The notes beneath the pieces were generated by a model. It did not search any database. It was not told where the DNA came from and was given only the letters and a program-made list of their open reading frames with translations. The translations under genes and the position numbers were made by a program. Shown here one piece after another: positions 1-64,000 of a stretch of DNA of 64,000 nucleotides. The stretch's first letter is position 1, and the number at the start of each line of letters is the position of its first letter. The DNA is from Lentisphaera marina (GTDB lineage: Bacteria; Verrucomicrobiota; Lentisphaeria; Lentisphaerales; Lentisphaeraceae): positions 1,178,001 through 1,242,000 of the forward strand of contig NZ_JAQZZL010000002.1 of assembly GCF_028745505.1 (NCBI RefSeq), read 5' to 3'.

Positions 1-671
1 GCATGACGGGTAGCAGCCGAACCATCAAAATAGAGGTAATTCCATTTATAATTACCGTGAAGTCCTACAATGCCATCAAATGACTGATGTTCAGGATTAC
101 TTGTACTAGCAGCCCCATTTGAGCCAAAATAATTGCGGCTAAAAGGAACTTCAGACATAAGTAAACTATCATTTGCAATATTCGAAATTTTTATTGATTC
201 ACTCCAGACAAAAACTCCTAGTATCACACTATAACTACGAGGAATAAGGTCAGGGTTTTCCCTTACTCTTGTATCTGAAGGACAGCTAAATGCCTGAGTT
301 GAACGAGAAACTAAATCAGCTTTATCCACCCCAAATTGGCGAATTTGATTGCGAGTCAAATCTATTTTCATATACTGAGAAATTAAGTTATCCCACATGC
401 TCATTTGGTGAGATAAGTTCGGGTCAATTTCAGGCGCCAAAGCCTCCCATTCAAAACTCACTGGTGGTAATGCTCCTTCATGATCCTCGGTGAACATATT
501 AAAACTAGTGCCAATTTGCCTTTGATTATTGAGGCAAACGGCTGATTGACTAGCATTTCTCGCTCGCCCTAACACTGGTAAAAGCATACTTACCAAAATC
601 CCGATGATCGCAATGACTATAAGTAATTCTATGAGTGTAAAACTGTATCTATTATGAATATTTTTCTTCAT
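1..671 (-). CDS. Prepilin-type N-terminal domain protein, H-Xn-DG family (3' end beyond window)
   Basis: The gene starts at the ATG complementary to 669-671 and stays open to the left edge, so its C-terminus is missing; about 223 codons are visible. The N-terminus has a short basic leader followed by the [17 protein letters not shown] type IV prepilin/pseudopilin segment (residues 10-27), which serves both as processing site and as membrane helix. Near the edge an H-X10-DG motif (HGN...FDG) resembles the H-X9-DG motif of prepilin-processing-associated proteins (TIGR04294, DUF1559-like), a family greatly expanded in Planctomycetes and Lentisphaerae. The residue before the expected cleavage point is Ser rather than Gly. 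Role inferred: secreted or pilus-like surface protein. Unlike the two prepilins at 17.8 and 20.4 kb, no GTCAAA-N15-CGAC promoter was found upstream. Confidence 0.85.
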   Translation of the reverse strand, partial: MKKNIHNRYSFTLIELLIVIAIIGILVSMLLPVLGRARNASQSAVCLNNQRQIGTSFNMFTEDHEGALPPVSFEWEALAPEIDPNLSHQMSMWDNLISQYMKIDLTRNQIRQFGVDKADLVSRSTQAFSCPSDTRVRENPDLIPRSYSVILGVFVWSESIKISNIANDSLLMSEVPFSRNYFGSNGAASTSNPEHQSFDGIVGLHGNYKWNYLYFDGSAATRH

Positions 672-1059
672 GCTTATCTCATCCGTTTAATTATCTAATT
701 AAACTCATTACTTCACCGTTTTGTCTTGTCTGACATGAAATTTTGTTTTTTATTTACCTCAATATACATCTTAAATTCATTTCAAGAAAAGTTCTAAATT
801 TGAAATACAATCAAAGTTACTACGCCTAGGATCAGCTTAGCCATTTGCGGAATACGCAAAAAATGAGTTTAGCTAATTCAGTTTACACATAAGGCTTGTA
901 GTAAAACTTTAGTTTATAAATCCCAAAATGAATGAGTTAGCGGCTCTTTATATTTAAGCACTTCTCGCTTGTCAGCGGGATGCGGGGCGCCCCCGTGAAC
1001 GGATTCAAAGACAAAAGGACATGTTATCTAATTAGTTCACCGGTCCTAATCCCTATGAA
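672..1059. other. Intergenic region between a prepilin gene and araC
   Basis: A 388-base gap between a leftward gene and the 3' end of the leftward AraC gene. I find no convincing ORF. It holds a small inverted repeat (TTTGCG/CGCAAA around 845-860) and a GC-rich palindromic patch near 978-996 (CGGGGCGCCCCCG) that stands out from the AT-rich surroundings and may belong to a dispersed intergenic repeat. The upstream half (about 672-800) must hold the promoter of the prepilin gene; no strong box can be assigned. Confidence 0.5.
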
Positions 1060-1902
1060 CTATGCCTCCAAGCTATTATCTAGGGGCAAGGCATTGCGGC
1101 GATATTCGAGGGGGGTCATATTATTGTATTTTTTGAAGCGGGCACAAAAATGTGATTTGGAACTAAAGCCAAGCATAAAAGTTATGTCTTTAATACTATG
1201 AGTCGTGGTACTCAAAAAATGGCAGGCATGGGTGATGCGAATGTGCTCTAAGTAGTTGATCGGACTTTTGCCCATTTCCTTTTTAAAGAGTCGGCAAAAA
1301 GCCGCTTCCGACAAACTGGCTCGTGCCGATAATATGGCTAAATTAATACTGCGTGAATAGTTTTCTTGAATGTAACGCACGGCTCCTACTATGCGTTGAT
1401 CGAGCCCCGAATGTTCTAAATCTTGTTGAACTCGAGCAATGTGAATCAAAATCTCTTCTAAACGATTCATGGCTAATTGTTCCGAAAAAGCAATCTCTTC
1501 TTTTGCGAGTTCAACCGCTTCTTGAATTAAGTTAATGATTAGTTTATAAAGCTTTTGATTGGGGATTTTAAAATTAAATAAGCCATCCCTAACTTCACTC
1601 CATTGCAGGAAAGTCAGCCAATGAGGACGTGGAATAAAATGAGCCCAATAAGCCGCCCAATAACCTTCTTCAGAGTCGGGTATGCCATAATCATGTGCCA
1701 CTCGTGGTGGTAGTAAGACACATTCTAGATCCTCCATGAATAAATCGCCATCGGGATGATGAAAAACGCCTTTGCCTTTGTGGTGAATGAGTAATTGCCA
1801 ATCCTGTGTTCCCTCTTCGCGGTAACAGGTGTAAGCCTTGTTCAAACTAAAATGCCCAACGGTAATATCACGCAATGGCGGTGGTGGAACATTGTGTCTC
1901 AT
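1060..1902 (-). CDS. AraC-family transcriptional regulator
   Basis: A 280-residue protein with the usual two-part AraC layout. Residues about 10-110 form a cupin-like sugar-sensing domain (HHKGKGVFHHPDGD, then LLPPRVAHDYGIP). Residues about 170-270 hold two helix-turn-helix units: INLAILSARASLSEAAFCRLFKK and the second around DITFMLGFSSKSHFCARFKK, ending in the family-typical PLEYRR. It is transcribed divergently from galE, with 145 bases between the two start codons, so it very probably controls the galE-transporter-kinase operon in response to a sugar. The shared 8-mer ATCATAAT, in this gap and upstream of the nucleotidyltransferase, is a candidate binding site. The start ATG at 1902 fits the family length of 270-300 residues. 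Confidence 0.92.
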   Translation of the reverse strand: MRHNVPPPPLRDITVGHFSLNKAYTCYREEGTQDWQLLIHHKGKGVFHHPDGDLFMEDLECVLLPPRVAHDYGIPDSEEGYWAAYWAHFIPRPHWLTFLQWSEVRDGLFNFKIPNQKLYKLIINLIQEAVELAKEEIAFSEQLAMNRLEEILIHIARVQQDLEHSGLDQRIVGAVRYIQENYSRSINLAILSARASLSEAAFCRLFKKEMGKSPINYLEHIRITHACHFLSTTTHSIKDITFMLGFSSKSHFCARFKKYNNMTPLEYRRNALPLDNSLEA

Positions 1903-1922
1903 GAAAACTTCCTTATGTCAAT

Positions 1923-1982
1923 ATTATGATACACTATATCAAATTTCCATTATTGTAAAGCTAGCTATAAATCATTATGATT
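1923..1982. promoter_or_regulatory. Candidate AraC operator sites in the araC-galE divergent region
   Basis: The minus strand carries ATCATAAT at 1923-1930 and again at 1974-1981; the second copy sits in a near-palindrome (AATCATTATGATT, 1970-1982). The same 8-mer occurs twice on the plus strand just upstream of the nucleotidyltransferase gene at 6261. Recurrence at two promoters of one sugar cluster suggests binding by the adjacent AraC protein. The sequence is AT-rich, so chance cannot be excluded. Confidence 0.4.
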
Positions 1983-2047
1983 CATTGTGTGCGAATAATT
2001 TGGCTTAGTTTTTACTAAGCTCTCTAACCTTGAGTAAGGAAAGACCG

Positions 2048-3061
2048 ATGAAAAAAATTCTGATTACTGGTGGTGCTGGCTATATTGCCTCACATACCAA
2101 TATTGAACTATTAAAAGATGACTATGAATTAGTCTTGTTAGATAATTTTTCTAACTCCTGCATGGAAAGTGTTAAACGCGTCGAAGACTTGAGTAGCAAG
2201 AAAGTCAGTTTTTATCAAGCGGACTTACTCAATCAAGATGAACTTAATAATGTTTTTGAACAAGAAAAAGATATTGATGCAGTGATCCATTTTGCTGCCC
2301 TGAAATCTGTTGGAGAATCTGTAGAAAAGCCTTTGGATTATTATAAGAATAATATCTCTGGCTCACTCAATCTCTATCGTTCCATGCAAAAATACGGTGT
2401 AAGTAATATCGTTTTCAGTTCGTCGGCAACTGTCTATGGTGACCCTGCTGAGATCCCTGTAAAAGAAAGTGCTCCGACTTCCTGCACCAATCCCTATGGT
2501 CACACCAAACTCATGATGGAGCAAATCCTGCTTGATAGTGCTAAAGCCTATGATTGGAATGTGGTTATTTTACGTTACTTCAATCCTGTGGGAGCCCACG
2601 AATCTGGTCGCATTGGTGAAGATCCCGAATACCCCGCCAACCTACTCCCTTTTGTCAGCCAAGTCGCCGCAGGTGTACGAGAAAAAGTCATGGTCTTTGG
2701 CAATGATTGGGACACTCATGATGGTACAGGTGTACGCGACTACATTCATGTCGTTGATTTAGCTCAAGCTCACGTTAAATCTATCAACAAACTCGAAAAA
2801 TCTACTGGTAGCTTCATTTACAATATCGGAACTGGGCAAGGCTATTCCGTTTTAGAAATGATTACTGCCTTCAGCCAAGCCTGTGGACAGGAAGTCCCCT
2901 ATGAAGTTGGGCCACGACGTGCAGGTGATATTGGTGAAGTTATGGGCGATCCCCAAAAGAGTGCCAAAGAACTCGGCTGGAAAGCTCAGTACAAACTCAA
3001 AGACATGGTAGAAAGTGCCTGGAAGTGGCAAAGTATGAACCCCAATGGCTATAGAGCTTAA
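2048..3061 (+). CDS. galE: UDP-glucose 4-epimerase
   Basis: Short-chain dehydrogenase fold enzyme that interconverts UDP-glucose and UDP-galactose (often also the N-acetyl forms) with bound NAD. The Rossmann motif is GGAGYIASHT near residue 8; the catalytic SSSATVYG serine region and YGHTK (Tyr-x3-Lys) are present, as is the GalE-typical LRYFNPVGAHESG. I chose the ATG at 2048 over an in-frame TTG at 2030: TAAGGA lies about seven bases before 2048 and the resulting 337 residues match the usual 338. A small hairpin (GCTTAG/CTAAGC, 2003-2020) lies in the leader. It is first in a plus-strand operon, followed after nine bases by the symporter. In this context it probably recycles UDP-Gal/UDP-GalNAc made by the kinase and nucleotidyltransferase downstream. 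Confidence 0.96.
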   Translation: MKKILITGGAGYIASHTNIELLKDDYELVLLDNFSNSCMESVKRVEDLSSKKVSFYQADLLNQDELNNVFEQEKDIDAVIHFAALKSVGESVEKPLDYYKNNISGSLNLYRSMQKYGVSNIVFSSSATVYGDPAEIPVKESAPTSCTNPYGHTKLMMEQILLDSAKAYDWNVVILRYFNPVGAHESGRIGEDPEYPANLLPFVSQVAAGVREKVMVFGNDWDTHDGTGVRDYIHVVDLAQAHVKSINKLEKSTGSFIYNIGTGQGYSVLEMITAFSQACGQEVPYEVGPRRAGDIGEVMGDPQKSAKELGWKAQYKLKDMVESAWKWQSMNPNGYRA

Positions 3062-3070
3062 TAAGGAACA

Positions 3071-4930
3071 ATGATGAATTCAATTTTCACAGCTATAACT
3101 TTAACTCCCTTAGACTGGTCCTTTATAATCGGTTTCTTCCTAGTTGCGATAGGTATTGGGATTTATACTTCACGTTCCGCGGGGAAGTCTGAAGAAGATT
3201 TCTTTCTCGGTGGACGCTCAATGCCTTGGTGGCTCTTAGGTTTTTCCATGGTTGCCACAACCTTCTCGACGGATACCCCCAACTTCGTTACCGACATTGT
3301 TAGGAAAAATGGTGTTGCCTCTAACTGGATGTGGTGGGCCTTCTTGCTCACCGGCATGCTCACGGTCTTTGTCTATGCTGGCCTATGGCGACGTTCAGGA
3401 GTTACTACTGATGTCGAATTTTACGAGATGCGTTATTCGGGAAAACCAGCCGCCTTTTTACGTGCCTTCCGCGGCATTTATCTCGGGGTTATTTTTAATA
3501 TTCTCATTATGGCTATGGTTTCTGTGGCCGCAATTAAAATTGGCGAAATCATGCTCGGTCTTAAGCCCTGGCAAACTTTGGGTTATTCAGCGGTTGTGAC
3601 AGTAGTGTTTTCCGCACTTGGCGGTTTCAAAGGTGTTCTCTTAACTGACTTCTTACTCTTTATCATTGCTATGGTGGGTTCTGTGGGCGCGGCCTACTTT
3701 GCCTTAGATCACGAAGCCGTTGGTGGCATGCAGGGAATGATGGCACACTTCAATAGTAATCCTGAATTGAGCTCAAAGCTCAACATATTCCCTTCATCAG
3801 ACAGCACTATTTTTATCTCGCTATTTATTATCCCTCTCGCCGTGCAATGGTGGGCCGCCTATTTCCCAGGTGCTGAACCTGGTGGTGGTGGATACTTAGT
3901 TCAGCGTATGTTGGCAGCTAAAGATGAAAAAAATGCGGTGAGCGCAACTCTTTTCTTTAATTTTGCGCATTACGCATTGCGTCCTTGGCCGTGGATCATT
4001 GTCGCGCTTTGTTCGATGATTGTTTTTCCTGACCTCGCTAGTATACAAGAAGCCTTTCCAAATGCTGAAAAGGTTGCCGATGACTCCGCTTATTCCGCCA
4101 TGTTAACTTTCTTGCCTGCTGGTTGGATGGGGCTCGTACTCACTTCTCTCATTGCGGCTTATATGTCGACAATTTCAACACACCTCAACTGGGGTTCATC
4201 CTATGTTGTTAACGATATTTACATGCGTTTCATCAAACCAGATTCATCACCCAAAGAACAGGTTTGGGTTGGTCGTATCTCTACTGTTGTACTGATGATT
4301 GTTACGGCATTTGTTGCTATGGGAATCAATAGTGCAGGAGAAGCCTTCAACATCGTTATTATGATGGGTGCTGGTACTGGAGGGCTTCTCATCGTGCGTT
4401 GGTTTTGGTGGAGAATTAATGCCTTTTGCGAGATTGTAGCGATGATCGTTTCTTTTATAACTGCCATTGTCTTGAGCAAAGTTATTTCAGCTGAAACGGG
4501 TGCAGAGATCAGCCAGGTATTTGGCGGTTTAGACTGGAGTAACTTACAAATTCTAATTGGAGTTTTTATCACCACTAGTGCATGGGTCATCACTGCTTTT
4601 GTCGCTCCACAAACAGAGCAAAAAACGCTCTTTAAATTTATTGAGCAAGTTAACCCTGATGGACCCGGCTGGAGTAAAGTTCATGAGGATGCAAAAAATG
4701 CCAATCACGAACTTAAATTCACCCATGAGGCAGATAGCCTACCTAAGGGAATTCTCTGCATGATTTTAGGTTGTACAGGCGTTTATAGCTTGCTATTCGC
4801 TATCGGTTATTGGATTTACGGCAAGACTACTTTAATGCTTACACTTTTTGCCCTAAGTGCGATCTCCACGATCTTGCTCTTCAAAGTTTGGGGCTCAAAA
4901 AAGCCTAAACAAACAATTCAAAACAAATAA
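3071..4930 (+). CDS. Sodium/solute symporter (SSS/SLC5 family)
   Basis: A 619-residue inner-membrane protein with about 14 predicted membrane helices. It shows the SSS hallmarks: an early GIYTSRSAGKSEEDFFLGGRSMPWW region (residues about 28-55), the TTFSTDTPNFVTD segment, and a conserved core around SLIAAYMSTISTHLNWGSSYVVNDIY that in SLC5 proteins helps form the Na+ site. It couples Na+ entry to import of a sugar or other solute. Position between galE and a hexosamine-type kinase points to a galactose- or N-acetylhexosamine-type substrate (inference). AAGGAA precedes the start; ATGs at 3071 and 3074 are equally acceptable. Fifteen bases separate it from the kinase gene. Confidence 0.9.
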   Translation: MMNSIFTAITLTPLDWSFIIGFFLVAIGIGIYTSRSAGKSEEDFFLGGRSMPWWLLGFSMVATTFSTDTPNFVTDIVRKNGVASNWMWWAFLLTGMLTVFVYAGLWRRSGVTTDVEFYEMRYSGKPAAFLRAFRGIYLGVIFNILIMAMVSVAAIKIGEIMLGLKPWQTLGYSAVVTVVFSALGGFKGVLLTDFLLFIIAMVGSVGAAYFALDHEAVGGMQGMMAHFNSNPELSSKLNIFPSSDSTIFISLFIIPLAVQWWAAYFPGAEPGGGGYLVQRMLAAKDEKNAVSATLFFNFAHYALRPWPWIIVALCSMIVFPDLASIQEAFPNAEKVADDSAYSAMLTFLPAGWMGLVLTSLIAAYMSTISTHLNWGSSYVVNDIYMRFIKPDSSPKEQVWVGRISTVVLMIVTAFVAMGINSAGEAFNIVIMMGAGTGGLLIVRWFWWRINAFCEIVAMIVSFITAIVLSKVISAETGAEISQVFGGLDWSNLQILIGVFITTSAWVITAFVAPQTEQKTLFKFIEQVNPDGPGWSKVHEDAKNANHELKFTHEADSLPKGILCMILGCTGVYSLLFAIGYWIYGKTTLMLTLFALSAISTILLFKVWGSKKPKQTIQNK

Positions 4931-4945
4931 TTTCTGGAGTATACA

Positions 4946-6028
4946 ATGAGTAAATATGATTATGAAAGTGTGATCTTACAGTTTCAAACGGGAGCTGAAT
5001 TTGTTAAAGGCGAGCCCTATGGCGGAGGTCACATCAACGACACCTTTAAAATTGACATGCAAAATGACGATGGCTCTGCAATTCGTTTCATTTTGCAGCG
5101 CATTAACCATTTGGTTTTTAAACGTCCCGATAAAATGATGGAGAATATCAGTCGTGTTACAGAGCATCTACGTGCCAAAGAAAATAGCGCCTTCAAAAGT
5201 CCTATGTACCTAATTAAATCACATGATGGCGGAATTTTTCATCAAGATCCCAATGGTAATTACTGGAGAGTCTACAATTTTATCGAAGGCGCCGCTACTT
5301 ATGATATAATTGAATCGACTGAGCAAGCCTATCAAGGCGCCAAAGCCTTTGGTCTATTTCAGCTAGAGCTGGCAGACTTACCTGGTGGTGAACTTTTTGA
5401 AACCATTCCCGATTTTCATAATACCCCCCAGCGTTACAAGAATTTTGAACAAGCAGTTATTGAAGGCATACCACAACGCATTAACTCTGCTGAAGACGAA
5501 ATCTCTCAAGCCAAAAAGCTACGTAAGTTTGCTCCCGCAATTACTGATCTTTTAAACTCGGGTGCCATTCCCGCACGTGTGACTCATAATGACACAAAAC
5601 TCAATAATGTTATGCTTGATGATGAAAGTCATGTCGGCGTTTGTGTCATTGACTTAGACACGCTTATGACGGGTTCAGCTCTCTATGATTTTGGTGACTA
5701 TATTCGTACGGCAGGACGCATTGGTGCCGAAGATGAAAAAGATTTAGATAAAGTGAGCTTTTGCCAAGAAATGTATGAGGCTTCTCTAAAGGGTTACCTC
5801 GAAACTTCGGGTGACGCTTTAAATGAAGTCGAAAAACAAAACTTAGGCGTAAGTGCTATTGTGATCACTTATGAAGTGGGTTTGCGTTTCCTCACCGATT
5901 ATCTCATGGGCGACACTTACTTTAAAACAAAACATGAGACTCATAATCTTGAGCGTGCACGCGTGCAATTTAAAATGGCACGTGAAATCAAAAAAAACCT
6001 CAATTCACTTAATGCACTCGTGAAATAA
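4946..6028 (+). CDS. APH-fold sugar kinase, NahK-like (N-acetylhexosamine 1-kinase family)
   Basis: A 360-residue aminoglycoside-phosphotransferase-fold protein. The Brenner motif of the active site is seen as THNDTKLNNVML (catalytic Asp216) and the metal-binding motif as IDLDT (Asp236/Asp238). The N-terminal lobe has GGGHINDTF and QRINHLVFKRPDKMMENI, a combination I associate with NahK/LnpB, which phosphorylates GlcNAc or GalNAc (weaker on galactose) at C1. Neighbours are galE upstream and a UTP-sugar nucleotidyltransferase downstream, the same trio as in bifidobacterial lacto-N-biose salvage. The exact sugar cannot be read from sequence. Cytosolic; RBS CTGGAG before the start. Confidence 0.82.
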   Translation: MSKYDYESVILQFQTGAEFVKGEPYGGGHINDTFKIDMQNDDGSAIRFILQRINHLVFKRPDKMMENISRVTEHLRAKENSAFKSPMYLIKSHDGGIFHQDPNGNYWRVYNFIEGAATYDIIESTEQAYQGAKAFGLFQLELADLPGGELFETIPDFHNTPQRYKNFEQAVIEGIPQRINSAEDEISQAKKLRKFAPAITDLLNSGAIPARVTHNDTKLNNVMLDDESHVGVCVIDLDTLMTGSALYDFGDYIRTAGRIGAEDEKDLDKVSFCQEMYEASLKGYLETSGDALNEVEKQNLGVSAIVITYEVGLRFLTDYLMGDTYFKTKHETHNLERARVQFKMAREIKKNLNSLNALVK

Positions 6029-6049
6029 AGTTTACATAATTCCCTGATG

Positions 6050-6150
6050 CAGTAAGGAGAGTGCGAAGCACCCTATTTGCGGGTTAAGGGCCGGCAGGTC
6101 CTTACGGGGAGCACGAGGGGCAGCGCTCCCTCGTGTGCGAAGCACCAATA
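6050..6150. repeat. Structured, GC-rich intergenic repeat element
   Basis: Between the kinase and nucleotidyltransferase genes lies a block with two direct copies of GTGCGAAGCACC (6061-6072 and 6135-6146), each itself a GTGC-GAA-GCAC hairpin, plus a stem CACGAGGG/CCCTCGTG (6112-6119 with 6128-6135) and a short TAAGG/CCTTA stem (6085-6089 with 6100-6104). The core GGTGCTTCGCA recurs in inverse orientation at 47522-47532 just outside the IS3-family element, so it is probably a dispersed REP-like intergenic element. No ORF is present. Confidence 0.55.
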
Positions 6151-6175
6151 AAGCAATTGGTGACCTTATCTGCTT

Positions 6176-6197
6176 AATCATAATAACAAATCATAAT
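6176..6197 (+). promoter_or_regulatory. Tandem AATCATAAT half-sites upstream of the nucleotidyltransferase
   Basis: AATCATAAT at 6176-6184 and again at 6189-6197, 13 bases apart, giving direct repeats about 65-85 bases upstream of the start codon at 6261. AraC proteins commonly bind direct repeats. The core ATCATAAT matches the two sites in the araC-galE gap, suggesting joint control of this gene and the galE operon. Confidence 0.4.
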
Positions 6198-6260
6198 TGG
6201 GGCTTCTATAAGCCCTCCTAAAATCAATGTGCCCACATGGGTAAATTTGGAGAATAAAAA

Positions 6261-7172
6261 ATGAAAAAAACTCTCGTACTTTTAGCAGCAGGAATGGGTT
6301 CACGTTATGGTGGCCTCAAACAAATCGATCAATTAGGTCCCTGTGGTGAAGCCCTTTTAGAATACTCAATTTTTGATGCTCTTCGGGCAGGATTTCAAAA
6401 AATCGTTTTCATCATTCGTCGTGACTTTGCACAAGAATTCGAAGAAAAAATCGGTTCTAAATTTACGGCTTTTGCAGAAGTCGATTACTGCTACCAAGAA
6501 CTCAATGAATTACCCGCTGGTTTTGCGCTCCCCGCAGAAAGAACTAAACCATGGGGAACTGGGCATGCCCTACTCGCGATAAAGGAAGTCGTAACCGAGC
6601 CCTTCCTCATCATTAATGCCGATGATTTCTATGGGCCAGAGAGCTTTGTGATGGCTGCAAAAATGCTCGATTCTTGGGGCGAAACTCAAGAACTCAAGGC
6701 TGGTATGATTGGTTTTAAACTGGATCAAACGCTCTCTGAACACGGCACTGTTTCCAGAGGCATTAGTGAAGTGAAGGATAGTCAACTCGTCAAAGTTGTT
6801 GAGACTCATGGGATTCACGCCAGTGATGGCCGTATTCTAGATGAAGATGGTAATGATTTAGCCTCTAGTGCTATTGCTTCGATGAATATGTGGTGTTTAA
6901 ACCCAGCAATCATCCGCGAATTTGAACAGAGTTTCATCGCTTTTCTCAAAGAGAAAATTGAGGTTCCTAAATCAGAGTTTTACTTGCCTTTCGTCATCGA
7001 TGAACTGGTATCTCGTCAAGCATTAGATTGCGAAGTGGTACAGAGTTCCTGCCAATGGTTTGGCGTCACCTACAAAGAAGATAAAGAACTCGTTGTAAAC
7101 TCACTCAAACAAGCCATCAAGGAAGAAATCTACCCTTCTTGTTTAGCCGAGGAATTCTCCTGTACAATTTAA
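6261..7172 (+). CDS. Sugar-1-phosphate nucleotidyltransferase (UTP-hexose-1-P uridylyltransferase-like)
   Basis: A 303-residue enzyme with the nucleotidyltransferase signature LAAGMGSRYGGLKQ at residues 8-21 (NTP binding) and an INADDFYG metal/nucleotide motif in the middle. It would join a hexose-1-phosphate to UTP, forming UDP-sugar and pyrophosphate. It follows the NahK-like kinase and galE, where it would fill the role of LnpC (UDP-HexNAc/UDP-Gal formation) in a Leloir-like route. It has its own leader with candidate regulator sites and a Rho-independent terminator behind it, so it may be a separate transcript. Which sugar phosphate it uses is not determinable; GalU-like glucose specificity remains possible. 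Confidence 0.85.
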   Translation: MKKTLVLLAAGMGSRYGGLKQIDQLGPCGEALLEYSIFDALRAGFQKIVFIIRRDFAQEFEEKIGSKFTAFAEVDYCYQELNELPAGFALPAERTKPWGTGHALLAIKEVVTEPFLIINADDFYGPESFVMAAKMLDSWGETQELKAGMIGFKLDQTLSEHGTVSRGISEVKDSQLVKVVETHGIHASDGRILDEDGNDLASSAIASMNMWCLNPAIIREFEQSFIAFLKEKIEVPKSEFYLPFVIDELVSRQALDCEVVQSSCQWFGVTYKEDKELVVNSLKQAIKEEIYPSCLAEEFSCTI

Positions 7173-7191
7173 AATACTTTATTACTAAAAG

Positions 7192-7225
7192 TAAAAAGCC
7201 TCAGTTTTTATACTGGGGCTTTTTA
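7192..7225 (+). terminator. Rho-independent terminator after the nucleotidyltransferase
   Basis: A stem AAAAGCCTCAG / CTGGGGCTTTTT with an AT-rich loop, followed by T residues, begins about 20 bases after the stop codon at 7172. It closes the galE-side sugar cluster. Confidence 0.8.
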
Positions 7226-7357
7226 TCTTTAATTATCCAGAATCCCTAAGCTCTCTTTGGGATAATCTACTATGTGTTTATTTTTTAGAGTCTTACAACT
7301 TTCCAAAGGCATACCCGTAAGGTTTTTATAGCAACAGAAATCAATAAAAAACACCCT

Positions 7358-7600
7358 CTACATGCAGGCTAATCCTTGCCTTTTAAATTCTTTCTGAACT
7401 TTCTTAAGTTTAAGAAAAAGCAATAATGAGCTTAGCATTAAAGCCACAGTGAATAAGGGCCACAGTAGGCAGAAAAACCATACATTAATTTCGTAATAAG
7501 TTAGCCCTACTAAATCACCGCTCCACAGTAATAAATCGACGCATGAATCAAAGAGTGTATTGATCCAAGCACTCTCAGAAATAAGTTCTTCTCTAAGCAT
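7358..7600 (-). CDS. Small membrane protein of unknown function
   Basis: An 80-residue protein, not recognised. The middle and end are hydrophobic: a segment around VDLLLWSGDLVGL and a strong helix around FCLLWPLFTVALMLSSLLLFLKL, followed by a basic tail (KKVQKEFKRQG), so it is probably inner-membrane with a cytoplasmic C-terminus. A GAGG ribosome binding site lies about seven bases before the ATG, which supports it being real. It stands alone between the nucleotidyltransferase terminator and the divergent DUF1549 gene. Confidence 0.55.
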   Translation of the reverse strand: MLREELISESAWINTLFDSCVDLLLWSGDLVGLTYYEINVWFFCLLWPLFTVALMLSSLLLFLKLKKVQKEFKRQGLACM

Positions 7601-7823
7601 AAAAAATCCTCAAATAGTTCTTTATATATAAGTCTAGGAGTTCATTTTTATGAGTGCAAATTTTCTAGGAGAAAGAAAGTCACTGTTTATTCTTATTTCT
7701 AAAGAATCCTTAAATTTGATTATTATCAAAGTAAGTATTTTTTTATAAAAACTCTTTTTCTCGAAAAAAATGCTGTAAGATAGATAAGAGTCTTTTCGTA
7801 AACTTTCAAAACGGAGCTTTTAC

Positions 7824-10076
7824 ATGAAACTTTACCTAACTTTACTTTTTCTACTGCCCTCTCTCATATTTTCAGCCACGCATCCATCTGATGCCATTGC
7901 GAAAATTAACAGTTTAGTTAATTCAGGTCTCGAAACTAGTTTAAATAAAAAATCTGATGACTCAACTTTTGTTCGTCGAATCTATTTAGACATCATTGGA
8001 CGCATTCCTTCCATTGAGGAAAGTACTCAGTTTATTGAAAACAAAAGTCCCAACAAACGTCAGGCACTCATCAAAAACCTACTTATGTCAGAAGCTTATG
8101 TTTCTAACAACTTCAATTATTGGGCCGATATCTTGCGCATCACGAATGATGGCGGTAATAACATACGAGTCATGACCGCTGCTTATAGTCAATGGCTTAA
8201 AAAATCTCTTCGCGATAACAAACGCTACGATGACATGGTTTATGAACTTCTCTCTAGCGATGGCAATGTGTGGGAAAACCCTGCAGCGTCCTATTATTTA
8301 CGTGATAATGGCATGCCTTTGGATAACACGGCTAATACCATCAGGGTTTTCCTCGGTACTCGACTCGAATGTGCTCAGTGCCACGATCACCCCTTTGATA
8401 ACTGGACTCAAATGGAGTTCTATCAAACAGCCGCTTTCACTTATGGCTACAAAGGTGGAACCTTCCCCAATGACAAGGACTCAAACCTCAGTGGTTTAAA
8501 ACGTCATATTGCAGCTCTTAACAAGGCAAAATTCGCTAAAGCAGCTGGAAGTGATAAAATCCGTCCTGTTAACAATGAGAAACAACTTCAAGATTTCATC
8601 AATAATAAAAAATCTGCTAGGTTTATAGAGCGCTCAGGCCTTAGTCGTGATGAGTATATTCGACGTTCAAGAAAAGGTATGGAAGCTACTAACGATATGA
8701 AACTCATTCAATACTCAACTAAAGAAACGATTGAATCACTATTTGGAAAAATGCGCAGCACAAATCTTAGTGTCCAAGAAAAAAATCTTCAGCTCCCTCA
8801 TGATTACCAATATGATGATGCCAAACCAAAAGACATCGTAAAACCCGCTACCATGTTTGGAGATAAAATCACCGTTAAAGAAGGTGAGAGTCGTCGTGAA
8901 GCTTTTGCCCGCTGGCTCACTTCGCCCAATAACCCCACTTTTACTCGCGTCATTGCTAACCGCATGTGGAAAAAAGCTTTTGGAGTCGCCGTGTTCTCGC
9001 CTGTCGATGAAATCAATGACTTCACCCATGTTCGCAACAAAGAACTGATGGATTATCTCGAGCAACTTATGAAAGATTTAGATTATAATCTCAAAGCTTT
9101 TCAATTCATCATTTTCAATACCGATGCTTATCAAGCAAAAGTTACAGCAAGCCAAATTGGCACAAAAGATAAGTATGATTTTCGTGGTCCCATACTACGT
9201 CGCATGACTGCCGAGCAACTTTGGGATTCACTCATCACTTTGAGTATAGAAAATCCAGATATTTACCTAAATAGTTCAAAAAACGATGAGGCTCTAGTCA
9301 ATAGCATTCGAGCTAAATACAATTCTATCGAAGGCATGGATACTGAGCTATTTGTCAATAAAATTATGGATATTGCCAGCTACACTGCATCTAGGGATAA
9401 AGAGATCCGCGATCTTCGTGTAAAATCACTTGAAGCACGCAAAGAACAAGATGTTGATTCAATAAAAAAATATCAGAAAGATATGAGGGAAATCACCAAA
9501 AGTATTGAGGAGAAAACAAAAAATACCCTCGCAATGAGTTCTTCTGGTAGCATGGATATGCAAATGATGGATAGCATGAACTACAACAACAAAGGGAATA
9601 AAAATAAATTCCAACTTATTAAACAAGAGCCTAGTGCGAACCTTTCGAAGAATCAATTAAAGGTACACCAATCACAGTTCAAGCAATTCGAAAAAATGCT
9701 AACCCATTTTTACCGAGCATCTGAACTTTCATCCCCATCTCCACGAGGTCATTTTTTACGTGACTTTGGGCAATCAGATCGCTTGAGTATACAAAACGCC
9801 AATAGCTCACCTACAATCACTCAGGCATTGAATCTAATGAATGGGCATGTTTATCGAGTGCTCAATAATCCCCATTCGCTACTCGGACGAAAACTCCATG
9901 CAAGTAATAGTACTCCAGAGAGTTTTGAGATCCTCTATCAAGCCTTTTTTAGCCGCAAACCCACGACTGATGAATGGAGCATTCTTGGCCAAGAAACAAA
10001 AATAAGTAAAAGTGAAGCTACAAAAAATGTGCTTTGGGCATTACTCAACTCTAAACAATTCACCTTTATACAATAG
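7824..10076 (+). CDS. Secreted DUF1549/DUF1553 protein with CxxCH motif
   Basis: A 750-residue protein with a signal peptide (MKLYLTLLFLLPSLIFSA). DUF1549 occupies about residues 25-230, with FVRRIYLDIIGRIPS and the strictly patterned LECAQCHDHPFDNW, whose CAQCH (183-187) is a c-type haem attachment motif. DUF1553 follows from about residue 350 to the end (FARWLTSPNNPTFTRVIANRMWKKAFG, then NTDAYQ and the MTAEQLWDSL region). Such proteins are abundant in Planctomycetes, Verrucomicrobia and Lentisphaerae, nearly always paired with a DUF1501 protein as here (nine bases downstream). The biochemical role is unproven; surface polysaccharide catabolism is often proposed. A Met-rich stretch (SSGSMDMQMMDSMNYNNKGN) in the middle looks like a flexible linker. 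Confidence 0.9.
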   Translation: MKLYLTLLFLLPSLIFSATHPSDAIAKINSLVNSGLETSLNKKSDDSTFVRRIYLDIIGRIPSIEESTQFIENKSPNKRQALIKNLLMSEAYVSNNFNYWADILRITNDGGNNIRVMTAAYSQWLKKSLRDNKRYDDMVYELLSSDGNVWENPAASYYLRDNGMPLDNTANTIRVFLGTRLECAQCHDHPFDNWTQMEFYQTAAFTYGYKGGTFPNDKDSNLSGLKRHIAALNKAKFAKAAGSDKIRPVNNEKQLQDFINNKKSARFIERSGLSRDEYIRRSRKGMEATNDMKLIQYSTKETIESLFGKMRSTNLSVQEKNLQLPHDYQYDDAKPKDIVKPATMFGDKITVKEGESRREAFARWLTSPNNPTFTRVIANRMWKKAFGVAVFSPVDEINDFTHVRNKELMDYLEQLMKDLDYNLKAFQFIIFNTDAYQAKVTASQIGTKDKYDFRGPILRRMTAEQLWDSLITLSIENPDIYLNSSKNDEALVNSIRAKYNSIEGMDTELFVNKIMDIASYTASRDKEIRDLRVKSLEARKEQDVDSIKKYQKDMREITKSIEEKTKNTLAMSSSGSMDMQMMDSMNYNNKGNKNKFQLIKQEPSANLSKNQLKVHQSQFKQFEKMLTHFYRASELSSPSPRGHFLRDFGQSDRLSIQNANSSPTITQALNLMNGHVYRVLNNPHSLLGRKLHASNSTPESFEILYQAFFSRKPTTDEWSILGQETKISKSEATKNVLWALLNSKQFTFIQ

Positions 10077-10085
10077 GAGCTTATC

Positions 10086-11339
10086 ATGGACCGTCGACAT
10101 TTCCTTAAAACTGCCGGAGCAAGCTTGGTAGGTTTCAATCTTCCCTTTAACGCCACTGCTTCTTCATTAGACTTCAAACAAACTCCTGGCGCCGCTAAGC
10201 ACCTCATCTACCTATACATGGGTGGTGGCATGTCTCATATGGATACCTTTGATCACAAGGGAACTCATAAAAACCAAGGACCCGTAAAAGCGATAAAAAC
10301 TCGCGCTAAAGGTGTGGAGATATCTGAATTTCTTCCTCTCACAGCTGAGCACACTGATAAGATGGCCATAGTCAATTCCATGACTTCTACAGCGGGAGCT
10401 CACTCTCAAGGCAATTACTTTATGCACACCAGCTATGAAATGCGTTCGACAATTCAACACCCTGGTGTTGGTGCTTGGTTTCAGAAATTTCACGGCAAAC
10501 TTAATAAAACTCTACCGGGCTCCATTTTTGTAGGTGGTAATAGCCGTACTTTCGGTAATCGTGGTTTCTTCGAACCAGAATACGCTCCACTTTCCATTAG
10601 TAGTCCTGAAGCTGGCTTAAAAAATGCAAAAAATCCTTACTTTGAAGATGAAGAATTTCACCGTCTGACTTCTTTGACCAATAAATTGGATGCCCAATTT
10701 ATGAAGAACTTTGATCTTGATAGTACAAAATCAGCCGTTTCAACTTACAAAGAAGCCATGGACCTCATGTCGAGCCCAGACCTCGCTGCGTTTAAACTCG
10801 ATGATGTCACAGAAAAAGACAAAACGATTTATGGCGACAATAATTTTGGCATGGGTTGTTTACTTGCTAAACGTTTGATACAAAAAGGTGTTCGCACTGT
10901 TGAGGTATCTCTCGGTGGCTGGGATACCCACAGCAACAATTTTGACCGCGTCTCTATCAATACAAAAACTCTCGACCAAGCCTACAGTGCGCTACTAAGT
11001 GACCTCGCTGAAAGTGGCATGTTAAAAGATACCCTTGTGGTACTGGCTACTGAATTTGGTCGTACGCCCATTATCAACGTCAATGATGGTCGTGACCATT
11101 ACCCCAAAGCCTTTTCATGTGTTTTAGCCGGCGGTCCTGTACGTGGTGGTCAAAAATACGGAATGACCACTGAAGATGGTCGATCTGTAGCGAAAGACCC
11201 CGTTAAAATACCAGACTTTAATGCGACCATCGCAAAAGCTCTAGGTATGCCTTGGCAACAAAAAGTCTTCAGCCCCTCTAAACGCCCTTTCCAAGTGGCG
11301 CATCGTGGTAAACCAGTCGACACTCTACTGACTATTTAA
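10086..11339 (+). CDS. DUF1501 family protein (sulfatase/alkaline-phosphatase fold), Tat-type leader
   Basis: A 417-residue protein beginning MDRRHFLKTAGASLVG, a twin-arginine signal (DRRHFLK), so it is probably exported folded. The remainder matches DUF1501, an alkaline-phosphatase-superfamily domain: GGGMSHMDTFDHK near residue 45, VEVSLGGWDTHSNNF near 275, VVLATEFGRTP near 320 and DGRDHYPKAFSCVLAGG near 340, where the Asp/His residues are expected to bind metal. Catalytic activity has not been shown for most members. It is co-transcribed with the DUF1549/DUF1553 gene upstream and converges on the XylR-type regulator seven bases away. Confidence 0.9.
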   Translation: MDRRHFLKTAGASLVGFNLPFNATASSLDFKQTPGAAKHLIYLYMGGGMSHMDTFDHKGTHKNQGPVKAIKTRAKGVEISEFLPLTAEHTDKMAIVNSMTSTAGAHSQGNYFMHTSYEMRSTIQHPGVGAWFQKFHGKLNKTLPGSIFVGGNSRTFGNRGFFEPEYAPLSISSPEAGLKNAKNPYFEDEEFHRLTSLTNKLDAQFMKNFDLDSTKSAVSTYKEAMDLMSSPDLAAFKLDDVTEKDKTIYGDNNFGMGCLLAKRLIQKGVRTVEVSLGGWDTHSNNFDRVSINTKTLDQAYSALLSDLAESGMLKDTLVVLATEFGRTPIINVNDGRDHYPKAFSCVLAGGPVRGGQKYGMTTEDGRSVAKDPVKIPDFNATIAKALGMPWQQKVFSPSKRPFQVAHRGKPVDTLLTI

Positions 11340-11346
11340 TTGAAAC

Positions 11347-12480
11347 TTAGTTTTGCTGATTATTGCGAATTTCTTTCGCCGTCATGCCATAGAATTTTAC
11401 TAAGTATTTATTGAGCTGATTTGATGAAGAGAAGCCTAATTTAAAGGCGGCTTCACTAATTCTTTGAGAAGGATCAGATTCTAGGAGATCCTTGGCTTTT
11501 TCTGCTCGCACAGAGGAAATAAACTCCAAAGGAGTCTGCCTGAGTTCTTCTTTAAAGTGGTATTCTAACCAACGCCTTGAGCGACCAATATGTTTAGCCG
11601 CACTTTCCACGTTTACCTGCTGCATAACATTGAGGCGTATATACTCAATTACCTTAGCTATTTCAGGGTTATAAATGGACAAAACGGCAGTTGAATTGCG
11701 TTCTAAAATCTCCCCACTAGGGATGACAATATCTTCGACTCTCGTTTTATCATTCATTAAGTCTTCTAGAATCTCTGCAACTTTCAGTCCTAATTCCCTG
11801 CCATTTCTAGCTACACTACTCAAGCTCGGTGATATCAATTCACAATTCACCACGTCGTTATTCACCCCCATTACAGAAACTTTCTGAGGCACTTTGATGT
11901 TCATTTTTGAACATACTTGTAAAACCTCTACTGCACGAGGGTCGTGGGCTGCTAACAAGGCCGTTTGCTCAGGTAAATCAACTAGAAATTTCTCCAAACC
12001 ATCATTGGTGAAACTCCAATCCACTGAAACCCCCGAAGGAGCCTCATACAACTGGGCTTCATAGCCATACTGATTAAGTACATCGGCATATGCCCGAAAA
12101 GTTTCACGTGAATACCAAACCGATTTTATCCCATAAAAAGCAAAATTCTTAAAGCCTTTTTTCAAAAAGAACTCAGCAGCTTTTTTTCCCATTCCATAGT
12201 AATCTGCCCTCACCCTACTCACCGGACTGCTTTCTAAGACTCCAGAAATATTGACACAAGGAATATTCAGACTTTTGATGATTTCAGCTTCTTCTTCAGT
12301 ATTAATCTGTGCAATTATACCATCGCCATCCCAATTTTTTAAATCTCGAATTTCTAAACGGTGACGCTCGGGATTTGACAAGAACTGCCAATGATCACTT
12401 CCTTTAAAACTACGTATGCCAAAGGCGACCTCCGCTAAATGGTCCACCCCCAAGGGAAAAGCTAGTGCAATACGTTTCAT
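11347..12480 (-). CDS. XylR-type transcriptional regulator (LacI-like sensor plus AraC HTH)
   Basis: A 377-residue protein. Residues about 1-265 form a periplasmic-binding-protein-like sensor as in LacI/XylR (GVDHLAEVAFGIRSF, VRADYYGMGKKAAEFFLKKGFKNFAFYG, TALLAAHDPRAVEVLQVC, VSVMGVNNDVVNCELISPSLSSV). The C-terminal 105 residues are an AraC helix-turn-helix pair (VESAAKHIGRSRRWLEYHFKEEL and ISEAAFKLGFSSSNQLNKYLVKFYG). This is the arrangement of E. coli XylR, which binds sugar in the N-domain and direct repeats in DNA. The target genes are unknown. Its own leader contains AAATGCG and TTTGCGC words on the minus strand (12504-12510 and 12532-12538), related to the operator-like repeat at 53462-53503. 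Confidence 0.88.
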   Translation of the reverse strand: MKRIALAFPLGVDHLAEVAFGIRSFKGSDHWQFLSNPERHRLEIRDLKNWDGDGIIAQINTEEEAEIIKSLNIPCVNISGVLESSPVSRVRADYYGMGKKAAEFFLKKGFKNFAFYGIKSVWYSRETFRAYADVLNQYGYEAQLYEAPSGVSVDWSFTNDGLEKFLVDLPEQTALLAAHDPRAVEVLQVCSKMNIKVPQKVSVMGVNNDVVNCELISPSLSSVARNGRELGLKVAEILEDLMNDKTRVEDIVIPSGEILERNSTAVLSIYNPEIAKVIEYIRLNVMQQVNVESAAKHIGRSRRWLEYHFKEELRQTPLEFISSVRAEKAKDLLESDPSQRISEAAFKLGFSSSNQLNKYLVKFYGMTAKEIRNNQQN

Positions 12481-12590
12481 AAAAAAGAGTAATCCTCAGT
12501 ATTCGCATTTCAACCAAAAGGATATCACTTTGCGCAAATTGATTTTATCTTTGTATGATTTTTCAAAAATCATGAGTGCTAATTAGAATT

Positions 12591-13157
12591 TTATATGTCT
12601 ACACTGACTTTAACTATTTTTTTTGCATAAAAAGATATTGTGACAGGTTTGTTAGCTTTAGTATTTACTAAAAAACTAAAACGCTCCTCTTTAGAGAGTT
12701 TAATGAAATTATTTCCTGCTTGCGCCTCTTGTGCATTTTTAAGCACAGCACCTGACTCTGTATTCATTATGTGTTTTGGTTTACCATTTGCAGATACAAG
12801 TTCAAAACTTCCATTGCTAATCTCTATTTGATCAGAACTAAATGAATCAAAAGCCGTATCACTGTCTCCTAAAGAATGTAAAACTATTCTTAATTTACCG
12901 TCCTTATTTGGAGTAAAAGAAAAACTAAATTCATTCCACTCATTGCTTAATTTTTTAAGATAAAGGTTACCTGCATATAGATGGGTATCCCCCCAGCTGG
13001 AACTGTCTTTTAGACCGATGGATTTACCAGAACAATTTGAAAGACTCAGGGTATCTTCTGCAAGAGTTTTTCTGAGTTGCAGCCGAACTTTAGCTTCCTC
13101 AGCAATCATATTCATTGAAAGCATGCATAAAACAAAAACTGAAATTAATTTCTTCAT
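12591..13157 (-). CDS. Secreted hypothetical protein, probable beta-sandwich
   Basis: A 188-residue protein with a signal peptide (MKKLISVFVLCMLSMNMIAEE). The mature part alternates short polar and hydrophobic strands (WNEFSFSFTPNKDGKLRIVLHSLGD, then IEISNGSFELVS) and ends in a strand-like KPVTISFYAKKIVKVSVDI, a pattern reminiscent of carbohydrate-binding or fibronectin-like beta-sandwiches. I do not recognise a family. It has its own GTCAAA-N15-GCGACC promoter 36 bases upstream, so it belongs to the putative sigma regulon with the prepilins, glycosidases and sulfatases. This makes a role in polysaccharide handling plausible but unproven. Confidence 0.7.
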   Translation of the reverse strand: MKKLISVFVLCMLSMNMIAEEAKVRLQLRKTLAEDTLSLSNCSGKSIGLKDSSSWGDTHLYAGNLYLKKLSNEWNEFSFSFTPNKDGKLRIVLHSLGDSDTAFDSFSSDQIEISNGSFELVSANGKPKHIMNTESGAVLKNAQEAQAGNNFIKLSKEERFSFLVNTKANKPVTISFYAKKIVKVSVDI

Positions 13158-13192
13158 CTTTATAAAATCCTTTTTTTTAATTGTTTATTATT

Positions 13193-13220
13193 GGTCGCAA
13201 GTCAAGATTGGCTTTTGACA
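13193..13220 (-). promoter_or_regulatory. ECF-type promoter (site 1)
   Basis: On the minus strand, TGTCAAA, 15 bases, GCGACC; the distal end is 36 bases before the ATG at 13157. One of 11 sites with identical spacing. Confidence 0.7.
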
Positions 13221-13251
13221 GCGAAGCTATTTTTTCTTTTGTAAAAAACTA

Positions 13252-14043
13252 TTAATTTGATGCTTTTTTGTGCTTAAAAAGCCACTTTAAAGAATCCTCT
13301 TCCCCATCACATTTATCACTGCTAAAGTTAGTGACCTGATTTTCTTTGATCTTCAAAAATGCATTGGGAACATTATGCCCCTGCCCCTTGTAGGTAGTGA
13401 ACTTCATAAGACCGCCAGATTTTTTGAAGTCTTCGAATAAATCTTTGCTTTTTACATAAGGACTTACGTTATCCTTCTCTCCATGAAAAGACCAAATTGG
13501 AAAATCACTTAAAAGTTCTGTATCAATAAAGGGCTCTGTATTTTTTAAGCCTGCACCAGCGATTGTAATGGCTGCAGCAAAGAAGTTATGATCTTCCATG
13601 AGAAAGCGAAAAGTTCCATGCCCACCCATTGAATAACCAATTAAATAAATTCGAGACCTATCAACGTTTTTTAAGGTTTTAATGATCTCCTTAAGTTTCT
13701 GAAGCTGGTCTTTATTCCACAAAGATTTAGATTGCGGACTCAGCAAATAAGTCGGGTATTGTTTTCTGATTTCATCTTTACTCAGGTACAAAATTGTTTT
13801 GTTCATCTGAGTTACATTGTCATTGCCTCGACCACCACCTCCGTGCAAATAAATAATCACGGGATATTGCTGACTATTCTTAAAGTTAAGGGGACGCAAT
13901 AACCTGTAAGGCATATTTTTATATGTTTTCGCCTCGTGCTTTTTGATCCATGGCCACTCAACTTTTTTATTCTTTTCTGCGCATAAATTCACCGACATAA
14001 ATACGGCTATACTTAGAAATAGTGTTTTCGCTATAAACTTCAT
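13252..14043 (-). CDS. Secreted alpha/beta-hydrolase (esterase, PHB-depolymerase-like)
   Basis: A 263-residue protein with a signal peptide (to about residue 22). It has the oxyanion-hole motif YLHGGGGRGND (65-75), the nucleophile elbow GYSMGG (Ser138), an acidic residue in HGEKDNVSPY and the catalytic His in GQGHNVP, the full triad of alpha/beta-hydrolases. Relatives include feruloyl and acetyl esterases and PHB-depolymerase-like proteins; removal of acyl groups from polysaccharide would suit the setting, but the substrate is unknown. Its start codon overlaps the stop of the ThuA-like gene by one base (TAATG), so the two are translationally coupled and share the promoter at 15009-15036. Confidence 0.85.
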   Translation of the reverse strand: MKFIAKTLFLSIAVFMSVNLCAEKNKKVEWPWIKKHEAKTYKNMPYRLLRPLNFKNSQQYPVIIYLHGGGGRGNDNVTQMNKTILYLSKDEIRKQYPTYLLSPQSKSLWNKDQLQKLKEIIKTLKNVDRSRIYLIGYSMGGHGTFRFLMEDHNFFAAAITIAGAGLKNTEPFIDTELLSDFPIWSFHGEKDNVSPYVKSKDLFEDFKKSGGLMKFTTYKGQGHNVPNAFLKIKENQVTNFSSDKCDGEEDSLKWLFKHKKASN

Positions 14044-14957
14044 TACTTACTCTTTTTATTATTTTTATATAAGTACTTAACTGAATCTTTTATTAGGTTT
14101 TGAAACTCTATTTGCTGCCATTCTGAGATATCGTGCCCAAGGCTCAAACCAATTAATTCAGATTTACCCTGAGGAACCTGCCACATAACCACCGCCTCAG
14201 ACTTTTGCTTGGGAACTGCTAGCTCAGCTTCAGTAAGCTTCTTACCCATTAAGCGTTTTCTAGCTATATCATTGGGATACGCAACCTGAGTGCCTATTAA
14301 GAGTGGCTTCACTGAATCCAAGATATAGAAATTATTATAGAGTTCAGCAATCTCTGCCGTTGTGTAGCCCGCTTTGGGAACACTAGTGGTGGACTCGTGA
14401 GCACAACACTTAGTGACTTTGATCGCTGCTTTGGCTCCATGTGAAGTGGAGGCCACCCCCGTAAAATCGCCCCAAACGGGAAAGACCTCATGAGGATTTT
14501 GCTTCTTCCAGTCTTCATAGACCTTGGCATCAGCCATTGCACCTGATTCTGAAACCTGGATAAATTTATCCCCCTTTTTAAGAGATCCCTTGTAGCTTGC
14601 CCAAAAACTGTGCATGGCACAATGGATGACTAGCGCTGGTACACCTTTATTTCTTGTCTGATCTATAATATTTGAAGCTGCATTTAAATTGAGTGTCTTC
14701 GCAAAACAAAAGTTGTAAACCACCACATCATAACCATCGCAAAGTTGTGGGTCTTCTAATCTTATTAATTGATCATCATGCGTCCCGCTTGAAACAGTAA
14801 GTTTCCACCCAGCTTCTTTGCCTAAGCTAACAAAAATTTCTTTTTGAGGCGTGTACTCATGACTTTTACCCGGCTCATGAGTGATATATAAAACCTTTTG
14901 GCCATAGGCCTGAATAAACGACATTGCTACTACTAATAATAAAGCTAAGTATTTCAT
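14043..14957 (-). CDS. Secreted ThuA-like domain protein
   Basis: A 304-residue protein; I place the start at 14957 because AGGAG lies eight bases upstream and a signal peptide (MKYLALLLVVAMSFIQAYG) follows at once. An in-frame ATG at 14981 would add eight residues. The body matches the ThuA-like class I glutamine-amidotransferase fold: KVLYITHEPGKSHEYTPQKEIF at the start, YDVVVYNFCFA and GVPALVIHCAMHSFWAS in the middle, and a SELIGLSLGHDISEWQ end resembling the ThuA GHD motif. ThuA-like proteins are linked to trehalose and other sugar utilisation and often occur with oxidoreductases or DUF proteins in PVC bacteria; their reaction is poorly defined. First gene of a two-gene operon with an esterase. 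Confidence 0.85.
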   Translation of the reverse strand: MKYLALLLVVAMSFIQAYGQKVLYITHEPGKSHEYTPQKEIFVSLGKEAGWKLTVSSGTHDDQLIRLEDPQLCDGYDVVVYNFCFAKTLNLNAASNIIDQTRNKGVPALVIHCAMHSFWASYKGSLKKGDKFIQVSESGAMADAKVYEDWKKQNPHEVFPVWGDFTGVASTSHGAKAAIKVTKCCAHESTTSVPKAGYTTAEIAELYNNFYILDSVKPLLIGTQVAYPNDIARKRLMGKKLTEAELAVPKQKSEAVVMWQVPQGKSELIGLSLGHDISEWQQIEFQNLIKDSVKYLYKNNKKSK

Positions 14958-15008
14958 TTTTAATTCTCCTGTGAAAAGCATTTGGTAAATCTTAAAAAGT
15001 TATTTAAC

Positions 15009-15036
15009 AGTCGTAAATTCTGGATTTTTTTTGACA
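15009..15036 (-). promoter_or_regulatory. ECF-type promoter (site 2)
   Basis: Minus strand TGTCAAA-N15-ACGACT, 52 bases before the ThuA start at 14957. It lies between the ThuA operon and the divergent ECF sigma gene but faces only the former. Confidence 0.7.
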
Positions 15037-15139
15037 GCATAGGAAGATATTTTTTTTTTGAATACTATCATTTATGATATGAACTGCTGATTTTAGTCTT
15101 TTTAATACAGCTTAATTTTAATCAGGAATAAACTACAAT

Positions 15140-15724
15140 ATGGATGATGATATCTACAAAACCAGACTCTCCCTATTACAAAGAGTACAGAAAAAAGATG
15201 ACCATCAATCCTGGGAAGAATTCACTCATTTCTATGAAAAGTACATATATTTTATTTGCCGTAGAATGAAGCTATCGCATCATGATGCAGAGGAAGTATC
15301 ACAAAAAGTAATGCTCAAATTGTGGAAGAAACTGCCTGAAATGGACTGCTCAAATTTCAAGAGATTTCGTAGCTGGCTATGCACTGTAACTAGCTGTACT
15401 GGAAAAGACTACATAAGAAAGCGCGTCTCACAAACTAATAAAGATGCAAAGACCGAAGCCCTCTTCGATTACTGTGAGCCTGAGATAGATGAAATTGCTG
15501 ATCAGGAATGGAAAAAATTCATGGTTGCTCAAGCAACTGAGAACATCTCCAAAAACTTCTCTGGCCTTGTTATGAAAGTCTTTAGCGAGATCAATCAGGG
15601 CAAGGATTTCAAAGTCATTGCAGAAGAACTGGACTTGTCATTAAACACTGTTTATGTCTACAGGCAAAGAGTTGTTAAAGCTCTTGGGGAAGAAATTAAA
15701 CGTCTTGAAGAACATTTAAGCTAA
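15140..15724 (+). CDS. ECF-family RNA polymerase sigma factor
   Basis: A 194-residue sigma factor with only regions 2 and 4. Region 2 lies at about residues 25-95 (FTHFYEKYIYFICRRMKLSHHDAEEVSQKVMLKLW, then FRSWLCTVTSCTGKDYIRKR) and directs -10 recognition. Region 4 lies at about 130-190 (VMKVFSEINQGKDFKVIAEELDLSLNTVYVYRQRVVKAL), a helix-turn-helix for the -35 element. No anti-sigma gene adjoins it. Instead a transmembrane Ser/Thr kinase follows after 10 bases, so activity may be switched by phosphorylation, as known for EcfP/PknT in Vibrio. I infer that it reads the GTCAAA-N15-CGAC promoters found across 12.6-53.4 kb. None of those sites faces its own gene, so it does not look autoregulated by that motif. 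Confidence 0.9.
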   Translation: MDDDIYKTRLSLLQRVQKKDDHQSWEEFTHFYEKYIYFICRRMKLSHHDAEEVSQKVMLKLWKKLPEMDCSNFKRFRSWLCTVTSCTGKDYIRKRVSQTNKDAKTEALFDYCEPEIDEIADQEWKKFMVAQATENISKNFSGLVMKVFSEINQGKDFKVIAEELDLSLNTVYVYRQRVVKALGEEIKRLEEHLS

Positions 15725-15734
15725 GAGAGGTAAC

Positions 15735-17675
15735 TTGCCCAAACCAACTAGCAAAGAACTTGAAGCCTTATACGACCCCTCACTTCAAAATTTCGACGAC
15801 CTCTACGACATAAGTCTTGAGTCTCTCAAGCAAGATAAGTCAATTAAGGGCGAAAGTTTTCTAACTTATGAAGAACGCTATGGTAAAGCAAAAAAATTAA
15901 ATCAGGGGGGAATGAAAAACATTTTCCTAGTCAAAGACAAATCTACCGAACGCGATGTCGCTATGGCTAAGCTCCAGAACGATTTAAACGAAGAAGCCAA
16001 TCAACATTTTATAAGAGAAGCCCTGTTAACCGCCTCCCTTGAACACCCCAACATCATGCCCATTTACGACATTGGATATGATCAGAACCATAAGCCCTAC
16101 TTCACCATGAAGTTAACAGGTAAAAAAAACTTAGGGCAGATAATTCGAAATAAGGGACAAGACTTTGATAAATGGCCGCTCAATGAGAGACTAAGCTTAT
16201 TTTTGCGGATATGTGATGGCATAGCCTACGCTCATTCTCGACACATTGTTCACCTCGATCTAAAACCTGAAAACATTCAAATCGGTGAATTTGGCGAAGA
16301 GCTTATATGTGATTGGGGTCTCGCATGGATCTTATTCGAAGAAGCCGGAGAAAAAATTAATTCCAACCTCTTTAATCCAGCTCCCTATGATCAAATTAAA
16401 GGGACGCCGGGCTACATGGCTCCCGAACAAATCAATATAGAAAATATTCATTTCGATAAACGTACAGACATCTATGCTCTCGGTGGCATTTTATACACCC
16501 TAACAAGCGGAAAATCTCCCATACCTGGCTCTAGTGTCAACACAATCATTGCCAAAACGATTAGCGGAAATATCCCCTCCCCCTCAAGTCGCTGTGACAA
16601 AGGAGTCATTCCAGAATCCATTGAAGCCGTTATTCAAAAATCCATGTCTTTGGATCCGAACCAGCGCTACCAGGATATTTCAGAGTTAAGTGCTGACATC
16701 AGATCCTACCTAAATGGCTTTGCGACTGAAGCTGAAGATGTCAGCTTATACAAATCTCTAAGCCTCTTGGTAAAAAGACATAAGACCTTGAGTATTTCTT
16801 TGGCTTTCATTTTCATACTAACAATTGGCTTTGTAATTAGCCTCCGTATTAGTGAGCAAAAAGCTATCAAATTATTAGATCTTTATACTCAAGAGCAAAA
16901 GAATTTAAATAAGCTCAAAGATGATACCATCCCTAACCTCTATAATCTAGCTTTATTCAATCTCGAAAACCTTGAGTTGGAGGCAACTCGCAACACCTTA
17001 AATTTTGCAGAAGGCCTCGCTAAAGATGACTACGACACCCAAAAGCTTTTAGCAGAAGTAAACTTTGCCCTTCATCGCTTCAAGGAGGCAAAAAACTACT
17101 TTGAAAAAATTTCAGATACCAATAATAAACTATATCAACTGAGCGTGAAATACGCTCCCGTAAAAGACGATAATGAACTATTAAACACCACAGATTCCCT
17201 GGAGCTCATCAAATCTTTGTATTCAAGTCTCCATGCCATTCGCTTTGCCAAGACATGCATAGACTCAAAAAAATACAGTTTTAAAGACAAGATTCATGTC
17301 TATGACCTGGCACTGCGTAAAAAAAATCGCTATAAGGGAAAATCTCTCATCAAGTTCGAGACTCATTCAGGTAAAAACTCTTTAGATCTCTCCGGATACA
17401 AAACCTTCATCGATTTCCAAATACGTGCACTGCAAGGACTGGAGGTCCACAAGCTCAATTTAAAAGATATCAATCTCGGCCAATGGGAACTTGCTCACTT
17501 AGCCAATGTGCCCTTGGAAGAAATTGACCTTCGACTTAAAAAGCCAATCCAAATAGACATCCTCACTGAGATGAAAAATCTAAAGAAAATAACTATCTAC
17601 AAAGAGCAATATTCTGATCGAGTTCTAAAGAAATTACCTGCTAAAGTTCTAATTGAGCAAATGGATATCCACTAG
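15735..17675 (+). CDS. Transmembrane Ser/Thr protein kinase linked to the ECF sigma factor
   Basis: A 646-residue protein starting with TTG (15735), supported by GAGAGG just upstream. The kinase domain spans about residues 49-330: glycine-rich loop LNQGGMKNIFLV, Lys79 in VAMAKL, catalytic loop HLDLKPEN (Asp175; Leu replaces the usual Arg of HRD), metal motif DWG (Asp193) in place of DFG, and GTPGYMAPEQ. It therefore keeps the catalytic residues but is a non-RD kinase, which often need no activation-loop phosphorylation. One membrane helix (about 351-371) separates it from a C-terminal half of TPR-like helices and a leucine-rich, repeat-like end, expected outside the cytoplasm as a sensor. It is in an operon with the ECF sigma gene, a likely substrate or partner. 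Confidence 0.9.
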   Translation: MPKPTSKELEALYDPSLQNFDDLYDISLESLKQDKSIKGESFLTYEERYGKAKKLNQGGMKNIFLVKDKSTERDVAMAKLQNDLNEEANQHFIREALLTASLEHPNIMPIYDIGYDQNHKPYFTMKLTGKKNLGQIIRNKGQDFDKWPLNERLSLFLRICDGIAYAHSRHIVHLDLKPENIQIGEFGEELICDWGLAWILFEEAGEKINSNLFNPAPYDQIKGTPGYMAPEQINIENIHFDKRTDIYALGGILYTLTSGKSPIPGSSVNTIIAKTISGNIPSPSSRCDKGVIPESIEAVIQKSMSLDPNQRYQDISELSADIRSYLNGFATEAEDVSLYKSLSLLVKRHKTLSISLAFIFILTIGFVISLRISEQKAIKLLDLYTQEQKNLNKLKDDTIPNLYNLALFNLENLELEATRNTLNFAEGLAKDDYDTQKLLAEVNFALHRFKEAKNYFEKISDTNNKLYQLSVKYAPVKDDNELLNTTDSLELIKSLYSSLHAIRFAKTCIDSKKYSFKDKIHVYDLALRKKNRYKGKSLIKFETHSGKNSLDLSGYKTFIDFQIRALQGLEVHKLNLKDINLGQWELAHLANVPLEEIDLRLKKPIQIDILTEMKNLKKITIYKEQYSDRVLKKLPAKVLIEQMDIH

Positions 17676-17745
17676 CTCAACTGCAGCCCCATTTGACTTA
17701 CTGAATATAAGAAAAAATCTTTTTTAAATTTTTTTATAAAAAGCA

Positions 17746-17772
17746 GTCAAATATCTAAAGTACCCATCGACT
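17746..17772 (+). promoter_or_regulatory. ECF-type promoter (site 3)
   Basis: GTCAAA-N15-TCGACT, ending 33 bases before the prepilin ATG at 17805. Confidence 0.75.
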
Positions 17773-17804
17773 TGTACTTAGAAAATAAATTGGAGCACAG
17801 AACG

Positions 17805-18557
17805 ATGACAAAAAAACATTTTAGTCTTATTGAATTATTAGTCGTTATTGCAGTTATTGGTATTCTCTTCAGCCTTTTGGCGCCGGCCTTAAGCTCAGCG
17901 CGTGAATCTGCAAAAACAGCCACATGTAAAAGCACACTCAAATCACTTCATACAGCTTCGTTGATGTACGCAGATGATAATAATGACGTCGCCATCTTTA
18001 AAGCCCGCCAGCCTGGCTATGATAATTATTCTCCGGGGTGGTCTGACTACTCCCGATTGGCCCAATACCTAATGGATACCGGTTCAGAACCCGATGGATA
18101 TAGATACTACAATGAAAAATTTCTTTGTCCTAAAGCAGACTATGCTCGATCACAAGAGACTAATTTCGTGGAGGGTCGTCCCTATGAATTACGTTTTTCA
18201 TACGGTATGAATACAAGTAATCAGGTCATTAATAAGGCCAGTCAATTTGCTGGTGTAAAATTCACTCAACTAAATGACCCTGCCAACAAAATCCTATTTA
18301 GTGACTCCATTTCCGAGGCGATTATCCAAAACAACGCTGAATATGGCATGTACCTCGGAGGTAATTACGAAAACCCCGCCAATAACTGGAATAGACAGGT
18401 TGCCTATCGACATAAAGAGCAAGCTAATACAGTTTTTTACGATGGCCACATCGGGCCAGTCAATCACCTTCAGCTCACTTCGAATGCCACAGATTATTGG
18501 ACTCTCAGTGGCTATGTCCATATATCTAAGAACGGTACAAAGACAATCGTTCCCTGA
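17805..18557 (+). CDS. Prepilin-type protein, H-X9-DG family (paralogue 1)
   Basis: A 250-residue protein. The ATG at 17805 has GGAG ten bases upstream and places [22 protein letters not shown] right after a short basic leader, as in type IV prepilins and pseudopilins. The residue before the cleavage-site Phe is His, not the canonical Gly. The C-terminal part carries an exact H-X9-DG motif (HKEQ...YDG), the signature of TIGR04294/DUF1559-like proteins. It is clearly paralogous to the prepilin at 20390: both contain [23 protein letters not shown] and similar lengths. An IS1380-family element now separates them. It has its own ECF-type promoter. Function inferred: surface or pseudopilus component, possibly for polysaccharide binding. 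Confidence 0.88.
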   Translation: MTKKHFSLIELLVVIAVIGILFSLLAPALSSARESAKTATCKSTLKSLHTASLMYADDNNDVAIFKARQPGYDNYSPGWSDYSRLAQYLMDTGSEPDGYRYYNEKFLCPKADYARSQETNFVEGRPYELRFSYGMNTSNQVINKASQFAGVKFTQLNDPANKILFSDSISEAIIQNNAEYGMYLGGNYENPANNWNRQVAYRHKEQANTVFYDGHIGPVNHLQLTSNATDYWTLSGYVHISKNGTKTIVP

Positions 18558-18842
18558 ACAGCCAAGTTAATCATTTACTGAACTCTACACAAAAAACAAA
18601 AATTATTGTAACCTGAATCCGTGATCAGGTTTTGAGATTCATGAGATAATGGTTTGGTCGAGTAATTCTTAGATCGTTTTTATCCCAGATTGTGAGATGT
18701 CCTTATTTCTTAAGCCTATCGCTCGTGATCAGGTGTCTAAGGATAGTAAATATAGCAATTTCTAAGGCAATTCACCCAACTTGGACAGAGTAAAGCACAA
18801 AACTCAATAAAAGAGCTTTGCAATAAACTTCTTATTAGTGGA

Positions 18843-20162
18843 TTAAAGGCTAAATGATATTTTTTGATACAGCTTAAACCAAGGGCTATGTCGACCAAAC
18901 TTGAGAGTTTCATCTCCTGCGTGCTTTACGTGTTTACAAGCGGTTAAAATCAAGTCACGTATCACGCACCGTAGGCGGCGTCGTTGGGCTTTGATTTTAA
19001 TTGGAGCCAAAGATTTATTATGGATAAGGTGATTACCAATGACTCTGAGCACATTAAAAGCGAGCATAGCGCAGTGCAAAAAGAATTGATTCGCTTTAAA
19101 TTTCCCTGAGGGTAAACGCTCTACATTCATATCGCTCTTCAATTCGCTATGGAACTGCTCACTGGTTCCATGATCGTGATAAAGTTCGATCACATCCTCG
19201 GCTTCTAAAGGTAAATTCGTCCAATAGGTCTCCACTTCGATTTCTGGCATCAAAAGTCGATTGCCATCTTGATCTTCGAGTCGTTCCGTAACTTTAAAAA
19301 TAACAGGAACCACTTTATGTTCTTCATTGTTTCCAGGATGTTTGTGATGGAGTTCACCGACAAAGACACTCTTACCATCTCGAGATTTAAGCTGTCGCCC
19401 TAAACGCCGTGCGTTGGATAGCCACTGTTCTTTAGATTCCTTTCTAAGGTTCCGTTTAATCAGAAAATATTGATCATCAGGAAGGTGTCCGAAATTAACC
19501 TCAGCATCGTGAGCGGAATCTAAACGAAGTAGTACGGGGTGCTTAAGCTTTAATTTTTTGATCATAGTAAAGCTGTCATCTAAGAACTCTGGCATCCCTT
19601 TTTGTGCATGCTGTGAACCTGGACGCAGCTCATTATTTAGCATAAAGCCCTCAGTTCCAAGGTAGGCAAACATGGGAGAAAATCCGTCATGATTTTTATA
19701 TGTCCAACTCACATTTTCTTTATGGCTACCGGAGTTATCCATGGGTGATACATCCATATCGAGTGGAATAAAATTCATCCCCCCTTTTGATATATTACCT
19801 ATACACTGTTTTTTGAGCAGGTTTGTATTCGCTGATTTTAAATGCACTTCATGCTCAGAAGACATGATTTCTAGTCGTTGACGCAAACGTTCCTCGGATG
19901 GAACTTTGTTTAATCCAAGTGATTTCATAAAGACTTCGTTTTCACGAAACTGACTAATATCTGTGAAGCGTTCACGCCCCTGAATCAGTAACCCCACCTG
20001 TGATTTGAAAATATCTAGATCTTGAAAGATATGATTGGCCTTGTGATCTGTATTGAACTCATCGTCAATTTCACTTTGTTGAAGGACTTGGCCACCTAAA
20101 AATATTCCGCCAATACTGTGAAGGGAATCATTGCCTGTGTCGAGTTTAAATGCTTTATTCAT
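18843..20162 (-). CDS. IS1380-family transposase
   Basis: A 439-residue DDE transposase. It contains the family-typical opening (GGIFLGGQVLQQSEIDDEF), an LDMDVSPMDNSG segment with the first catalytic Asp, VLLRLDSAHDAEVNF with a second Asp, and a YHDHGTSEQFHSELKSDMNVERLPSGKFKANQFF block with the catalytic Glu region near the C-terminus. The length is normal and no frameshift is seen. A 14-bp inverted repeat immediately upstream overlaps the weak ribosome binding site, which probably limits expression from outside transcripts. Confidence 0.9.
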   Translation of the reverse strand: MNKAFKLDTGNDSLHSIGGIFLGGQVLQQSEIDDEFNTDHKANHIFQDLDIFKSQVGLLIQGRERFTDISQFRENEVFMKSLGLNKVPSEERLRQRLEIMSSEHEVHLKSANTNLLKKQCIGNISKGGMNFIPLDMDVSPMDNSGSHKENVSWTYKNHDGFSPMFAYLGTEGFMLNNELRPGSQHAQKGMPEFLDDSFTMIKKLKLKHPVLLRLDSAHDAEVNFGHLPDDQYFLIKRNLRKESKEQWLSNARRLGRQLKSRDGKSVFVGELHHKHPGNNEEHKVVPVIFKVTERLEDQDGNRLLMPEIEVETYWTNLPLEAEDVIELYHDHGTSEQFHSELKSDMNVERLPSGKFKANQFFLHCAMLAFNVLRVIGNHLIHNKSLAPIKIKAQRRRLRCVIRDLILTACKHVKHAGDETLKFGRHSPWFKLYQKISFSL

Positions 20163-20163
20163 G

Positions 20164-20225
20164 AGAAAACCTGTTGGGTGATTTTGGTGTCGTAACTTAA
20201 ATTACTATAAACCAACAGGTTTTCT
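20164..20225 (-). promoter_or_regulatory. Inverted repeat masking the transposase ribosome binding site
   Basis: AGAAAACCTGTTGG at 20164-20177 and its perfect complement at 20212-20225 are separated by 34 bases. The proximal arm begins two bases upstream of the transposase ATG and contains its only purine-rich RBS (AGG in CAACAGGTTTTCT). A transcript entering from outside the element would fold and hide the RBS; an internal promoter starting in the loop would not. Similar protection is known in IS10 and IS50. Confidence 0.55.
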
Positions 20226-20328
20226 TGTTTTTAAGCTGTTTTTTAAGATCAGCTCACGGATTCAGGTGTAACTGTATTGAGCTAGAACAATAAAAATATT
20301 AAAGAAAATTACATTTTTTTCAAAATCA

Positions 20329-20355
20329 GTCAAATTTATAGAATGCTCATCGACT
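20329..20355 (+). promoter_or_regulatory. ECF-type promoter (site 4)
   Basis: GTCAAA-N15-TCGACT, ending 35 bases before the second prepilin ATG at 20390; 58 bases downstream of the IS1380 target duplication. Confidence 0.75.
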
Positions 20356-20389
20356 ATTATATATAATAAGCCTTTGGAGAATGCTGAAA

Positions 20390-21169
20390 ATGAAAAATAA
20401 TTCTAATAAATTCACTTTAATTGAACTACTCGTCGTTATTGCAATTATAGGCATTCTCGTAAGTCTGCTTGCCCCAAGTCTAAAAGGCGCTCGGGAATCT
20501 GCGAAGTCCGCAGCATGTAAAAACACCTTAAAGTCACTCTACACGGCATCACTTCTCTACGCAGATGATAACGAGGATTGGGCTCTATTCAGAGCTGATA
20601 TCGGCGTTACAGATTCACAACCCTGGGCTGCATGGGGCAACTATGGTCAATACCTCATGGATATCGGTTCTAATGACAACCAGAGATGGTTTCGCTTCTA
20701 TAGTGAGAAATTCATCTGCGCCAATGCCGAATATGCACGCACAGAAGCTAATACCTCGGCAGAGGGCCGTCCCTATGACATTCGCTATAGCTACGGCATG
20801 AATACCAGCGGACAAGTGGTGGAAAAAAATTACCCTTTTGGGGGAATAAAATTCAACCAGGTCGATTCTCCATCAGACAAAATATTTATGAGTGATTCCC
20901 TATCAGAATCGATTCTTGAATCCAAAGCAAGATTTGGTCATTACATCGGAGGTAATTATGAAAGCCCTGCAAATAGCTGGAATCGACAAGTAGCCTACCG
21001 CCACAAAGATCAAACTAAGGCAAATATAACCTATTTTGATGGCCATATCGAAACCAATGATTACCTGCAAATAACCGTTGAAGGCGACTCAAATAACTTC
21101 GTTGATAAATGGAAGCTCCCCGGCTACACTTACATCGAACCCGATGGCACTGTCAACACAATTGAATAA
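20390..21169 (+). CDS. Prepilin-type protein, H-Xn-DG family (paralogue 2)
   Basis: A 259-residue protein. I use the ATG at 20390, nine bases after GGAGA, rather than the one at 20381 that directly abuts it. After the leader MKNNSNK comes [24 protein letters not shown], the prepilin helix; Lys replaces Gly before the cleavage point. The end carries H-X11-DG (HKDQ...FDG), a slightly longer version of the H-X9-DG signature. It is a close relative of the 17805 gene, with the same promoter type, so the pair probably arose by duplication before the IS insertion. It is last before a repeat-bearing gap and the convergent sulfatase pseudogene. Confidence 0.88.
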
Positions 21170-21302
21170 CCCCCCTGCTGTCTAAGCGTGGATTCGTCTA
21201 ATCGGGGAATCGAATAATTAAAAATCGCTTCAAACTAAGCATACCACCCCCTAAAGTCCTATCAAGCCGAAGGCGTTCAATAGCTCACCCAGTGATCCCT
21301 CT

Positions 21303-21391
21303 CCCAGCGTAGCGGTCTTTCAGCGAATGAAATGAGCGATCTTACAGTGAGCCCAGCGTAGCTGGTCTTTCAACGAATAAAGTGAGCGATC
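21303..21391. repeat. Tandem intergenic repeat, two copies
   Basis: Two copies of a unit of about 39 bases (CCCAGCGTAG...GAGCGATC), at 21303-21341 and 21352-21391, differ at a few positions and in one inserted base. The unit includes GTCTTTCAGCGAATGAAATGA in slightly variable form. They lie in the 272-base gap between the second prepilin gene and the 3' end of the frameshifted sulfatase. No ORF is seen. Only two copies and near-direct adjacency argue against CRISPR. Confidence 0.6.
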
Positions 21392-21441
21392 CTATATAAA
21401 TGCCATACTGCCCAAAAATAATTGTCTATCCTCCAGATGAA

Positions 21442-22961
21442 TCAGCGCTGGGGCTTCTGGATGAGTCGCTTAAGGTCTCTTTCCAGTTCAGCCACTAATT
21501 CGGGCTTCTGCTGAGCCAAGTTATTGGTCTCGCCCGGATCTTTGGAAAGATCATAGAGTTGAGGCTCAGGACTCAATCCTCCCTCGATCTTTTTATTTTC
21601 CTCGATCCAAGGCTTGGATTCTTGAGCGGGAGGAATGTATTTGAGCTGCCCTTTCCTAAGAGAAAAATGACCACAGGATTCACGAAGCATCAAGTCACGA
21701 CCATTGGATTTTTTACCTAAAAAAGTATCTAGTAAATCCAGGCTATCCAGAGCTTCGCCCTGCTCTAATTGATAATCCAGCAAAGACGCCAAAGAAGCGT
21801 ATAAATCTAACTGATTCACCAGGGCATCACTTTTACCGGGCTTGATACGATTTGTCCAGGAAAGGATAAAAGGCACACGAGTTCCCGCCTCGAAAGTACT
21901 GTACTTACCTCCACGTAGTTTCCCGGCGGGCTTGTGTTTACCCAGCATTTCATAGCTCTTATCAAAATAACCATCACTCACTACGGGGCCGTTATCACTT
22001 GAAAAGACGATGAGTGTATTGTCTTTCAAAGCACGTTTTTCCAAGTGATCTATGAGCTGACCAGTGATATAATCCATTTGCTTAATGGCATCGCCGCGCG
22101 GACCTAATTTTGAAGAACCCTGAAAACGAATATCGGCCATATAGGGCACGTGAATATCGTGAAAGGAAAAATAGATAAAAAAGGGCTCATCTCGGTTTTG
22201 ATCAATAAAAGTCCTAGCCTTGTGCAGCATCTGATAGGGAATTGTTTCATCTTTCCAACGCGCTGAATGACCACCCGTCATGTAGCCGATGCGACTCACG
22301 CCATTGACAATGTTTTCCGGTGTTGTTCATCAGCGGTGTATTTAACCAAGTTAGGGAAATCCAAGGCCGTTTTATCTTGCCCAATCTTTGCTCCATAACT
22401 AACCTCGATGGGATCCATGGGGTCGAGATTTAGAACTTTATGACCTTCAACTAGCACGCAGGGCACGCGATCACCTGTCGCCGGAATCAAAAAACTGTAA
22501 TCAAAACCTATCTCGAGTGGTCCCGGTGCAATTTTACCATTCCAGTCGAGATCGCCATTGCCCAAACCCAAATGCCACTTACCAATCACCGCAGTTTTAT
22601 AAGATTGACTTTGCAGCATTTTTGCCAAGTTGGTTTTATCAGGAGAGATCAACAAGGGCGCATCACCCGGCAAGATTTCTGCTTTACCTCGAAAGGCATA
22701 ATTACCCGTTAATAAAGAATAACGCGATGGCGTACATGTCGCCGAGGATGAATGACCATCAGTAAAAACCAAGCACTGATCAGCCAACTTATCGATAGCT
22801 GGAGTTTTGATCTCTGTAGCTCCGTAGCAACTCAAATCGCCATAGCCCAAATCATCGACATAGATCACCACAATATTTGGTTTTTCTTTTGCAGAGAGTT
22901 GCACTGTTAATACTAATAAAAGTGTGAGTAAAACCCATATGCTTTTCATGTAAAGCGTCAT
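21442..22961 (-). pseudogene. Type I sulfatase interrupted by a frameshift
   Basis: Two overlapping frames together encode one sulfatase of about 500 residues. The first (22961 to 22296) has a signal peptide, the metal motif YVDDLGYGD and the FGly motif CTPSR (Cys76) in SSATCTPSRYSLLTGN, then ends at TADEQHRKTLSMA-stop. The second (21442-22299 and readable a little upstream) resumes with VSRIGYMTGGHSARWKDE. Adding one C in the CACCGG stretch (complement of about 22317-22321) restores QHPENIVNGVSRIGYMTGG in one frame. It is a single-base deletion or a sequencing error; I see no canonical slippery heptamer for programmed shifting. It lies 23 bases behind the GH28 gene in the same operon. Confidence 0.85.
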
Positions 22962-22984
22962 AAATTATCTTTTCTGGACTGGGA

Positions 22985-24334
22985 TTAGTAGCTCTTTTCG
23001 TTGATGCTTACTTCTTGCAGGTCAACCTGATCATGTGCGTTGATATCCAAGGCTTTTTGGGCTCTTTCAACTTTTACATTGCGGATAAAAACTCCCTTGA
23101 TGGGTGACTCCACATGACCCTTAACTTCAATTGCCGTCTTGGTTTCCTTACAGGTGATATTCTCTATGTGGAAATTACGGAAAATCGGCGGGTGATGACC
23201 ACCACGAAAGCTGTGGTAATCGGTCTGGAAACGTATTAAAGCCACGCTCGCTTTTTCTACATCGATGTTGCGAACATGAACATTTTCGATAAGTCCACCA
23301 CGATCAAGGTTTGACTTGAAGTAAATAAGGTTGCGACCACTCTTGATCTTACAATTCTCAACGTAAACATTGCGTACTGAACCAGACATCTCGCTGCCAA
23401 TGGCCATACCATTGTGCACCTCGAGACAGTTGTTATTGCGAATCACAATATTCTCAGACGGTCTGGCTAGCTCACGGCCTTCTCTATCGCGACCCGATTT
23501 AATGGCCACGGCATCGTCACCAGTCCTGAAAGTGGAATCTTCAATAAGCACATAACTGGAGGAGTCAATATCCACACCATCATTTTGCAGCCTTAAGCTT
23601 TCCACGTGAATATTGCGAATGGTAATATGCTTGGAATAAATGGGATGAATAATCCAGAATGGCGACTCAATAATTTTGATACCTTCTATCTTAATACGCT
23701 CACAATTGATGAACTGAATGAAAGAAGGACGCAGGTAATGACCCTTACCGAAAATGCGTTTCTCAAGGGGTGTTGCCTTATCACCCATGGTACGGAGCCT
23801 TTCCTGATCCGGGCGCTGGAGTTCAAACCAGCCCTTATAAACTCCCTGAGCGTTACCATCGATGGTGCCTTTTCCTGTAATAGCGATATTTTCACAGCTA
23901 CTCGCATAGATTAATGAAGAGTAATTAAAGAGTTCCGTACCCTCCCAACGCGTGTACACCAAAGGAAGATAGTCATCTAAATTTTTACTAAACTTTAGCT
24001 TAGCCCCCTCTTCTAAATGAAGTTCAACATTGCTTTTAAAATGAATGGGGCCCTCAAGGTAGTAGACTCCTTTTGGAACGGTCACCCTTCCACCGCCAGC
24101 TGTATTGCACATGGTGATGGCGGACATAATTGCAGGTAAATCATTGCTCGTCCCATCTCCTTTTGCCCCTAATTCACGTATATCAAAAGAACGATCGGGG
24201 AAACTAGGCTCTTGAATATTTGCTAAAATTTCTTCTGCTTTGTCCCAGGGGTCATTCGCCAGTCCAGTACAGGATTGCGACAGAAATAAAACACAGTAGA
24301 AAATTGATAAAGTAAATATTTTTTTAAATAGCAT
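22985..24334 (-). CDS. GH28 family glycosidase (polygalacturonase-like) lipoprotein
   Basis: A 449-residue protein if started at 24334, where GGAG lies seven bases upstream; longer in-frame starts lack an RBS. A lipobox (FLSQSC, Cys22) predicts a lipid-anchored enzyme. A pectate-lyase-type N-segment (DIRELGAKGDGTSNDLPAI) is followed by the right-handed beta-helix. GH28 catalytic motifs are visible: NDGVDID (Asp255/257), TGDDAVAIKSG (Asp273/274) and HNGMAIGSE (His307; Gly-His-Gly in classical members is His-Asn-Gly here). It should hydrolyse alpha-1,4-galacturonosyl or related uronic linkages. Its operon includes the frameshifted sulfatase, and it is divergent from the uronate-type TRAP/uxaC operon; both promoters carry the ECF-type motif. 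Confidence 0.88.
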   Translation of the reverse strand: MLFKKIFTLSIFYCVLFLSQSCTGLANDPWDKAEEILANIQEPSFPDRSFDIRELGAKGDGTSNDLPAIMSAITMCNTAGGGRVTVPKGVYYLEGPIHFKSNVELHLEEGAKLKFSKNLDDYLPLVYTRWEGTELFNYSSLIYASSCENIAITGKGTIDGNAQGVYKGWFELQRPDQERLRTMGDKATPLEKRIFGKGHYLRPSFIQFINCERIKIEGIKIIESPFWIIHPIYSKHITIRNIHVESLRLQNDGVDIDSSSYVLIEDSTFRTGDDAVAIKSGRDREGRELARPSENIVIRNNNCLEVHNGMAIGSEMSGSVRNVYVENCKIKSGRNLIYFKSNLDRGGLIENVHVRNIDVEKASVALIRFQTDYHSFRGGHHPPIFRNFHIENITCKETKTAIEVKGHVESPIKGVFIRNVKVERAQKALDINAHDQVDLQEVSINEKSY

Positions 24335-24375
24335 AACAAGCTCCAAATAAGTTTTGTAAATGAGTTCAATAAACG

Positions 24376-24403
24376 AGTCGAGAACCAATGAGCTTTTTTG
24401 ACA
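24376..24403 (-). promoter_or_regulatory. ECF-type promoter (site 5)
   Basis: Minus strand TGTCAAA-N15-TCGACT, 42 bases before the GH28 start at 24334. It is back to back with site 6, which drives the TRAP operon. Confidence 0.75.
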
Positions 24404-24491
24404 GGTCTGCATTTTTTTCTCAGGAAATGAATTTTTTACTATTTCTAAAAAGCCCCGCCCTGGTCCTTATCCCATTAGTTTTTCACCAGCA

Positions 24492-24518
24492 GTCAAAAAA
24501 CAATTTTAGCTTTCGACC
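24492..24518 (+). promoter_or_regulatory. ECF-type promoter (site 6)
   Basis: Plus strand GTCAAA-N15-TCGACC, ending 40 bases before the dctP start at 24558; divergent partner of site 5. Confidence 0.75.
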
Positions 24519-24557
24519 CATTCATACGAACAACTCAAATCATCTCAGAGAAAGCTT

Positions 24558-25598
24558 ATGAAAAAAAATCAATCCTATTTCGTCGTGGGTCTCTTACTTG
24601 GTGCCCTACTCGCCAGTAGCGCTTTTGCCATGTTCCTGCGCATGCAAAAACAAGACGCCCTAAATGACGCCTTAGCCGGTAAGGGTAATAGCGCAAAAAT
24701 CACCCTCAAACTAGGTCATAGCCTGGATGTGAACCATCCAGTGCATCAAGCTATGGAACACATGAAAAAACGCCTGGCTGAATTATCTGGTGGCAGCGTG
24801 GATGTGGACATCTACCCCAGTAGTGTTTTGGGTAATGAAACCCAATGCCTCGAACAGCTCCAAAACGGCTCCCTTGCGATGACCAAAACCGCGGCAGCAG
24901 CGATTGAGAACTTCATCCCCGAGATGCAGGTCTTTAGCTTGCCTTATGTCTTTAAGAGTCGTGATCATTACTGGAATGTACTCAATAGCGAAGTCGGCCA
25001 GGAGCTACTTCAAAAGGGTGAATCCAAGTACTTGCGCGGGCTCTGTTATTACGATGGTGGCAGTCGAAATTTTTACACCAAAGAAAAAGCTATTCAAAAA
25101 CCCGATGATTTAAAGGGCGTCAAAATCCGCGTGCAAAATAATGCCACTGCCATTGCCATGGTGAAAGCCATGGGTGGCTCCCCCACCCCCATCGCCTGGG
25201 GCGAACTCTACTCGGCCTTAGCTCAGGGAACAGTAGACGGCGCCGAAAACAATTTACCCAGCTTTACTACCAATAAGCACTACGAGATCTGTAAACACTT
25301 ATCCTTGGACGGTCATAGTCGCGTTCCGGACATTCTCTTAATGAGTAGTAAAGTTTGGCAAAAGCTGCCCCCGCATGTTCAAGAATGGGTTCAGCAAGCC
25401 GCCGATGAATCCCGTGAGTTCCAGAAAGAACTGTGGGCGCAAAAAACTTTAGAGGCCCTGGAAGAAGCTAAGAAACATGGCGTAACCATCTACGACGTCG
25501 ATGTCCAGGCCTTTGCCGCCAAAGTCGCCCCCATGCTCGAGCAGGTCGAGAACCCAAAAGTTAAAGACTTACTCCACAGAATTAATGAGGTGGACTAA
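24558..25598 (+). CDS. dctP: TRAP transporter solute-binding protein (DctP type)
   Basis: A 346-residue periplasmic binding protein with an N-terminal membrane segment (YFVVGLLLGALLASSAFAMF) that may act as signal or anchor. Typical DctP features are LKLGHSLDVNHPVHQAMEHMKKRL, a GGSRNFY segment and DLKGVKIRVQNNATAIAMVKAMGGSPTPIAWGELYSALAQGTVDGAENN; the Arg in KIRVQ normally pairs with the substrate carboxylate. It captures an organic acid for the DctQM channel. With uxaC downstream and GH28 divergent, glucuronate or galacturonate is the best guess. The gene stops one base before dctQ starts. Confidence 0.93.
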   Translation: MKKNQSYFVVGLLLGALLASSAFAMFLRMQKQDALNDALAGKGNSAKITLKLGHSLDVNHPVHQAMEHMKKRLAELSGGSVDVDIYPSSVLGNETQCLEQLQNGSLAMTKTAAAAIENFIPEMQVFSLPYVFKSRDHYWNVLNSEVGQELLQKGESKYLRGLCYYDGGSRNFYTKEKAIQKPDDLKGVKIRVQNNATAIAMVKAMGGSPTPIAWGELYSALAQGTVDGAENNLPSFTTNKHYEICKHLSLDGHSRVPDILLMSSKVWQKLPPHVQEWVQQAADESREFQKELWAQKTLEALEEAKKHGVTIYDVDVQAFAAKVAPMLEQVENPKVKDLLHRINEVD

Positions 25599-26123
25599 AT
25601 GATTAAGCTAATTATCAAAGGAAAATCTTTCCTAGTTAAGATCCTCGAGCTCATGCTTATCTTCTCCGTGGGAGCCTTAGTCCTAGACGTGGTTTGGGGC
25701 GTCTTCACCCGCTATGTCATGGGCGAGCAAGCCAAGTGGACCGAGGAACTGGCACGTTTTTTACTGGTTTGGGTCTCCCTACTGGGTGGCGCTTTAGCCT
25801 TTGGCACCAAAGGTCACTTGGGCGTAGATTATTTTGTCGGAAAGCTCCATTGCGATGCCCGCAAATTAATGACTCTGATTTCCCACTTCATCGTACTCTT
25901 ATTTTCTGTCTCCATCTTCCTTTACGGCGGATCTTACATCGTAGCCGAATCCTTAAAACTCGAGCAAATGACTCCGGCTCTGGGTTGGAAAATGGGTTAC
26001 GTATATTTGGCCCTGCCGATCTCGGGCTTCTTCATGCTTTTATTCACACTGGAAAACCTCTACGAGACCATCATCACTCCTGCAGGTCAACTACACGAAG
26101 CCGATGGCGAGGAGCTCAACTAA
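25599..26123 (+). CDS. dctQ: TRAP transporter small permease (DctQ type)
   Basis: A 174-residue inner-membrane protein with four predicted helices and the DctQ-typical FTRYVMGEQAKWTEELARFLLVWVSLLGGALAFGTKGHLGVDYFV block in the first half. It pairs with the large subunit to form the Na+-driven carrier. It begins directly after the dctP stop and its stop codon overlaps the dctM start (TAATG), showing tight translational coupling. Confidence 0.93.
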   Translation: MIKLIIKGKSFLVKILELMLIFSVGALVLDVVWGVFTRYVMGEQAKWTEELARFLLVWVSLLGGALAFGTKGHLGVDYFVGKLHCDARKLMTLISHFIVLLFSVSIFLYGGSYIVAESLKLEQMTPALGWKMGYVYLALPISGFFMLLFTLENLYETIITPAGQLHEADGEELN

Positions 26124-27418
26124 TGGAAATGACCGCTTTTATTTTAGTCACGGTTTTTGCCCTGCTCTTGATCATGAATGTGCCCATTGCGGTTTCCATT
26201 GCCCTGGCAAGTTTTGCCGCTATCCTGGTTGAGGGCTCCGATCCCTCTATCGTATTAGCTGGCAAGATGGTCAGCGGCGTGAACTCCTTTGCCCTACTCG
26301 CGATCCCCTTCTTTGTCTTTTCCGGTCACCTCATGGGTAAAGGAGGTATGGCACGGCGACTCATTGATTTTGCCGGTACGCTAGTGGGCTTCCTCCCCGG
26401 TGGTTTAGCTTACGTCAATACCTTGACCTGTATGCTCTTTGGCTCCATATCGGGCTCAGCTTCTGCCGCAGTTTCATCGGTGGGTGGCTTTATGATTCCA
26501 GAGATGAATCGCAAGGGCTACAATCGCGAATTTAACGTAGCGGTGACCACCACGGCAGCCACAACCGGCCTGATGATCCCCCCCAGCAATATTATGATCG
26601 TCTATTCCGTTGCGGCGGGTTCGGTTTCCATTGCCGCCATGTTTATGGCGGGAATCCTCCCCGGTGTTTTAACCGGCCTCTTTATCATGCTCGTCTGTGG
26701 CTACTTCGCTCTAAAAAAGAAATACAAAGCCGAACCACGCTCATCCATTAAAGAAATCTTCGTGGCTTTTAAGCACGCTTTCTTGAGTTTGTTTTTAATC
26801 GTTATAGTCATTGGCGGTATTCTTAAAGGCATCTTCACAGCGACCGAGGCCGCCGCTTTTGCCGTGGTCTATGCCTTTATTTTATCAGTTGTCATTTACC
26901 GCGAGATCAAGCTCAGTCAGATGCCGCAAATCATGCTGGAAACGGGTGTGACCACCGCCATTGTCATGCTACTCATTGGTGCCAGCACGGGTATGAGCTG
27001 GATCATGACCATGGCCAATATCCCCCAAACGGTCAGTGCCGCGCTCATCGCTCTTTCAGATAATCCCATTGTCATTTTGCTGACCATTAATTTACTGCTG
27101 CTGATTGTGGGCACTTTTATGGATATGACTCCCGCGGTATTGATCTTCACCCCGATCTTTCTTCCCGTAGTCACGGCTCTAGGCATGCACGAAGTTCAGT
27201 TCGGCATCATGCTCATCGTCAATTTGTGTATTGGACTTTGTACGCCGCCAGTGGGCACCTGTCTTTTCATTGGTTGCGGAGTTGGCAAAACCTCAATTGC
27301 CAAAGTCTCGCCCATCATGATCCCCTTCTTTATTGCGATGATCGCAGCTTTGCTTTGCGTCACCTACATCGACTCCATCACACTCTGGCTTCCACGCTTA
27401 CTCAACTTAGTTGATTAG
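26123..27418 (+). CDS. dctM: TRAP transporter large permease (DctM type)
   Basis: A 431-residue inner-membrane protein with about 12 helices. The correct start is the ATG at 26123, overlapping the dctQ stop; the frame is open further upstream inside dctQ but that part is not protein-like. DctM hallmarks include PFFVFSGHLMGKGGMARRLIDFAGTLVGFLPGGLAYVNTLTCMLFGSISGSASAAVSSVGG, TTAATTGLMIPPSNIMIVYS and CTPPVGTCLFIG. It forms the transport channel for the acid delivered by DctP. Located in an operon with uxaC (35 bases downstream). Confidence 0.94.
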   Translation: MEMTAFILVTVFALLLIMNVPIAVSIALASFAAILVEGSDPSIVLAGKMVSGVNSFALLAIPFFVFSGHLMGKGGMARRLIDFAGTLVGFLPGGLAYVNTLTCMLFGSISGSASAAVSSVGGFMIPEMNRKGYNREFNVAVTTTAATTGLMIPPSNIMIVYSVAAGSVSIAAMFMAGILPGVLTGLFIMLVCGYFALKKKYKAEPRSSIKEIFVAFKHAFLSLFLIVIVIGGILKGIFTATEAAAFAVVYAFILSVVIYREIKLSQMPQIMLETGVTTAIVMLLIGASTGMSWIMTMANIPQTVSAALIALSDNPIVILLTINLLLLIVGTFMDMTPAVLIFTPIFLPVVTALGMHEVQFGIMLIVNLCIGLCTPPVGTCLFIGCGVGKTSIAKVSPIMIPFFIAMIAALLCVTYIDSITLWLPRLLNLVD

Positions 27419-27453
27419 CCCCCTCACATCTTAATTTACAAGGATACTTAAGT

Positions 27454-28863
27454 ATGAATTCATTTATTCACGATAACTTCTGTTTGGAGACAGAAGTCGC
27501 TCAAAATCTTTATCATAACTATGCGGCTAATCAGCCCATTATTGATTATCACTGCCACTTATCACCTCAGGAAATTGCCGAGGATAAACGCTGGGATAAT
27601 ATCACCCAGGTTTGGCTCTATGGCGATCACTACAAATGGCGTGCCATGCGTAGTAACGGCGTTTCGGAAAGACTCTGTACGGGCGACGCCTCGGATCGCG
27701 AAAAATTCAGTGCCTGGACTGAAACCGTGCCAGCAACCCTGCGCAACCCACTTTATCACTGGACGCATTTGGAGCTCAAGAAATACTTTGGCTATGAAAA
27801 ACTGCTTTCTTCCAAAACGGAAGATGAGGTCTGGAATCTAAGTTTAGAACGCATGTCCGAAACAAGCTTCTCGACTCGCGGACTCATGAAAAGCAGCGGA
27901 GTTAAACTAGTCTGTACAACTGATGACCCCATCGATTCCCTGGAGCATCACGTCGCCATTAAAAACGACCCCACTTTTGACATTCAAGTACTTCCAACTT
28001 GGCGACCAGACAAGGGCATGGCAGTTGAAAGTGCAAGCGAATTTAATCAATGGCTCGACGCTTTAGCGGAGCGTTCCAATACCGACATCACTAACTTCGA
28101 TTCCTACATGACCGCCCTCAATAAGCAGCATGATTTTTTCCATCAGGTAGGCTGTCGCTTATCTGATCACGGCATCGAAACGGCTTACGCGCTGGATTAC
28201 ACTGATCAGGAAATCACAATAATTTTCGATGAAATCCGCAGTGGCAAAGAACTCACTGAGCTCAAAATCCTAAAATTTAAATCAGCTATGCTCTATCACT
28301 TTGGGGTCATGGATGCCGCAAAGGGCTGGGCTCAGCAGTATCACCTTGGCGCTATTCGCAATAATAATTCTCGCCTCTTCAAAAGCCTTGGGCCAGATAC
28401 CGGCTTTGACTCCATCGGCGACTTTGATTTGGCTCGTCCTTTAGCTAAACTACTAGATCGCCTGGACTCCAGTAATCAGCTCGCCAAAACAATTCTCTAT
28501 AACCTCAACCCACGGGATAATGAAGTTCTAGCCACAATGATCGGCAACTTCCAGGACGGTAGTGTAGCAGGCAAAATGCAACTGGGATCCGGTTGGTGGT
28601 TCCTGGATCAAATGGAGGGTATGACTCGTCAGATTGAATCACTCTCTCAGTTGGGCCTACTCTCCCGCTTTGTGGGTATGCTCACCGATTCGCGCTCCTT
28701 CCTGAGTTATACGCGCCACGATTACTTCCGTCGTATTCTATGCAATATACTTGGCAACGATGTCAAAAAAGGCTTGCTACCAAACGATATCGCCCTCCTG
28801 GGAAATATGGTCCATGACATCTCCTACAACAACGCCTCCAATTACTTCGGCTTCGAACTCTAA
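27454..28863 (+). CDS. uxaC: Glucuronate/galacturonate isomerase
   Basis: A 469-residue cytosolic enzyme of the amidohydrolase-related UxaC family, which converts D-glucuronate to D-fructuronate and D-galacturonate to D-tagaturonate. The N-terminus has IIDYHCHLSPQEIAEDKRWDNITQVWLYGDHYKWRAMR, with the His-x-His metal motif, and the family-typical LVCTTDDPIDSLEHH and LGAIRNNN segments; the length matches the usual 465-470. It is the last gene of the TRAP operon, just before a strong terminator. The following enzymes of the pathway (UxaB/UxuB, UxaA/UxuA, KdgK, Eda) are not in this window. Confidence 0.96.
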   Translation: MNSFIHDNFCLETEVAQNLYHNYAANQPIIDYHCHLSPQEIAEDKRWDNITQVWLYGDHYKWRAMRSNGVSERLCTGDASDREKFSAWTETVPATLRNPLYHWTHLELKKYFGYEKLLSSKTEDEVWNLSLERMSETSFSTRGLMKSSGVKLVCTTDDPIDSLEHHVAIKNDPTFDIQVLPTWRPDKGMAVESASEFNQWLDALAERSNTDITNFDSYMTALNKQHDFFHQVGCRLSDHGIETAYALDYTDQEITIIFDEIRSGKELTELKILKFKSAMLYHFGVMDAAKGWAQQYHLGAIRNNNSRLFKSLGPDTGFDSIGDFDLARPLAKLLDRLDSSNQLAKTILYNLNPRDNEVLATMIGNFQDGSVAGKMQLGSGWWFLDQMEGMTRQIESLSQLGLLSRFVGMLTDSRSFLSYTRHDYFRRILCNILGNDVKKGLLPNDIALLGNMVHDISYNNASNYFGFEL

Positions 28864-28878
28864 ATCATCTTAAAACAC

Positions 28879-28916
28879 AAAAGCCTTACCCATTTTCATT
28901 TGGGTAAGGCTTTTTG
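28879..28916 (+). terminator. Rho-independent terminator after uxaC
   Basis: AAAAGCCTTACCCA and TGGGTAAGGCTTTTT form a 14-base-pair stem with an eight-base loop and a T tract. The symmetric A/T flanks mean it may also end the convergent sulfatase operon from the right. Confidence 0.92.
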
Positions 28917-28939
28917 TATCTTAAAGCAACTTTTGCTAG

Positions 28940-30547
28940 TTATTTTGGAGTCTTCTTGGCTTTTTTGGCGCTTTTATCTTTCTTGCTTGAATTATCTTTC
29001 TCAGTCTTATTCTTTTTGTCGTCTTTGGCCTTGCCGCTGCGGGAGTAAATGGCTTGGGTTCTTCTCTCCTCGGATTCCTTAGTGACTTTCTCCAAATGAG
29101 CTGAAATCGCTTTAGCATCTTCCCGATTTTCAAAGAGCTTTAGAAGTGGGTCACGGCTTTTCTGCATAAACTCAGCCATAATTCCCCTGAGTTCATTGAG
29201 CTTGGTTTCATACTCTTTTTTGGTGATTAAGTTATCTAGGGCATCGGGGTCTTTTTCGTAGTTATAGAGTTCTTCCGGAACTCTAAAGTTGAGCATATTT
29301 AAGCGTTGTTTCCAAAACTTATCACTCTTTGCGAGACGGCTCATTTCTTCGTAGGCGGCCATACCTTTTGTAGCAGTAGAGAACTTTCTCTCGCCATCGG
29401 ACCAGAGGTTGCAAATATAGGCGAAGTCTCTTGAAATTATCGAGCGCGTGGGCTGGCGATTACCGCCAACATTTTCCTCGTACATAGTGTAAACATAGTC
29501 ACGGTCCTCTTGCTTCTCACCCTTTAAAACAGGAGCAAAAGAACGTCCATCCAGGCCCGTGATTAGATCAAGACCAAGCATATCTAAGATCGATGGAAAG
29601 ATATCAATGGTGCCAATCATGTGTTGTTTATCAATTGCCCCCTCTTTTGTGACACCCGGCCATCTCACAATAAGGGGAGTTCTTGAGCTATGGTAATAAT
29701 TTGCGGTTTTGGCAAAGGGCTCGGGCATACCGTGATCTGACAAAAAAATAAAGATAGTTTTGTCGTAGACTCCTGTATCTTTTAAGGCTTTTATAACTTG
29801 GCCAAATGAATCATCTGCGCGGCGAACGGTGGAGTAATACGCCGCCAATTCCTGCTTCACCAAATCTGTTTTTGGTAAAAAATTAGGAACGACAATTTCA
29901 TCTACAGAAAAAACCTTACTTGGCACATTATCCAGATCATCCTTGTTCATGCCTAGTCTAGATTCTTTTTTATCCCAGTTGTAGTAACCCGTGTGGGGAT
30001 CATGAATATCCATAGAAAAAAAGAAGGGCTTCCTGGCTTTAATTGCCGCCTTTATGCCCATTTTTGTGTAGCGATAAAATGACTCCGGCTTGCGGATATT
30101 TTCTTTTGTCTCTTTCAAAATTACATCGTAATTCAAGTCGAAAGCCGGATAAGGATGATAGGGATATGAATGCTTAGACTTACCGCGAATTATGGTGAAG
30201 TAACCCTGCTTGCGAAGGACATCGGGAATTGTTTGAAAGACGACTTGCTCCTTTGGCAAAGCATAGAAGCCCTCTACTCCGCTATTGTACAGGTATCGCC
30301 CCGATGAAATGGCATTTCGCGAAGGGATACAGCTTGTGGCATGGACGTGGGCATAATTAAAGCGAAAAGAATCCTGGGCAAACTTATCAATATTTGGTGT
30401 GGTGCCTTTTACTGGCGCGCCAAAGGCTCCAATTGAATCAGCACTCATGTCATCGACAGTCAATAAGATGATATTGAACTTTTGTTCATTGGCCTGTGCC
30501 CCTATGGATAAGAACATTAGCCCCAAAGTGAAGATCAATAATTTCAT
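28940..30547 (-). CDS. Secreted type I sulfatase (sulfamidase-like) with Lys-rich tail
   Basis: A 535-residue exported enzyme (signal peptide to about residue 19). Metal-binding VDDM (Asp32/33), FGly motif CIPSR (Cys73-Arg77) in ATSCIPSRNAISSGRY, and IFLSDHGMPEPFAKTANYYHS in the central part are typical of S1 sulfatases; the RGKSKHSYPYHP context resembles N-sulfoglucosamine sulfohydrolases, a tentative match. The last 35 residues are nearly all Lys, Asp and Ser (KAKDDKKNKTEKDNSSKKDK...), a basic tail that could hold anionic polysaccharide. It overlaps the upstream sulfatase by four bases (ATGA), so both are made from the promoter at 32467-32493. Activity needs a formylglycine-generating enzyme encoded elsewhere. 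Confidence 0.9.
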   Translation of the reverse strand: MKLLIFTLGLMFLSIGAQANEQKFNIILLTVDDMSADSIGAFGAPVKGTTPNIDKFAQDSFRFNYAHVHATSCIPSRNAISSGRYLYNSGVEGFYALPKEQVVFQTIPDVLRKQGYFTIIRGKSKHSYPYHPYPAFDLNYDVILKETKENIRKPESFYRYTKMGIKAAIKARKPFFFSMDIHDPHTGYYNWDKKESRLGMNKDDLDNVPSKVFSVDEIVVPNFLPKTDLVKQELAAYYSTVRRADDSFGQVIKALKDTGVYDKTIFIFLSDHGMPEPFAKTANYYHSSRTPLIVRWPGVTKEGAIDKQHMIGTIDIFPSILDMLGLDLITGLDGRSFAPVLKGEKQEDRDYVYTMYEENVGGNRQPTRSIISRDFAYICNLWSDGERKFSTATKGMAAYEEMSRLAKSDKFWKQRLNMLNFRVPEELYNYEKDPDALDNLITKKEYETKLNELRGIMAEFMQKSRDPLLKLFENREDAKAISAHLEKVTKESEERRTQAIYSRSGKAKDDKKNKTEKDNSSKKDKSAKKAKKTPK

Positions 30548-32421
30548 TTTTTCTCCTTCTGTTTAGCTTTTCTTTTTAAGGCTTTTGCTTTAGCGGCAAA
30601 ATTTGTACCCAGGAGGTAGTCAATGCGCCTGTAGGTGAAGTAGCTTTTGACATTTATTTTCTCCAATTCCACATCAAACTTGTAGCCATGACCATCGCGC
30701 AAAAGCACTAATGAATTGAGTGTTAGCAGAGTCTCTGTTTCGCTGGTGGATTTCTCTAAAACATCGAGGATGACTTGGGCGGGATCTTGGGCCTTTATGA
30801 TGGCCAAAAACTCCGCTGCTCGAACGCGTACTAAAAGCTCTTCATCATGAGCTGCTAATTCTTTTGCTTTCGCCACAAAGGCGTGAGCTTGCTTGCCAAA
30901 GCGACTGCAATTGATCAAGGCCCAATAACGAAACCAGGGAGTTGTTGAATTTAAGGCCTCTAATAAATCCTCTTGAACTTCTTCAAAAGAACTTAGCTGT
31001 AAGTTAGCTAAATCAATGAGCTCAGCAATATCATCCTTCTTTTCTATGCCCAGTTGAGCAAAAACCTTTAAATCACCATCAACCATGATGGACTCCGGGA
31101 AAAAACTTAAATCAGAGATCTCTTTTAGGCGATCAGATAAACGCTCCCGCATCCAAAGCAGCTGCTCAGCGTATTGCGGGTTGGAAGCTAAGTTATTTGT
31201 TTCATAAGGGTCTTTTACTACATCGTAGAGTTCTTCCACTGGTCGGGACTTATAAAATTGACTTTGCAATTCATTTAGTTCTCCCTTTTCATGGAGTTCC
31301 CGCCATTCCCTGTAAGCCGCCATTTTATAGCGGTAGTTATTGTGCAAGCCACCATAATTAAAGGGTTGATAATTGCGCTTATACTTTAAGTCCCCTTTTC
31401 TCAAACTGCGCACTAAATCATATTTTTCATCAAAGCGATCAGCAAAGCCAAGGGTTTCGTCACGATTTTCTAAATCCTCTTTACTTATTCCCGGTCCCAT
31501 GAAGGCTTTGCCATCAATTCCTGATGGCGGCTTAATGCCTGCCAAGTGCATTACGGTGGCGCCCACATCTACAAACTCGATAAAGCCATCGACGCGCGTG
31601 CCTTTTTCAAGGTCCACTAAGTGCTTAAAATTCTCGGGAATGCGCACGACAAATGGAACGTGAAGACCCGTTTCATATAAATAGCCCTTGCTCCCGGGCA
31701 TGACTCCACCATGATCACCAAAATAAAACACAAAGGTATCTTCCAGAACACCATCTTCTTGGAGCATGGCGATGACATCCGCAATTTCTTCCTGCATGCT
31801 TTTGATCATCTTGTTATTAGCGCGATGGGCCTGGCGAAATAATGCGGTATTGGGGTGACGGGGAGAGACAAATTCTTCCACAACACCTTGGGCATCTTTT
31901 TCTCTATTTAATCTTTGCAGGTGGGATTCATGGGAACGCTGGAGTTGCTGCTTGTGAAAAAAGGGCTGAGCTTCTTTGCGCTTTCTCCAATCTTTTCTGG
32001 ACATCCAAAAATTGTCATTATAAGTGAAGTTATAATCATTTTTGCTTTCGTAAGAAGTGTGATAACCCGCTTCGGCCATGACCGCATATATTGGTTTTAC
32101 GTCTTCGGGGAGTCGTGTGTCTCTTACTGAACGGTGGTGCTGAATACCCATTCGCGGCGGGTAAGAGCCCAGTGCCAGTGTTGAGCGTGCCACCGAACAA
32201 ACCGGTGCATTGGAAAAAGCATTATTGAAGATAACTCCCTGCTCGGCGAGCTTATCAATATTCGGTGCTTGAGCCCCCGTCTTGAAATACAGACTGGAAT
32301 AATGAACCGAATTATCTTCTGAGATCAGCCATACAAAATTGGGTTTTTTAGCCTCGGCTATAGCATTGGGAGCGAGAGTAATCAAACAGAGAAAACTCTG
32401 TAAAATAAATTGTTTTGTCAT
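30544..32421 (-). CDS. Secreted sulfatase with C-terminal HEAT-like region and unusual CSVAR motif
   Basis: A 625-residue protein; the ATG at 32421 is preferred (GGAG nine bases upstream and a signal peptide MTKQFILQSFLCLITLAPNAIA right after it). The sulfatase domain spans about residues 27-430. The FGly site reads CSVAR (Cys75-Arg79), so Val stands where Pro or Ala is usual; whether the maturation enzyme accepts it is an open question. Metal residues are in SEDN, and FGDHGGVMPGSKGYLYETGLHVPF is conserved. Residues about 480-600 are helical with repeated ALN/LV-type helices and read like HEAT repeats. The end is Lys-rich. First gene of a two-sulfatase operon. Confidence 0.88.
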   Translation of the reverse strand: MTKQFILQSFLCLITLAPNAIAEAKKPNFVWLISEDNSVHYSSLYFKTGAQAPNIDKLAEQGVIFNNAFSNAPVCSVARSTLALGSYPPRMGIQHHRSVRDTRLPEDVKPIYAVMAEAGYHTSYESKNDYNFTYNDNFWMSRKDWRKRKEAQPFFHKQQLQRSHESHLQRLNREKDAQGVVEEFVSPRHPNTALFRQAHRANNKMIKSMQEEIADVIAMLQEDGVLEDTFVFYFGDHGGVMPGSKGYLYETGLHVPFVVRIPENFKHLVDLEKGTRVDGFIEFVDVGATVMHLAGIKPPSGIDGKAFMGPGISKEDLENRDETLGFADRFDEKYDLVRSLRKGDLKYKRNYQPFNYGGLHNNYRYKMAAYREWRELHEKGELNELQSQFYKSRPVEELYDVVKDPYETNNLASNPQYAEQLLWMRERLSDRLKEISDLSFFPESIMVDGDLKVFAQLGIEKKDDIAELIDLANLQLSSFEEVQEDLLEALNSTTPWFRYWALINCSRFGKQAHAFVAKAKELAAHDEELLVRVRAAEFLAIIKAQDPAQVILDVLEKSTSETETLLTLNSLVLLRDGHGYKFDVELEKINVKSYFTYRRIDYLLGTNFAAKAKALKRKAKQKEKK

Positions 32422-32466
32422 GAAATATATCTCCGTCATTTTAATGAAAAAAAAATCTTTAAAACG

Positions 32467-32493
32467 AGTCGCTGAATGCGCAATTTTTTTGAC
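32467..32493 (-). promoter_or_regulatory. ECF-type promoter (site 7)
   Basis: Minus strand GTCAAA-N15-GCGACT, 46 bases before the sulfatase start at 32421. The spacer contains AATGCGCAATT, similar to the words at 53462-53503. The divergent cytochrome gene has no such site. Confidence 0.72.
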
Positions 32494-32590
32494 TCAAAAA
32501 TTAAAAAATAAATCAATCCGCGTGAAAGAATTAATCATTACATGTGGATTGAGATAATATATAATAATCACAAAATAGGTTTTAAGTAAA

Positions 32591-34009
32591 ATGAAATATT
32601 TCATCATAGTTCTAGTAATCTTGGGGAGTTTACAAATCTCAGGAAAAGATAAAAAACAAAAAAACACGCGAGCATCGATTCAGGAAGAATACAGTGGTGA
32701 ACGCGATGCTAAAACGATCCGTATGGCCATGGCCTCCAAAGCCTTTTCCTGGCTTAGTGGTTCACCCGCTGATAATGAAAAATTATCAGTTGGTAAATCT
32801 GCTCAATTCTTTGGCTTTGTTGCTTTGCGTTATACTAGTGGAAGAGCGGCAAAAAGAGGTAGTTTAGGAAGAGCTTTTGAAGCCATTGCTACAGAAAAAC
32901 AAAAAACCTTAATGGTCGATGCAGTTGAGCAAGAAGCAGAAGTCATGAAATTGTGGTGGGATTGTCGCAGCAAAATTCTTCGGCATCTGGAAAATCATCT
33001 TTACACAGGCCAGGTTTTCAACACAAAGGAATTAAATGCTTTAGCCAAAGAGTTTGGCTACCTCAATGGAAAAGCGGGACTCATCGAGGCACGGGCTTTT
33101 GCTAAATTGGAAGATAGCCTTAGTGAAAGTCATTGGGCAAAAATGAAAAACTTTAGAAAAAACCCAGATCTTGCAAATTCCCAAGATAATAATAAAGGCA
33201 AAAAAAGTTCTAATTTAAGTCGAGAACAAGCCGCCCAATATGAAGATCTCTTTGCAAAATGCTTTACTTGGTTGACGGGCAGCATGAAGGACAATCAAGT
33301 AATCCCCCTTGGTCAACCTGCGCAGTTTTTTGGTTTTGTTTCTATTCGTCACAAGAGTGGGCATGGAGCAAGTCGAGGTCAAATTTCAAAAAGTTTTAGT
33401 AAGCTACTTAACCATGAGCAAAGTCAACTATTGGATAAGTCAGTTGCCGAATTACAGCCATGGATAGAAAAGTTTATTAAGCAGCGAAACGCGCTACTCC
33501 TGGAGATGGATAAATTACGCAATAGCCCAGGAAGTTTTGATGCCTCAGTTTATAAAAAAATATCTGAAGAGCTGGGACTAATTGAAGTTAAATGTGGTCT
33601 TATCGAAGCATCTTGTTATCATCAAATCCGCAAGATGATGAGCGACAATCAATTGGCTAAAATGATGGATATTCGGTCAAATTATATTGTGGACCAAGAG
33701 CAAATGGAAAAACTCAATACTGTTGAACGAGGTGCCAAACTTTATAATCTGTGTTCAGCTTGTCACAATAAAACTCTCGCACCAAGTCTAACAGGGGTTT
33801 TTGATCGAAAAATTGCCTCTTTGAAAAATTATGAATATTCATCGGCAATACAGGCTTATGCTAAGGGCGCATCGTGGGATGAAGTCAAGCTAGATCATTT
33901 CTTGAAAGCACCAACGCAGGTTGTGCCAGGTACGAAAATGGCTTTTCAGGGGATTCTGAATAAGGATGACCGCACAGCACTTATTGAATATCTTAAAAAA
34001 CTTAAATAA
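32591..34009 (+). CDS. Secreted protein with duplicated Spy-like helical units and a C-terminal cytochrome c domain
   Basis: A 472-residue exported protein (signal to about residue 18) with three parts. Two homologous units of about 145 residues (46-188 and 220-363) share F-WL-GS, QFFGFV-xRx-SG, GLIEA and a terminal AKM; their long charged helices with EKQK/HEQSQ and spaced Arg/Lys/Leu recall Spy/CpxP-like LTxxQ proteins, a weak match. Residues 380-472 are a class I cytochrome c: CSACH haem site (Cys388, Cys391, His392) and a Met ligand in PGTKMAF (Met450). It is followed after 13 bases by a sulfatase, so the two form an operon. Possible roles are redox sensing or electron transfer in the periplasm; the combination is unfamiliar to me. 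Confidence 0.8.
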   Translation: MKYFIIVLVILGSLQISGKDKKQKNTRASIQEEYSGERDAKTIRMAMASKAFSWLSGSPADNEKLSVGKSAQFFGFVALRYTSGRAAKRGSLGRAFEAIATEKQKTLMVDAVEQEAEVMKLWWDCRSKILRHLENHLYTGQVFNTKELNALAKEFGYLNGKAGLIEARAFAKLEDSLSESHWAKMKNFRKNPDLANSQDNNKGKKSSNLSREQAAQYEDLFAKCFTWLTGSMKDNQVIPLGQPAQFFGFVSIRHKSGHGASRGQISKSFSKLLNHEQSQLLDKSVAELQPWIEKFIKQRNALLLEMDKLRNSPGSFDASVYKKISEELGLIEVKCGLIEASCYHQIRKMMSDNQLAKMMDIRSNYIVDQEQMEKLNTVERGAKLYNLCSACHNKTLAPSLTGVFDRKIASLKNYEYSSAIQAYAKGASWDEVKLDHFLKAPTQVVPGTKMAFQGILNKDDRTALIEYLKKLK

Positions 34010-34022
34010 AGGAATTTAATCA

Positions 34023-35465
34023 ATGAATAAGATAACCTTATTGCTAACGGCATTCTGTTCCATGACTCTCGCGGCCGTAGAGAAGCCAAATATCATTTTC
34101 ATTATCTCGGATGACCAGGCGTGGGATGGACTTTCCATAGCCATGCATCCAAATATGGACAAGTCTAAGCACGCTTATATTCAAACTCCCAATTTAGCGA
34201 AACTAGCTAATGAAGGCATGCGTTTTTCTGCCGCCTATGCTCCATCACCCGTTTGTGCAGCCACTCGGATTAGTCTCCAAACAGGGAAATCGCCAGCTGC
34301 GCTACATTGGACTAAGGCCGCCAAGTCAGTAACTGAAAAAAATAATTATCCACTTATCCCTCCAGTAAATATCAGAGATATTCCTGAATCTGAAGTCACT
34401 ATAGGGGAGATCCTTCAATCTCAAAATTACCTGACGGCGCATTTTGGTAAGTGGCATATAAATGGAGGTGGGCCTGCAAAACATGGCTATGATGAGCATG
34501 ATGGCGATATTGGCAATGAGTATGCCGCTAATTATGCGGGGGATAATCCAGTTGATATTTTTGGCATGGTAAAGCGATCGATTAATTTTATGGAAAGAGC
34601 TCAGCGTGAGCAAAAGCCCTTTTATCTCCAACTATCATTTCATGCCTTGCATGCGCCCCAAAATGCCCTTCAATCGACTATCGAAAAATATAAAACCCTA
34701 GTTCCAAAGGGGAATGAAAAAGAAATCGGACGCGCTGCTCTTTCAGAAAATCTTGATTCTGGAATAGGTCTTCTCTTAACTTCTCTTGAAAGACTTAAGC
34801 TCACAAAAAACACCTACATAATCTATATGTCTGATAATGGTTCTGGAGGAAAAAAGGGGCCATTACGAGGAGGCAAAGGCGATGCTTGGGAAGGTGGTAT
34901 TCGTTCACCAATGATCGTTAAAGGGCCCCATATCAAAGCTGGGTCCTGGTGTCATCAAAGAGTAGTCGGGTACGATTGGTATCCAACTTTTTGTGATTGG
35001 GCTGGAATTAAAAAACTTCCAAAGCACATCGAAGGTGGCAAGCTTAATGATGTACTTACATCAAATAACAAGGGAAAAATCCACCGTACTCGTGAAGAAC
35101 TGGTTTTTCACTTCCCTCACTATCAAGGAGATACTCCTCATACAGCTTTATTTTGGGGAGATTATAAACTCATGAAGTTTTATGAAAGCGAAAGGCTGTT
35201 TCTTTTTAACATCAAAAAAGACATTTCAGAATCAAATGATCTATCATCAATTTTACCAGAAATGACAGATCAAATGCACCAAAGAATGATTAAATACCTT
35301 GATGAAGTGAATGCGCAATTACCTACTTCAAATCAAAACTACGACCCCAATAAACCATCTATATCTAGTAAAGGAAAAAAAGGGTCGAAAGGAAAAAAAG
35401 GGGGTAAAGGAAAAAACAAAGCAAGTAAAAATCATCCGATTAACGATGAAATTAGACTTAATTGA
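34023..35465 (+). CDS. Secreted type I sulfatase with Gly/Lys-rich tail
   Basis: A 480-residue exported enzyme (signal to about residue 18). FGly motif CAATR (Cys78-Arg82), a CxAxR variant, in PSPVCAATRISLQTGKSP; metal motif ISDDQAWDG; later YMSDNGSGGKKGPLRGGKGDAWEGGIRSPMIVKGP, typical of arylsulfatase A-like S1 members. The last 40 residues are low-complexity Ser/Gly/Lys (KGKKGSKGKKGGKGKNK), a basic tail like that of the 28940 sulfatase. It is the only sulfatase on the plus strand in the island, placed downstream of the cytochrome fusion, and converges on the GH1 gene with one base between the stops. Confidence 0.9.
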   Translation: MNKITLLLTAFCSMTLAAVEKPNIIFIISDDQAWDGLSIAMHPNMDKSKHAYIQTPNLAKLANEGMRFSAAYAPSPVCAATRISLQTGKSPAALHWTKAAKSVTEKNNYPLIPPVNIRDIPESEVTIGEILQSQNYLTAHFGKWHINGGGPAKHGYDEHDGDIGNEYAANYAGDNPVDIFGMVKRSINFMERAQREQKPFYLQLSFHALHAPQNALQSTIEKYKTLVPKGNEKEIGRAALSENLDSGIGLLLTSLERLKLTKNTYIIYMSDNGSGGKKGPLRGGKGDAWEGGIRSPMIVKGPHIKAGSWCHQRVVGYDWYPTFCDWAGIKKLPKHIEGGKLNDVLTSNNKGKIHRTREELVFHFPHYQGDTPHTALFWGDYKLMKFYESERLFLFNIKKDISESNDLSSILPEMTDQMHQRMIKYLDEVNAQLPTSNQNYDPNKPSISSKGKKGSKGKKGGKGKNKASKNHPINDEIRLN

Positions 35466-35466
35466 G

Positions 35467-36855
35467 TTAAATATTTTCACCATTTTGCTTAATAGCTTCA
35501 GCAAACCACAGGGCTGAACTCTTGGGTGTTCGCTCCAAGCTTTCGTAGTCTACATAACACATTCCAAAGCGACGCTTATAACCGAATGACCACTCGAAGT
35601 TATCCATGAGTGACCAGGCAAAATAACCTCGCAGGTCAACGCCCTGCTCGATGGCATTTCGCGATCCCCGCAAATAGGATTCGTAGAAGTCTTTTCGCAT
35701 CACATCATTGAGTGCCGATTCTTTGTCCGGCTCATCACAAGCACAGCCATTTTCGGTTATATAAATTATGGGATGATCATAACGCTGATCAATCCATTTC
35801 AAGAGGTCTCTGCAACCCTCTGGAACGATATTCCAGCCCATGTGCGTTTTTTGCCAAGCAGGGTCATTGCTCAAGTGGACATTTTGGTCATCAATCATAC
35901 CACCATTGCCGGCTATATCGCTCACTTGTTCTTGGCCCTCTTTGGGTTCAGAAGCCATCATTGTACTGTAGTGATTGAGGCCAAAGAAGTCGCTAGAGCC
36001 CAGAATCTCTTTGCGTTCATCTGGAGAGAATTGCGGCAGTCTTTCACCTAAGCGCTGTCGCATAACTTGTGGATAATCACCCTTCCAAACGGGATCAGCA
36101 AACCAGGCCAGGAAAAACTCCAAGCTACGCTCGGCTGCGGCTCGATCCTCAGTGGAATCTGTAAGCGGGTAGCGGAAGTCGCAATTATTGGTGATGCCAA
36201 TGGTTCCGCCCTGATGGGCAAATTCAGTTTTATAAATGCGGTAGGCACGGGCGTGACTGAGCAACAGGTGATGGGCGGCAATATAGGGTTCATCAGCTGA
36301 GACACGGCCGGGAGCGTGGGCGCCAATGCCATAACCCAAAACAGCTGAACACCAGGGTTCATTGAGGGTGATCCAATTTTTCACCCGATCACCAAAGGCC
36401 TCGAAGCAAATTCGAGCATATTTTTCAAAGTATTTTACCATGTCTTTATTGAGCCAACCATCGTGTTCGATCTGTAATGACAAAGGCAGATCCCAGTGAT
36501 AGAGAGTCACCCAAGGTTCAATACCATGCTCGAGCAGGCAATCGATGAGGCGATTATAAAAATCTATGGCTTGCTGATTGGCCTCACCTTTGCCATCCGG
36601 CTGGATTCTGGGCCAGGCAATGGAGAAGCGGTAGGCTTTTAGCCCTAAGCTTTGCATCATTTTTACATCTTCTTCAAAGCGATGATAATGATCGCAGGCC
36701 ACATCGCCATTGTGCCCCTCTTCAACTTTTCCCGGGGTATCGCAAAAAGCGTCCCAAATACTTGGCGCCCTGCCCCCTTCGCGACTAGCGCCTTCAATTT
36801 GGTAACTCGCGGTGGCTGAGCCCCAGACAAAATTTTTCGGAAATTCTTTGGACAT
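35467..36855 (-). CDS. GH1 beta-glucosidase/beta-galactosidase
   Basis: A 462-residue cytosolic enzyme without signal peptide. GH1 features are FVWGSATASYQIEGA at the N-terminus, the acid/base Glu166 in TLNEPW and the nucleophile Glu368 in YITENGCA; length is normal. It removes terminal beta-linked glucose, galactose or related sugars from imported oligosaccharides with retention. It is the last gene of a minus-strand operon (sulfatase 38293, sulfatase 36859, GH1), three bases behind the second sulfatase, so its substrates are likely de-sulfated oligomers from the same polymer (inference). Confidence 0.95.
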   Translation of the reverse strand: MSKEFPKNFVWGSATASYQIEGASREGGRAPSIWDAFCDTPGKVEEGHNGDVACDHYHRFEEDVKMMQSLGLKAYRFSIAWPRIQPDGKGEANQQAIDFYNRLIDCLLEHGIEPWVTLYHWDLPLSLQIEHDGWLNKDMVKYFEKYARICFEAFGDRVKNWITLNEPWCSAVLGYGIGAHAPGRVSADEPYIAAHHLLLSHARAYRIYKTEFAHQGGTIGITNNCDFRYPLTDSTEDRAAAERSLEFFLAWFADPVWKGDYPQVMRQRLGERLPQFSPDERKEILGSSDFFGLNHYSTMMASEPKEGQEQVSDIAGNGGMIDDQNVHLSNDPAWQKTHMGWNIVPEGCRDLLKWIDQRYDHPIIYITENGCACDEPDKESALNDVMRKDFYESYLRGSRNAIEQGVDLRGYFAWSLMDNFEWSFGYKRRFGMCYVDYESLERTPKSSALWFAEAIKQNGENI

Positions 36856-36858
36856 GAT

Positions 36859-38253
36859 TTATTTCTTTTTATTATTTTCTTTAAACTTCTGAGTATGCTC
36901 CAAGCCTAAATAAACGGGCTCTATGAGTCCCTTACTCCATTCGGCGCGGACATTGTCAATCTCTGTAAAGCGTTCTGGAAAGGACTTAATAATATTTTTT
37001 TCTTCGCTAATATCATCTTTCAAATTAAACATCTGATGACAAGTACCGCCATTATAGGTAATGAGCTTATAATCGCCCATGCGCACGGCGTAACTCCCTT
37101 CTGAACCGCCACCCCGTAGAAAAATAGCCTTATGCGGTGAGCCTTGCTTTGCTCCAGTTACGTAAGGAATGAGATTGACACCATCGAGGGGCTTTTCGGG
37201 ATCAAGCGCAGCACCGGATAAGTCGGCTATGGTCGCCAGTACATCTAATGAGTTAACGGGCTGATCATAAATCGAAGGACTGGTAACTCCTTTCCACTTG
37301 AGGAGAAAGGGGACGCGCCAACCGCCCTCATAAGAAGAGCCTTTATCTTTACGTAAAATCCCGTTATCAGCACCCCATTTTTCTTTGCCGCCATTATCGG
37401 ACATAAAAAATACCAGGGTGTTTTCTTCCAGTTGACAATCACGAAGCTTTTTCATAATCTGACCTACGCCATCATCCAGTCCCACAACTAAACCCGCGTA
37501 GAGTTGGCGTTGTTTATCTTGTATGTGGGAAACGCGCTCCAGGTCTTTTTTTGCGGGCTGTAATGGAGTGTGTGGAGCATTGTAGGACATGAAGAGGAAG
37601 AAAGGTTTTTCTTGATGGCGTTCAATAAAATCTAAGGCCTGATCCGTAAATTCTTCGGTCAAATGTTTTTCAAATTGCACGGGGGTGTGATCATCCAGGA
37701 TCCAGGTTCTCATCTGCTGAATCTCTTCTTTATCTTTCGTGAGCTTGTAGGAGTCTTTAAATTTCATCTCTTTCTGAAAGTAATAATGACTCCCGCCCAA
37801 ATGCCCGTAGAATTCATCGAAGCCACGGTTAAGTGGATGGTGGGTCTCTTTATGGGCGCCAAGATGCCATTTACCAATAATCTTCGAGCTGTATCCCAGG
37901 GGCTTGAGCACCTCGGCAATGGTCTTCTCACTTTTGGGAACTCCCATATTGGGATCTTCAGGGCGATACTGGGGATTGCGCTCAGACCCAAAGCGCTGTT
38001 GATAACGCCCCGTAATAAATCCTGCCCGGCTGGGTCCACAGACCGAATAGGCTGAATAGCCACTGGAAAACTGTACACCGCTTTTTGCTAAAGCATCGAT
38101 ATGTGGAGTCGGAATATCAGTACATCCATTATACCCCACATCCTTGTAGCCCAGGTCATCCGCCATAATAACAATGAGGTTGGGCTTGTTTTGTATTTGT
38201 TCAGCACCAAGACTTAAGCATGCTAGTGCGAATAGTATAGAGAAAATTTTCAT
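36859..38253 (-). CDS. Secreted type I sulfatase (arylsulfatase A-like)
   Basis: A 464-residue exported enzyme (signal to about residue 17). Metal motif MADDLGYKD (Asp32/33), FGly motif CGPSR (Cys72-Arg76) in YSVCGPSRAGFITGRY, GKWHLGAHKETHHPLNRGFDEFYGHLGGSH and FMSDNGGKEKWGADNGILRKDKGSSYEGGWRVPF are all canonical. The group resembles N-acetylgalactosamine-type sulfatases, but the substrate is not certain. A short KENNKKK tail ends it. Middle gene of the operon with sulfatase 38293 and GH1. Confidence 0.93.
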   Translation of the reverse strand: MKIFSILFALACLSLGAEQIQNKPNLIVIMADDLGYKDVGYNGCTDIPTPHIDALAKSGVQFSSGYSAYSVCGPSRAGFITGRYQQRFGSERNPQYRPEDPNMGVPKSEKTIAEVLKPLGYSSKIIGKWHLGAHKETHHPLNRGFDEFYGHLGGSHYYFQKEMKFKDSYKLTKDKEEIQQMRTWILDDHTPVQFEKHLTEEFTDQALDFIERHQEKPFFLFMSYNAPHTPLQPAKKDLERVSHIQDKQRQLYAGLVVGLDDGVGQIMKKLRDCQLEENTLVFFMSDNGGKEKWGADNGILRKDKGSSYEGGWRVPFLLKWKGVTSPSIYDQPVNSLDVLATIADLSGAALDPEKPLDGVNLIPYVTGAKQGSPHKAIFLRGGGSEGSYAVRMGDYKLITYNGGTCHQMFNLKDDISEEKNIIKSFPERFTEIDNVRAEWSKGLIEPVYLGLEHTQKFKENNKKK

Positions 38254-38292
38254 GGTTGATTCAGTCCGGTTTTTTAAGTTTTTTACAGAGGA

Positions 38293-39660
38293 TTAATGAC
38301 TCATACTTTGTTGTAAATAAGCCTTCATCTTGTTCACGATTTCTTTATATTCAGGCTTAGATGCCACATTGACATTTTCATCGGGGTCAATTTTATGGTC
38401 AAAGAGCATGGAACCGTCGCTGTAACTTGTATAGGCGTAACGATCGCTTATGGCCGTATCACCATTACGAAAACGAGCATAAACGAATTCCTGTGTGCTT
38501 TTAGATAAGTCACCCAGCACAGGAACAAAACTCTTACCGTGCAGGTGTTGTGGCAAAGGCAGACCTGCCAACTCACACAGGGTCGGATAAATATCAACTG
38601 AAGAAACTAAAGCTTTGGCTTCACCCTGGAGCTTTCCCGGGGCATGAACGATTAAGGGCACTCTGAGGGAAATATCCATGGTGTTGTGTTTACTCCAGAA
38701 ATTGTGTTCACCTAAATGAAAGCCGTGATCTCCCCAAAAGACAATTATGGTATTTTCCGCCAGATCTAAATCTTCTAATTCCTGCATGATTTTGCCAACT
38801 TGGGCATCGATATAACTTACACAAGCGTAATAGCCATGGATCATGGCACGATGCCAGGCCTCGGAATTCAGATCGTATTCATCTAAAACATAACCAGTTA
38901 ACTCATTAGAAGATCTCAAAGACTTGGGAGCACCTTTTGGTCGGTAAAGGTTGGTCGCCACGCTGAAAGTCTTGGGATCATACATGTCCCAATATTTTTT
39001 AGGTACGTAAAAAGGCATATGAGGTTTTTTAAACCCACAGCCTAAAAAGAAAGGTTTGCCATCCTTTTTTAAACGGCGAAGTGCCTGTATGGTTTTAAGC
39101 GTTGTTTTGCCGTCGATATAGTCTTCATCGCCCACGTCGGCAGCTTCAAACATTAAGCCGCGCTTAGCTTTGGTGAGCCTCTTCAAGGTTATGTCTAGAT
39201 TCGCATCCAGCCTTTCATTTCCCGGGAGCCATGCTTTCTCACTCCAGCTCCGTTTTTCCGCATCATATTTGTGGTGGAAGATCTTACCTAAGCTTAAAGT
39301 TGTGTAACCCGCTTCTTTAAAAACTTGAGGCAAGGTTGGTACATCGGGTGCATCTTGATCAATTGAAGTCTTATAATCGACAAAGCGCTTAGCGCTTGGC
39401 TGCAGTCCAGTAAAGACACTTGCACGCGAAGCTCCACAAGTTGGTACAGAGCAATAGGCCCTGGAAAATTGCACCGACCTAGAAGCCAACTTATCAATAT
39501 TTGGTGAAATGACTTGTGATTCGCCATAACAGCCCAGTACAGGACGTAGATCATCAATAGCGATGAATAGTACATTGGGTTTAGTACTTGACTCAGCAAA
39601 TGATGAATTGGCGATCAAAAATAAGGCAAGGACAGAAATTAGTGATAAGCATTTGTTCAT
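38293..39660 (-). CDS. Secreted sulfatase, iduronate-2-sulfatase-like
   Basis: A 455-residue exported enzyme (signal to about residue 22). Metal motif IDDLRPVLGCYG, FGly motif CGASR (Cys75-Arg79) in CSVPTCGASRASVFTGLQP, then SLGKIFHHK and FFLGCGFKKPHMPFYVPKKYWDMY, the pattern of iduronate-2-sulfatase relatives, which take 2-O-sulfate from uronic acids (subfamily inferred). FWGDHGFHLGEHNFWSKHNTMD completes the active site. It heads the operon sulfatase-sulfatase-GH1, from the promoter at 39742-39769, and is a paralogue of the next gene upstream (39791). Confidence 0.92.
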   Translation of the reverse strand: MNKCLSLISVLALFLIANSSFAESSTKPNVLFIAIDDLRPVLGCYGESQVISPNIDKLASRSVQFSRAYCSVPTCGASRASVFTGLQPSAKRFVDYKTSIDQDAPDVPTLPQVFKEAGYTTLSLGKIFHHKYDAEKRSWSEKAWLPGNERLDANLDITLKRLTKAKRGLMFEAADVGDEDYIDGKTTLKTIQALRRLKKDGKPFFLGCGFKKPHMPFYVPKKYWDMYDPKTFSVATNLYRPKGAPKSLRSSNELTGYVLDEYDLNSEAWHRAMIHGYYACVSYIDAQVGKIMQELEDLDLAENTIIVFWGDHGFHLGEHNFWSKHNTMDISLRVPLIVHAPGKLQGEAKALVSSVDIYPTLCELAGLPLPQHLHGKSFVPVLGDLSKSTQEFVYARFRNGDTAISDRYAYTSYSDGSMLFDHKIDPDENVNVASKPEYKEIVNKMKAYLQQSMSH

Positions 39661-39741
39661 TAATAGTTTCCTTTGGAGTTCAACATGAGAAATATGGAAC
39701 TCGATTTTAAGTTTTTATCAAAAATATTCATTTATAAAAAA

Positions 39742-39769
39742 GCTCGCTGAAGATGTATCTTTTTTGACA
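39742..39769 (-). promoter_or_regulatory. ECF-type promoter (site 8)
   Basis: Minus strand TGTCAAA-N15-GCGAGC, 82 bases before the start at 39660. The -10 half is the weakest match (GAGC rather than GACT), but spacing is exact. Confidence 0.6.
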
Positions 39770-39790
39770 AGTAAAGCGAAAAGTCCTTCG

Positions 39791-41293
39791 CTAAAAATAT
39801 AATTTTAGTGATTCCTGGAGGAGTTTTAGGCCAGCTGAATCATTGTGTAAAATCTTAGTCATATCCTCAAGAACTTTAGTGTATTCAGGATTCATGGCCT
39901 GATTTTGGGTTTCATCTGGATCTTTTTGGTAGTCAAACAAATCTCTACCAATGACCTTTTTCGTCTCTGTATGCACCCATTCGATATAGCGATAACGCTC
40001 GTTGCGAACCGAATATCCGATATCCTTCCATCCCTTACGAATTGTCACGGCTCCTTCGCGCGGCTTAGCCTTTGGGTCTTCAAGTACAGGTGCTAGGCTT
40101 TCACCCTGTAAAAAGTCCGGTTTTGGAAGGCCAATTAGGTCGCATAGTGTGGGAAATACATCGGTAAATTCTGCAGGAGATTTGGATTTAGTTCCAGGGC
40201 TCGATTGACGTGGGTCCACAATAATTAAAGGTGCTCGTGCGGCCTGTTCGAAGGAAGTATTCTTGGCCCATTGGCCATGATCACCTAGGTGAAAGCCATG
40301 GTCGCCCCACAGTATGATTATTGTGTTATCATCTAGCTTTAGCCTTTTCAACTCATCGGTGAGCATTCCAACTAGAAAATCGATGTAGGAAACACAGGCA
40401 TAATAGCCATGTATAAGCTCTTTCTGGAGTTGCGGAGAAAAATCTGTAGCTTCGCCTTCTTTTGGAATTCCCTCATACACCCGTAACTCACTACTCTTTC
40501 CATAGCCACGCCCAGAATTACCGGCCGCCTGTTTTTGAAAGGGGTGAATCTCGAATTGATCACGCTTGTAGAGGTCCCAATATTTTTTAGGTGCATAAAA
40601 AGGTAGGTGAGGTTTGGCAAAACCAACGGCTAAGAAAAAGGGCTCATCAGCGGCCGCTCTTTCGCGCATGCGCTTAATACCCTCTTGTGCTACACGGTAG
40701 TCCCTGAAGTCCACAAGTTTATTTATTGGTGCCGCAGCTACTTTGCTGTACTTGTAGGTGTAGCCCTCAATATTTTTTCGCTTCTGGTTGGCTTCGGCTT
40801 TACCTATTTGTTCCACATCTTTAGAAGATAAACCGGGCCTGAAGGAAAAAGCCTCACTCCAGGATTCTTTATCCATGATCTCTAGATTATCTACACAACG
40901 GTAATCATAAATTTTTCCTGTGCCAGTTGTAAAATATCCGTGTTCTTTAAGGTACTGAGGCAAAGAAACAATGTTAGGATTCGCCTCACGCCATTTGGTT
41001 TTTAGGTCCAATACGCCGGCACTTTCCGGACGAAGGCCACTCATAATACTAGCTCGGGAAGGACCGCATACAGGGTACTGACATTGAGCGTGGAGGAAAG
41101 TCGTTCCCCTGGCGGCCATGCGATCGATATGGGGGCTTTTAGCCAGCTTATCTCCATACACACCCAGGCGTGGAACTAAATCATCTACCGCTATGAATAA
41201 TACATTGGGCTTATCCGAAGAAGCCAAAATACTTGTGTGAAATACTAGAGCGCAAAAGCTCAAGACTAAAGTTTTTATATTTATCATCATCAT
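39791..41293 (-). CDS. Secreted sulfatase, iduronate-2-sulfatase-like
   Basis: A 500-residue exported enzyme with a signal peptide (to about residue 25). Metal motif VDDLVPRLGVYG, FGly motif CGPSR (Cys76-Arg80) in CQYPVCGPSRASIMSGLRP, TGTGKIYDYRC, FFLAVGFAKPHLPFYAPKKYWDLYKRD and WGDHGFHLGDHGQWAKNTSFEQAARAPLI mark it as an iduronate-2-sulfatase relative. It follows the pectate-lyase-fold lipoprotein by 53 bases and has no ECF-type motif of its own, so it is probably co-transcribed from the promoter at 43812-43839. Confidence 0.92.
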   Translation of the reverse strand: MMMINIKTLVLSFCALVFHTSILASSDKPNVLFIAVDDLVPRLGVYGDKLAKSPHIDRMAARGTTFLHAQCQYPVCGPSRASIMSGLRPESAGVLDLKTKWREANPNIVSLPQYLKEHGYFTTGTGKIYDYRCVDNLEIMDKESWSEAFSFRPGLSSKDVEQIGKAEANQKRKNIEGYTYKYSKVAAAPINKLVDFRDYRVAQEGIKRMRERAAADEPFFLAVGFAKPHLPFYAPKKYWDLYKRDQFEIHPFQKQAAGNSGRGYGKSSELRVYEGIPKEGEATDFSPQLQKELIHGYYACVSYIDFLVGMLTDELKRLKLDDNTIIILWGDHGFHLGDHGQWAKNTSFEQAARAPLIIVDPRQSSPGTKSKSPAEFTDVFPTLCDLIGLPKPDFLQGESLAPVLEDPKAKPREGAVTIRKGWKDIGYSVRNERYRYIEWVHTETKKVIGRDLFDYQKDPDETQNQAMNPEYTKVLEDMTKILHNDSAGLKLLQESLKLYF

Positions 41294-41346
41294 ACCCTAT
41301 TTTTTTGAATTGTTGTCGAATCGAAAGGCTAAGAGCACAGTCATTC

Positions 41347-43773
41347 TTATTTGGCTGTGATATTGTTTTTTGATGCACTGAATTTCGTCTTGCCGTCCAC
41401 ACGGAAAAGGCCGTAAACGCGATGGGTCATTTTTTTCAGGTAGCGCTGCTCGTCGTCATCCTTAAAGGGATCGTAGCCGGAGTACTTCTGCATTGTTGGA
41501 AAAATCGTAGCAGGAATCAATTCTTCATTCTTACCATCAAACTTCAAACGAGCAAAAGCATTCTTATGAGGGAAGGTGTGATTTCTCGTGCGCTCAGCAC
41601 CAGACATACTACAGGCACTATCGGCTCCCTCTACTATGAGAATTGGCCCTTCTTTACTTGGTTCTAAGTAGCGCGATGTTTTTTCATTTAAGTAGATGGC
41701 AAGTAATTCTGTTTGGCCACCATTGCGAGTCAGACAGAAAGTGCCGCCGTGCTCACCGAGCTTTTGCCCTATGGTGAATAAGTGACCACCATCATTCACC
41801 ATACGGGGAACTCTTGAGGCAGATAGGAAATTATGTGTTTCACCATTTAAACCAGGCAAGTTAAACTCACGATCTAGGATGGGCATCTCGACATTTAGAT
41901 TGCGCCCCCAAACCGATTGCTTAGTGAAGACCATTAACTCCTGAGGGAAAGCTTTGAAATAGGCAAACTCACAGTTGTCGAAGAAGACATCCTGACCTTC
42001 TGCACTTATACCATTTCGGTAAGCGCGGGGACCAGCTTTTGCGCGGATATCTACAAAAGCCACAGTACAGGCGGCATCATTTTGAAATACAGTAAAGTCC
42101 TCGGCTCTCCAGTTACTACCCTCTGAACTTCTGGAAAGCAACTGTAAGCCATTAAAAATAAGCTGATCATGCTGACCTGTGTACAGGTGAATGCCTACAT
42201 AATCATTTGCTTTTGTATAAGGTGCTTTACGACTGATATCTCCGTTAAAAATAACATTAGTCATGTGACCATAAATGAGCTCAACATTTCCTGGAGACTC
42301 TGGACCATTCACTTTCAGCGTTTGCTTCACGATAAAATCCTTTTCATTGAGAAGACCGACGTAACGTGCACCAGAGTTCAGAGCTGCCTGCAGTAAATCG
42401 GTATCATCCGTACCCGATGGCTGAACCAACACCCATTCGGTGGAAATGGAAAGTGCGCCAGCCTTGATATCCTTTTGTGAAACAGTTGTGTAATCTTTAG
42501 CTTTTAAGCGCTCCCAGGCAAGAGCCGGAATTTCCGGAGTCGGTTTTAATGGTAGGTTTAAAGATTGAGCAGGCGCTCCGTCTAGAGCAACAACAACATT
42601 GCTTTTTTCTTCCTTTGTATGACCATGCACCAAGACCAATTCCTCGCTACTAGCCGCACGCAGTCGACCATGATCTACAATCGGCTTATCACCATAGCCC
42701 TTAAAGTCCGCACCACGCATGTAGAGGTGACCCTTTTCAATCTTCACTGCAGGGACAGAAGCTTTTGCACTGCCAGTATAATGAAATTTGGGATCCAAGA
42801 GAGTCAGTTGGGCAATTACCCCACCGTAGATACTCTCACTGCGTGTTGCGCACATGAGTATGCCAGTAACAGAATCGTGTTTCTGCTCGATAGTTAAGTT
42901 TTCGATAGATGTGACTTTATCTGACAAGACCATGCCCACACCATTGGGCTTCTGATTCATTAACTCAATATTCTTGAGGTAAAAACAAACTCCGCAGGGA
43001 TCATTGATGTCCATTCCCGTACTAAAACCATCAACACGGACATCTTCGACCATGCCCGGCCCGTTGTTATTCTGAACTAGAGCCAAACCCGTGTGACCGC
43101 CATTGCCTTCTGCCTTGATATGAACTCGCTTTACAGCGCCCATATTAGCCACGGCATAAGACAAACCTACGGCATGGGGCTGATCATCCGGTACTTCAAT
43201 GGAGAGGTCCGTTACCCATAACTGAAATTTACTATTTCCGCTTTGCTTGCGGTCATAAGAGTAACGCGAGCTCTGCAAAACTGGTTTAGGCTGCTTTTCT
43301 GAACCAAATGTGCCAATCTCCTTGGCTGAACGCAGACGCAAAATTGTTTTACCTATACCGTCACCCCAAATCCATTGGAAGCCCTCGGAGCCAGGTATTT
43401 CATATCTTCCGATATGAGCCGGATTACCATTATTCATGACGCAGGCCAAAGTATCGCTGATATCGTAAGTTCCTTCCGGAAGGTAGATCACCTGTTGTTT
43501 GTAATACCTGCCCTTCTCCGACTTCTCTAGAGCAGCTGCTGCATCAATAGCCGCTTGAATCGCTTGAGTATCATCTTTACCATCGTTAGGTACAGCTCCG
43601 AAACGCTTGTCAGTTACGTCAAAAACAAAGGCATCTGGCAGAACAGGCATTGGCTGGCTAATTAATGACTTTTCTTCAACGGCAACTTTTCCAACTTTAT
43701 CTTTAGGTTTTACACAGCCTGACAAAAAGAGGAACAAGCTAACAAACAAACTGGCCTTAATTAAATCTTTCAT
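41347..43773 (-). CDS. Pectate-lyase-fold (beta-helix) lipoprotein
   Basis: An 808-residue protein with a lipobox (FLFLSGC, Cys20), thus probably membrane-anchored outside the cytoplasm. Residues about 48-100 hold the pectate-lyase-3/rhamnogalacturonase N-motif (FGAVPNDGKDDTQAIQAAIDAAAAL, then VIYLPEGTYDISDTLACV), followed by a long parallel beta-helix with repeated NxLTI/VRVDGF-type turns. A second, degenerate start-like unit appears near residue 445 (SGTDDTDLLQAALNSGARYVGLLNEKDFIVKQTL), so two beta-helices may be joined. I cannot identify catalytic residues or the linkage cut. First gene of an operon with the 39791 sulfatase; uronate-rich or sulfated glycans are likely targets (inference). 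Confidence 0.8.
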   Translation of the reverse strand: MKDLIKASLFVSLFLFLSGCVKPKDKVGKVAVEEKSLISQPMPVLPDAFVFDVTDKRFGAVPNDGKDDTQAIQAAIDAAAALEKSEKGRYYKQQVIYLPEGTYDISDTLACVMNNGNPAHIGRYEIPGSEGFQWIWGDGIGKTILRLRSAKEIGTFGSEKQPKPVLQSSRYSYDRKQSGNSKFQLWVTDLSIEVPDDQPHAVGLSYAVANMGAVKRVHIKAEGNGGHTGLALVQNNNGPGMVEDVRVDGFSTGMDINDPCGVCFYLKNIELMNQKPNGVGMVLSDKVTSIENLTIEQKHDSVTGILMCATRSESIYGGVIAQLTLLDPKFHYTGSAKASVPAVKIEKGHLYMRGADFKGYGDKPIVDHGRLRAASSEELVLVHGHTKEEKSNVVVALDGAPAQSLNLPLKPTPEIPALAWERLKAKDYTTVSQKDIKAGALSISTEWVLVQPSGTDDTDLLQAALNSGARYVGLLNEKDFIVKQTLKVNGPESPGNVELIYGHMTNVIFNGDISRKAPYTKANDYVGIHLYTGQHDQLIFNGLQLLSRSSEGSNWRAEDFTVFQNDAACTVAFVDIRAKAGPRAYRNGISAEGQDVFFDNCEFAYFKAFPQELMVFTKQSVWGRNLNVEMPILDREFNLPGLNGETHNFLSASRVPRMVNDGGHLFTIGQKLGEHGGTFCLTRNGGQTELLAIYLNEKTSRYLEPSKEGPILIVEGADSACSMSGAERTRNHTFPHKNAFARLKFDGKNEELIPATIFPTMQKYSGYDPFKDDDEQRYLKKMTHRVYGLFRVDGKTKFSASKNNITAK

Positions 43774-43811
43774 AAATGGTTTCTTCTTTTAATTTTTCTT
43801 GTTTAAAAATA

Positions 43812-43839
43812 CGTCGATTAGCCTGGGGTATTTTTGACA
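43812..43839 (-). promoter_or_regulatory. ECF-type promoter (site 9)
   Basis: Minus strand TGTCAAA-N15-TCGACG, 39 bases before the beta-helix lipoprotein start at 43773, in a 224-base gap that holds no ORF. Confidence 0.72.
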
Positions 43840-43997
43840 AGAAAGCTTCATTTTATACAAAAAATATCTAAGTTAAAATATCTTATCAGGCTATTAATTG
43901 CTATAAACAGCTCGTATTCATCGCACAAAATGGATGGAGATTTAACTTTGAGCATAAGCTATAAGTCACTCTGCTCCCTTCATTAGCTACTAAGTAG

Positions 43998-45626
43998 CTA
44001 CTTTTTTAGCTCCCCAAAAGTACCTGGAACTTTGTCCAAATGAGCCTTTAGCTCACGGCGCATTTCCTGGATTTTTTGAGCATACTCAGGATTTTTTACC
44101 AAATTAACTTGTTCGCCTGCGTCAGCCTCGAGATCATAGAGTTGCTCAAGATCAAAAAAGCCCGGCTTTTTCCCAAAGGTTTTATTTTCAGCACCACCGC
44201 CCCCGGGAAAAAGTTCCAAATGCCCATAGGGCAAAGTTGGATCTAAGTTAATAGCTTCACCCCCGAAAGAACGTCTTAAATTATTATAGCGATCAAGCAT
44301 TTTCTTGCGTTCTTGAGCCGTAGCATTTTTTGCGTATTCAGGGTAGTTCAATTTAATATATTTGTACTTACCTTTGACCACGGCACGGGCATAGCCCAGC
44401 TCATAGTACATGCTCTTGCGATTTTCATATGCTTCGCACTCGAGCGCTGCCTTAAAACTCCTGCCATCCGAAAGTTCGTTAGGGTTTTCATGACCTGCAT
44501 AATCTAGGAGCGTCGCTAAGAAATCAATATTAGAAACCACTGCGTCACTTGTAGAACCACATTCAAAACCGGCACTGCGCCAAATAATGCACTCTGACTG
44601 CAAACCACCTTCGTACAAAGTCCCCTTGTTGTGCAGACCGTGATCATTAAAGAATACAATGATTGTGTTATCTATTTTTTCCGTCTCCTCCAGTTTATTT
44701 AAGATCGCACCAAGTGAGTCATCCATCCATAGCAAGTTCGTTACGTCATCACCCTGGAGTCCAGCCTCTTTAATGCGCTCTTTAATGCTAGCTCGTGAAG
44801 GTAGGACATCGAGCTTATGGTCTAAAATCCCTTTAGCCGTAACTCTTGAATCACCATCGTAAGAATTCTCTGGATTCAATGGCGTGTGGGTTAATGTTGC
44901 GGCTACATAAAGAAAAACGGGTTCGTCTTTATAAATCTCCAAAAACCTTAGAGCACCCTCGGCAACCCAATCCATATTTTGAACTGCCAAGGCCTTAATG
45001 CCCAACCAGGTGGGATTGTTGTGATAGAGGTTATCGGCAAAATCAAAACCGCAATTTTTAATATCTTCTTGAAGTAATTGATGTCTGTGTTCCAGGCCGG
45101 CTTTTACTTTTGGATCCTTTGGATCGGCCTGGAGATCTGGCTTATCTCCAGGGTTGATTTGTGAAGGACTATCCACCACGTGATTTTTTCCCACAAAGCC
45201 CGTTTTGTACCCCAATTGCTGAAAGTAAGTTCCCATGGTTTTGTCTTTTCCCGGTACAATGTGCGTATTGAACTGCACTACTGCCTGCCCCTCATTAATT
45301 TTTGTGGACTCAAGAAAACCTCTATTAATTGCCCGGCTCGCATAATTTCCAGTTAAACAATTGTAACGGCTAGGCGTGCACACCGGTGAAGCCACGCGTT
45401 GATTGCTCATGAAAACCCCCTCTCGAGCAAGGCGATCAATATTGGGAGTCAGGTTTTTCCCCTTGCCTTCTGGTAAACAGTTAAACATTTCCGGGTACAT
45501 ATCATCAGCAATAAAGAAAATGATATTGGGGGATTGAGCTGTTTTTTCCTTAGCTAACGAACTGAATGAACACAAACAGCTCATTGCCATGCTCAATATT
45601 GCCGTTTTATAAATAAAACCTTTCAT
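43998..45626 (-). CDS. Secreted type I sulfatase
   Basis: A 542-residue exported enzyme (signal to about residue 25). Metal motif IADDMYPEMF, FGly motif CTPSR (Cys83-Arg87) in ASPVCTPSRYNCLTGNYASR, GFVGKNHVVDSP and FFNDHGLHNKGTLYEGGLQSECIIW. The insertion between the metal motif and the PNIDRLAREG helix is slightly longer than usual. It lies 54 bases behind the GPH symporter and has no ECF-type motif of its own, so it is likely expressed from the symporter promoter; transporter and sulfatase may act on the same sulfated glycoside. Confidence 0.92.
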   Translation of the reverse strand: MKGFIYKTAILSMAMSCLCSFSSLAKEKTAQSPNIIFFIADDMYPEMFNCLPEGKGKNLTPNIDRLAREGVFMSNQRVASPVCTPSRYNCLTGNYASRAINRGFLESTKINEGQAVVQFNTHIVPGKDKTMGTYFQQLGYKTGFVGKNHVVDSPSQINPGDKPDLQADPKDPKVKAGLEHRHQLLQEDIKNCGFDFADNLYHNNPTWLGIKALAVQNMDWVAEGALRFLEIYKDEPVFLYVAATLTHTPLNPENSYDGDSRVTAKGILDHKLDVLPSRASIKERIKEAGLQGDDVTNLLWMDDSLGAILNKLEETEKIDNTIIVFFNDHGLHNKGTLYEGGLQSECIIWRSAGFECGSTSDAVVSNIDFLATLLDYAGHENPNELSDGRSFKAALECEAYENRKSMYYELGYARAVVKGKYKYIKLNYPEYAKNATAQERKKMLDRYNNLRRSFGGEAINLDPTLPYGHLELFPGGGGAENKTFGKKPGFFDLEQLYDLEADAGEQVNLVKNPEYAQKIQEMRRELKAHLDKVPGTFGELKK

Positions 45627-45680
45627 GGGCTCTCCTGTAAATAAATTAATTTGCTAAATCCTGATATAGACAAATTGTCT

Positions 45681-47393
45681 TTAGGCATCGTTCTGACGGC
45701 GTTCATCGAGGTCATTTTCGATAGATTTGAGTAAATCCTCATTGAGTGGATAAAACACCATCAAGACCACGCCCAAAGCACAGGGAAGTGCCGAAATCCA
45801 GCTCACCATGCCCTTAATCCCCGCAAGTGTTGCATCACTCTGTAATGAGTTTGCCTTGTAGCCAACATAGGAAAGTACTGCCAAGCCAAGAGCTCCGCCA
45901 AAAGTATAGCCAAACTTTTGAGCCATGGTGCAGGCCGACATCACAAGACCCGTAGCGCGACGCCCCGTCTTCCACTCACCATAATCAGCGGCATCGGTAT
46001 ACATCGCCCATACTAAGGCTGCAGTAGGACCAAACATGAGGTTGATGAGTACGTGAACAGTTATAAGTAAACCCGTATTACTTTCGGGAACAAGATAAAA
46101 AAGACCGGACAGCACAAAGGTTCCCAGCATGCAAAGGATATAGCCCTTCTTTTTACCCAAAGTGAACTCGATTTTAGAAACAATAAACATGGACACCAAG
46201 TTCGCAAGGGTACCAGCAAGCATGAATAAAGGACCTATTTTTTCATTGCCTAAGTTATACTTACACCAGTAGATGATAGCTCCATTTCGCAAGCATACAT
46301 GAAACAAGGAAATTATGCCCACTGCAAATAATATCAGCCATGGTTTATTAGAAATTAAATCCTTTACATCGCGGCCAAGAGAGGTTTTTTGTGAGGGAGG
46401 AGGCTGAACGCGCTCCCTTGTTGTGGCAAAGGTGATAACAAAGAGTATGGCTGCAGCAAAGCCAAAGAGAGTCATTGTCGTGCTAAAACCTTTCTGTTCA
46501 TTGATGACCTGAACTTCGATTGTTTTATCACTTAAATCCACGTCTTTAAAAATTTCTTTGAGTTCGAATTCCCGACTCGCAAACCCACTAGTTAAATAAG
46601 CAATATCTTCAAAAGCCCCACTCTGCTGGCCAGTACTTAATCCGGCCTCTTGATAATACTCTGGAGTGTTAACATAAATGGTTTTTTTCTTGGTTGCCTT
46701 ACCCAAATCCTTTTCATTCACCAAACCAAATTGAAGACCTAATTTTTGTACTAAATTGGGATCCTTGTAGTCAGGACTGAGCGTCGACACTTCAAGTCGC
46801 GATGAGCCCTGAGACTGCTCTGTGATGAATACTTTTGACTCAATTAACTCAGTTTTAACAACCCCCTCTGCCGAAGCTCCAAAGCTCGCCACCATTGGCA
46901 AAGTTGTTGCCTGAACAATGAGGCCACCAGTGAAAGCCATAATGAAACGCATTTGCGAAAATTTTGTGCGCACGGATGGATCAGGCGAAACCACTCCCAT
47001 AAGCGATGAGTAAGGGATGTTCACCACGGTATAAATCAACACCATGGATCCATAGGTCAGGTAGGCATAAATGAGCTTACCACCAGGTGAAAGATTGGGC
47101 GTCGTAAAAGTAAGTCCACCGACTATGGCAAAGGGAAGAGCTCCCCACAAAAGGTAGGGACGGAATTTACCCCACCTGGTGTTTGTCCGGTCGGCTATAA
47201 TCCCAATGATAGGGTCATTTGCACTATCCCAGATACGAACCACAAGGATCATGGTTGCCAGTACTGCTGGAGCTAAACCAAAAACGTCTGTATAAAAGTA
47301 ATTTAAAAACCATACGAACTGCATCCAAAATAAATTTGATGCCAAATCACCGAGGCCGTAGCCAAAACGTTCAAAAAAAGTAATTTCCTTCAT
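45681..47393 (-). CDS. GPH-family (MelB-like) sugar/cation symporter with a large extracytoplasmic insert
   Basis: A 570-residue 12-helix permease of the glycoside-pentoside-hexuronide:cation symporter family: FGYGLGDLASNLFW in helix 1, IWDSANDPIIGIIADRTNTRWGKFRPYLLWG across helices 2-3, and NIPYSSLMGVVSPDPSVRTKFSQMRF. MelB-like carriers are about 460-480 residues; here about 130 hydrophilic residues (about 172-301) are inserted between helices 5 and 6, a loop facing the periplasm by the standard topology. The insert matches nothing I recognise. It would import a glycoside or hexuronide with H+ or Na+. First gene of an operon with the 43998 sulfatase, with its own ECF-type promoter. Confidence 0.9.
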   Translation of the reverse strand: MKEITFFERFGYGLGDLASNLFWMQFVWFLNYFYTDVFGLAPAVLATMILVVRIWDSANDPIIGIIADRTNTRWGKFRPYLLWGALPFAIVGGLTFTTPNLSPGGKLIYAYLTYGSMVLIYTVVNIPYSSLMGVVSPDPSVRTKFSQMRFIMAFTGGLIVQATTLPMVASFGASAEGVVKTELIESKVFITEQSQGSSRLEVSTLSPDYKDPNLVQKLGLQFGLVNEKDLGKATKKKTIYVNTPEYYQEAGLSTGQQSGAFEDIAYLTSGFASREFELKEIFKDVDLSDKTIEVQVINEQKGFSTTMTLFGFAAAILFVITFATTRERVQPPPSQKTSLGRDVKDLISNKPWLILFAVGIISLFHVCLRNGAIIYWCKYNLGNEKIGPLFMLAGTLANLVSMFIVSKIEFTLGKKKGYILCMLGTFVLSGLFYLVPESNTGLLITVHVLINLMFGPTAALVWAMYTDAADYGEWKTGRRATGLVMSACTMAQKFGYTFGGALGLAVLSYVGYKANSLQSDATLAGIKGMVSWISALPCALGVVLMVFYPLNEDLLKSIENDLDERRQNDA

Positions 47394-47451
47394 CTTATTA
47401 AGCCAAATATTATTTTGTTCATTCTTATCCTTTGTTTTTTTGTTTTTAAAG

Positions 47452-47478
47452 GGTCGAAATGAACTCAGCTCATTTGAC
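47452..47478 (-). promoter_or_regulatory. ECF-type promoter (site 10)
   Basis: Minus strand GTCAAA-N15-TCGACC, 59 bases before the symporter start at 47393 and 68 bases from the left end of the IS3-family element. Confidence 0.72.
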
Positions 47479-47589
47479 TGATTAAGTAAATTTTTTTACT
47501 AATTGTTTAGTTTAAAGGACATGGTGCTTCGCATACGAGAAGGACTGTCTTGTCCTGATATAGGTTGTCATCTAAATCAGGAACAACCC

Positions 47590-47973
47590 ATGAAAGATAC
47601 AATAAGATATAGTGAATCATTTAAACAAAAAGTGGTAAACGAAATCTCCAAAGGTAAATTTATAAGCTGTGGAGAAGCTAGCCAAGCTTATGGGATATCA
47701 GGCTCTTGTACAGTAAGAGGCTGGGTCAAAAAGTATGGTAGAACAGACTTATTACCAAAGGTGATTAAAGTGGAATCAGAAAATGATATTGATGAAATTA
47801 AAGCTCTTAAAAAGCATATTGCTGAGTTAGAGAAAACAGTAACTGAACTAGCTATAAGTGATGTTATGAATAAAGCTTACTTTGATATAGCGTGTGATAA
47901 GTTCGGTGTGTCAGATAAAGTCGCATTCAAAAAAAAAGTCGATGCGAAGCTGTCTGGAGAGTCAGAGAAATGA
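47590..47973 (+). CDS. IS3-family OrfA (transposase HTH protein)
   Basis: A 127-residue protein when begun at the ATG at 47590 (AGGAA upstream); the frame is open to 47503, but that would cross the element end. It has the helix-turn-helix of the family (YSESFKQKVVNEISKGKFISCGEASQAYGISGSCTVRGWVKKYG) and a leucine-zipper-like helix (IDEIKALKKHIAELEKTVTELAISDVM). OrfA binds the inverted repeats. Its stop overlaps the start of orfB (ATGA). Confidence 0.88.
   Translation: MKDTIRYSESFKQKVVNEISKGKFISCGEASQAYGISGSCTVRGWVKKYGRTDLLPKVIKVESENDIDEIKALKKHIAELEKTVTELAISDVMNKAYFDIACDKFGVSDKVAFKKKVDAKLSGESEK
47929..47938 (+). promoter_or_regulatory. Likely programmed -1 frameshift site (A9G)
   Basis: Nine A residues and a G near the end of orfA. 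A -1 slip here enters the orfB frame, and the path from 47938 to the orfB start (KSRCEAVWRVREM) contains no stop, so an OrfAB fusion transposase can be made, as is known for IS3-family elements using A6G-type slippery runs. Confidence 0.65.
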
Positions 47974-48806
47974 ACAAATCTTTCACTGTTAAGCAACTCT
48001 GTGAGTATTTAAAAATGAGTCGGCAAAACTTCTATAAACATAGATCAATTAGCACTAAAAAAGAAGTGGATCAAAAGCTTATAGTCGAACTGATCAAAGA
48101 ACAACGCTGCATCCAGTCAGAGCTCGGAGTTCGAAAGCTACATCATATATTAGCGGATGACTTCAAAGAGAATTCTATAAAAGTAGGACGAGATCGCTTG
48201 TTCGATATAGCTCGTGAAGAGCGACTATTAATCAAAAGAAAGAAGAAGTACTGTCGCACAACCGATTCTAGGCATTGTTTTAAAGTTTATAGAAACCTCA
48301 TCAAAGATATGAATTTAACATCTCCTAACCAGGTTTGGGTATGCGATATCACCTATATTAGAGTAGTAAAAAGCTTTGTTTATTTAGCATTGATTACTGA
48401 TGCATACTCTAGAAAAATCATTGCTTATAATGTGGGAGAGAACTTAGAAGCTGTTGGATGTATCAAGGCGTTGAAAATGGTTTTAAAAGATCTACCTAAA
48501 GGTTCTCACCCGATCCATCACTCTGACAGGGGGTCGCAGTATTGTTGTTATGACTATGTCGATATTCTAAAAAAGAAAAACCTTCTGATTAGTATGACAG
48601 AAGAAAATCATTGTTATGAAAACTCAAAAGCTGAAAGGGTTAATGGGATCCTAAAATATGAGTACCATTTGAGAAATACATTCAATGATCTAAAGAGCGC
48701 AAAAACAGCTATTAAACAAGCTATCTATTTGTATAATAATTGCCGTCCACACATCGCTTTGGGTTACTCATTCCCAAGTACTGTTCACGACAGACAATGT
48801 GCATAA
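47970..48806 (+). CDS. IS3-family OrfB (DDE integrase-type transposase)
   Basis: A 278-residue catalytic protein with the IS3 retroviral-integrase core: VWVCDITYIRV (first Asp), HPIHHSDRGSQYCCYDYVDIL (second Asp) and ENSKAERVNGILKYEYH (catalytic Glu), plus the N-terminal IS3 HTH_21 region (LIVELIKEQRCIQSELGVRKLHHIL). No interruption is visible, so the element may be active. It starts at the ATGA overlap with orfA and can also be reached by frameshifting at 47929-47938. Confidence 0.92.
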   Translation: MNKSFTVKQLCEYLKMSRQNFYKHRSISTKKEVDQKLIVELIKEQRCIQSELGVRKLHHILADDFKENSIKVGRDRLFDIAREERLLIKRKKKYCRTTDSRHCFKVYRNLIKDMNLTSPNQVWVCDITYIRVVKSFVYLALITDAYSRKIIAYNVGENLEAVGCIKALKMVLKDLPKGSHPIHHSDRGSQYCCYDYVDILKKKNLLISMTEENHCYENSKAERVNGILKYEYHLRNTFNDLKSAKTAIKQAIYLYNNCRPHIALGYSFPSTVHDRQCA

Positions 48807-48873
48807 CAAAACAACAAATTGTGACAACTATTTTTCAGGACTTGACAACTCTGTCCCTCTCGAGTTCTCCCAG

Positions 48874-48893
48874 TAAGGAATTGCCATTCCTTA
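48874..48893. other. Perfect small hairpin between the IS3 element and the sulfatase gene
   Basis: TAAGGAAT-TGCC-ATTCCTTA, an eight-base-pair stem with a four-base loop, lies 12 bases beyond the stop codon of the leftward sulfatase gene (48905). It is well placed for a terminator but lacks a T tract on that strand. It may help stop the operon or be a remnant of an intergenic element. Confidence 0.4.
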
Positions 48894-48904
48894 ACCAGGC
48901 GGTG

Positions 48905-50305
48905 TTATTTTTGGTAGGGAAACGCTGAGTTTGCAGTGCGATCATTTTCAAAAATATCCTTAACTCTTTTGACTAATTCAGGATGCTGGTATGCTATATC
49001 ATTTTCTTCTGATTCATCCTGAGCTAAATCAAAGATTTTTATTGGAGAATCCACACCATAACGAAGGGCTTTTAAGTCACCTATTCGTACTGCCTGACGA
49101 AAATGATCTGGGTTTTTTCCCATGCTGTGAAATTCCCAATTAAGGTAATCATATCGAGGCTCTTCCTTGCCCATCAACACGGGTGAAAATGAGACACCAT
49201 TGCACTGCTCCGGAACTTCTAAGCCAACAATATCGGCAATTGTTGGCATAAAATCCTGAGCACTTCCCATATAATCAGTCACAAGCCCACCGTTTAATTT
49301 CCCTTTCCAATAAACCATGGTCGGTACGCGCATGCCACCTTCATAAACATCGCGCTTGTGGCCAGTTAAAACGCCATTACTTTGAAAGAATTCATGATCA
49401 TGTCCGCCCTCAATGTGGGGGCCATTATCACTGGTAAAGAAAACGAGTGTATTATCCAGTTCACCACTCTCTTCCAGATGCTTGAGTAATCGCCCTACTT
49501 GCTGATCTAACAAAGTTATTTTTGCCGCATGGATCCGCTCTTTTTCTGGCCAGCCTTTATCGGCGTAAAGTGTGGTATTTCCTATAAGTTCTTCACGTGC
49601 ATGGGGTGCACGGAAAGACATGAATAAAAAGAAGGGTCGATCAGCTCTCTTTTGGTATTTTAAATAATCCAGGGCTAATTCTGTACGCAGCTCATCTTTG
49701 CAGTTCCACTTCTTGTAATCAAACTCAATGAGCTTTTCCATGCCATTGACATACTCAATATTGGGTTTGAACATATTGAGTTTATCAATTTTAGCATCCC
49801 ATTGTTCCTGAACAGCATAATCAAAACCACGACCTCTTGCCCAGGTCCGTAAATCATAGGGATAATCAAGGTGCCATTTGCCAAAGAAAGCGGTTTGGTA
49901 ATCTGCTTTTTTTACGAGTTCTGCAATGGTCATTTCATCCATCTTTAAAGCGATACGATCAATATTTTTGCCGTCAACTAAACCGTAATTACCTCGAATG
50001 GTGTTGGTCGAAAGTTTCTTACCAGTCATCAACACTGCACGTGAAGGCGCACACACGGGTGCACCTGCGTAAAATTGAGTAAAGCGAATTCCATCTTTAG
50101 CCATTTGATCAAGATGGGGAGTCAGAATTTCTTTCTGGCCATAACAGCCTAATTCCCCATAGCCAAGATCATCCGCTAATAAAAAGAGAATATTTGGTTT
50201 TTTCTTCTGCATTTCCGAGGAGCTTTGTTTGGAGCTACCTAAAGCTGATAGAGTCAAAACAAGGCAACAGGCCAATAGAGTCATTTTAATGATAAGTTTT
50301 TTCAT
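48905..50305 (-). CDS. Secreted type I sulfatase (arylsulfatase A-like)
   Basis: A 466-residue exported enzyme (signal to about residue 23). Metal motif LADDLGYGELGCYG, FGly motif CAPSR (Cys85-Arg89) in GAPVCAPSRAVLMTGKK, FFGKWHLDYPYDLRTWARGRGFDY and FFTSDNGPHIEGGHDHEFFQSNGVLTGHKRDVYEGGMRVP are all canonical. It lies 18 bases behind the GH2 gene on the same strand and shares its promoter at 53406-53433, so exo-glycosidase and sulfatase are made together. The downstream side is the IS3-family insertion. Confidence 0.93.
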   Translation of the reverse strand: MKKLIIKMTLLACCLVLTLSALGSSKQSSSEMQKKKPNILFLLADDLGYGELGCYGQKEILTPHLDQMAKDGIRFTQFYAGAPVCAPSRAVLMTGKKLSTNTIRGNYGLVDGKNIDRIALKMDEMTIAELVKKADYQTAFFGKWHLDYPYDLRTWARGRGFDYAVQEQWDAKIDKLNMFKPNIEYVNGMEKLIEFDYKKWNCKDELRTELALDYLKYQKRADRPFFLFMSFRAPHAREELIGNTTLYADKGWPEKERIHAAKITLLDQQVGRLLKHLEESGELDNTLVFFTSDNGPHIEGGHDHEFFQSNGVLTGHKRDVYEGGMRVPTMVYWKGKLNGGLVTDYMGSAQDFMPTIADIVGLEVPEQCNGVSFSPVLMGKEEPRYDYLNWEFHSMGKNPDHFRQAVRIGDLKALRYGVDSPIKIFDLAQDESEENDIAYQHPELVKRVKDIFENDRTANSAFPYQK

Positions 50306-50323
50306 AGCTATCTCCTTTGTTAA

Positions 50324-53300
50324 TTAAAGCTCACTTAGCATGTTTAAAACCACCTGCTCGGCAACCGGGTCACGACGTACACCATAAAGACCATCACTGC
50401 AGTGGCCATCAGCTAAACGTCCTGCTGTTAGCAACTGGGAAATGATCAGCTTACCTTGGCCCCTCTCTACTTTGACAACCGGAGTTCTCACCATGCCTTT
50501 ACCAGCTATAGCCAATGACCTAATTGATAAGGATGAGTTGGTTTTTTGCTGAGCTAATTCAGCAGTTAAATCATAAGTTTTTATAGCGGCCTTAGGATTG
50601 ACTGAACCGGCTAAAGCTGGCGCATCTTCGACAATGAAAGCGACCTTGTCGCGCAGTGTCTTTTTGACTTCTTCATCTTTCCCTGGTTCATGAGAAAAAG
50701 CATAAAAGCCTTCCAGCTCAAAGCCTTTGTAAGTCTTGCTCGTCTCTAGGTATTCTTCTTCGGCCCCCCTGGTCTTCCATATTTTTAGAAAGCCTTCTCT
50801 ATCTTGGCCAATGACATCCATTGAGTCAGCGGGAACAATGAGTCCACCTTTGTAACCATTCCATAACCAGGTTTGATCAGCTCTGAGATAAGACCAAAGC
50901 GCCTTGCCCTCTTCATGGGCATGGATATGACTTTCCGGTTCCGCAATTTCTTTGAATGCAACCTTCACTTCATCCAACAACTCGAATTCATCGATTTGAG
51001 CATAGTCGACTTTATGTCCTCCCTGAAGGTTACCTAAACTTCCATCTTTGGGGTAACCCTGTCCCAAGTTCAATGGTCCGGCATTCAAGATCAAAACTGA
51101 TTCCCCCTGCTCTACAAGCTCTTTTACTTTCGTTAACAGTACCGATTTGTCTTCTTTTATTTTTGCCCACGATTCTTTAGATAAAAGAAGGACATCAAAT
51201 TCATCAGTCTGATTAGGATCCACCACTTTTAATTTATTTTTACTAGCAAAATCAATGAGTTCCTTTTCGTAGCTCGGAATAGCTAGAACTTTACTTTTCA
51301 CTGACTCGGGAACGACCGCTTCACTAACATTAAAATCCCAGCGTGAGTGAACCGAGGTCTTTACTTCTTTTGGAGTATTCTTAAGACTTACTTGAAGACG
51401 ATAACTTCCCTTTGACTTGGGCATAGTTATGCGAACACTTTTTTCAAGATCAGAAAAAGCTCCCACAGAGCATCTCAGCTCTTTGGATAAAATGACAAAG
51501 TCGCCTTCTTTAATCGTTATTTGCGCAACAAGATTTTGATCCTTTTCGGTATCATTGAACCAATGAAGTGGCAGGTCGATTTCCTGACCCGGAGTAAAAT
51601 TTTGATCCCACAGATTCATGCTCACTGCAAGGGGTGAATAAACCACGGCTAACTCATTCCAAACGGGCTTGGGATTCCCTTCTTTTAAATCCCCTTCAAA
51701 CCAATGACTGCCATCTTCGTGACTACCAAGGGCACAAAAAGGTGAATATCCTGCTGCACCCAAACGGCGCCAATACTCAGCTATTTTCACATTGGCTAAA
51801 GTATGATGCTCAGTTCTCAGTTCCTTTGTATGATCTGCTCCAAGGAAGCGACGAAAAGTATCTTTTACCGTCCAGTATTTTCCCTCGTCGTAATTTGCAT
51901 CCAGGTAATTACCTCCAAATTCATCAACCATTATCGCTCGAGGAAACTGATCAAGTGAGTCGTAATAAATACCCACATTCTCAAACAAGCTCCACCAGTA
52001 CTTATGAACGTGAATCACATCGCGTTCTTCTAAAACTAAAGGTGGATAATCCGTAATAATTTTATCAATTGCTGACCAAGCAACTTTTAATTGATCTCCA
52101 TAAGTCTCGTTGTAGGGATGGATCAAACCCACGCTTGGGTGCTCAAGCCCCAAGTCAATCCAATCAGTCCATTGTTCAACTAGGCTTTCTTCAGAGGCAG
52201 GCATGCCATGAAAGAAGCTCCATTCGTACTGAACGAGCAAGCCGTATTTATCACACATATCAATAAATTTTTCAGGTGGATTCCCCAAGTGAAAACGAAG
52301 CATATTGGCGCCAAGGTCCTTCATGCGTAAAACAATATTTTTCTTAAACCATTCTTCATTCCATGCTAAATCATAGCCTTCTTTATTACGAACCCAGCGC
52401 GGCCATACCACACTTACCATACGTCCCTTAAAAGGCTTGCCATTTAAGCGAAATTGATAGCCCGATTCATCCATGGAAAACTCTTTAGCTCCATAATTAT
52501 ACTCGCGCTGATCCACAACTTTTTCATTATCTAAAAGAAAAACTCTAAGTTTATATAAGTTGGGTTCTTCTGGTGACCAAAGTTTTATCTTCCCATTAAA
52601 AGGAACCGATACGATATTTTTTTCGCTGGTCGATTTGTAGCTTACCTCACCAGAACAAATAACTTGCTCGCCCTTGAGTAACTCTGCTTTAACTAAATTC
52701 GGGGTGCCATTTTTACTTAAAGATTTAGCATAGATATGAAAATCAACTTTATCATCCTGAAGGTTCGTGAAGGGAATCATGCGCTCAATCACAGTATTGC
52801 CATGTAAAAACAACTCTACATCATCCCAGATCATCGAAGAAACATTGCTACGCCAGTGATCTGCCCTTGGAATGTAAGAGGCATTTTCTTCTGACATATC
52901 TTTTAGCGAAGCAAGCTCTATCTCAAGCTTCACTGAATTCCCTGGCTTTATGTCCTTATGGTCCAGTAAATGACGAGTCGGAGCCATTCCGCCTTTTTGT
53001 GAAGAGACTAATTCACCATTGATATAAACTTTCGGATTAAAACGAGCACCTTTCAAATTCAAAGTAGCCTTTGTCCAATTTCCCGAAGGCAATTTCACTT
53101 CTCTTTTTAGCCAAACTGAATTTTCGTCAATTTTTGCCGGATCATTTACTATACCAGGAACAATTCTTTCTGCACTATAATTACCTTGAGACCCGACTTC
53201 CCAAAGACCATTTAACATAAGATTTTGAGCCCTATTATCTATCGTACTACTGATCATTTTAACACCAGGGCTATCATTAAGCTTACTAGCTTGGTCTTTA

Positions 53301-53368
53301 AATTGACTACTTGCGAGTACAGGTAAAACTATTAATGTAAGTAAGACTTTTGGGGAACTAAATTTCAT
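50324..53368 (-). CDS. GH2-family glycosidase (beta-galactosidase/glucuronidase-like), secreted
   Basis: A 1014-residue exported protein (signal to about residue 21). The order is a jelly-roll sugar-binding domain (about 50-190, LMLNGLWEVGS to MIWDDVELFLHG), an Ig-like domain (about 195-300), a TIM barrel (about 310-600) and a C-terminal region of beta-sandwich and glutamine-amidotransferase-like character (from about 690). The acid/base is Glu421 in HPYNETYG and the nucleophile Glu483 in VDEFGG, matching GH2 retaining enzymes. The specific sugar (Gal, GlcA, Man) cannot be fixed. Operon with the 48905 sulfatase, driven by an ECF-type promoter. Confidence 0.85.
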   Translation of the reverse strand: MKFSSPKVLLTLIVLPVLASSQFKDQASKLNDSPGVKMISSTIDNRAQNLMLNGLWEVGSQGNYSAERIVPGIVNDPAKIDENSVWLKREVKLPSGNWTKATLNLKGARFNPKVYINGELVSSQKGGMAPTRHLLDHKDIKPGNSVKLEIELASLKDMSEENASYIPRADHWRSNVSSMIWDDVELFLHGNTVIERMIPFTNLQDDKVDFHIYAKSLSKNGTPNLVKAELLKGEQVICSGEVSYKSTSEKNIVSVPFNGKIKLWSPEEPNLYKLRVFLLDNEKVVDQREYNYGAKEFSMDESGYQFRLNGKPFKGRMVSVVWPRWVRNKEGYDLAWNEEWFKKNIVLRMKDLGANMLRFHLGNPPEKFIDMCDKYGLLVQYEWSFFHGMPASEESLVEQWTDWIDLGLEHPSVGLIHPYNETYGDQLKVAWSAIDKIITDYPPLVLEERDVIHVHKYWWSLFENVGIYYDSLDQFPRAIMVDEFGGNYLDANYDEGKYWTVKDTFRRFLGADHTKELRTEHHTLANVKIAEYWRRLGAAGYSPFCALGSHEDGSHWFEGDLKEGNPKPVWNELAVVYSPLAVSMNLWDQNFTPGQEIDLPLHWFNDTEKDQNLVAQITIKEGDFVILSKELRCSVGAFSDLEKSVRITMPKSKGSYRLQVSLKNTPKEVKTSVHSRWDFNVSEAVVPESVKSKVLAIPSYEKELIDFASKNKLKVVDPNQTDEFDVLLLSKESWAKIKEDKSVLLTKVKELVEQGESVLILNAGPLNLGQGYPKDGSLGNLQGGHKVDYAQIDEFELLDEVKVAFKEIAEPESHIHAHEEGKALWSYLRADQTWLWNGYKGGLIVPADSMDVIGQDREGFLKIWKTRGAEEEYLETSKTYKGFELEGFYAFSHEPGKDEEVKKTLRDKVAFIVEDAPALAGSVNPKAAIKTYDLTAELAQQKTNSSLSIRSLAIAGKGMVRTPVVKVERGQGKLIISQLLTAGRLADGHCSDGLYGVRRDPVAEQVVLNMLSEL

Positions 53369-53405
53369 TTTTAACTACTCTTTGTTATTCATTGTTTTCC
53401 TATGA

Positions 53406-53433
53406 AGTCGAAAAGAACTTATTATTTTTGACA
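53406..53433 (-). promoter_or_regulatory. ECF-type promoter (site 11)
   Basis: Minus strand TGTCAAA-N15-TCGACT, 38 bases before the GH2 start at 53368. Confidence 0.75.
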
Positions 53434-53461
53434 AGAACTAAAAAATAATCTGACAGCAAAA

Positions 53462-53503
53462 AAATGCGCTTATATGGATTAAATGCGTTAAATATGCGCA
53501 TTT
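53462..53503 (+). promoter_or_regulatory. Operator-like inverted repeat upstream of the cytochrome operon
   Basis: AAATGCGC at 53462-53469 and its complement GCGCATTT at 53496-53503, with a further AAATGCG between them (53481-53487), make three ATGCG words in a 42-base stretch, 80 bases upstream of the cytochrome gene. It looks like a regulator site. Related words occur in the leader of the XylR-type gene and in promoter site 7. No GTCAAA-N15-CGAC promoter is present on this strand. Confidence 0.4.
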
Positions 53504-53582
53504 CTAATGTTTTTTTCGTTAAATGAATCATGATTTTTTTGTTTTGATCCTTCATAGTTGAATCAATCAACTAAGGAATTTT

Positions 53583-54572
53583 ATGAACAAAACCATTTTC
53601 AGCTTTTTAACTTTAGCTCTTGCAGCTGGAGTTTCGGCCGATATAAAACGCGGCCAGCAAGTCTTTACACAATTTTGTGCCAACTGCCATGGAGATAAAG
53701 GTCAAGGTCTGGTTGGACCAAACTTAACTGACAAAGAAATTCTTCACGGCAGCTCAAAAGTCGAAATCGAAAAAGTCATCCGAGAAGGTGTACTGGCTAA
53801 AGCGATGCCCGCCTGGGGAACTATCCTCAATGAGCAACAAATTTCTGACGCTAGTGATTATGTAAAATCTATCATGGGCAAAAACTTAAAGAATGGTTTT
53901 GTCGTCGTTAAAACAACTGTAAGTTCATTTCCAACAGGTACTTTAGAAAAGCCTTATCTCATTCGTACTTACATGCCCGTAAACGGTCTTGATGACTCAA
54001 TATTTGTCAACCATGGCAAAGGTGGCAATGTCAATAAATACAGCCCTGGGTCAGGCAAAGAAGATCCAAAAAAAGTGCAAAAGCCAATCAATGGAATCCC
54101 TTCCACCATTACAGTAAACTTTGGCCCAAAACTCTCTTACACTTTCGATACTCTTGAGTGTCGCCTGCTCTATACTTGGTCAGGAGATTTTTTGGATATG
54201 ACTAAATACTGGGGTAAAGGCACTGGCGGTGGTCGCAGAGGCTTTGGCTACATACCAGATATTATGGGCAAGGTCCAATTTAAGACGAGTGGTGAACATC
54301 TCTTTCCAGGCAAAGTTCAGTTTATGGGTTATCGCAAAGAAAATGCTATTCCTATCATGCTCTACAAATCTGGAGATTTAAATATCAGCTTGAAAATTAC
54401 TCCTGGTAAAAACTCAGGTGAAGCTATTTGCGAATATCGCACAGATTCCAGTGGTCCAATTACCCTACAATTAGCAAAAGGGATGACTTCAAACACAGGA
54501 AAGACCGGAACATTAAATTTAAGTTCTTCCGAGGCTAAAGCTTTTACACTTATTATCAAAGGAGTCAAATAA
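53583..54572 (+). CDS. Exported cytochrome c with an unfamiliar C-terminal domain
   Basis: A 329-residue protein with a signal peptide (to about residue 19). Residues 20-97 are a class I cytochrome c: CANCH (Cys32, Cys35, His36), GPNLTD and a Met ligand in AMPAWG (Met75). The remaining 230 residues include VSSFPTGTLEKPYLIRTYMPVNGLDDSIFVNHGKGGN and a beta-rich segment (ITVNFGPKLSYTFDTLECRLLYTWSGDFLDMTKYWGKGTGGGRRGFGY), found in PVC-type haem proteins; I cannot name its function. Its stop overlaps the start of the next gene (TAATG), so it is likely the electron-transfer partner of the beta-propeller protein. Confidence 0.85.
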   Translation: MNKTIFSFLTLALAAGVSADIKRGQQVFTQFCANCHGDKGQGLVGPNLTDKEILHGSSKVEIEKVIREGVLAKAMPAWGTILNEQQISDASDYVKSIMGKNLKNGFVVVKTTVSSFPTGTLEKPYLIRTYMPVNGLDDSIFVNHGKGGNVNKYSPGSGKEDPKKVQKPINGIPSTITVNFGPKLSYTFDTLECRLLYTWSGDFLDMTKYWGKGTGGGRRGFGYIPDIMGKVQFKTSGEHLFPGKVQFMGYRKENAIPIMLYKSGDLNISLKITPGKNSGEAICEYRTDSSGPITLQLAKGMTSNTGKTGTLNLSSSEAKAFTLIIKGVK

Positions 54573-56932
54573 TGAAAAAGTTCTTACTCTCAGTTTTTGC
54601 CCTTTCCACTAGCCTTGTAGCTGACAGCTACAAAGTAGACACCATCACGACTCCTCTAGAAATTGCTCCGGAAATTGGTGCTCTAGCGTTTAACCCCTCA
54701 GGTGAACTTGTTGTGGTCACACGTCGCTCAGGGATTCAGATTGCGAAACCCGCAAAAGATCCCAATGGCTTCCAATGGCGCAACTTTAGTGATGACTCAC
54801 TCCACAACCCCTGTGGTGTTCAAGTCATTTCCGATTCAGAAATGTATGTATCACAAATGGCTGAGCTCACAAAAGTGTCTGATACCGATAAAGATGGTGT
54901 GGCAGATTCCTATGAGCTCATTTCAAATGAATTTGGCCTCAGTGGTAATTATCACGAAACCAATTACATCCTTCCCGATAAAAAAGGAGGATGGTACATA
55001 GCAGTAGGTACGGCCTCTCATAATGGTCCAACTTTCTATCATACTCAGGGTGAATACAAGCATAACGGCCGTCGTGGTCGCAACTATGCAGCTGTAAAAT
55101 GGAAGGGCTGGGTCATGCACATTGATGCTAAAGGTAAGATGACTCCTTTTGCAAAAGGCTTTCGCATGCATAATGGTATGGGCATGAGTCCCGATGGTAA
55201 AATTTTTGCGGGTGATAATCAAGGAGACTGGCGCGGAACGTCTCCCATCTATCACGTGAAAAAAGATAAATTTTACGGTCACCCTTCTGCCCTTGTTTGG
55301 GACGAAAAGTTCGTGAAAGAAGTATCGGACAACCCTCTTTTCTACTACATGAAAAACATGGATCAATACGAAAAAGATCGCACTCCTGCAGCTATCGAAC
55401 TTCCTCAGGGAATGATCTGTAATTCCCCAGGTGAAATCATTTTCGATACCAAAGGTCAATTCGGTCCATTCAAAGGTCAAGCCTTTGTGGGTGATATCGC
55501 CGGACCAAGACTCGTTCGCCTCATGTTTGAAGAAGTAGATGGAGTCATGCAAGGTGCTTGTATAAAGTTTGCTGAGAAAAAAGTACGCACGGGCAATAAC
55601 CGTTTAGTTTTCAGTCCCAAAGGCGATGAGCTATATATAGGCCAAACTGTACGTGGATGGGGTAAACCATCTGAAGGAATTCAACGCATTTCTTTTAACG
55701 ATGAAACGCCTGACTCTATCCTTAACGTGAAGCTTAAAAAAGAAGGTTTCCTCGTCACTTTCACCAAAGAGAAAGATAAAGCATTACTCGAAAACATAGC
55801 GAACTACGCGATTCAGTCCTATCATTACCCTTCAACGCATAAATACGGTTCTAAACCAATGGATCGAAAAAATATTGTGATTACAAAAGTCACTGTTACT
55901 AGTGATAAAAAGAGCGTTTTGCTTCATACCAATGGACTTAGAACAAAACGTCTATTCCAAATTGATGTTAAAAATTCTCTTGCTACAGGATTAGATCAGT
56001 CTCGTGTCGTTTATAAAATCAACCGCCTTCAAGCGGGAACGCCAGTTCAAGAAATCAAAAGTGACTCATCAACACCTGCAAAACCTGCCACAGTAAAACT
56101 CGACAAAACGAAAGACAAAGTAACTGTAACAGTTGATGGAAAACTCTTCACCGAATTCATTCAGGGACCAAATAAACCCTGTCTCTATCCGGTCAATGGC
56201 CCTAATCAGGAAAACCTTACTCGCCATTACCCTTTCAAAAAAGATATTCCTGGAGAAAGCGCCGATCACCCCTGGCATACCGGGATTTACTTCACCTTTG
56301 GCAAAGTGAATAACATCGACTTTTGGAATACTCGAACGGGGAAAGATAAATACATCAGAACTGTCGATCTCCAGACTGATGGCAAGAAAATTCTCGCACA
56401 CAATCATTGGCTCCATAATGATAAAAAAGTACTCAGTGATATAACAGAAATCACTTTCTCCGCAGATTCAAAAACTCGTTACATCGACTACAAAATTACG
56501 CTCATTGCTGATACTCAAGATCTAGTTTTTGGGGACACAAAAGAAGGTATGATGGCCATTCGTATGGATCCATCCTTCCGCGTAAAAGATCGACACGCAA
56601 GCGTCCTTAATAGCAATGGCATAGAAGGGAAAAAGGTTTGGGGCAAACAAGCTCTTTGGGTAAGCTATGCAAACAGCTCTGGATCGGTTATTAGCATTAT
56701 GGAAAGTTCGAAAAATTTCCGCTCCCCTACTCATTGGCACGCCCGCGATTATGGGCTCTGCTCTGCCAATCCCTTTGGAGCAAGGTCTTATACTAGGGAC
56801 AAATCAAAGAATGGTACACACACACTTAAAAAAGGTCAACAAATGACTTTTCAATATCGCTTTGTTTTTCACAGAGAAGCTAACAATCAAAAGACAATCA
56901 ATAAGCTCTATAACTCATGGTCACAAAAATGA
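54572..56932 (+). CDS. Exported beta-propeller (sorbosone-dehydrogenase-like) protein fused to a PmoA-like (DUF6807) domain
   Basis: A 786-residue protein with a signal peptide (to about residue 18). Residues about 20-490 read as a PVC-type beta-propeller related to membrane-bound sugar dehydrogenases (IGALAFNPSGELVVVTRRSGIQIA, LPDKKGGWYIAVGTASHNGPTFY, MHNGMGMSPDGKIFAGDNQGDWRG, RLVFSPKGDELYIGQT). From about residue 515 to the end comes a DUF6807/PmoA-like domain (PNKPCLYPVNGPNQENLTRHYP, HPWHTGIYFTFGKVNNIDFW, and HWHARDYGLCSANPFGARSY). It is coupled to cytochrome c upstream and a sugar isomerase downstream, suggesting periplasmic sugar oxidation feeding an intracellular step, an inference without biochemical proof. 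The two halves are usually separate genes. Confidence 0.75.
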   Translation: MKKFLLSVFALSTSLVADSYKVDTITTPLEIAPEIGALAFNPSGELVVVTRRSGIQIAKPAKDPNGFQWRNFSDDSLHNPCGVQVISDSEMYVSQMAELTKVSDTDKDGVADSYELISNEFGLSGNYHETNYILPDKKGGWYIAVGTASHNGPTFYHTQGEYKHNGRRGRNYAAVKWKGWVMHIDAKGKMTPFAKGFRMHNGMGMSPDGKIFAGDNQGDWRGTSPIYHVKKDKFYGHPSALVWDEKFVKEVSDNPLFYYMKNMDQYEKDRTPAAIELPQGMICNSPGEIIFDTKGQFGPFKGQAFVGDIAGPRLVRLMFEEVDGVMQGACIKFAEKKVRTGNNRLVFSPKGDELYIGQTVRGWGKPSEGIQRISFNDETPDSILNVKLKKEGFLVTFTKEKDKALLENIANYAIQSYHYPSTHKYGSKPMDRKNIVITKVTVTSDKKSVLLHTNGLRTKRLFQIDVKNSLATGLDQSRVVYKINRLQAGTPVQEIKSDSSTPAKPATVKLDKTKDKVTVTVDGKLFTEFIQGPNKPCLYPVNGPNQENLTRHYPFKKDIPGESADHPWHTGIYFTFGKVNNIDFWNTRTGKDKYIRTVDLQTDGKKILAHNHWLHNDKKVLSDITEITFSADSKTRYIDYKITLIADTQDLVFGDTKEGMMAIRMDPSFRVKDRHASVLNSNGIEGKKVWGKQALWVSYANSSGSVISIMESSKNFRSPTHWHARDYGLCSANPFGARSYTRDKSKNGTHTLKKGQQMTFQYRFVFHREANNQKTINKLYNSWSQK

Positions 56933-57753
56933 AATATGCCATCTGTAACGAAACTTATCAAAACTGGACTTTTGAGGACACATGTAAGGATATAGCATCT
57001 CATGGTTACCAAGGGGTAGAAATTGCTCCCTTTACGCTTAAAAAGAACCCAGAAGAACTCACTATTTCAGAGGCTAAGGGCTTTACGAAGATCGCAAAAG
57101 ATCATGACTTAGAAGTGGCGGGGCTTCATTGGTTGCTGACTAAGCCTGTTGGATTGCACATTTCAAGTGCGGATTGCGAAGTCCGCAAACGCACCACAAG
57201 CTTTCTGAAACATCTCGTAAGGTTAAATGCCGCAATGAACGGTGATGTTCTCGTTTTTGGCTCTCCCATGAGTCGTAATATTCCCGATGTTGAAAATTAC
57301 AATGAATACTGGGATAGAGCTCGCGATTCAATTGCACTCATGGCAAAAGAAGCCGAAAAAGAAGGTGGTATCATTGCCATCGAACCCCTTGGTCATGTGG
57401 AAACAAACTTTTTCACTTCTGCCGCAGAAACCATCAAAATGATTAAGGAAATCAACTCTCCAAACTGTCGACTTCATCTTGATGTCAAGGCTATGTCCTA
57501 TGAAGACAAAGCGATTGCGGACATCATTGCGGATTCCGCAGAATATTTGGAGCACTTCCACGCCAATGACCCCAATCTCCGCGGTCCAGGTACTGGAGAA
57601 ATAGATTACGCTCCAATTTACCAAGCCCTCAATAAAATCAACTACTCAAAATGGATTTCAATCGAAGTCTTCAACTACGACGAAGGCCCTGAGAACATCG
57701 CTCGAAATGGAATCCAATTCCTTAAATCATGTGAAGGTACATTCACTTTATAG
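56929..57753 (+). CDS. Sugar phosphate isomerase/epimerase family protein (xylose-isomerase-like TIM barrel)
   Basis: A 274-residue cytosolic protein. I use the ATG at 56929, which overlaps the upstream stop as ATGA; an in-frame ATG at 56917 would overlap by 16 bases. The AP-endonuclease-2/xylose-isomerase-like barrel is visible: MKYAICNETYQNWTFEDTCKDIASHGYQGVEIAPF, AIEPLGHVETNFFTSAAETIKMIKEI (metal-binding Glu), CRLHLDVKAMSYED (Asp), LEHFHANDPNLRGPGTGEIDY (His, Asp) and WISIEVFNYDEGPE (Glu). The residues for a divalent-metal isomerase or epimerase are thus present. The substrate is not known; the keto-sugar product of the upstream oxidoreductase is a guess. Confidence 0.87.
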   Translation: MKYAICNETYQNWTFEDTCKDIASHGYQGVEIAPFTLKKNPEELTISEAKGFTKIAKDHDLEVAGLHWLLTKPVGLHISSADCEVRKRTTSFLKHLVRLNAAMNGDVLVFGSPMSRNIPDVENYNEYWDRARDSIALMAKEAEKEGGIIAIEPLGHVETNFFTSAAETIKMIKEINSPNCRLHLDVKAMSYEDKAIADIIADSAEYLEHFHANDPNLRGPGTGEIDYAPIYQALNKINYSKWISIEVFNYDEGPENIARNGIQFLKSCEGTFTL

Positions 57754-58058
57754 TTTTTTCTCAAGAAAAAGGGCTTGGCCAACACTGGGGTCGAGCTCAT
57801 AAGCTGAGAAGCCAAACTTTTCATAGGCTCGATAAGCTACTTTATTGCCCGACAAGACTTCTAAAGTAATTTTACAAGAGCCCATTTCTTTAGCTCTTTC
57901 CTCTACCCTCTCTAAGAGTTTCTGACTCAGTCCTAATCCACGAAAGTCGCTATGGACCATGAGGTCGTGAATATTAATTAAAGGTTTTGCGGTAAAAGTC
58001 GATAAGCTTTCAAAACAATTCACTAAGCCCGCTGCCTGGTCGTCTACATAAATAATAA

Positions 58059-59097
58059 CACGATTACCCAGTTAGCGAAGAATTGAGGTATTGAATAGGT
58101 TTCTGTTCACTTGCCATAGCTTTTGAAATGAGCCCAAAAAACATTTTTCTAAGATCGAATCTTCTATTTAACCTAAACTGTAAGTCAGCTAAATACCTGA
58201 ATCCATACTTATCGAATTTTAGTGAATGAAATGTCCCAGAAATAGACGTTTTCACATTACTCAGAATGGTATTCACCCATTTGAAAGTATTTTCAATTTC
58301 TTCCTTTTTTGCTTTACTCGTAACTAAAACGGTGTGATTGCTCACTTCTTTTAAAGCACTGAAACCTCGAAGTCCGTCAGAAATAGTACAACAGTTTCTC
58401 TTAAGGTTTTTTTGAGCCCATTGTTTTACCGTTTCGTAGGTAAAATCGTGAACGGGTGTCAATTTTATAAAAATAGGATTGCGTTTTTCGTTAGTTTCAA
58501 CAGCTGCGATAAAAGGAGATTTATTTTCTGAACCTCTTCCCCGTTTACCTCCTTCAAGTTTCCCACCCAAGTAAGCATCATCAATTTCTACAATGCCTTT
58601 GAGTCTGTATTTGTTGTCTTCCTCATACATCATTTGCATGATTTTTTGTTTCATCAACCACGCAGTTTTATAATTAACATCTATATGACGATGTAGTTCT
58701 AATGCTGAAACACTATTCTTAGATTGACTGATTTGGTGAATAGCTAAAAACCACTTTCGCAATTCAATTTTTGTTCGGTGGAACAAAGTTCCCGCTGTTA
58801 AACGATGGCTTTTTCTGCAGGATTTACATTCATATATGGTTCGAGAACCCGACTTATACTGGTAGCATTCTTTATGGCTACATTCTTCGCAATTGAAGCC
58901 GTTTGGCCATTTTAGATTTTCGAGATATTTAACACACTGCTCTTCTGAACCAAAATAATCAATAAACTCTAGAGCACTAAACCCTACTTGAAACTGAACT
59001 TTATTTTTAGACATAATACATCTCCTTGTTAGATGTAATTAATATGCTATTAAAAATAAGCTATATCAAGTTTTTCTTTCTTAACTGGGTAATCGTG
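58059..59097. mobile_element. IS1595-family insertion sequence with 8-bp target duplication
   Basis: A 1039-base element with inverted repeats CACGATTACCCAGTTA at both ends (58059-58074 and complementary at 59082-59097) and the 8-bp target duplication AATAATAA at 58051-58058 and 59098-59105. Eight-bp duplications are characteristic of the IS1595 family. One transposase gene runs on the minus strand and its stop codon lies inside the left inverted repeat. It interrupts a GNAT acetyltransferase gene. Confidence 0.95.
58064..59014 (-). CDS. IS1595-family transposase (ISXO2-like)
   Basis: A 316-residue protein. The N-terminus has a zinc ribbon (CEECSHKECYQYKSGSRTIYECKSCRKSHRLTAGTLFH: two Cys-x2-Cys pairs), and the DDE core follows: GIVEIDDAYLGGK (Asp), CCTISDGLRGFSALKEV (Asp) and the ENTFKWVNTILSNVKTSISGTFHS region with the third acidic/His residues. 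It ends SSLTG, with the stop codon inside the left inverted repeat. Intact length, so it may be functional. Confidence 0.9.
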   Translation of the reverse strand: MSKNKVQFQVGFSALEFIDYFGSEEQCVKYLENLKWPNGFNCEECSHKECYQYKSGSRTIYECKSCRKSHRLTAGTLFHRTKIELRKWFLAIHQISQSKNSVSALELHRHIDVNYKTAWLMKQKIMQMMYEEDNKYRLKGIVEIDDAYLGGKLEGGKRGRGSENKSPFIAAVETNEKRNPIFIKLTPVHDFTYETVKQWAQKNLKRNCCTISDGLRGFSALKEVSNHTVLVTSKAKKEEIENTFKWVNTILSNVKTSISGTFHSLKFDKYGFRYLADLQFRLNRRFDLRKMFFGLISKAMASEQKPIQYLNSSLTG

Positions 59098-59286
59098 AAT
59101 AATAAAGCTAAAGGCATGACTCATTGCTGCTAATTTGTTCAGTAAGTTATCTTTCACATAATCACTGAGTCCTTGAGCGCCACCCATGGGATCTAAGGCA
59201 TAATGATTCAGTAGGTAAATGAGATCATTCCTCATTTCTTTATTTGAATAATCAACAGATTTTATCGTTATTTTCATTTTAAGCCC

Positions 59287-60222
59287 TTATAAGACATAGA
59301 TTAAGAAGGCCATCACTGGTAGAGAAATCAATGTACTTAAGACCACGACTGCAGAATTTAAATCACGCCATCCATTATATTTTGCTGTAAAGATATAAGA
59401 CGACACCGCACTGGGGCATGCGGCATATATCAACAAGGCACTTTTATCTGCCTGCGAACTTTGGATAAAAGATAAAAACAAGGCTGCCATCAAAGGTGAG
59501 AGAACACATTTTATTATACTAAAACTCAATGCTTCAGCTAGAATTTTTCTACTTTGAGTAAAGGAAAGTGATGCACCTAAGGCCAATAAAACTAATGGAA
59601 AACTCATTGCTCCTAAGCTCTTTAATGTCGAGTAGGCAAAAGTGGGTAAATGAATTTTGAGACAGGCAAAAGCCAAGCCTAATAAACTCGAAATAATAAG
59701 TGGGTTTTTAAAGATTTGAAGCAGTAATTTTGAGAAACTAATTTTCTCTTTCGCATCATCTCCACGCATCGCCAAAACAAGGCCAAGGAAATTGTAAAAG
59801 ATAATAACAGGCAGGATCATGACGACGGCTCGTGCTAAATCTGCTTCTGAGTAGGCCAAACTTGTAAACAGTAAAAATACCACTGGCATGCCTGCATAAG
59901 CTAAATTGCCGCGAAAGGCAACATGTGCACCTGTCATAGTTGCACTAAGATTTAGCTTCATATATTTCCCTACAAGCAGGGATATTGCCGCACAAGATAA
60001 AGCCGTAATAATTAAAACCCCACTGAATTTTAATGAACTCAAAATTTGCTGAGTATTGGCACCTGCTGCGGATATAAACAGTAATGATGGCAAGGCCATG
60101 TAATAAACTAAATCATTCGCCTGCTTAAAGAAATCTTCTTTAAAAATGCGATAATACTGCAATAGCTTGCCTAATATAATTAGTGCAAATACGGGCAAGA
60201 TTGAGTCTATAACAGCCTGCAA
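59287..60222 (-). CDS. AEC-family (auxin efflux carrier-like) transporter
   Basis: A 311-residue inner-membrane protein with about ten helices: FALIILGKLLQYYRIFKEDFFKQANDLVYYMALPSLLFISAA near the start and PLVLLALGASLSF plus VLSPLMAALFLSF toward the end, typical of AEC/malonate or auxin-efflux-like permeases. Substrate unknown; organic acids or amino acid derivatives are usual for the family. It lies nine bases behind the broken GNAT gene and nine bases after a small hypothetical gene, in a minus-strand cluster. Confidence 0.88.
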   Translation of the reverse strand: MQAVIDSILPVFALIILGKLLQYYRIFKEDFFKQANDLVYYMALPSLLFISAAGANTQQILSSLKFSGVLIITALSCAAISLLVGKYMKLNLSATMTGAHVAFRGNLAYAGMPVVFLLFTSLAYSEADLARAVVMILPVIIFYNFLGLVLAMRGDDAKEKISFSKLLLQIFKNPLIISSLLGLAFACLKIHLPTFAYSTLKSLGAMSFPLVLLALGASLSFTQSRKILAEALSFSIIKCVLSPLMAALFLSFIQSSQADKSALLIYAACPSAVSSYIFTAKYNGWRDLNSAVVVLSTLISLPVMAFLIYVL

Positions 60223-60231
60223 TTAAAACAC

Positions 60232-60525
60232 CTAATTATCTTTTAGGATTTGTTCAGAACGTTCCAAAGCTCGATGAACTTGGGGGTCTTCTAACTTCAA
60301 TGTTTCAACTTCTAAAAAACCATCTTGTTGTTCACTAAACCACTCACGGCAAGCATCATAGGGTTCACGTTCACTTTGACCTTGAAAGAGCTCACTCAGA
60401 GAAGAACCCTGGACGCACAAACCACTAAATCCCTGCTCCGCATTTTTGAATATGAGAATAATCGCATTCTCATAGCTATCCATGATAGAGATTTTTGCTG
60501 CTGCAATCAAATTGATTTTCTTCAT
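60232..60525 (-). CDS. Hypothetical protein
   Basis: A 97-residue soluble protein without recognisable family. It has no signal peptide or membrane helix; the C-terminal half is acidic (EWFSEQQDGFLEVETLKLEDPQVHRALERSEQIL). The start overlaps the stop of the esterase gene upstream by four bases (ATGA), which supports it as a coupled, expressed gene. Confidence 0.55.
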   Translation of the reverse strand: MKKINLIAAAKISIMDSYENAIILIFKNAEQGFSGLCVQGSSLSELFQGQSEREPYDACREWFSEQQDGFLEVETLKLEDPQVHRALERSEQILKDN

Positions 60526-61172
60526 TTACTCACCCGTGCAAACCAATTTTTCATGGCCTTAAAAACTTTTACTGGTATATCGTGACCACCTGGGAAGTCG
60601 ACAAAATCAAAGCTTTTTTCATGGCTCATGTAAAACTCGCGAATCTTTTCGCCGGACTCATAAGGGATAACAAAGTCACTTTCACCATGACTCATAAAGA
60701 GATCTTTCTTGTTGATTTCTTGCCAATTAAAATCGCCTTCAAAGACTTCGTCAACAAAGCGACCACTAAGTGCGATACCACCATCAATCATTTGCGCTTC
60801 ACGCAAAAGTAAGTGATGGACTAAACAAGCTCCCTGAGAAAAACCTAAGAGGTAGACTTTTGGTGCATTTTCTTTGGGAATAATTTCTTGAAGGAATTGC
60901 TTAACTGCCTGAGAAGAATCTTCCACATCTTCTAAATCGTACTCCATACCAAAAGGACTAGAGATTAAGTTAAACCAAGAACGCCCCATAATGGTTCCTT
61001 CTGGGGAAGGAAGCAAGCCCGGTGCATTGAGGCTATAAGTCACCACTCCTGGCCCAAACACCGATGATAAAGGCACTAAATCATGCATATCAGCTCCATA
61101 GCCGTGCATCATAATAACAAGGGCACGATCGGCTTTTTTACCACTTCTTTGCCACTCAGTAATTTCAAACAT
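60522..61172 (-). CDS. Carboxylesterase/phospholipase-family alpha/beta-hydrolase
   Basis: A 216-residue cytosolic enzyme; the ATG at 61172 follows GGAG by eight bases, so it is preferred to a TTG four codons earlier. ALVIMMHGYGAD is the oxyanion-hole strand, GFSQGA holds the nucleophile Ser112, MSHGESDFVIPYE the acid and FPGGHDIPV the His. These place it in the acyl-protein-thioesterase/carboxylesterase group (Abhydrolase_2), which cleaves esters with modest specificity. It precedes a small hypothetical gene with overlap. Confidence 0.9.
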   Translation of the reverse strand: MFEITEWQRSGKKADRALVIMMHGYGADMHDLVPLSSVFGPGVVTYSLNAPGLLPSPEGTIMGRSWFNLISSPFGMEYDLEDVEDSSQAVKQFLQEIIPKENAPKVYLLGFSQGACLVHHLLLREAQMIDGGIALSGRFVDEVFEGDFNWQEINKKDLFMSHGESDFVIPYESGEKIREFYMSHEKSFDFVDFPGGHDIPVKVFKAMKNWFARVSK

Positions 61173-61260
61173 TTTTGACTCCAAATAAAATTGCCGTCAA
61201 TATAGTTAGCCACTGAAATTTACATAGTCACGATTTTGAAAAACAACTTTAATGATTTGC

Positions 61261-62004
61261 CTATTTCTTGTACAAGCTTTCCACTTCTTCTATGAGGTAT
61301 TCAATATTGCTTAATTTAGGCTCATCAGCACTGAAGATCATTTTTCCTGAATAGTTTAAAGCCTTTAATTGGCGAATCATTTCAAATAAAAGCTTTGAAT
61401 TAAAACCTAGGGGCAAGAGCAAACGCAATTGTTTGATTTCAAAAGCGAACAAACGATTGAGGGATGGAAACTGGCTCAAATCATAGGGAAAGGGAATCGT
61501 TAAGCGAAACTTGATGCGTGGGCTCGAGATGAGTTTATACAAATAATTGATATCATCGCAGATTTCGGGAGAATTCTCTAGTGCATTGATCGATACGGGA
61601 AAGTAATAAGTCAATTTATTTTCTTGCTCTAAAATAGCATTAAAAAAACGTACTATTCTCGCCTGAACATCATGGTGGATTTGCGTTTTCTGATCGTTAA
61701 AGCATGCTTTGACTACAACGTATTTAATTCCTTGATTTGATAAGTAGTTAAAATAATCTAGGGAACTTTTTACAAATTCATCAAACTGTTCGTCATTCAA
61801 TTGATTTAGTGAAGATAAGCTGGCTTCCTCCAGTGGATTCACCACGCCATGAATGAGTTCTTTACGTGAAAAGTTTTCCAACTGATCAGTATAGGCCTCC
61901 CATAGATCACCACTAAGTTCAAAAGAAAAAGGCCAAGCGTGATCGATTTCACTAAACCATTCATCTAGATCGAGTTCAGCTGTATTTAAACTAAAAACTG
62001 CCAT
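61261..62004 (-). CDS. Hypothetical protein, possible TIM-barrel-like fold
   Basis: A 247-residue protein with no family I can name. Strand-helix alternation (GIKYVVVKACFND, KLTYYFPVSINALEN, IKFRLTIPFPYDLSQFP, QLRLLLPLGFN, SGKMIFSADEPKLSNIEYLIEEVESLY) suggests a beta/alpha barrel with one shared base with rsmE (start at 62004, rsmE stop also at 62004), so the two are translationally coupled. The coupling does not show its function. Confidence 0.6.
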   Translation of the reverse strand: MAVFSLNTAELDLDEWFSEIDHAWPFSFELSGDLWEAYTDQLENFSRKELIHGVVNPLEEASLSSLNQLNDEQFDEFVKSSLDYFNYLSNQGIKYVVVKACFNDQKTQIHHDVQARIVRFFNAILEQENKLTYYFPVSINALENSPEICDDINYLYKLISSPRIKFRLTIPFPYDLSQFPSLNRLFAFEIKQLRLLLPLGFNSKLLFEMIRQLKALNYSGKMIFSADEPKLSNIEYLIEEVESLYKK

Positions 62005-62702
62005 TAGCTTTGACCATACTTAGACATTAAAACAGAACAGACCGAATTAACCGCAGTTTCTACGCGCAAAATATAAGGACCAATTGCTAGCGGACAGGCA
62101 GGTAAGCTTTGAACTTGCTCAAGTTCATCGTCAGAAAAGCCCCCTTCTGGACCAATCCACACACCTGCCTCCGTAAGAGTATTTTCGGGGTAAACAAAGT
62201 CATCACTTGGTACGGCACCGTAAAAATTATTCTCTGGTGCGAGTTTCAAGGCTTCTTTAAATGTCAATCCCGACACCACCTTAGGCAAATAGGGATTACC
62301 ACTTTGCTTGGCTGCAGAAATTAATTCCGCGTGAACATTTTTTTCTTTTTTCGATTTACTCACCGAATACTTACAGGACATGAGATAGACACTATCAACT
62401 CCAAGCTCAACAGCTTGTTTTAAAATAAGGGCCAAAGTTCCATTCGAAGGAGGTGCGACAAACAAAGATATTTTCAATTTAGGACGTGGAGCTTGAGTCA
62501 AATCTTTGAGTTCGCATAACAAGGTGTTACGTCCCTCAATTTTTGCGATTACCGCATTGGCTAAAATACCTTCACCATTCATCAGCTGTAATTCATCGCC
62601 CTCTTTCATACGCAAGGTTTGCAGAATATGACGAGACTCAGTTTTATCAATTTTCACCAAATCACCAACTTGCTTTAACTCACTGCAAAAGAACTTACGC
62701 AT
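62004..62702 (-). CDS. rsmE: 16S rRNA (uracil-1498-N3) methyltransferase
   Basis: A 232-residue SPOUT-class methyltransferase with FVAPPSNGTLALILKQAVELGVDSVYLMSCKYSV at about 90-125, the SAM-binding knot GVWIGPEGGFSDDELEQVQ and ending in AIGPYILRVETAVNSVCSVL, both highly conserved in RsmE. It methylates U1498 of 16S rRNA in the decoding region. Length is close to the usual 240. It overlaps the CPBP gene start-side by eight bases (62695-62702) and the unknown gene downstream by one. Confidence 0.96.
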   Translation of the reverse strand: MRKFFCSELKQVGDLVKIDKTESRHILQTLRMKEGDELQLMNGEGILANAVIAKIEGRNTLLCELKDLTQAPRPKLKISLFVAPPSNGTLALILKQAVELGVDSVYLMSCKYSVSKSKKEKNVHAELISAAKQSGNPYLPKVVSGLTFKEALKLAPENNFYGAVPSDDFVYPENTLTEAGVWIGPEGGFSDDELEQVQSLPACPLAIGPYILRVETAVNSVCSVLMSKYGQS

Positions 62703-64000
62703 CGAAAGACTCCCGTTTGCAGTTCTTTATGGAAAACATGGCAAAACATAAATACACAAAGGCCACTCCCATACAGAGCGGATGTTCAATAATAGCCATA
62801 AACTTTTCTTCGCTAATCATTTTTTCAGTAGAATAATAAATTAACAAAACCGCTAATGAGTTATTGATGAAGTGAACTAAAACCGAATGGAAAATGGATC
62901 CGCTCTTCCAGACAATATAAGCCATGTACGCCCCCATCAGGCTTAAAGCGGGCATATTGGCTATGGACATATGTAAGGCTCCAAACAATAAACCATTGAG
63001 CGCAATGGCAGAGAAAGTCTTCCAGCCTTTACTGGCATTTAGAAGGATTCCACGAAATAGAAATTCTTCACATATGGCCGGCGTTAAGGCTACGATTAGC
63101 AATGCATTTATCACTCCATTACTCTGAACAATATCCACCACAACTTGAGAAGCTTCATCTCCTTCTGAAGGGAAGCCAGCTGCGGTCAAGGCACGTTTCA
63201 GCGCTTGGGCCAAAACAATGATCGCCGGAACTGAAAAAGCCAAAATAATAGCTAGTTTGGGAGAACCTGGACGCAAGCTTAAAATATCTATAAACTTTGT
63301 ACGTGTTTTCTTAAGGTAATAAAGCGGGATAAAAACAAAGATAAGGAATTGAGAAAGTGGCAAGCCCCAAGCCACATTCCAAGTCTGGAGGCGAGTTCCC
63401 AATAATAGAAAGAGTGCAGCGCAAGTAAGAAAAATCATTGCGCCCTCTTCGGGAATTATCTGCTGATTGGCTTGCTTATCTTTTAATTTGAAAGCAGCGC
63501 TAATCCCCCCACCCTTATTCCAATAAGATTCACTCTGCAATAAGTTGATGGTCATGCGTACGAAGAAAGCCAAGAAGATAAAGTTACTAATGAAAAATAA
63601 GCACAGTTGATCCCAATAGTACTTACCTAAAAAAAGGTCCTGCATGATCAAACAAAAGTTGAGGCCTGGTACTAATGAAAACTGCCAGGAACTCTCGACA
63701 CCTGGCTGTGTACTGAACATAACGGGTAGCAACATGAGGACTAGCAAGGGACTTAGGTAATGAGAAGCCTCTTGGCGAGTTGAAGCCGATGAAGTGATAA
63801 AGACTATGAGAGCACTCAAAGTTAGTGCGGAAGCCACTAAAACGGCTAAAATGAGCGGGATAGAAACAAAGTCGGGCAAGAAAGTATCGGGAAGTACCAT
63901 TTCTGTTCCGGTGGTATTTTTTGCTAAGAGGTAACCTATGTTACTAAAAGTTATCCCCATAAAAATCACATTGAGTAAGCCCGAGAAAAAGCCAATCGTC
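62695..64000 (-). CDS. ABC-2-type permease/CPBP membrane protease fusion (5' end beyond window)
   Basis: The frame is open to the right edge (TIGFFSGLLNVIFMGITF continues before the GTG at 63969), so the N-terminus is missing; at least 434 residues are visible. The first half, with several hydrophobic helices and TEMVLPDTFLPDFVSIPLILAVLVASALTLSALIVF, resembles the ABC-2/NatB permease fold. From about residue 275 comes a CPBP (CAAX-like) protease domain with EEFLFRG (Glu-Glu-x3-Arg), FGALH and FINN. Such NatB-CPBP fusions occur in Planctomycetes and Verrucomicrobia, usually beside an ATPase (natA), which would lie past the edge. Role inferred: export with membrane-embedded proteolysis. Confidence 0.8.
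   Translation of the reverse strand, partial: TIGFFSGLLNVIFMGITFSNIGYLLAKNTTGTEMVLPDTFLPDFVSIPLILAVLVASALTLSALIVFITSSASTRQEASHYLSPLLVLMLLPVMFSTQPGVESSWQFSLVPGLNFCLIMQDLFLGKYYWDQLCLFFISNFIFLAFFVRMTINLLQSESYWNKGGGISAAFKLKDKQANQQIIPEEGAMIFLTCAALFLLLGTRLQTWNVAWGLPLSQFLIFVFIPLYYLKKTRTKFIDILSLRPGSPKLAIILAFSVPAIIVLAQALKRALTAAGFPSEGDEASQVVVDIVQSNGVINALLIVALTPAICEEFLFRGILLNASKGWKTFSAIALNGLLFGALHMSIANMPALSLMGAYMAYIVWKSGSIFHSVLVHFINNSLAVLLIYYSTEKMISEEKFMAIIEHPLCMGVAFVYLCFAMFSIKNCKRESFDA

Follow-up and report, generated by a model that had tools for sequence, protein, structure and literature searches.

Eleven copies of a bipartite motif, [A/T]GTCAAA-N16-CGA, in a 64,000-nt stretch of the Lentisphaera marina genome (the window; GCF_028745505.1, NZ_JAQZZL010000002.1, positions 1,178,001-1,242,000, forward strand) raise the question of what reads them. 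A pattern scan of the window recovered all 11 where the original prediction had placed them, on the same strands. That prediction had described promoters of an ECF sigma regulon with a spacer of 15, but GTCAAA-N15-CGA has no match in the window; the true spacer is 16, the discrepancy arising because the earlier count ran up to the base preceding CGA. Other spacers between 10 and 23 gave 0-3 matches each, and the 11 matches compare with a mean of 0.52 and a maximum of 3 in dinucleotide shuffles, none of 100 of which reached 11. GTCAAA is preceded by T in six sites and by A in five, and in all but one of the 11 the base after CGA is C; with the base before GTCAAA numbered 0, T occupies position 30 in 10 of 11 sites and A position 35 in 9 of 11. 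With a PWM, all 11 sites scored at least 27.5 bits, and the next-best site in the window 9.0 bits. Each site points toward the first gene of an operon, as had been claimed, and the distance from the C of CGA downstream to the start codon is 37-86 bases (using revised starts, including 24558). Two boxes at a fixed spacing, upstream of genes and directed at them, are the features expected of an ECF promoter.

Table 1. Motif sites and proposed regulators in the window.
Feature	Coordinates	Strand	Context
Site 1	13195-13219	-	Upstream of 188-aa protein 12591-13157, signal-peptide-like start
Site 2	15011-15035	-	Upstream of ThuA-like gene (likely start 14957) and alpha/beta hydrolase 13252-14043
ECF sigma factor, 194 aa	15140-15724	+	Sigma70_r2, E 3.7e-11; proposed reader of the 11 promoters
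Hanks-type Ser/Thr kinase, 646 aa	15735-17675	+	Pkinase, E 1.9e-38; proposed sensor and activator
Site 3	17746-17770	+	Upstream of prepilin-like gene 17805-18557 (likely start 17805)
Site 4	20329-20353	+	Upstream of prepilin-like gene 20390-21169 (likely start 20390)
Site 5	24378-24402	-	Upstream of GH28 gene (likely start 24334)
Site 6	24492-24516	+	Upstream of TRAP transporter genes 24558-27418 and glucuronate isomerase UxaC 27454-28863
Site 7	32469-32493	-	Upstream of two sulfatase genes (likely start 32421, to 28940)
Site 8	39744-39768	-	Upstream of sulfatase, sulfatase, GH1 (39660-35467)
Site 9	43814-43838	-	Upstream of pectate-lyase-like protein (lipoprotein-like start) and sulfatase (43773-39791)
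Site 10	47454-47478	-	Upstream of MFS_2 carrier and sulfatase (47393-43998)
Site 11	53408-53432	-	Upstream of GH2 and sulfatase (53368-48905)

Several gene assignments in Table 1 carry qualifications. The 188-aa protein had no Pfam match, and the Pfam score of the ThuA-like gene falls slightly under the cut-off. Site 5 lies within the longest GH28 reading frame; a protein begun at an in-frame ATG that has a Shine-Dalgarno-like site would open with a signal peptide, and with the gene starting there the promoter site is upstream of it. For the TRAP operon the start was taken as listed, the automated choice having put it later. In the PWM scan of the window, no site was directed at the cytochrome c and sulfatase genes (32591-35465) or at the sigma-kinase operon itself.

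The candidate reader has a sigma region 2 (PF04542, 43.1 bits, cut-off 24) and matches TIGR02937 across residues 25-184 (53.6 bits, cut-off 42.9); PF08281 scored 19.6 bits, under its cut-off of 25.7. Region 4 covered by TIGR02937, no region 3 named and a length of about 200 aa place it with the ECF (group 4) sigma factors. Its region 2.2 reads HHDAEEVSQ, with D49, E51 and E52. In the kinase protein, the kinase domain is followed by a single hydrophobic helix, beginning near residue 352, and by a C-terminal part of some 280 aa. The domain search named no anti-sigma domain in either neighbour of the sigma gene (the kinase and the ThuA-like gene). The kinase gene comes immediately after the sigma gene and was absent from the original account.

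Judged from sequence, the 11 sites are very probably promoters read by this ECF sigma factor, forming a local polysaccharide regulon activated via the co-encoded kinase. They would act as -35/-10 promoters of the form [A/T]GTCAAA-N16-CGAC, recognized by RNA polymerase carrying the sigma factor, with transcription predicted to start about 9 bases past CGAC, and the resulting regulon would serve to import and degrade a sulfated polysaccharide that probably contains uronate. The extracytoplasmic part of the transmembrane kinase probably senses a breakdown product, and the kinase would activate the sigma factor by phosphorylation. We infer the sigma-to-motif link and the kinase step, because the window sigma factor lacks a close ortholog: none of >50% identity was found in 38 relatives or in 287 sampled genomes of the phylum, and a contig scan gave one irrelevant match (31%). 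Eight related loci, with sigma factors 39-50% identical, held no motif cluster and one single match (G017); a word search there found no strong motif, a search that also missed sites of the K code in G002 (see below).

The genome scan proposed with the original prediction returned an excess at the operons of the cluster and no enrichment genome-wide, where 65 matches to GTCAAA-N16-CGA against 63 for the reversed control amount to background. When CGAC was required, 21 matches were found, 10 of them in this cluster, against 9 for the control. The motif excess is restricted to the window and the genome-wide level is that of background; therefore the regulon is local. In a word search covering 1055 gene-upstream regions, this cluster came out on top (log10 p -24.0, against -8.5 for the best of 12 permutations), and the nearest other sigma-region-2 matches lie at distances of about 49 and 75 kb. 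The ECF-regulon reading is supported for the cluster promoters by their geometry, direction and position, and strengthened by sister modules and orthologous loci. It is amended in its spacer, in its reach, which is local rather than genome-wide, and in its consensus, which is one of several variants.

Several sister clusters seem to carry a similar switch, each with its own promoter variant (code) of one architecture, in which the TGT-to-CG distance is again 22-24 bases and the letters differ. The genome holds 82 sigma-region-2 genes, 49 of them near a kinase, and only some 10 of these 49 modules yielded a code; the code of C2:102-114k stands outside the 49, since sigma C2:117338, to which it was assigned, has no kinase closer than 6.7 kb. 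In a guided test (40 permutations, best -4.74), the window code passed, as did those of sigmas E, Ct and Cc and TGTAT-23-CGT and TGTTA-22-CGT, while the codes of K and C2:102-114k (-4.61) and TGTAA-24-CGT (-4.24) fell within the range of the best permutations. Among kinase-near sigma factors, 43 of 49 carry T[RS]x[TS]L[LIM] within 25 residues of the N-terminus, against none of four others; an apparent invariance of T8 and T11 was discarded as circular, the sequence set having been chosen by the motif. A code site precedes the sigma gene itself in 1 of 53 cases (eight codes tested). Paralog K, 44% identical and among the closest to the window sigma factor, has the most similar code of ten compared (8 of 11; 5-7 for the rest), and code similarity follows sigma similarity across 11 paralogs (Mantel r 0.385, p 0.0038) and across 17 sigma factors when orthologs are added (0.623, p 0.0001). 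It is about an even bet that the genome runs some 45 parallel, mutually insulated ECF sigma-kinase channels, every one of which has a sensor and a promoter sequence of its own and is wired in cis to one polysaccharide cluster.

The codes of sigmas E, K, Ct and Cc recur beside orthologs of 81-94% identity, where the spacers have diverged. The E code has three sites at the G002 ortholog (88%; one other spacer likewise gives three matches to the loose pattern there) and two at the G005 ortholog (81%), and the K code has three at the G002 ortholog (94%), one flagged within a mechanical reading frame. Looser relatives of K mostly lack its code: G001 (82%) has one variant site and G004:C11 (58%) one site, and no site was found at five further loci with 54-66% identical sigma factors. 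Ct and Cc, neighbouring sigma factors of G000 that are 60% identical, are accompanied by TGTCT...CGTA/CGCA and TGTCC...CGAA, respectively. At the Cc orthologs (88% in G001, 87% in G002), all eight sites outside genes read TGTCC...CGAA (five in G001, three in G002). The Ct ortholog locus (88%, G002) has TGTCT in six of seven sites and TGTCC in one, and mixes its second box (CGTA in three, CGAA in four). The G005:C112 sigma factor, 69-71% identical to the Cc group and 63% to Ct, has TGTCC in six of six sites. Two strict matches within 6 kb at G001:C2:490-530k were rejected, both being inside reading frames.

Transcription factors of the XylR/AraC type can bind two spaced boxes, and a regulator of this kind (PBP-HTH_18, 11347-12480) lies at the edge of the cluster, so that the motif could be a binding site of this or another transcription factor rather than a sigma promoter. 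We consider this unlikely: among the other regions searched, homologs of the regulator (tblastn, E up to 1e-10) occur in three, none with a code-bearing cluster, whereas almost every code-bearing cluster has a sigma-kinase pair within or close to it, the distance from the second box to the start codon suits a promoter, and codes are more alike where the sigma factors are. It is quite improbable that the sites serve as ECF promoters for a different sigma factor encoded in the genome, which, besides its 82 sigma-region-2 matches, holds 58 matches to the window sigma factor, itself included; the motif is confined to the surroundings of this one sigma-kinase pair, and the codes of sister modules likewise stay local and reappear next to the orthologous sigma factor in other genomes. 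Chance or duplicated upstream DNA is barely conceivable as the source of the 11 sites: two strong signals elsewhere did prove to be repeats (pattern B, ACCCA-N19-ACG at C2:865-900k, the start of homologous coding regions with sulfatase N-terminal repeats, and pattern D2, TGGGA-N17-GGA at C1:2230-2249k, a hairpin-like element), but here spacers and flanks are unlike one another, which argues against duplication, and no shuffle came near the observed count.

Reading by the neighbouring sigma factor has partial parallels in known systems. Polysaccharide loci of Bacteroides use a dedicated ECF sigma factor under anti-sigma control; here, too, an ECF sigma factor is assigned to one polysaccharide locus, but its gene is followed by a kinase gene, and no anti-sigma domain was named in either neighbour. 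In ECF43 (EcfP-PknT, EcfK-PknS), the sigma gene is likewise paired with a Ser/Thr kinase gene and an anti-sigma gene is unneeded, in the cases of polymyxin resistance and type VI secretion (PMC8999054, PMC13147305). The acidic DAED motif of region 2.2 is missing from ECF43 members, whereas other kinase-associated groups retain it or a similar one (PMC8999054), as the window sigma factor does. By description, it may be close to ECF59, ECF61, ECF62 and ECF217 (Planctomycetes examples), for which kinase control is predicted, and the available part of that source gives no promoter motif for these groups (PMC8999054). Cellulosome-forming Clostridia have several SigI paralogs with their own promoter variants and membrane-bound polysaccharide sensors, RsgI (PMC10575876), an arrangement like that proposed here. 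SigI differs in its C-terminal domain and its anti-sigma sensor, and L. marina differs in its 49 kinase-near sigma genes, with targets clustered around them together with sulfatases and prepilin-like genes; neither SigI nor RsgI was named for the window pair in Pfam or among the 25 of 45 NCBIfam matches listed for the sigma factor. A literature search, with most subscription journals outside its coverage, found no paper on GTCAAA-N16-CGA, and the available parts of PMC8103513, PMC6388578 and PMC4807772 contain no matching motif.

Kinase-paired ECF sigma factors outside ECF43 still await characterisation (PMC8999054), and the sites supply candidate target promoters for them. They also yield a testable rule, one sigma-kinase pair for one promoter code and one polysaccharide cluster. 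If it holds, promoter codes would mark out regulons and substrate clusters in sulfatase-rich bacteria (the sulfatase count is a capped one, with 150 scored out of 321 candidates), and nature would have provided, in the paralogs, a data set on ECF sigma promoter choice. If the roughly 45 channels are indeed insulated, they may be one of the largest collections of mutually orthogonal sigma-promoter pairs in nature, and the rules linking a sigma factor to its promoter sequence could be deduced from them.

An EM search with hypergeometric p was dropped as poorly calibrated, random sets reaching -16.0; the window (-18.3) was the sole region to go beyond that value when the sigma neighbourhoods and nine control regions were scored. 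The nine nominally sigma-free controls were impure, with codes in C1:2300-2340k and C2:807-820k and pattern B in a third, and permutations were therefore used as the control instead. The significance of pattern D was overstated because near-identical tandem copies and palindromic pairs had been included. In the candidate pattern G (TGACC-N16-CTG, C2:2204-2234k), three sites continue with CTGGTATAA.

In the window, GTCAAA-N16-CGA has 11 exact matches against 0.52 expected from dinucleotide shuffles, and none of 100 shuffles reached 11. These matches confirm the site coordinates and strands of the original prediction; its spacer of 15 bases to CGA must be corrected to 16, as the N15 pattern gives no match. 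A weight matrix built on the 11 sites scored them at 27.5 to 32.7, values that are favoured by derivation from these same sites; the next-best window position scored 9.0, and seven positions in the other 1.9 Mb of fetched sequence scored 16 or more. Spacers and flanks vary among the sites, and C directly follows CGA in 10 of the 11. Relative to the A or T that precedes GTCAAA (position 0), position 30 is T in 10 of 11 and position 35 is A in nine of 11, making this A a possible transcription start. With gene starts re-examined, the distance from the C of CGA to the downstream start codon ranges from 37 to 86 bases. These sites are best explained as being read by the extracytoplasmic function (ECF) sigma factor encoded in the window.

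Scanning the whole genome (5.3 Mb), as originally proposed, gave 65 matches to GTCAAA-N16-CGA and 63 to a reversed control. The strict pattern ending in CGAC gave 21 matches versus 9 for the control, and 10 of the 21 lay inside the window cluster. Thus, the motif marks one cluster and not a genome-wide regulon. In four relatives the strict pattern gave 8, 13, 11 and 11 matches (controls 9, 8, 16 and 33). Neither 38 relatives nor 287 genomes sampled from the phylum yielded an ortholog of the window sigma above 50% identity, so the window code has no footprint in the genomes searched; eight loci with sigmas 39-50% identical to the window sigma carry no cluster of the window motif.

Target genes were named by Pfam and NCBIfam matches. 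They encode proteins of polysaccharide breakdown (sulfatases, GH28, GH2, GH1 and a pectate-lyase-like protein), carriers and metabolism (a TRAP transporter, an MFS carrier and glucuronate isomerase, UxaC), an alpha/beta hydrolase, a ThuA-like protein (score just under the cut-off), two prepilin-like proteins and a protein of 188 aa that matched no model. The presence of UxaC, GH28 and sulfatases suggests a sulfated, uronate-containing polymer as the substrate. One sulfatase gene looks broken or frameshifted because it is split over two overlapping frames, and a DDE transposase gene and a probable insertion sequence lie within the cluster (Table).

Profile matches bear out the predicted ECF sigma gene, and directly behind it lies a Ser/Thr kinase gene absent from the original prediction, whose product combines a hydrophobic helix with a C-terminal part of ~280 aa. 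The nearest other sigma matches are ~49 and ~75 kb away. Genome-wide, 49 of 82 sigma-region-2 matches have a kinase match within 2.5 kb. A hydrophobic helix is present in 47 of the 48 kinases extracted from the neighborhood of these sigmas; the kinase domains average 42% pairwise identity, the C-terminal parts 18%. A motif before region 2, T[RS]x[TS]L[LIM], is found at the N-terminus of 43 of the 49 kinase-near sigmas and in none of four other sigmas extracted from this genome, and is a candidate docking or phosphorylation site. Activation as in ECF43, a kinase-paired group described in PMC8999054 whose members lack the acidic DAED motif of region 2.2, would not be expected here because the window sigma retains the acidic residues of that region.

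Sister modules (a sigma gene with a nearby kinase gene) were surveyed in ~20 kb of flanking DNA on each side of every kinase-near sigma (49 sigmas, in the window and 33 further regions) and in nine other regions, by counting words of 5 + gap + 3 over 1055 upstream regions with 12 permutations as control. The window ranked first (log10 p of -24.0; best permutation -8.5), and several further regions also beat all 12 permutations. Some strong signals were coding or hairpin repeats and were discarded as codes. What recurs after this is TGT with CG 22 to 24 bases past its first T, in letters that vary between clusters; in variants D and F, CA or TTGT replaces CG. Such cluster-specific codes, with unequal statistical support, were recognized in about 10 of the 49 modules, and many of the genes downstream encode sulfatases or prepilin-like proteins, besides other secreted proteins and carriers. 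At one locus, promoters of the related but distinct Ct and Cc codes are interleaved.

Codes of sister clusters and other features. G000, source genome; C1 and C2, its contigs; letters name clusters and their sigmas; plain coordinates are window positions.
Feature	Location	Code	Observation
K		TGTCAA...CGTAG	
Ct		TGTCT...CGTA or CGCA	
Cc		TGTCC...CGAA	
Ct and Cc modules	G000:C1:1591-1626k		Sigma-kinase pairs separated by 11 kb; the two sigmas share 60% identity
E		TGTTAGA...CGATT	
H/I	G000:C1:2280-2406k	TGTAAAGA...CCGTG	11 sites over ~126 kb, parts (e.g. 2340-2368k) outside fetched regions
J		TTTGTTAAG...GCGTAT and TTTGTCAGT...GCGTA	
Unlettered	C2:102-111k	TGTCAT...CGTAT	
Unlettered	G000:C2:807-820k	TGTATAGA...CGTTT	Three sites around Ser/Thr kinase gene; no sigma gene seen beside it
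Sulfatase-rich region	G000:C2:865-900k		Five homologous genes, near-identical stretch where reading frames begin
Hairpin-like element	G000:C1:2230-2249k		Repeated element lying ~150-170 bases ahead of several genes, including three neighboring prepilin-like ones
Window sigma	15140-15724 (+)		
Window kinase	15735-17675 (+)		
Sulfatase gene	21442-22961		N-terminal part 22296-22961; C-terminal part 21442-22299
DDE transposase	18843-20162		Between the two prepilin-like genes
Probable insertion sequence	47503-48806		Between two regulon operons; HTH_Tnp_1 match in first frame, 47503-47973 (only frame searched)

A search of four relatives with the E, Ct and K sigmas yielded orthologs, and two further loci are orthologous to the Cc sigma (88 and 87% identity). 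The boxes of the E, K, Cc and Ct codes recur at orthologous loci with differing spacers. Since other spacers, used as a control, gave up to 3 matches per locus (averages 0 to 1.1), the smaller footprint sets rest on letter agreement beyond the pattern. The E code has three sites in relative G002 and two in a 9.7-kb contig of G005; the K code has three in G002, one flagged within a mechanical reading frame. Counting against conservation, the K code has a single variant site in G001 (sigma 82% identical) and a single site at G004:C11 (58%), and five loci whose sigmas are 54-66% identical lack it. Outside genes, the Cc code has three sites in G002 and five in G001, all TGTCC...CGAA, and the Ct code in G002 reads TGTCT in six of seven sites, with CGTA (three) or CGAA (four) as the second box. 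The Ct and Cc orthologs lie on separate contigs in G002, and the best G001 match to the Ct sigma is the Cc ortholog (60%). At a third locus, G005:C112, the sigma is 69-71% identical to the Cc group versus 63% to Ct, and all six sites read TGTCC.

Sigma identity correlates with code similarity among 11 paralogs (r 0.385, p 0.0038) and with orthologs added (n=17; r 0.623, p 0.0001), using codes transcribed by hand from sites and with uncertain code-to-sigma assignment for F, J and K, where two or three sigma genes are close neighbors. Of ten codes compared, K's is most similar to the window code; the K sigma is also one of the paralogs nearest to the window sigma (44% identity), C2:2121k being equally close (44-46%). 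A search of the accessible literature found no paper describing the window motif or cluster-specific codes in bacteria of this kind. In mode of operation, the nearest known system is the SigI/RsgI set found in cellulosome-forming Clostridia (PMC10575876); in components, the kinase-paired ECF groups come closest (PMC8999054; PMC13147305).
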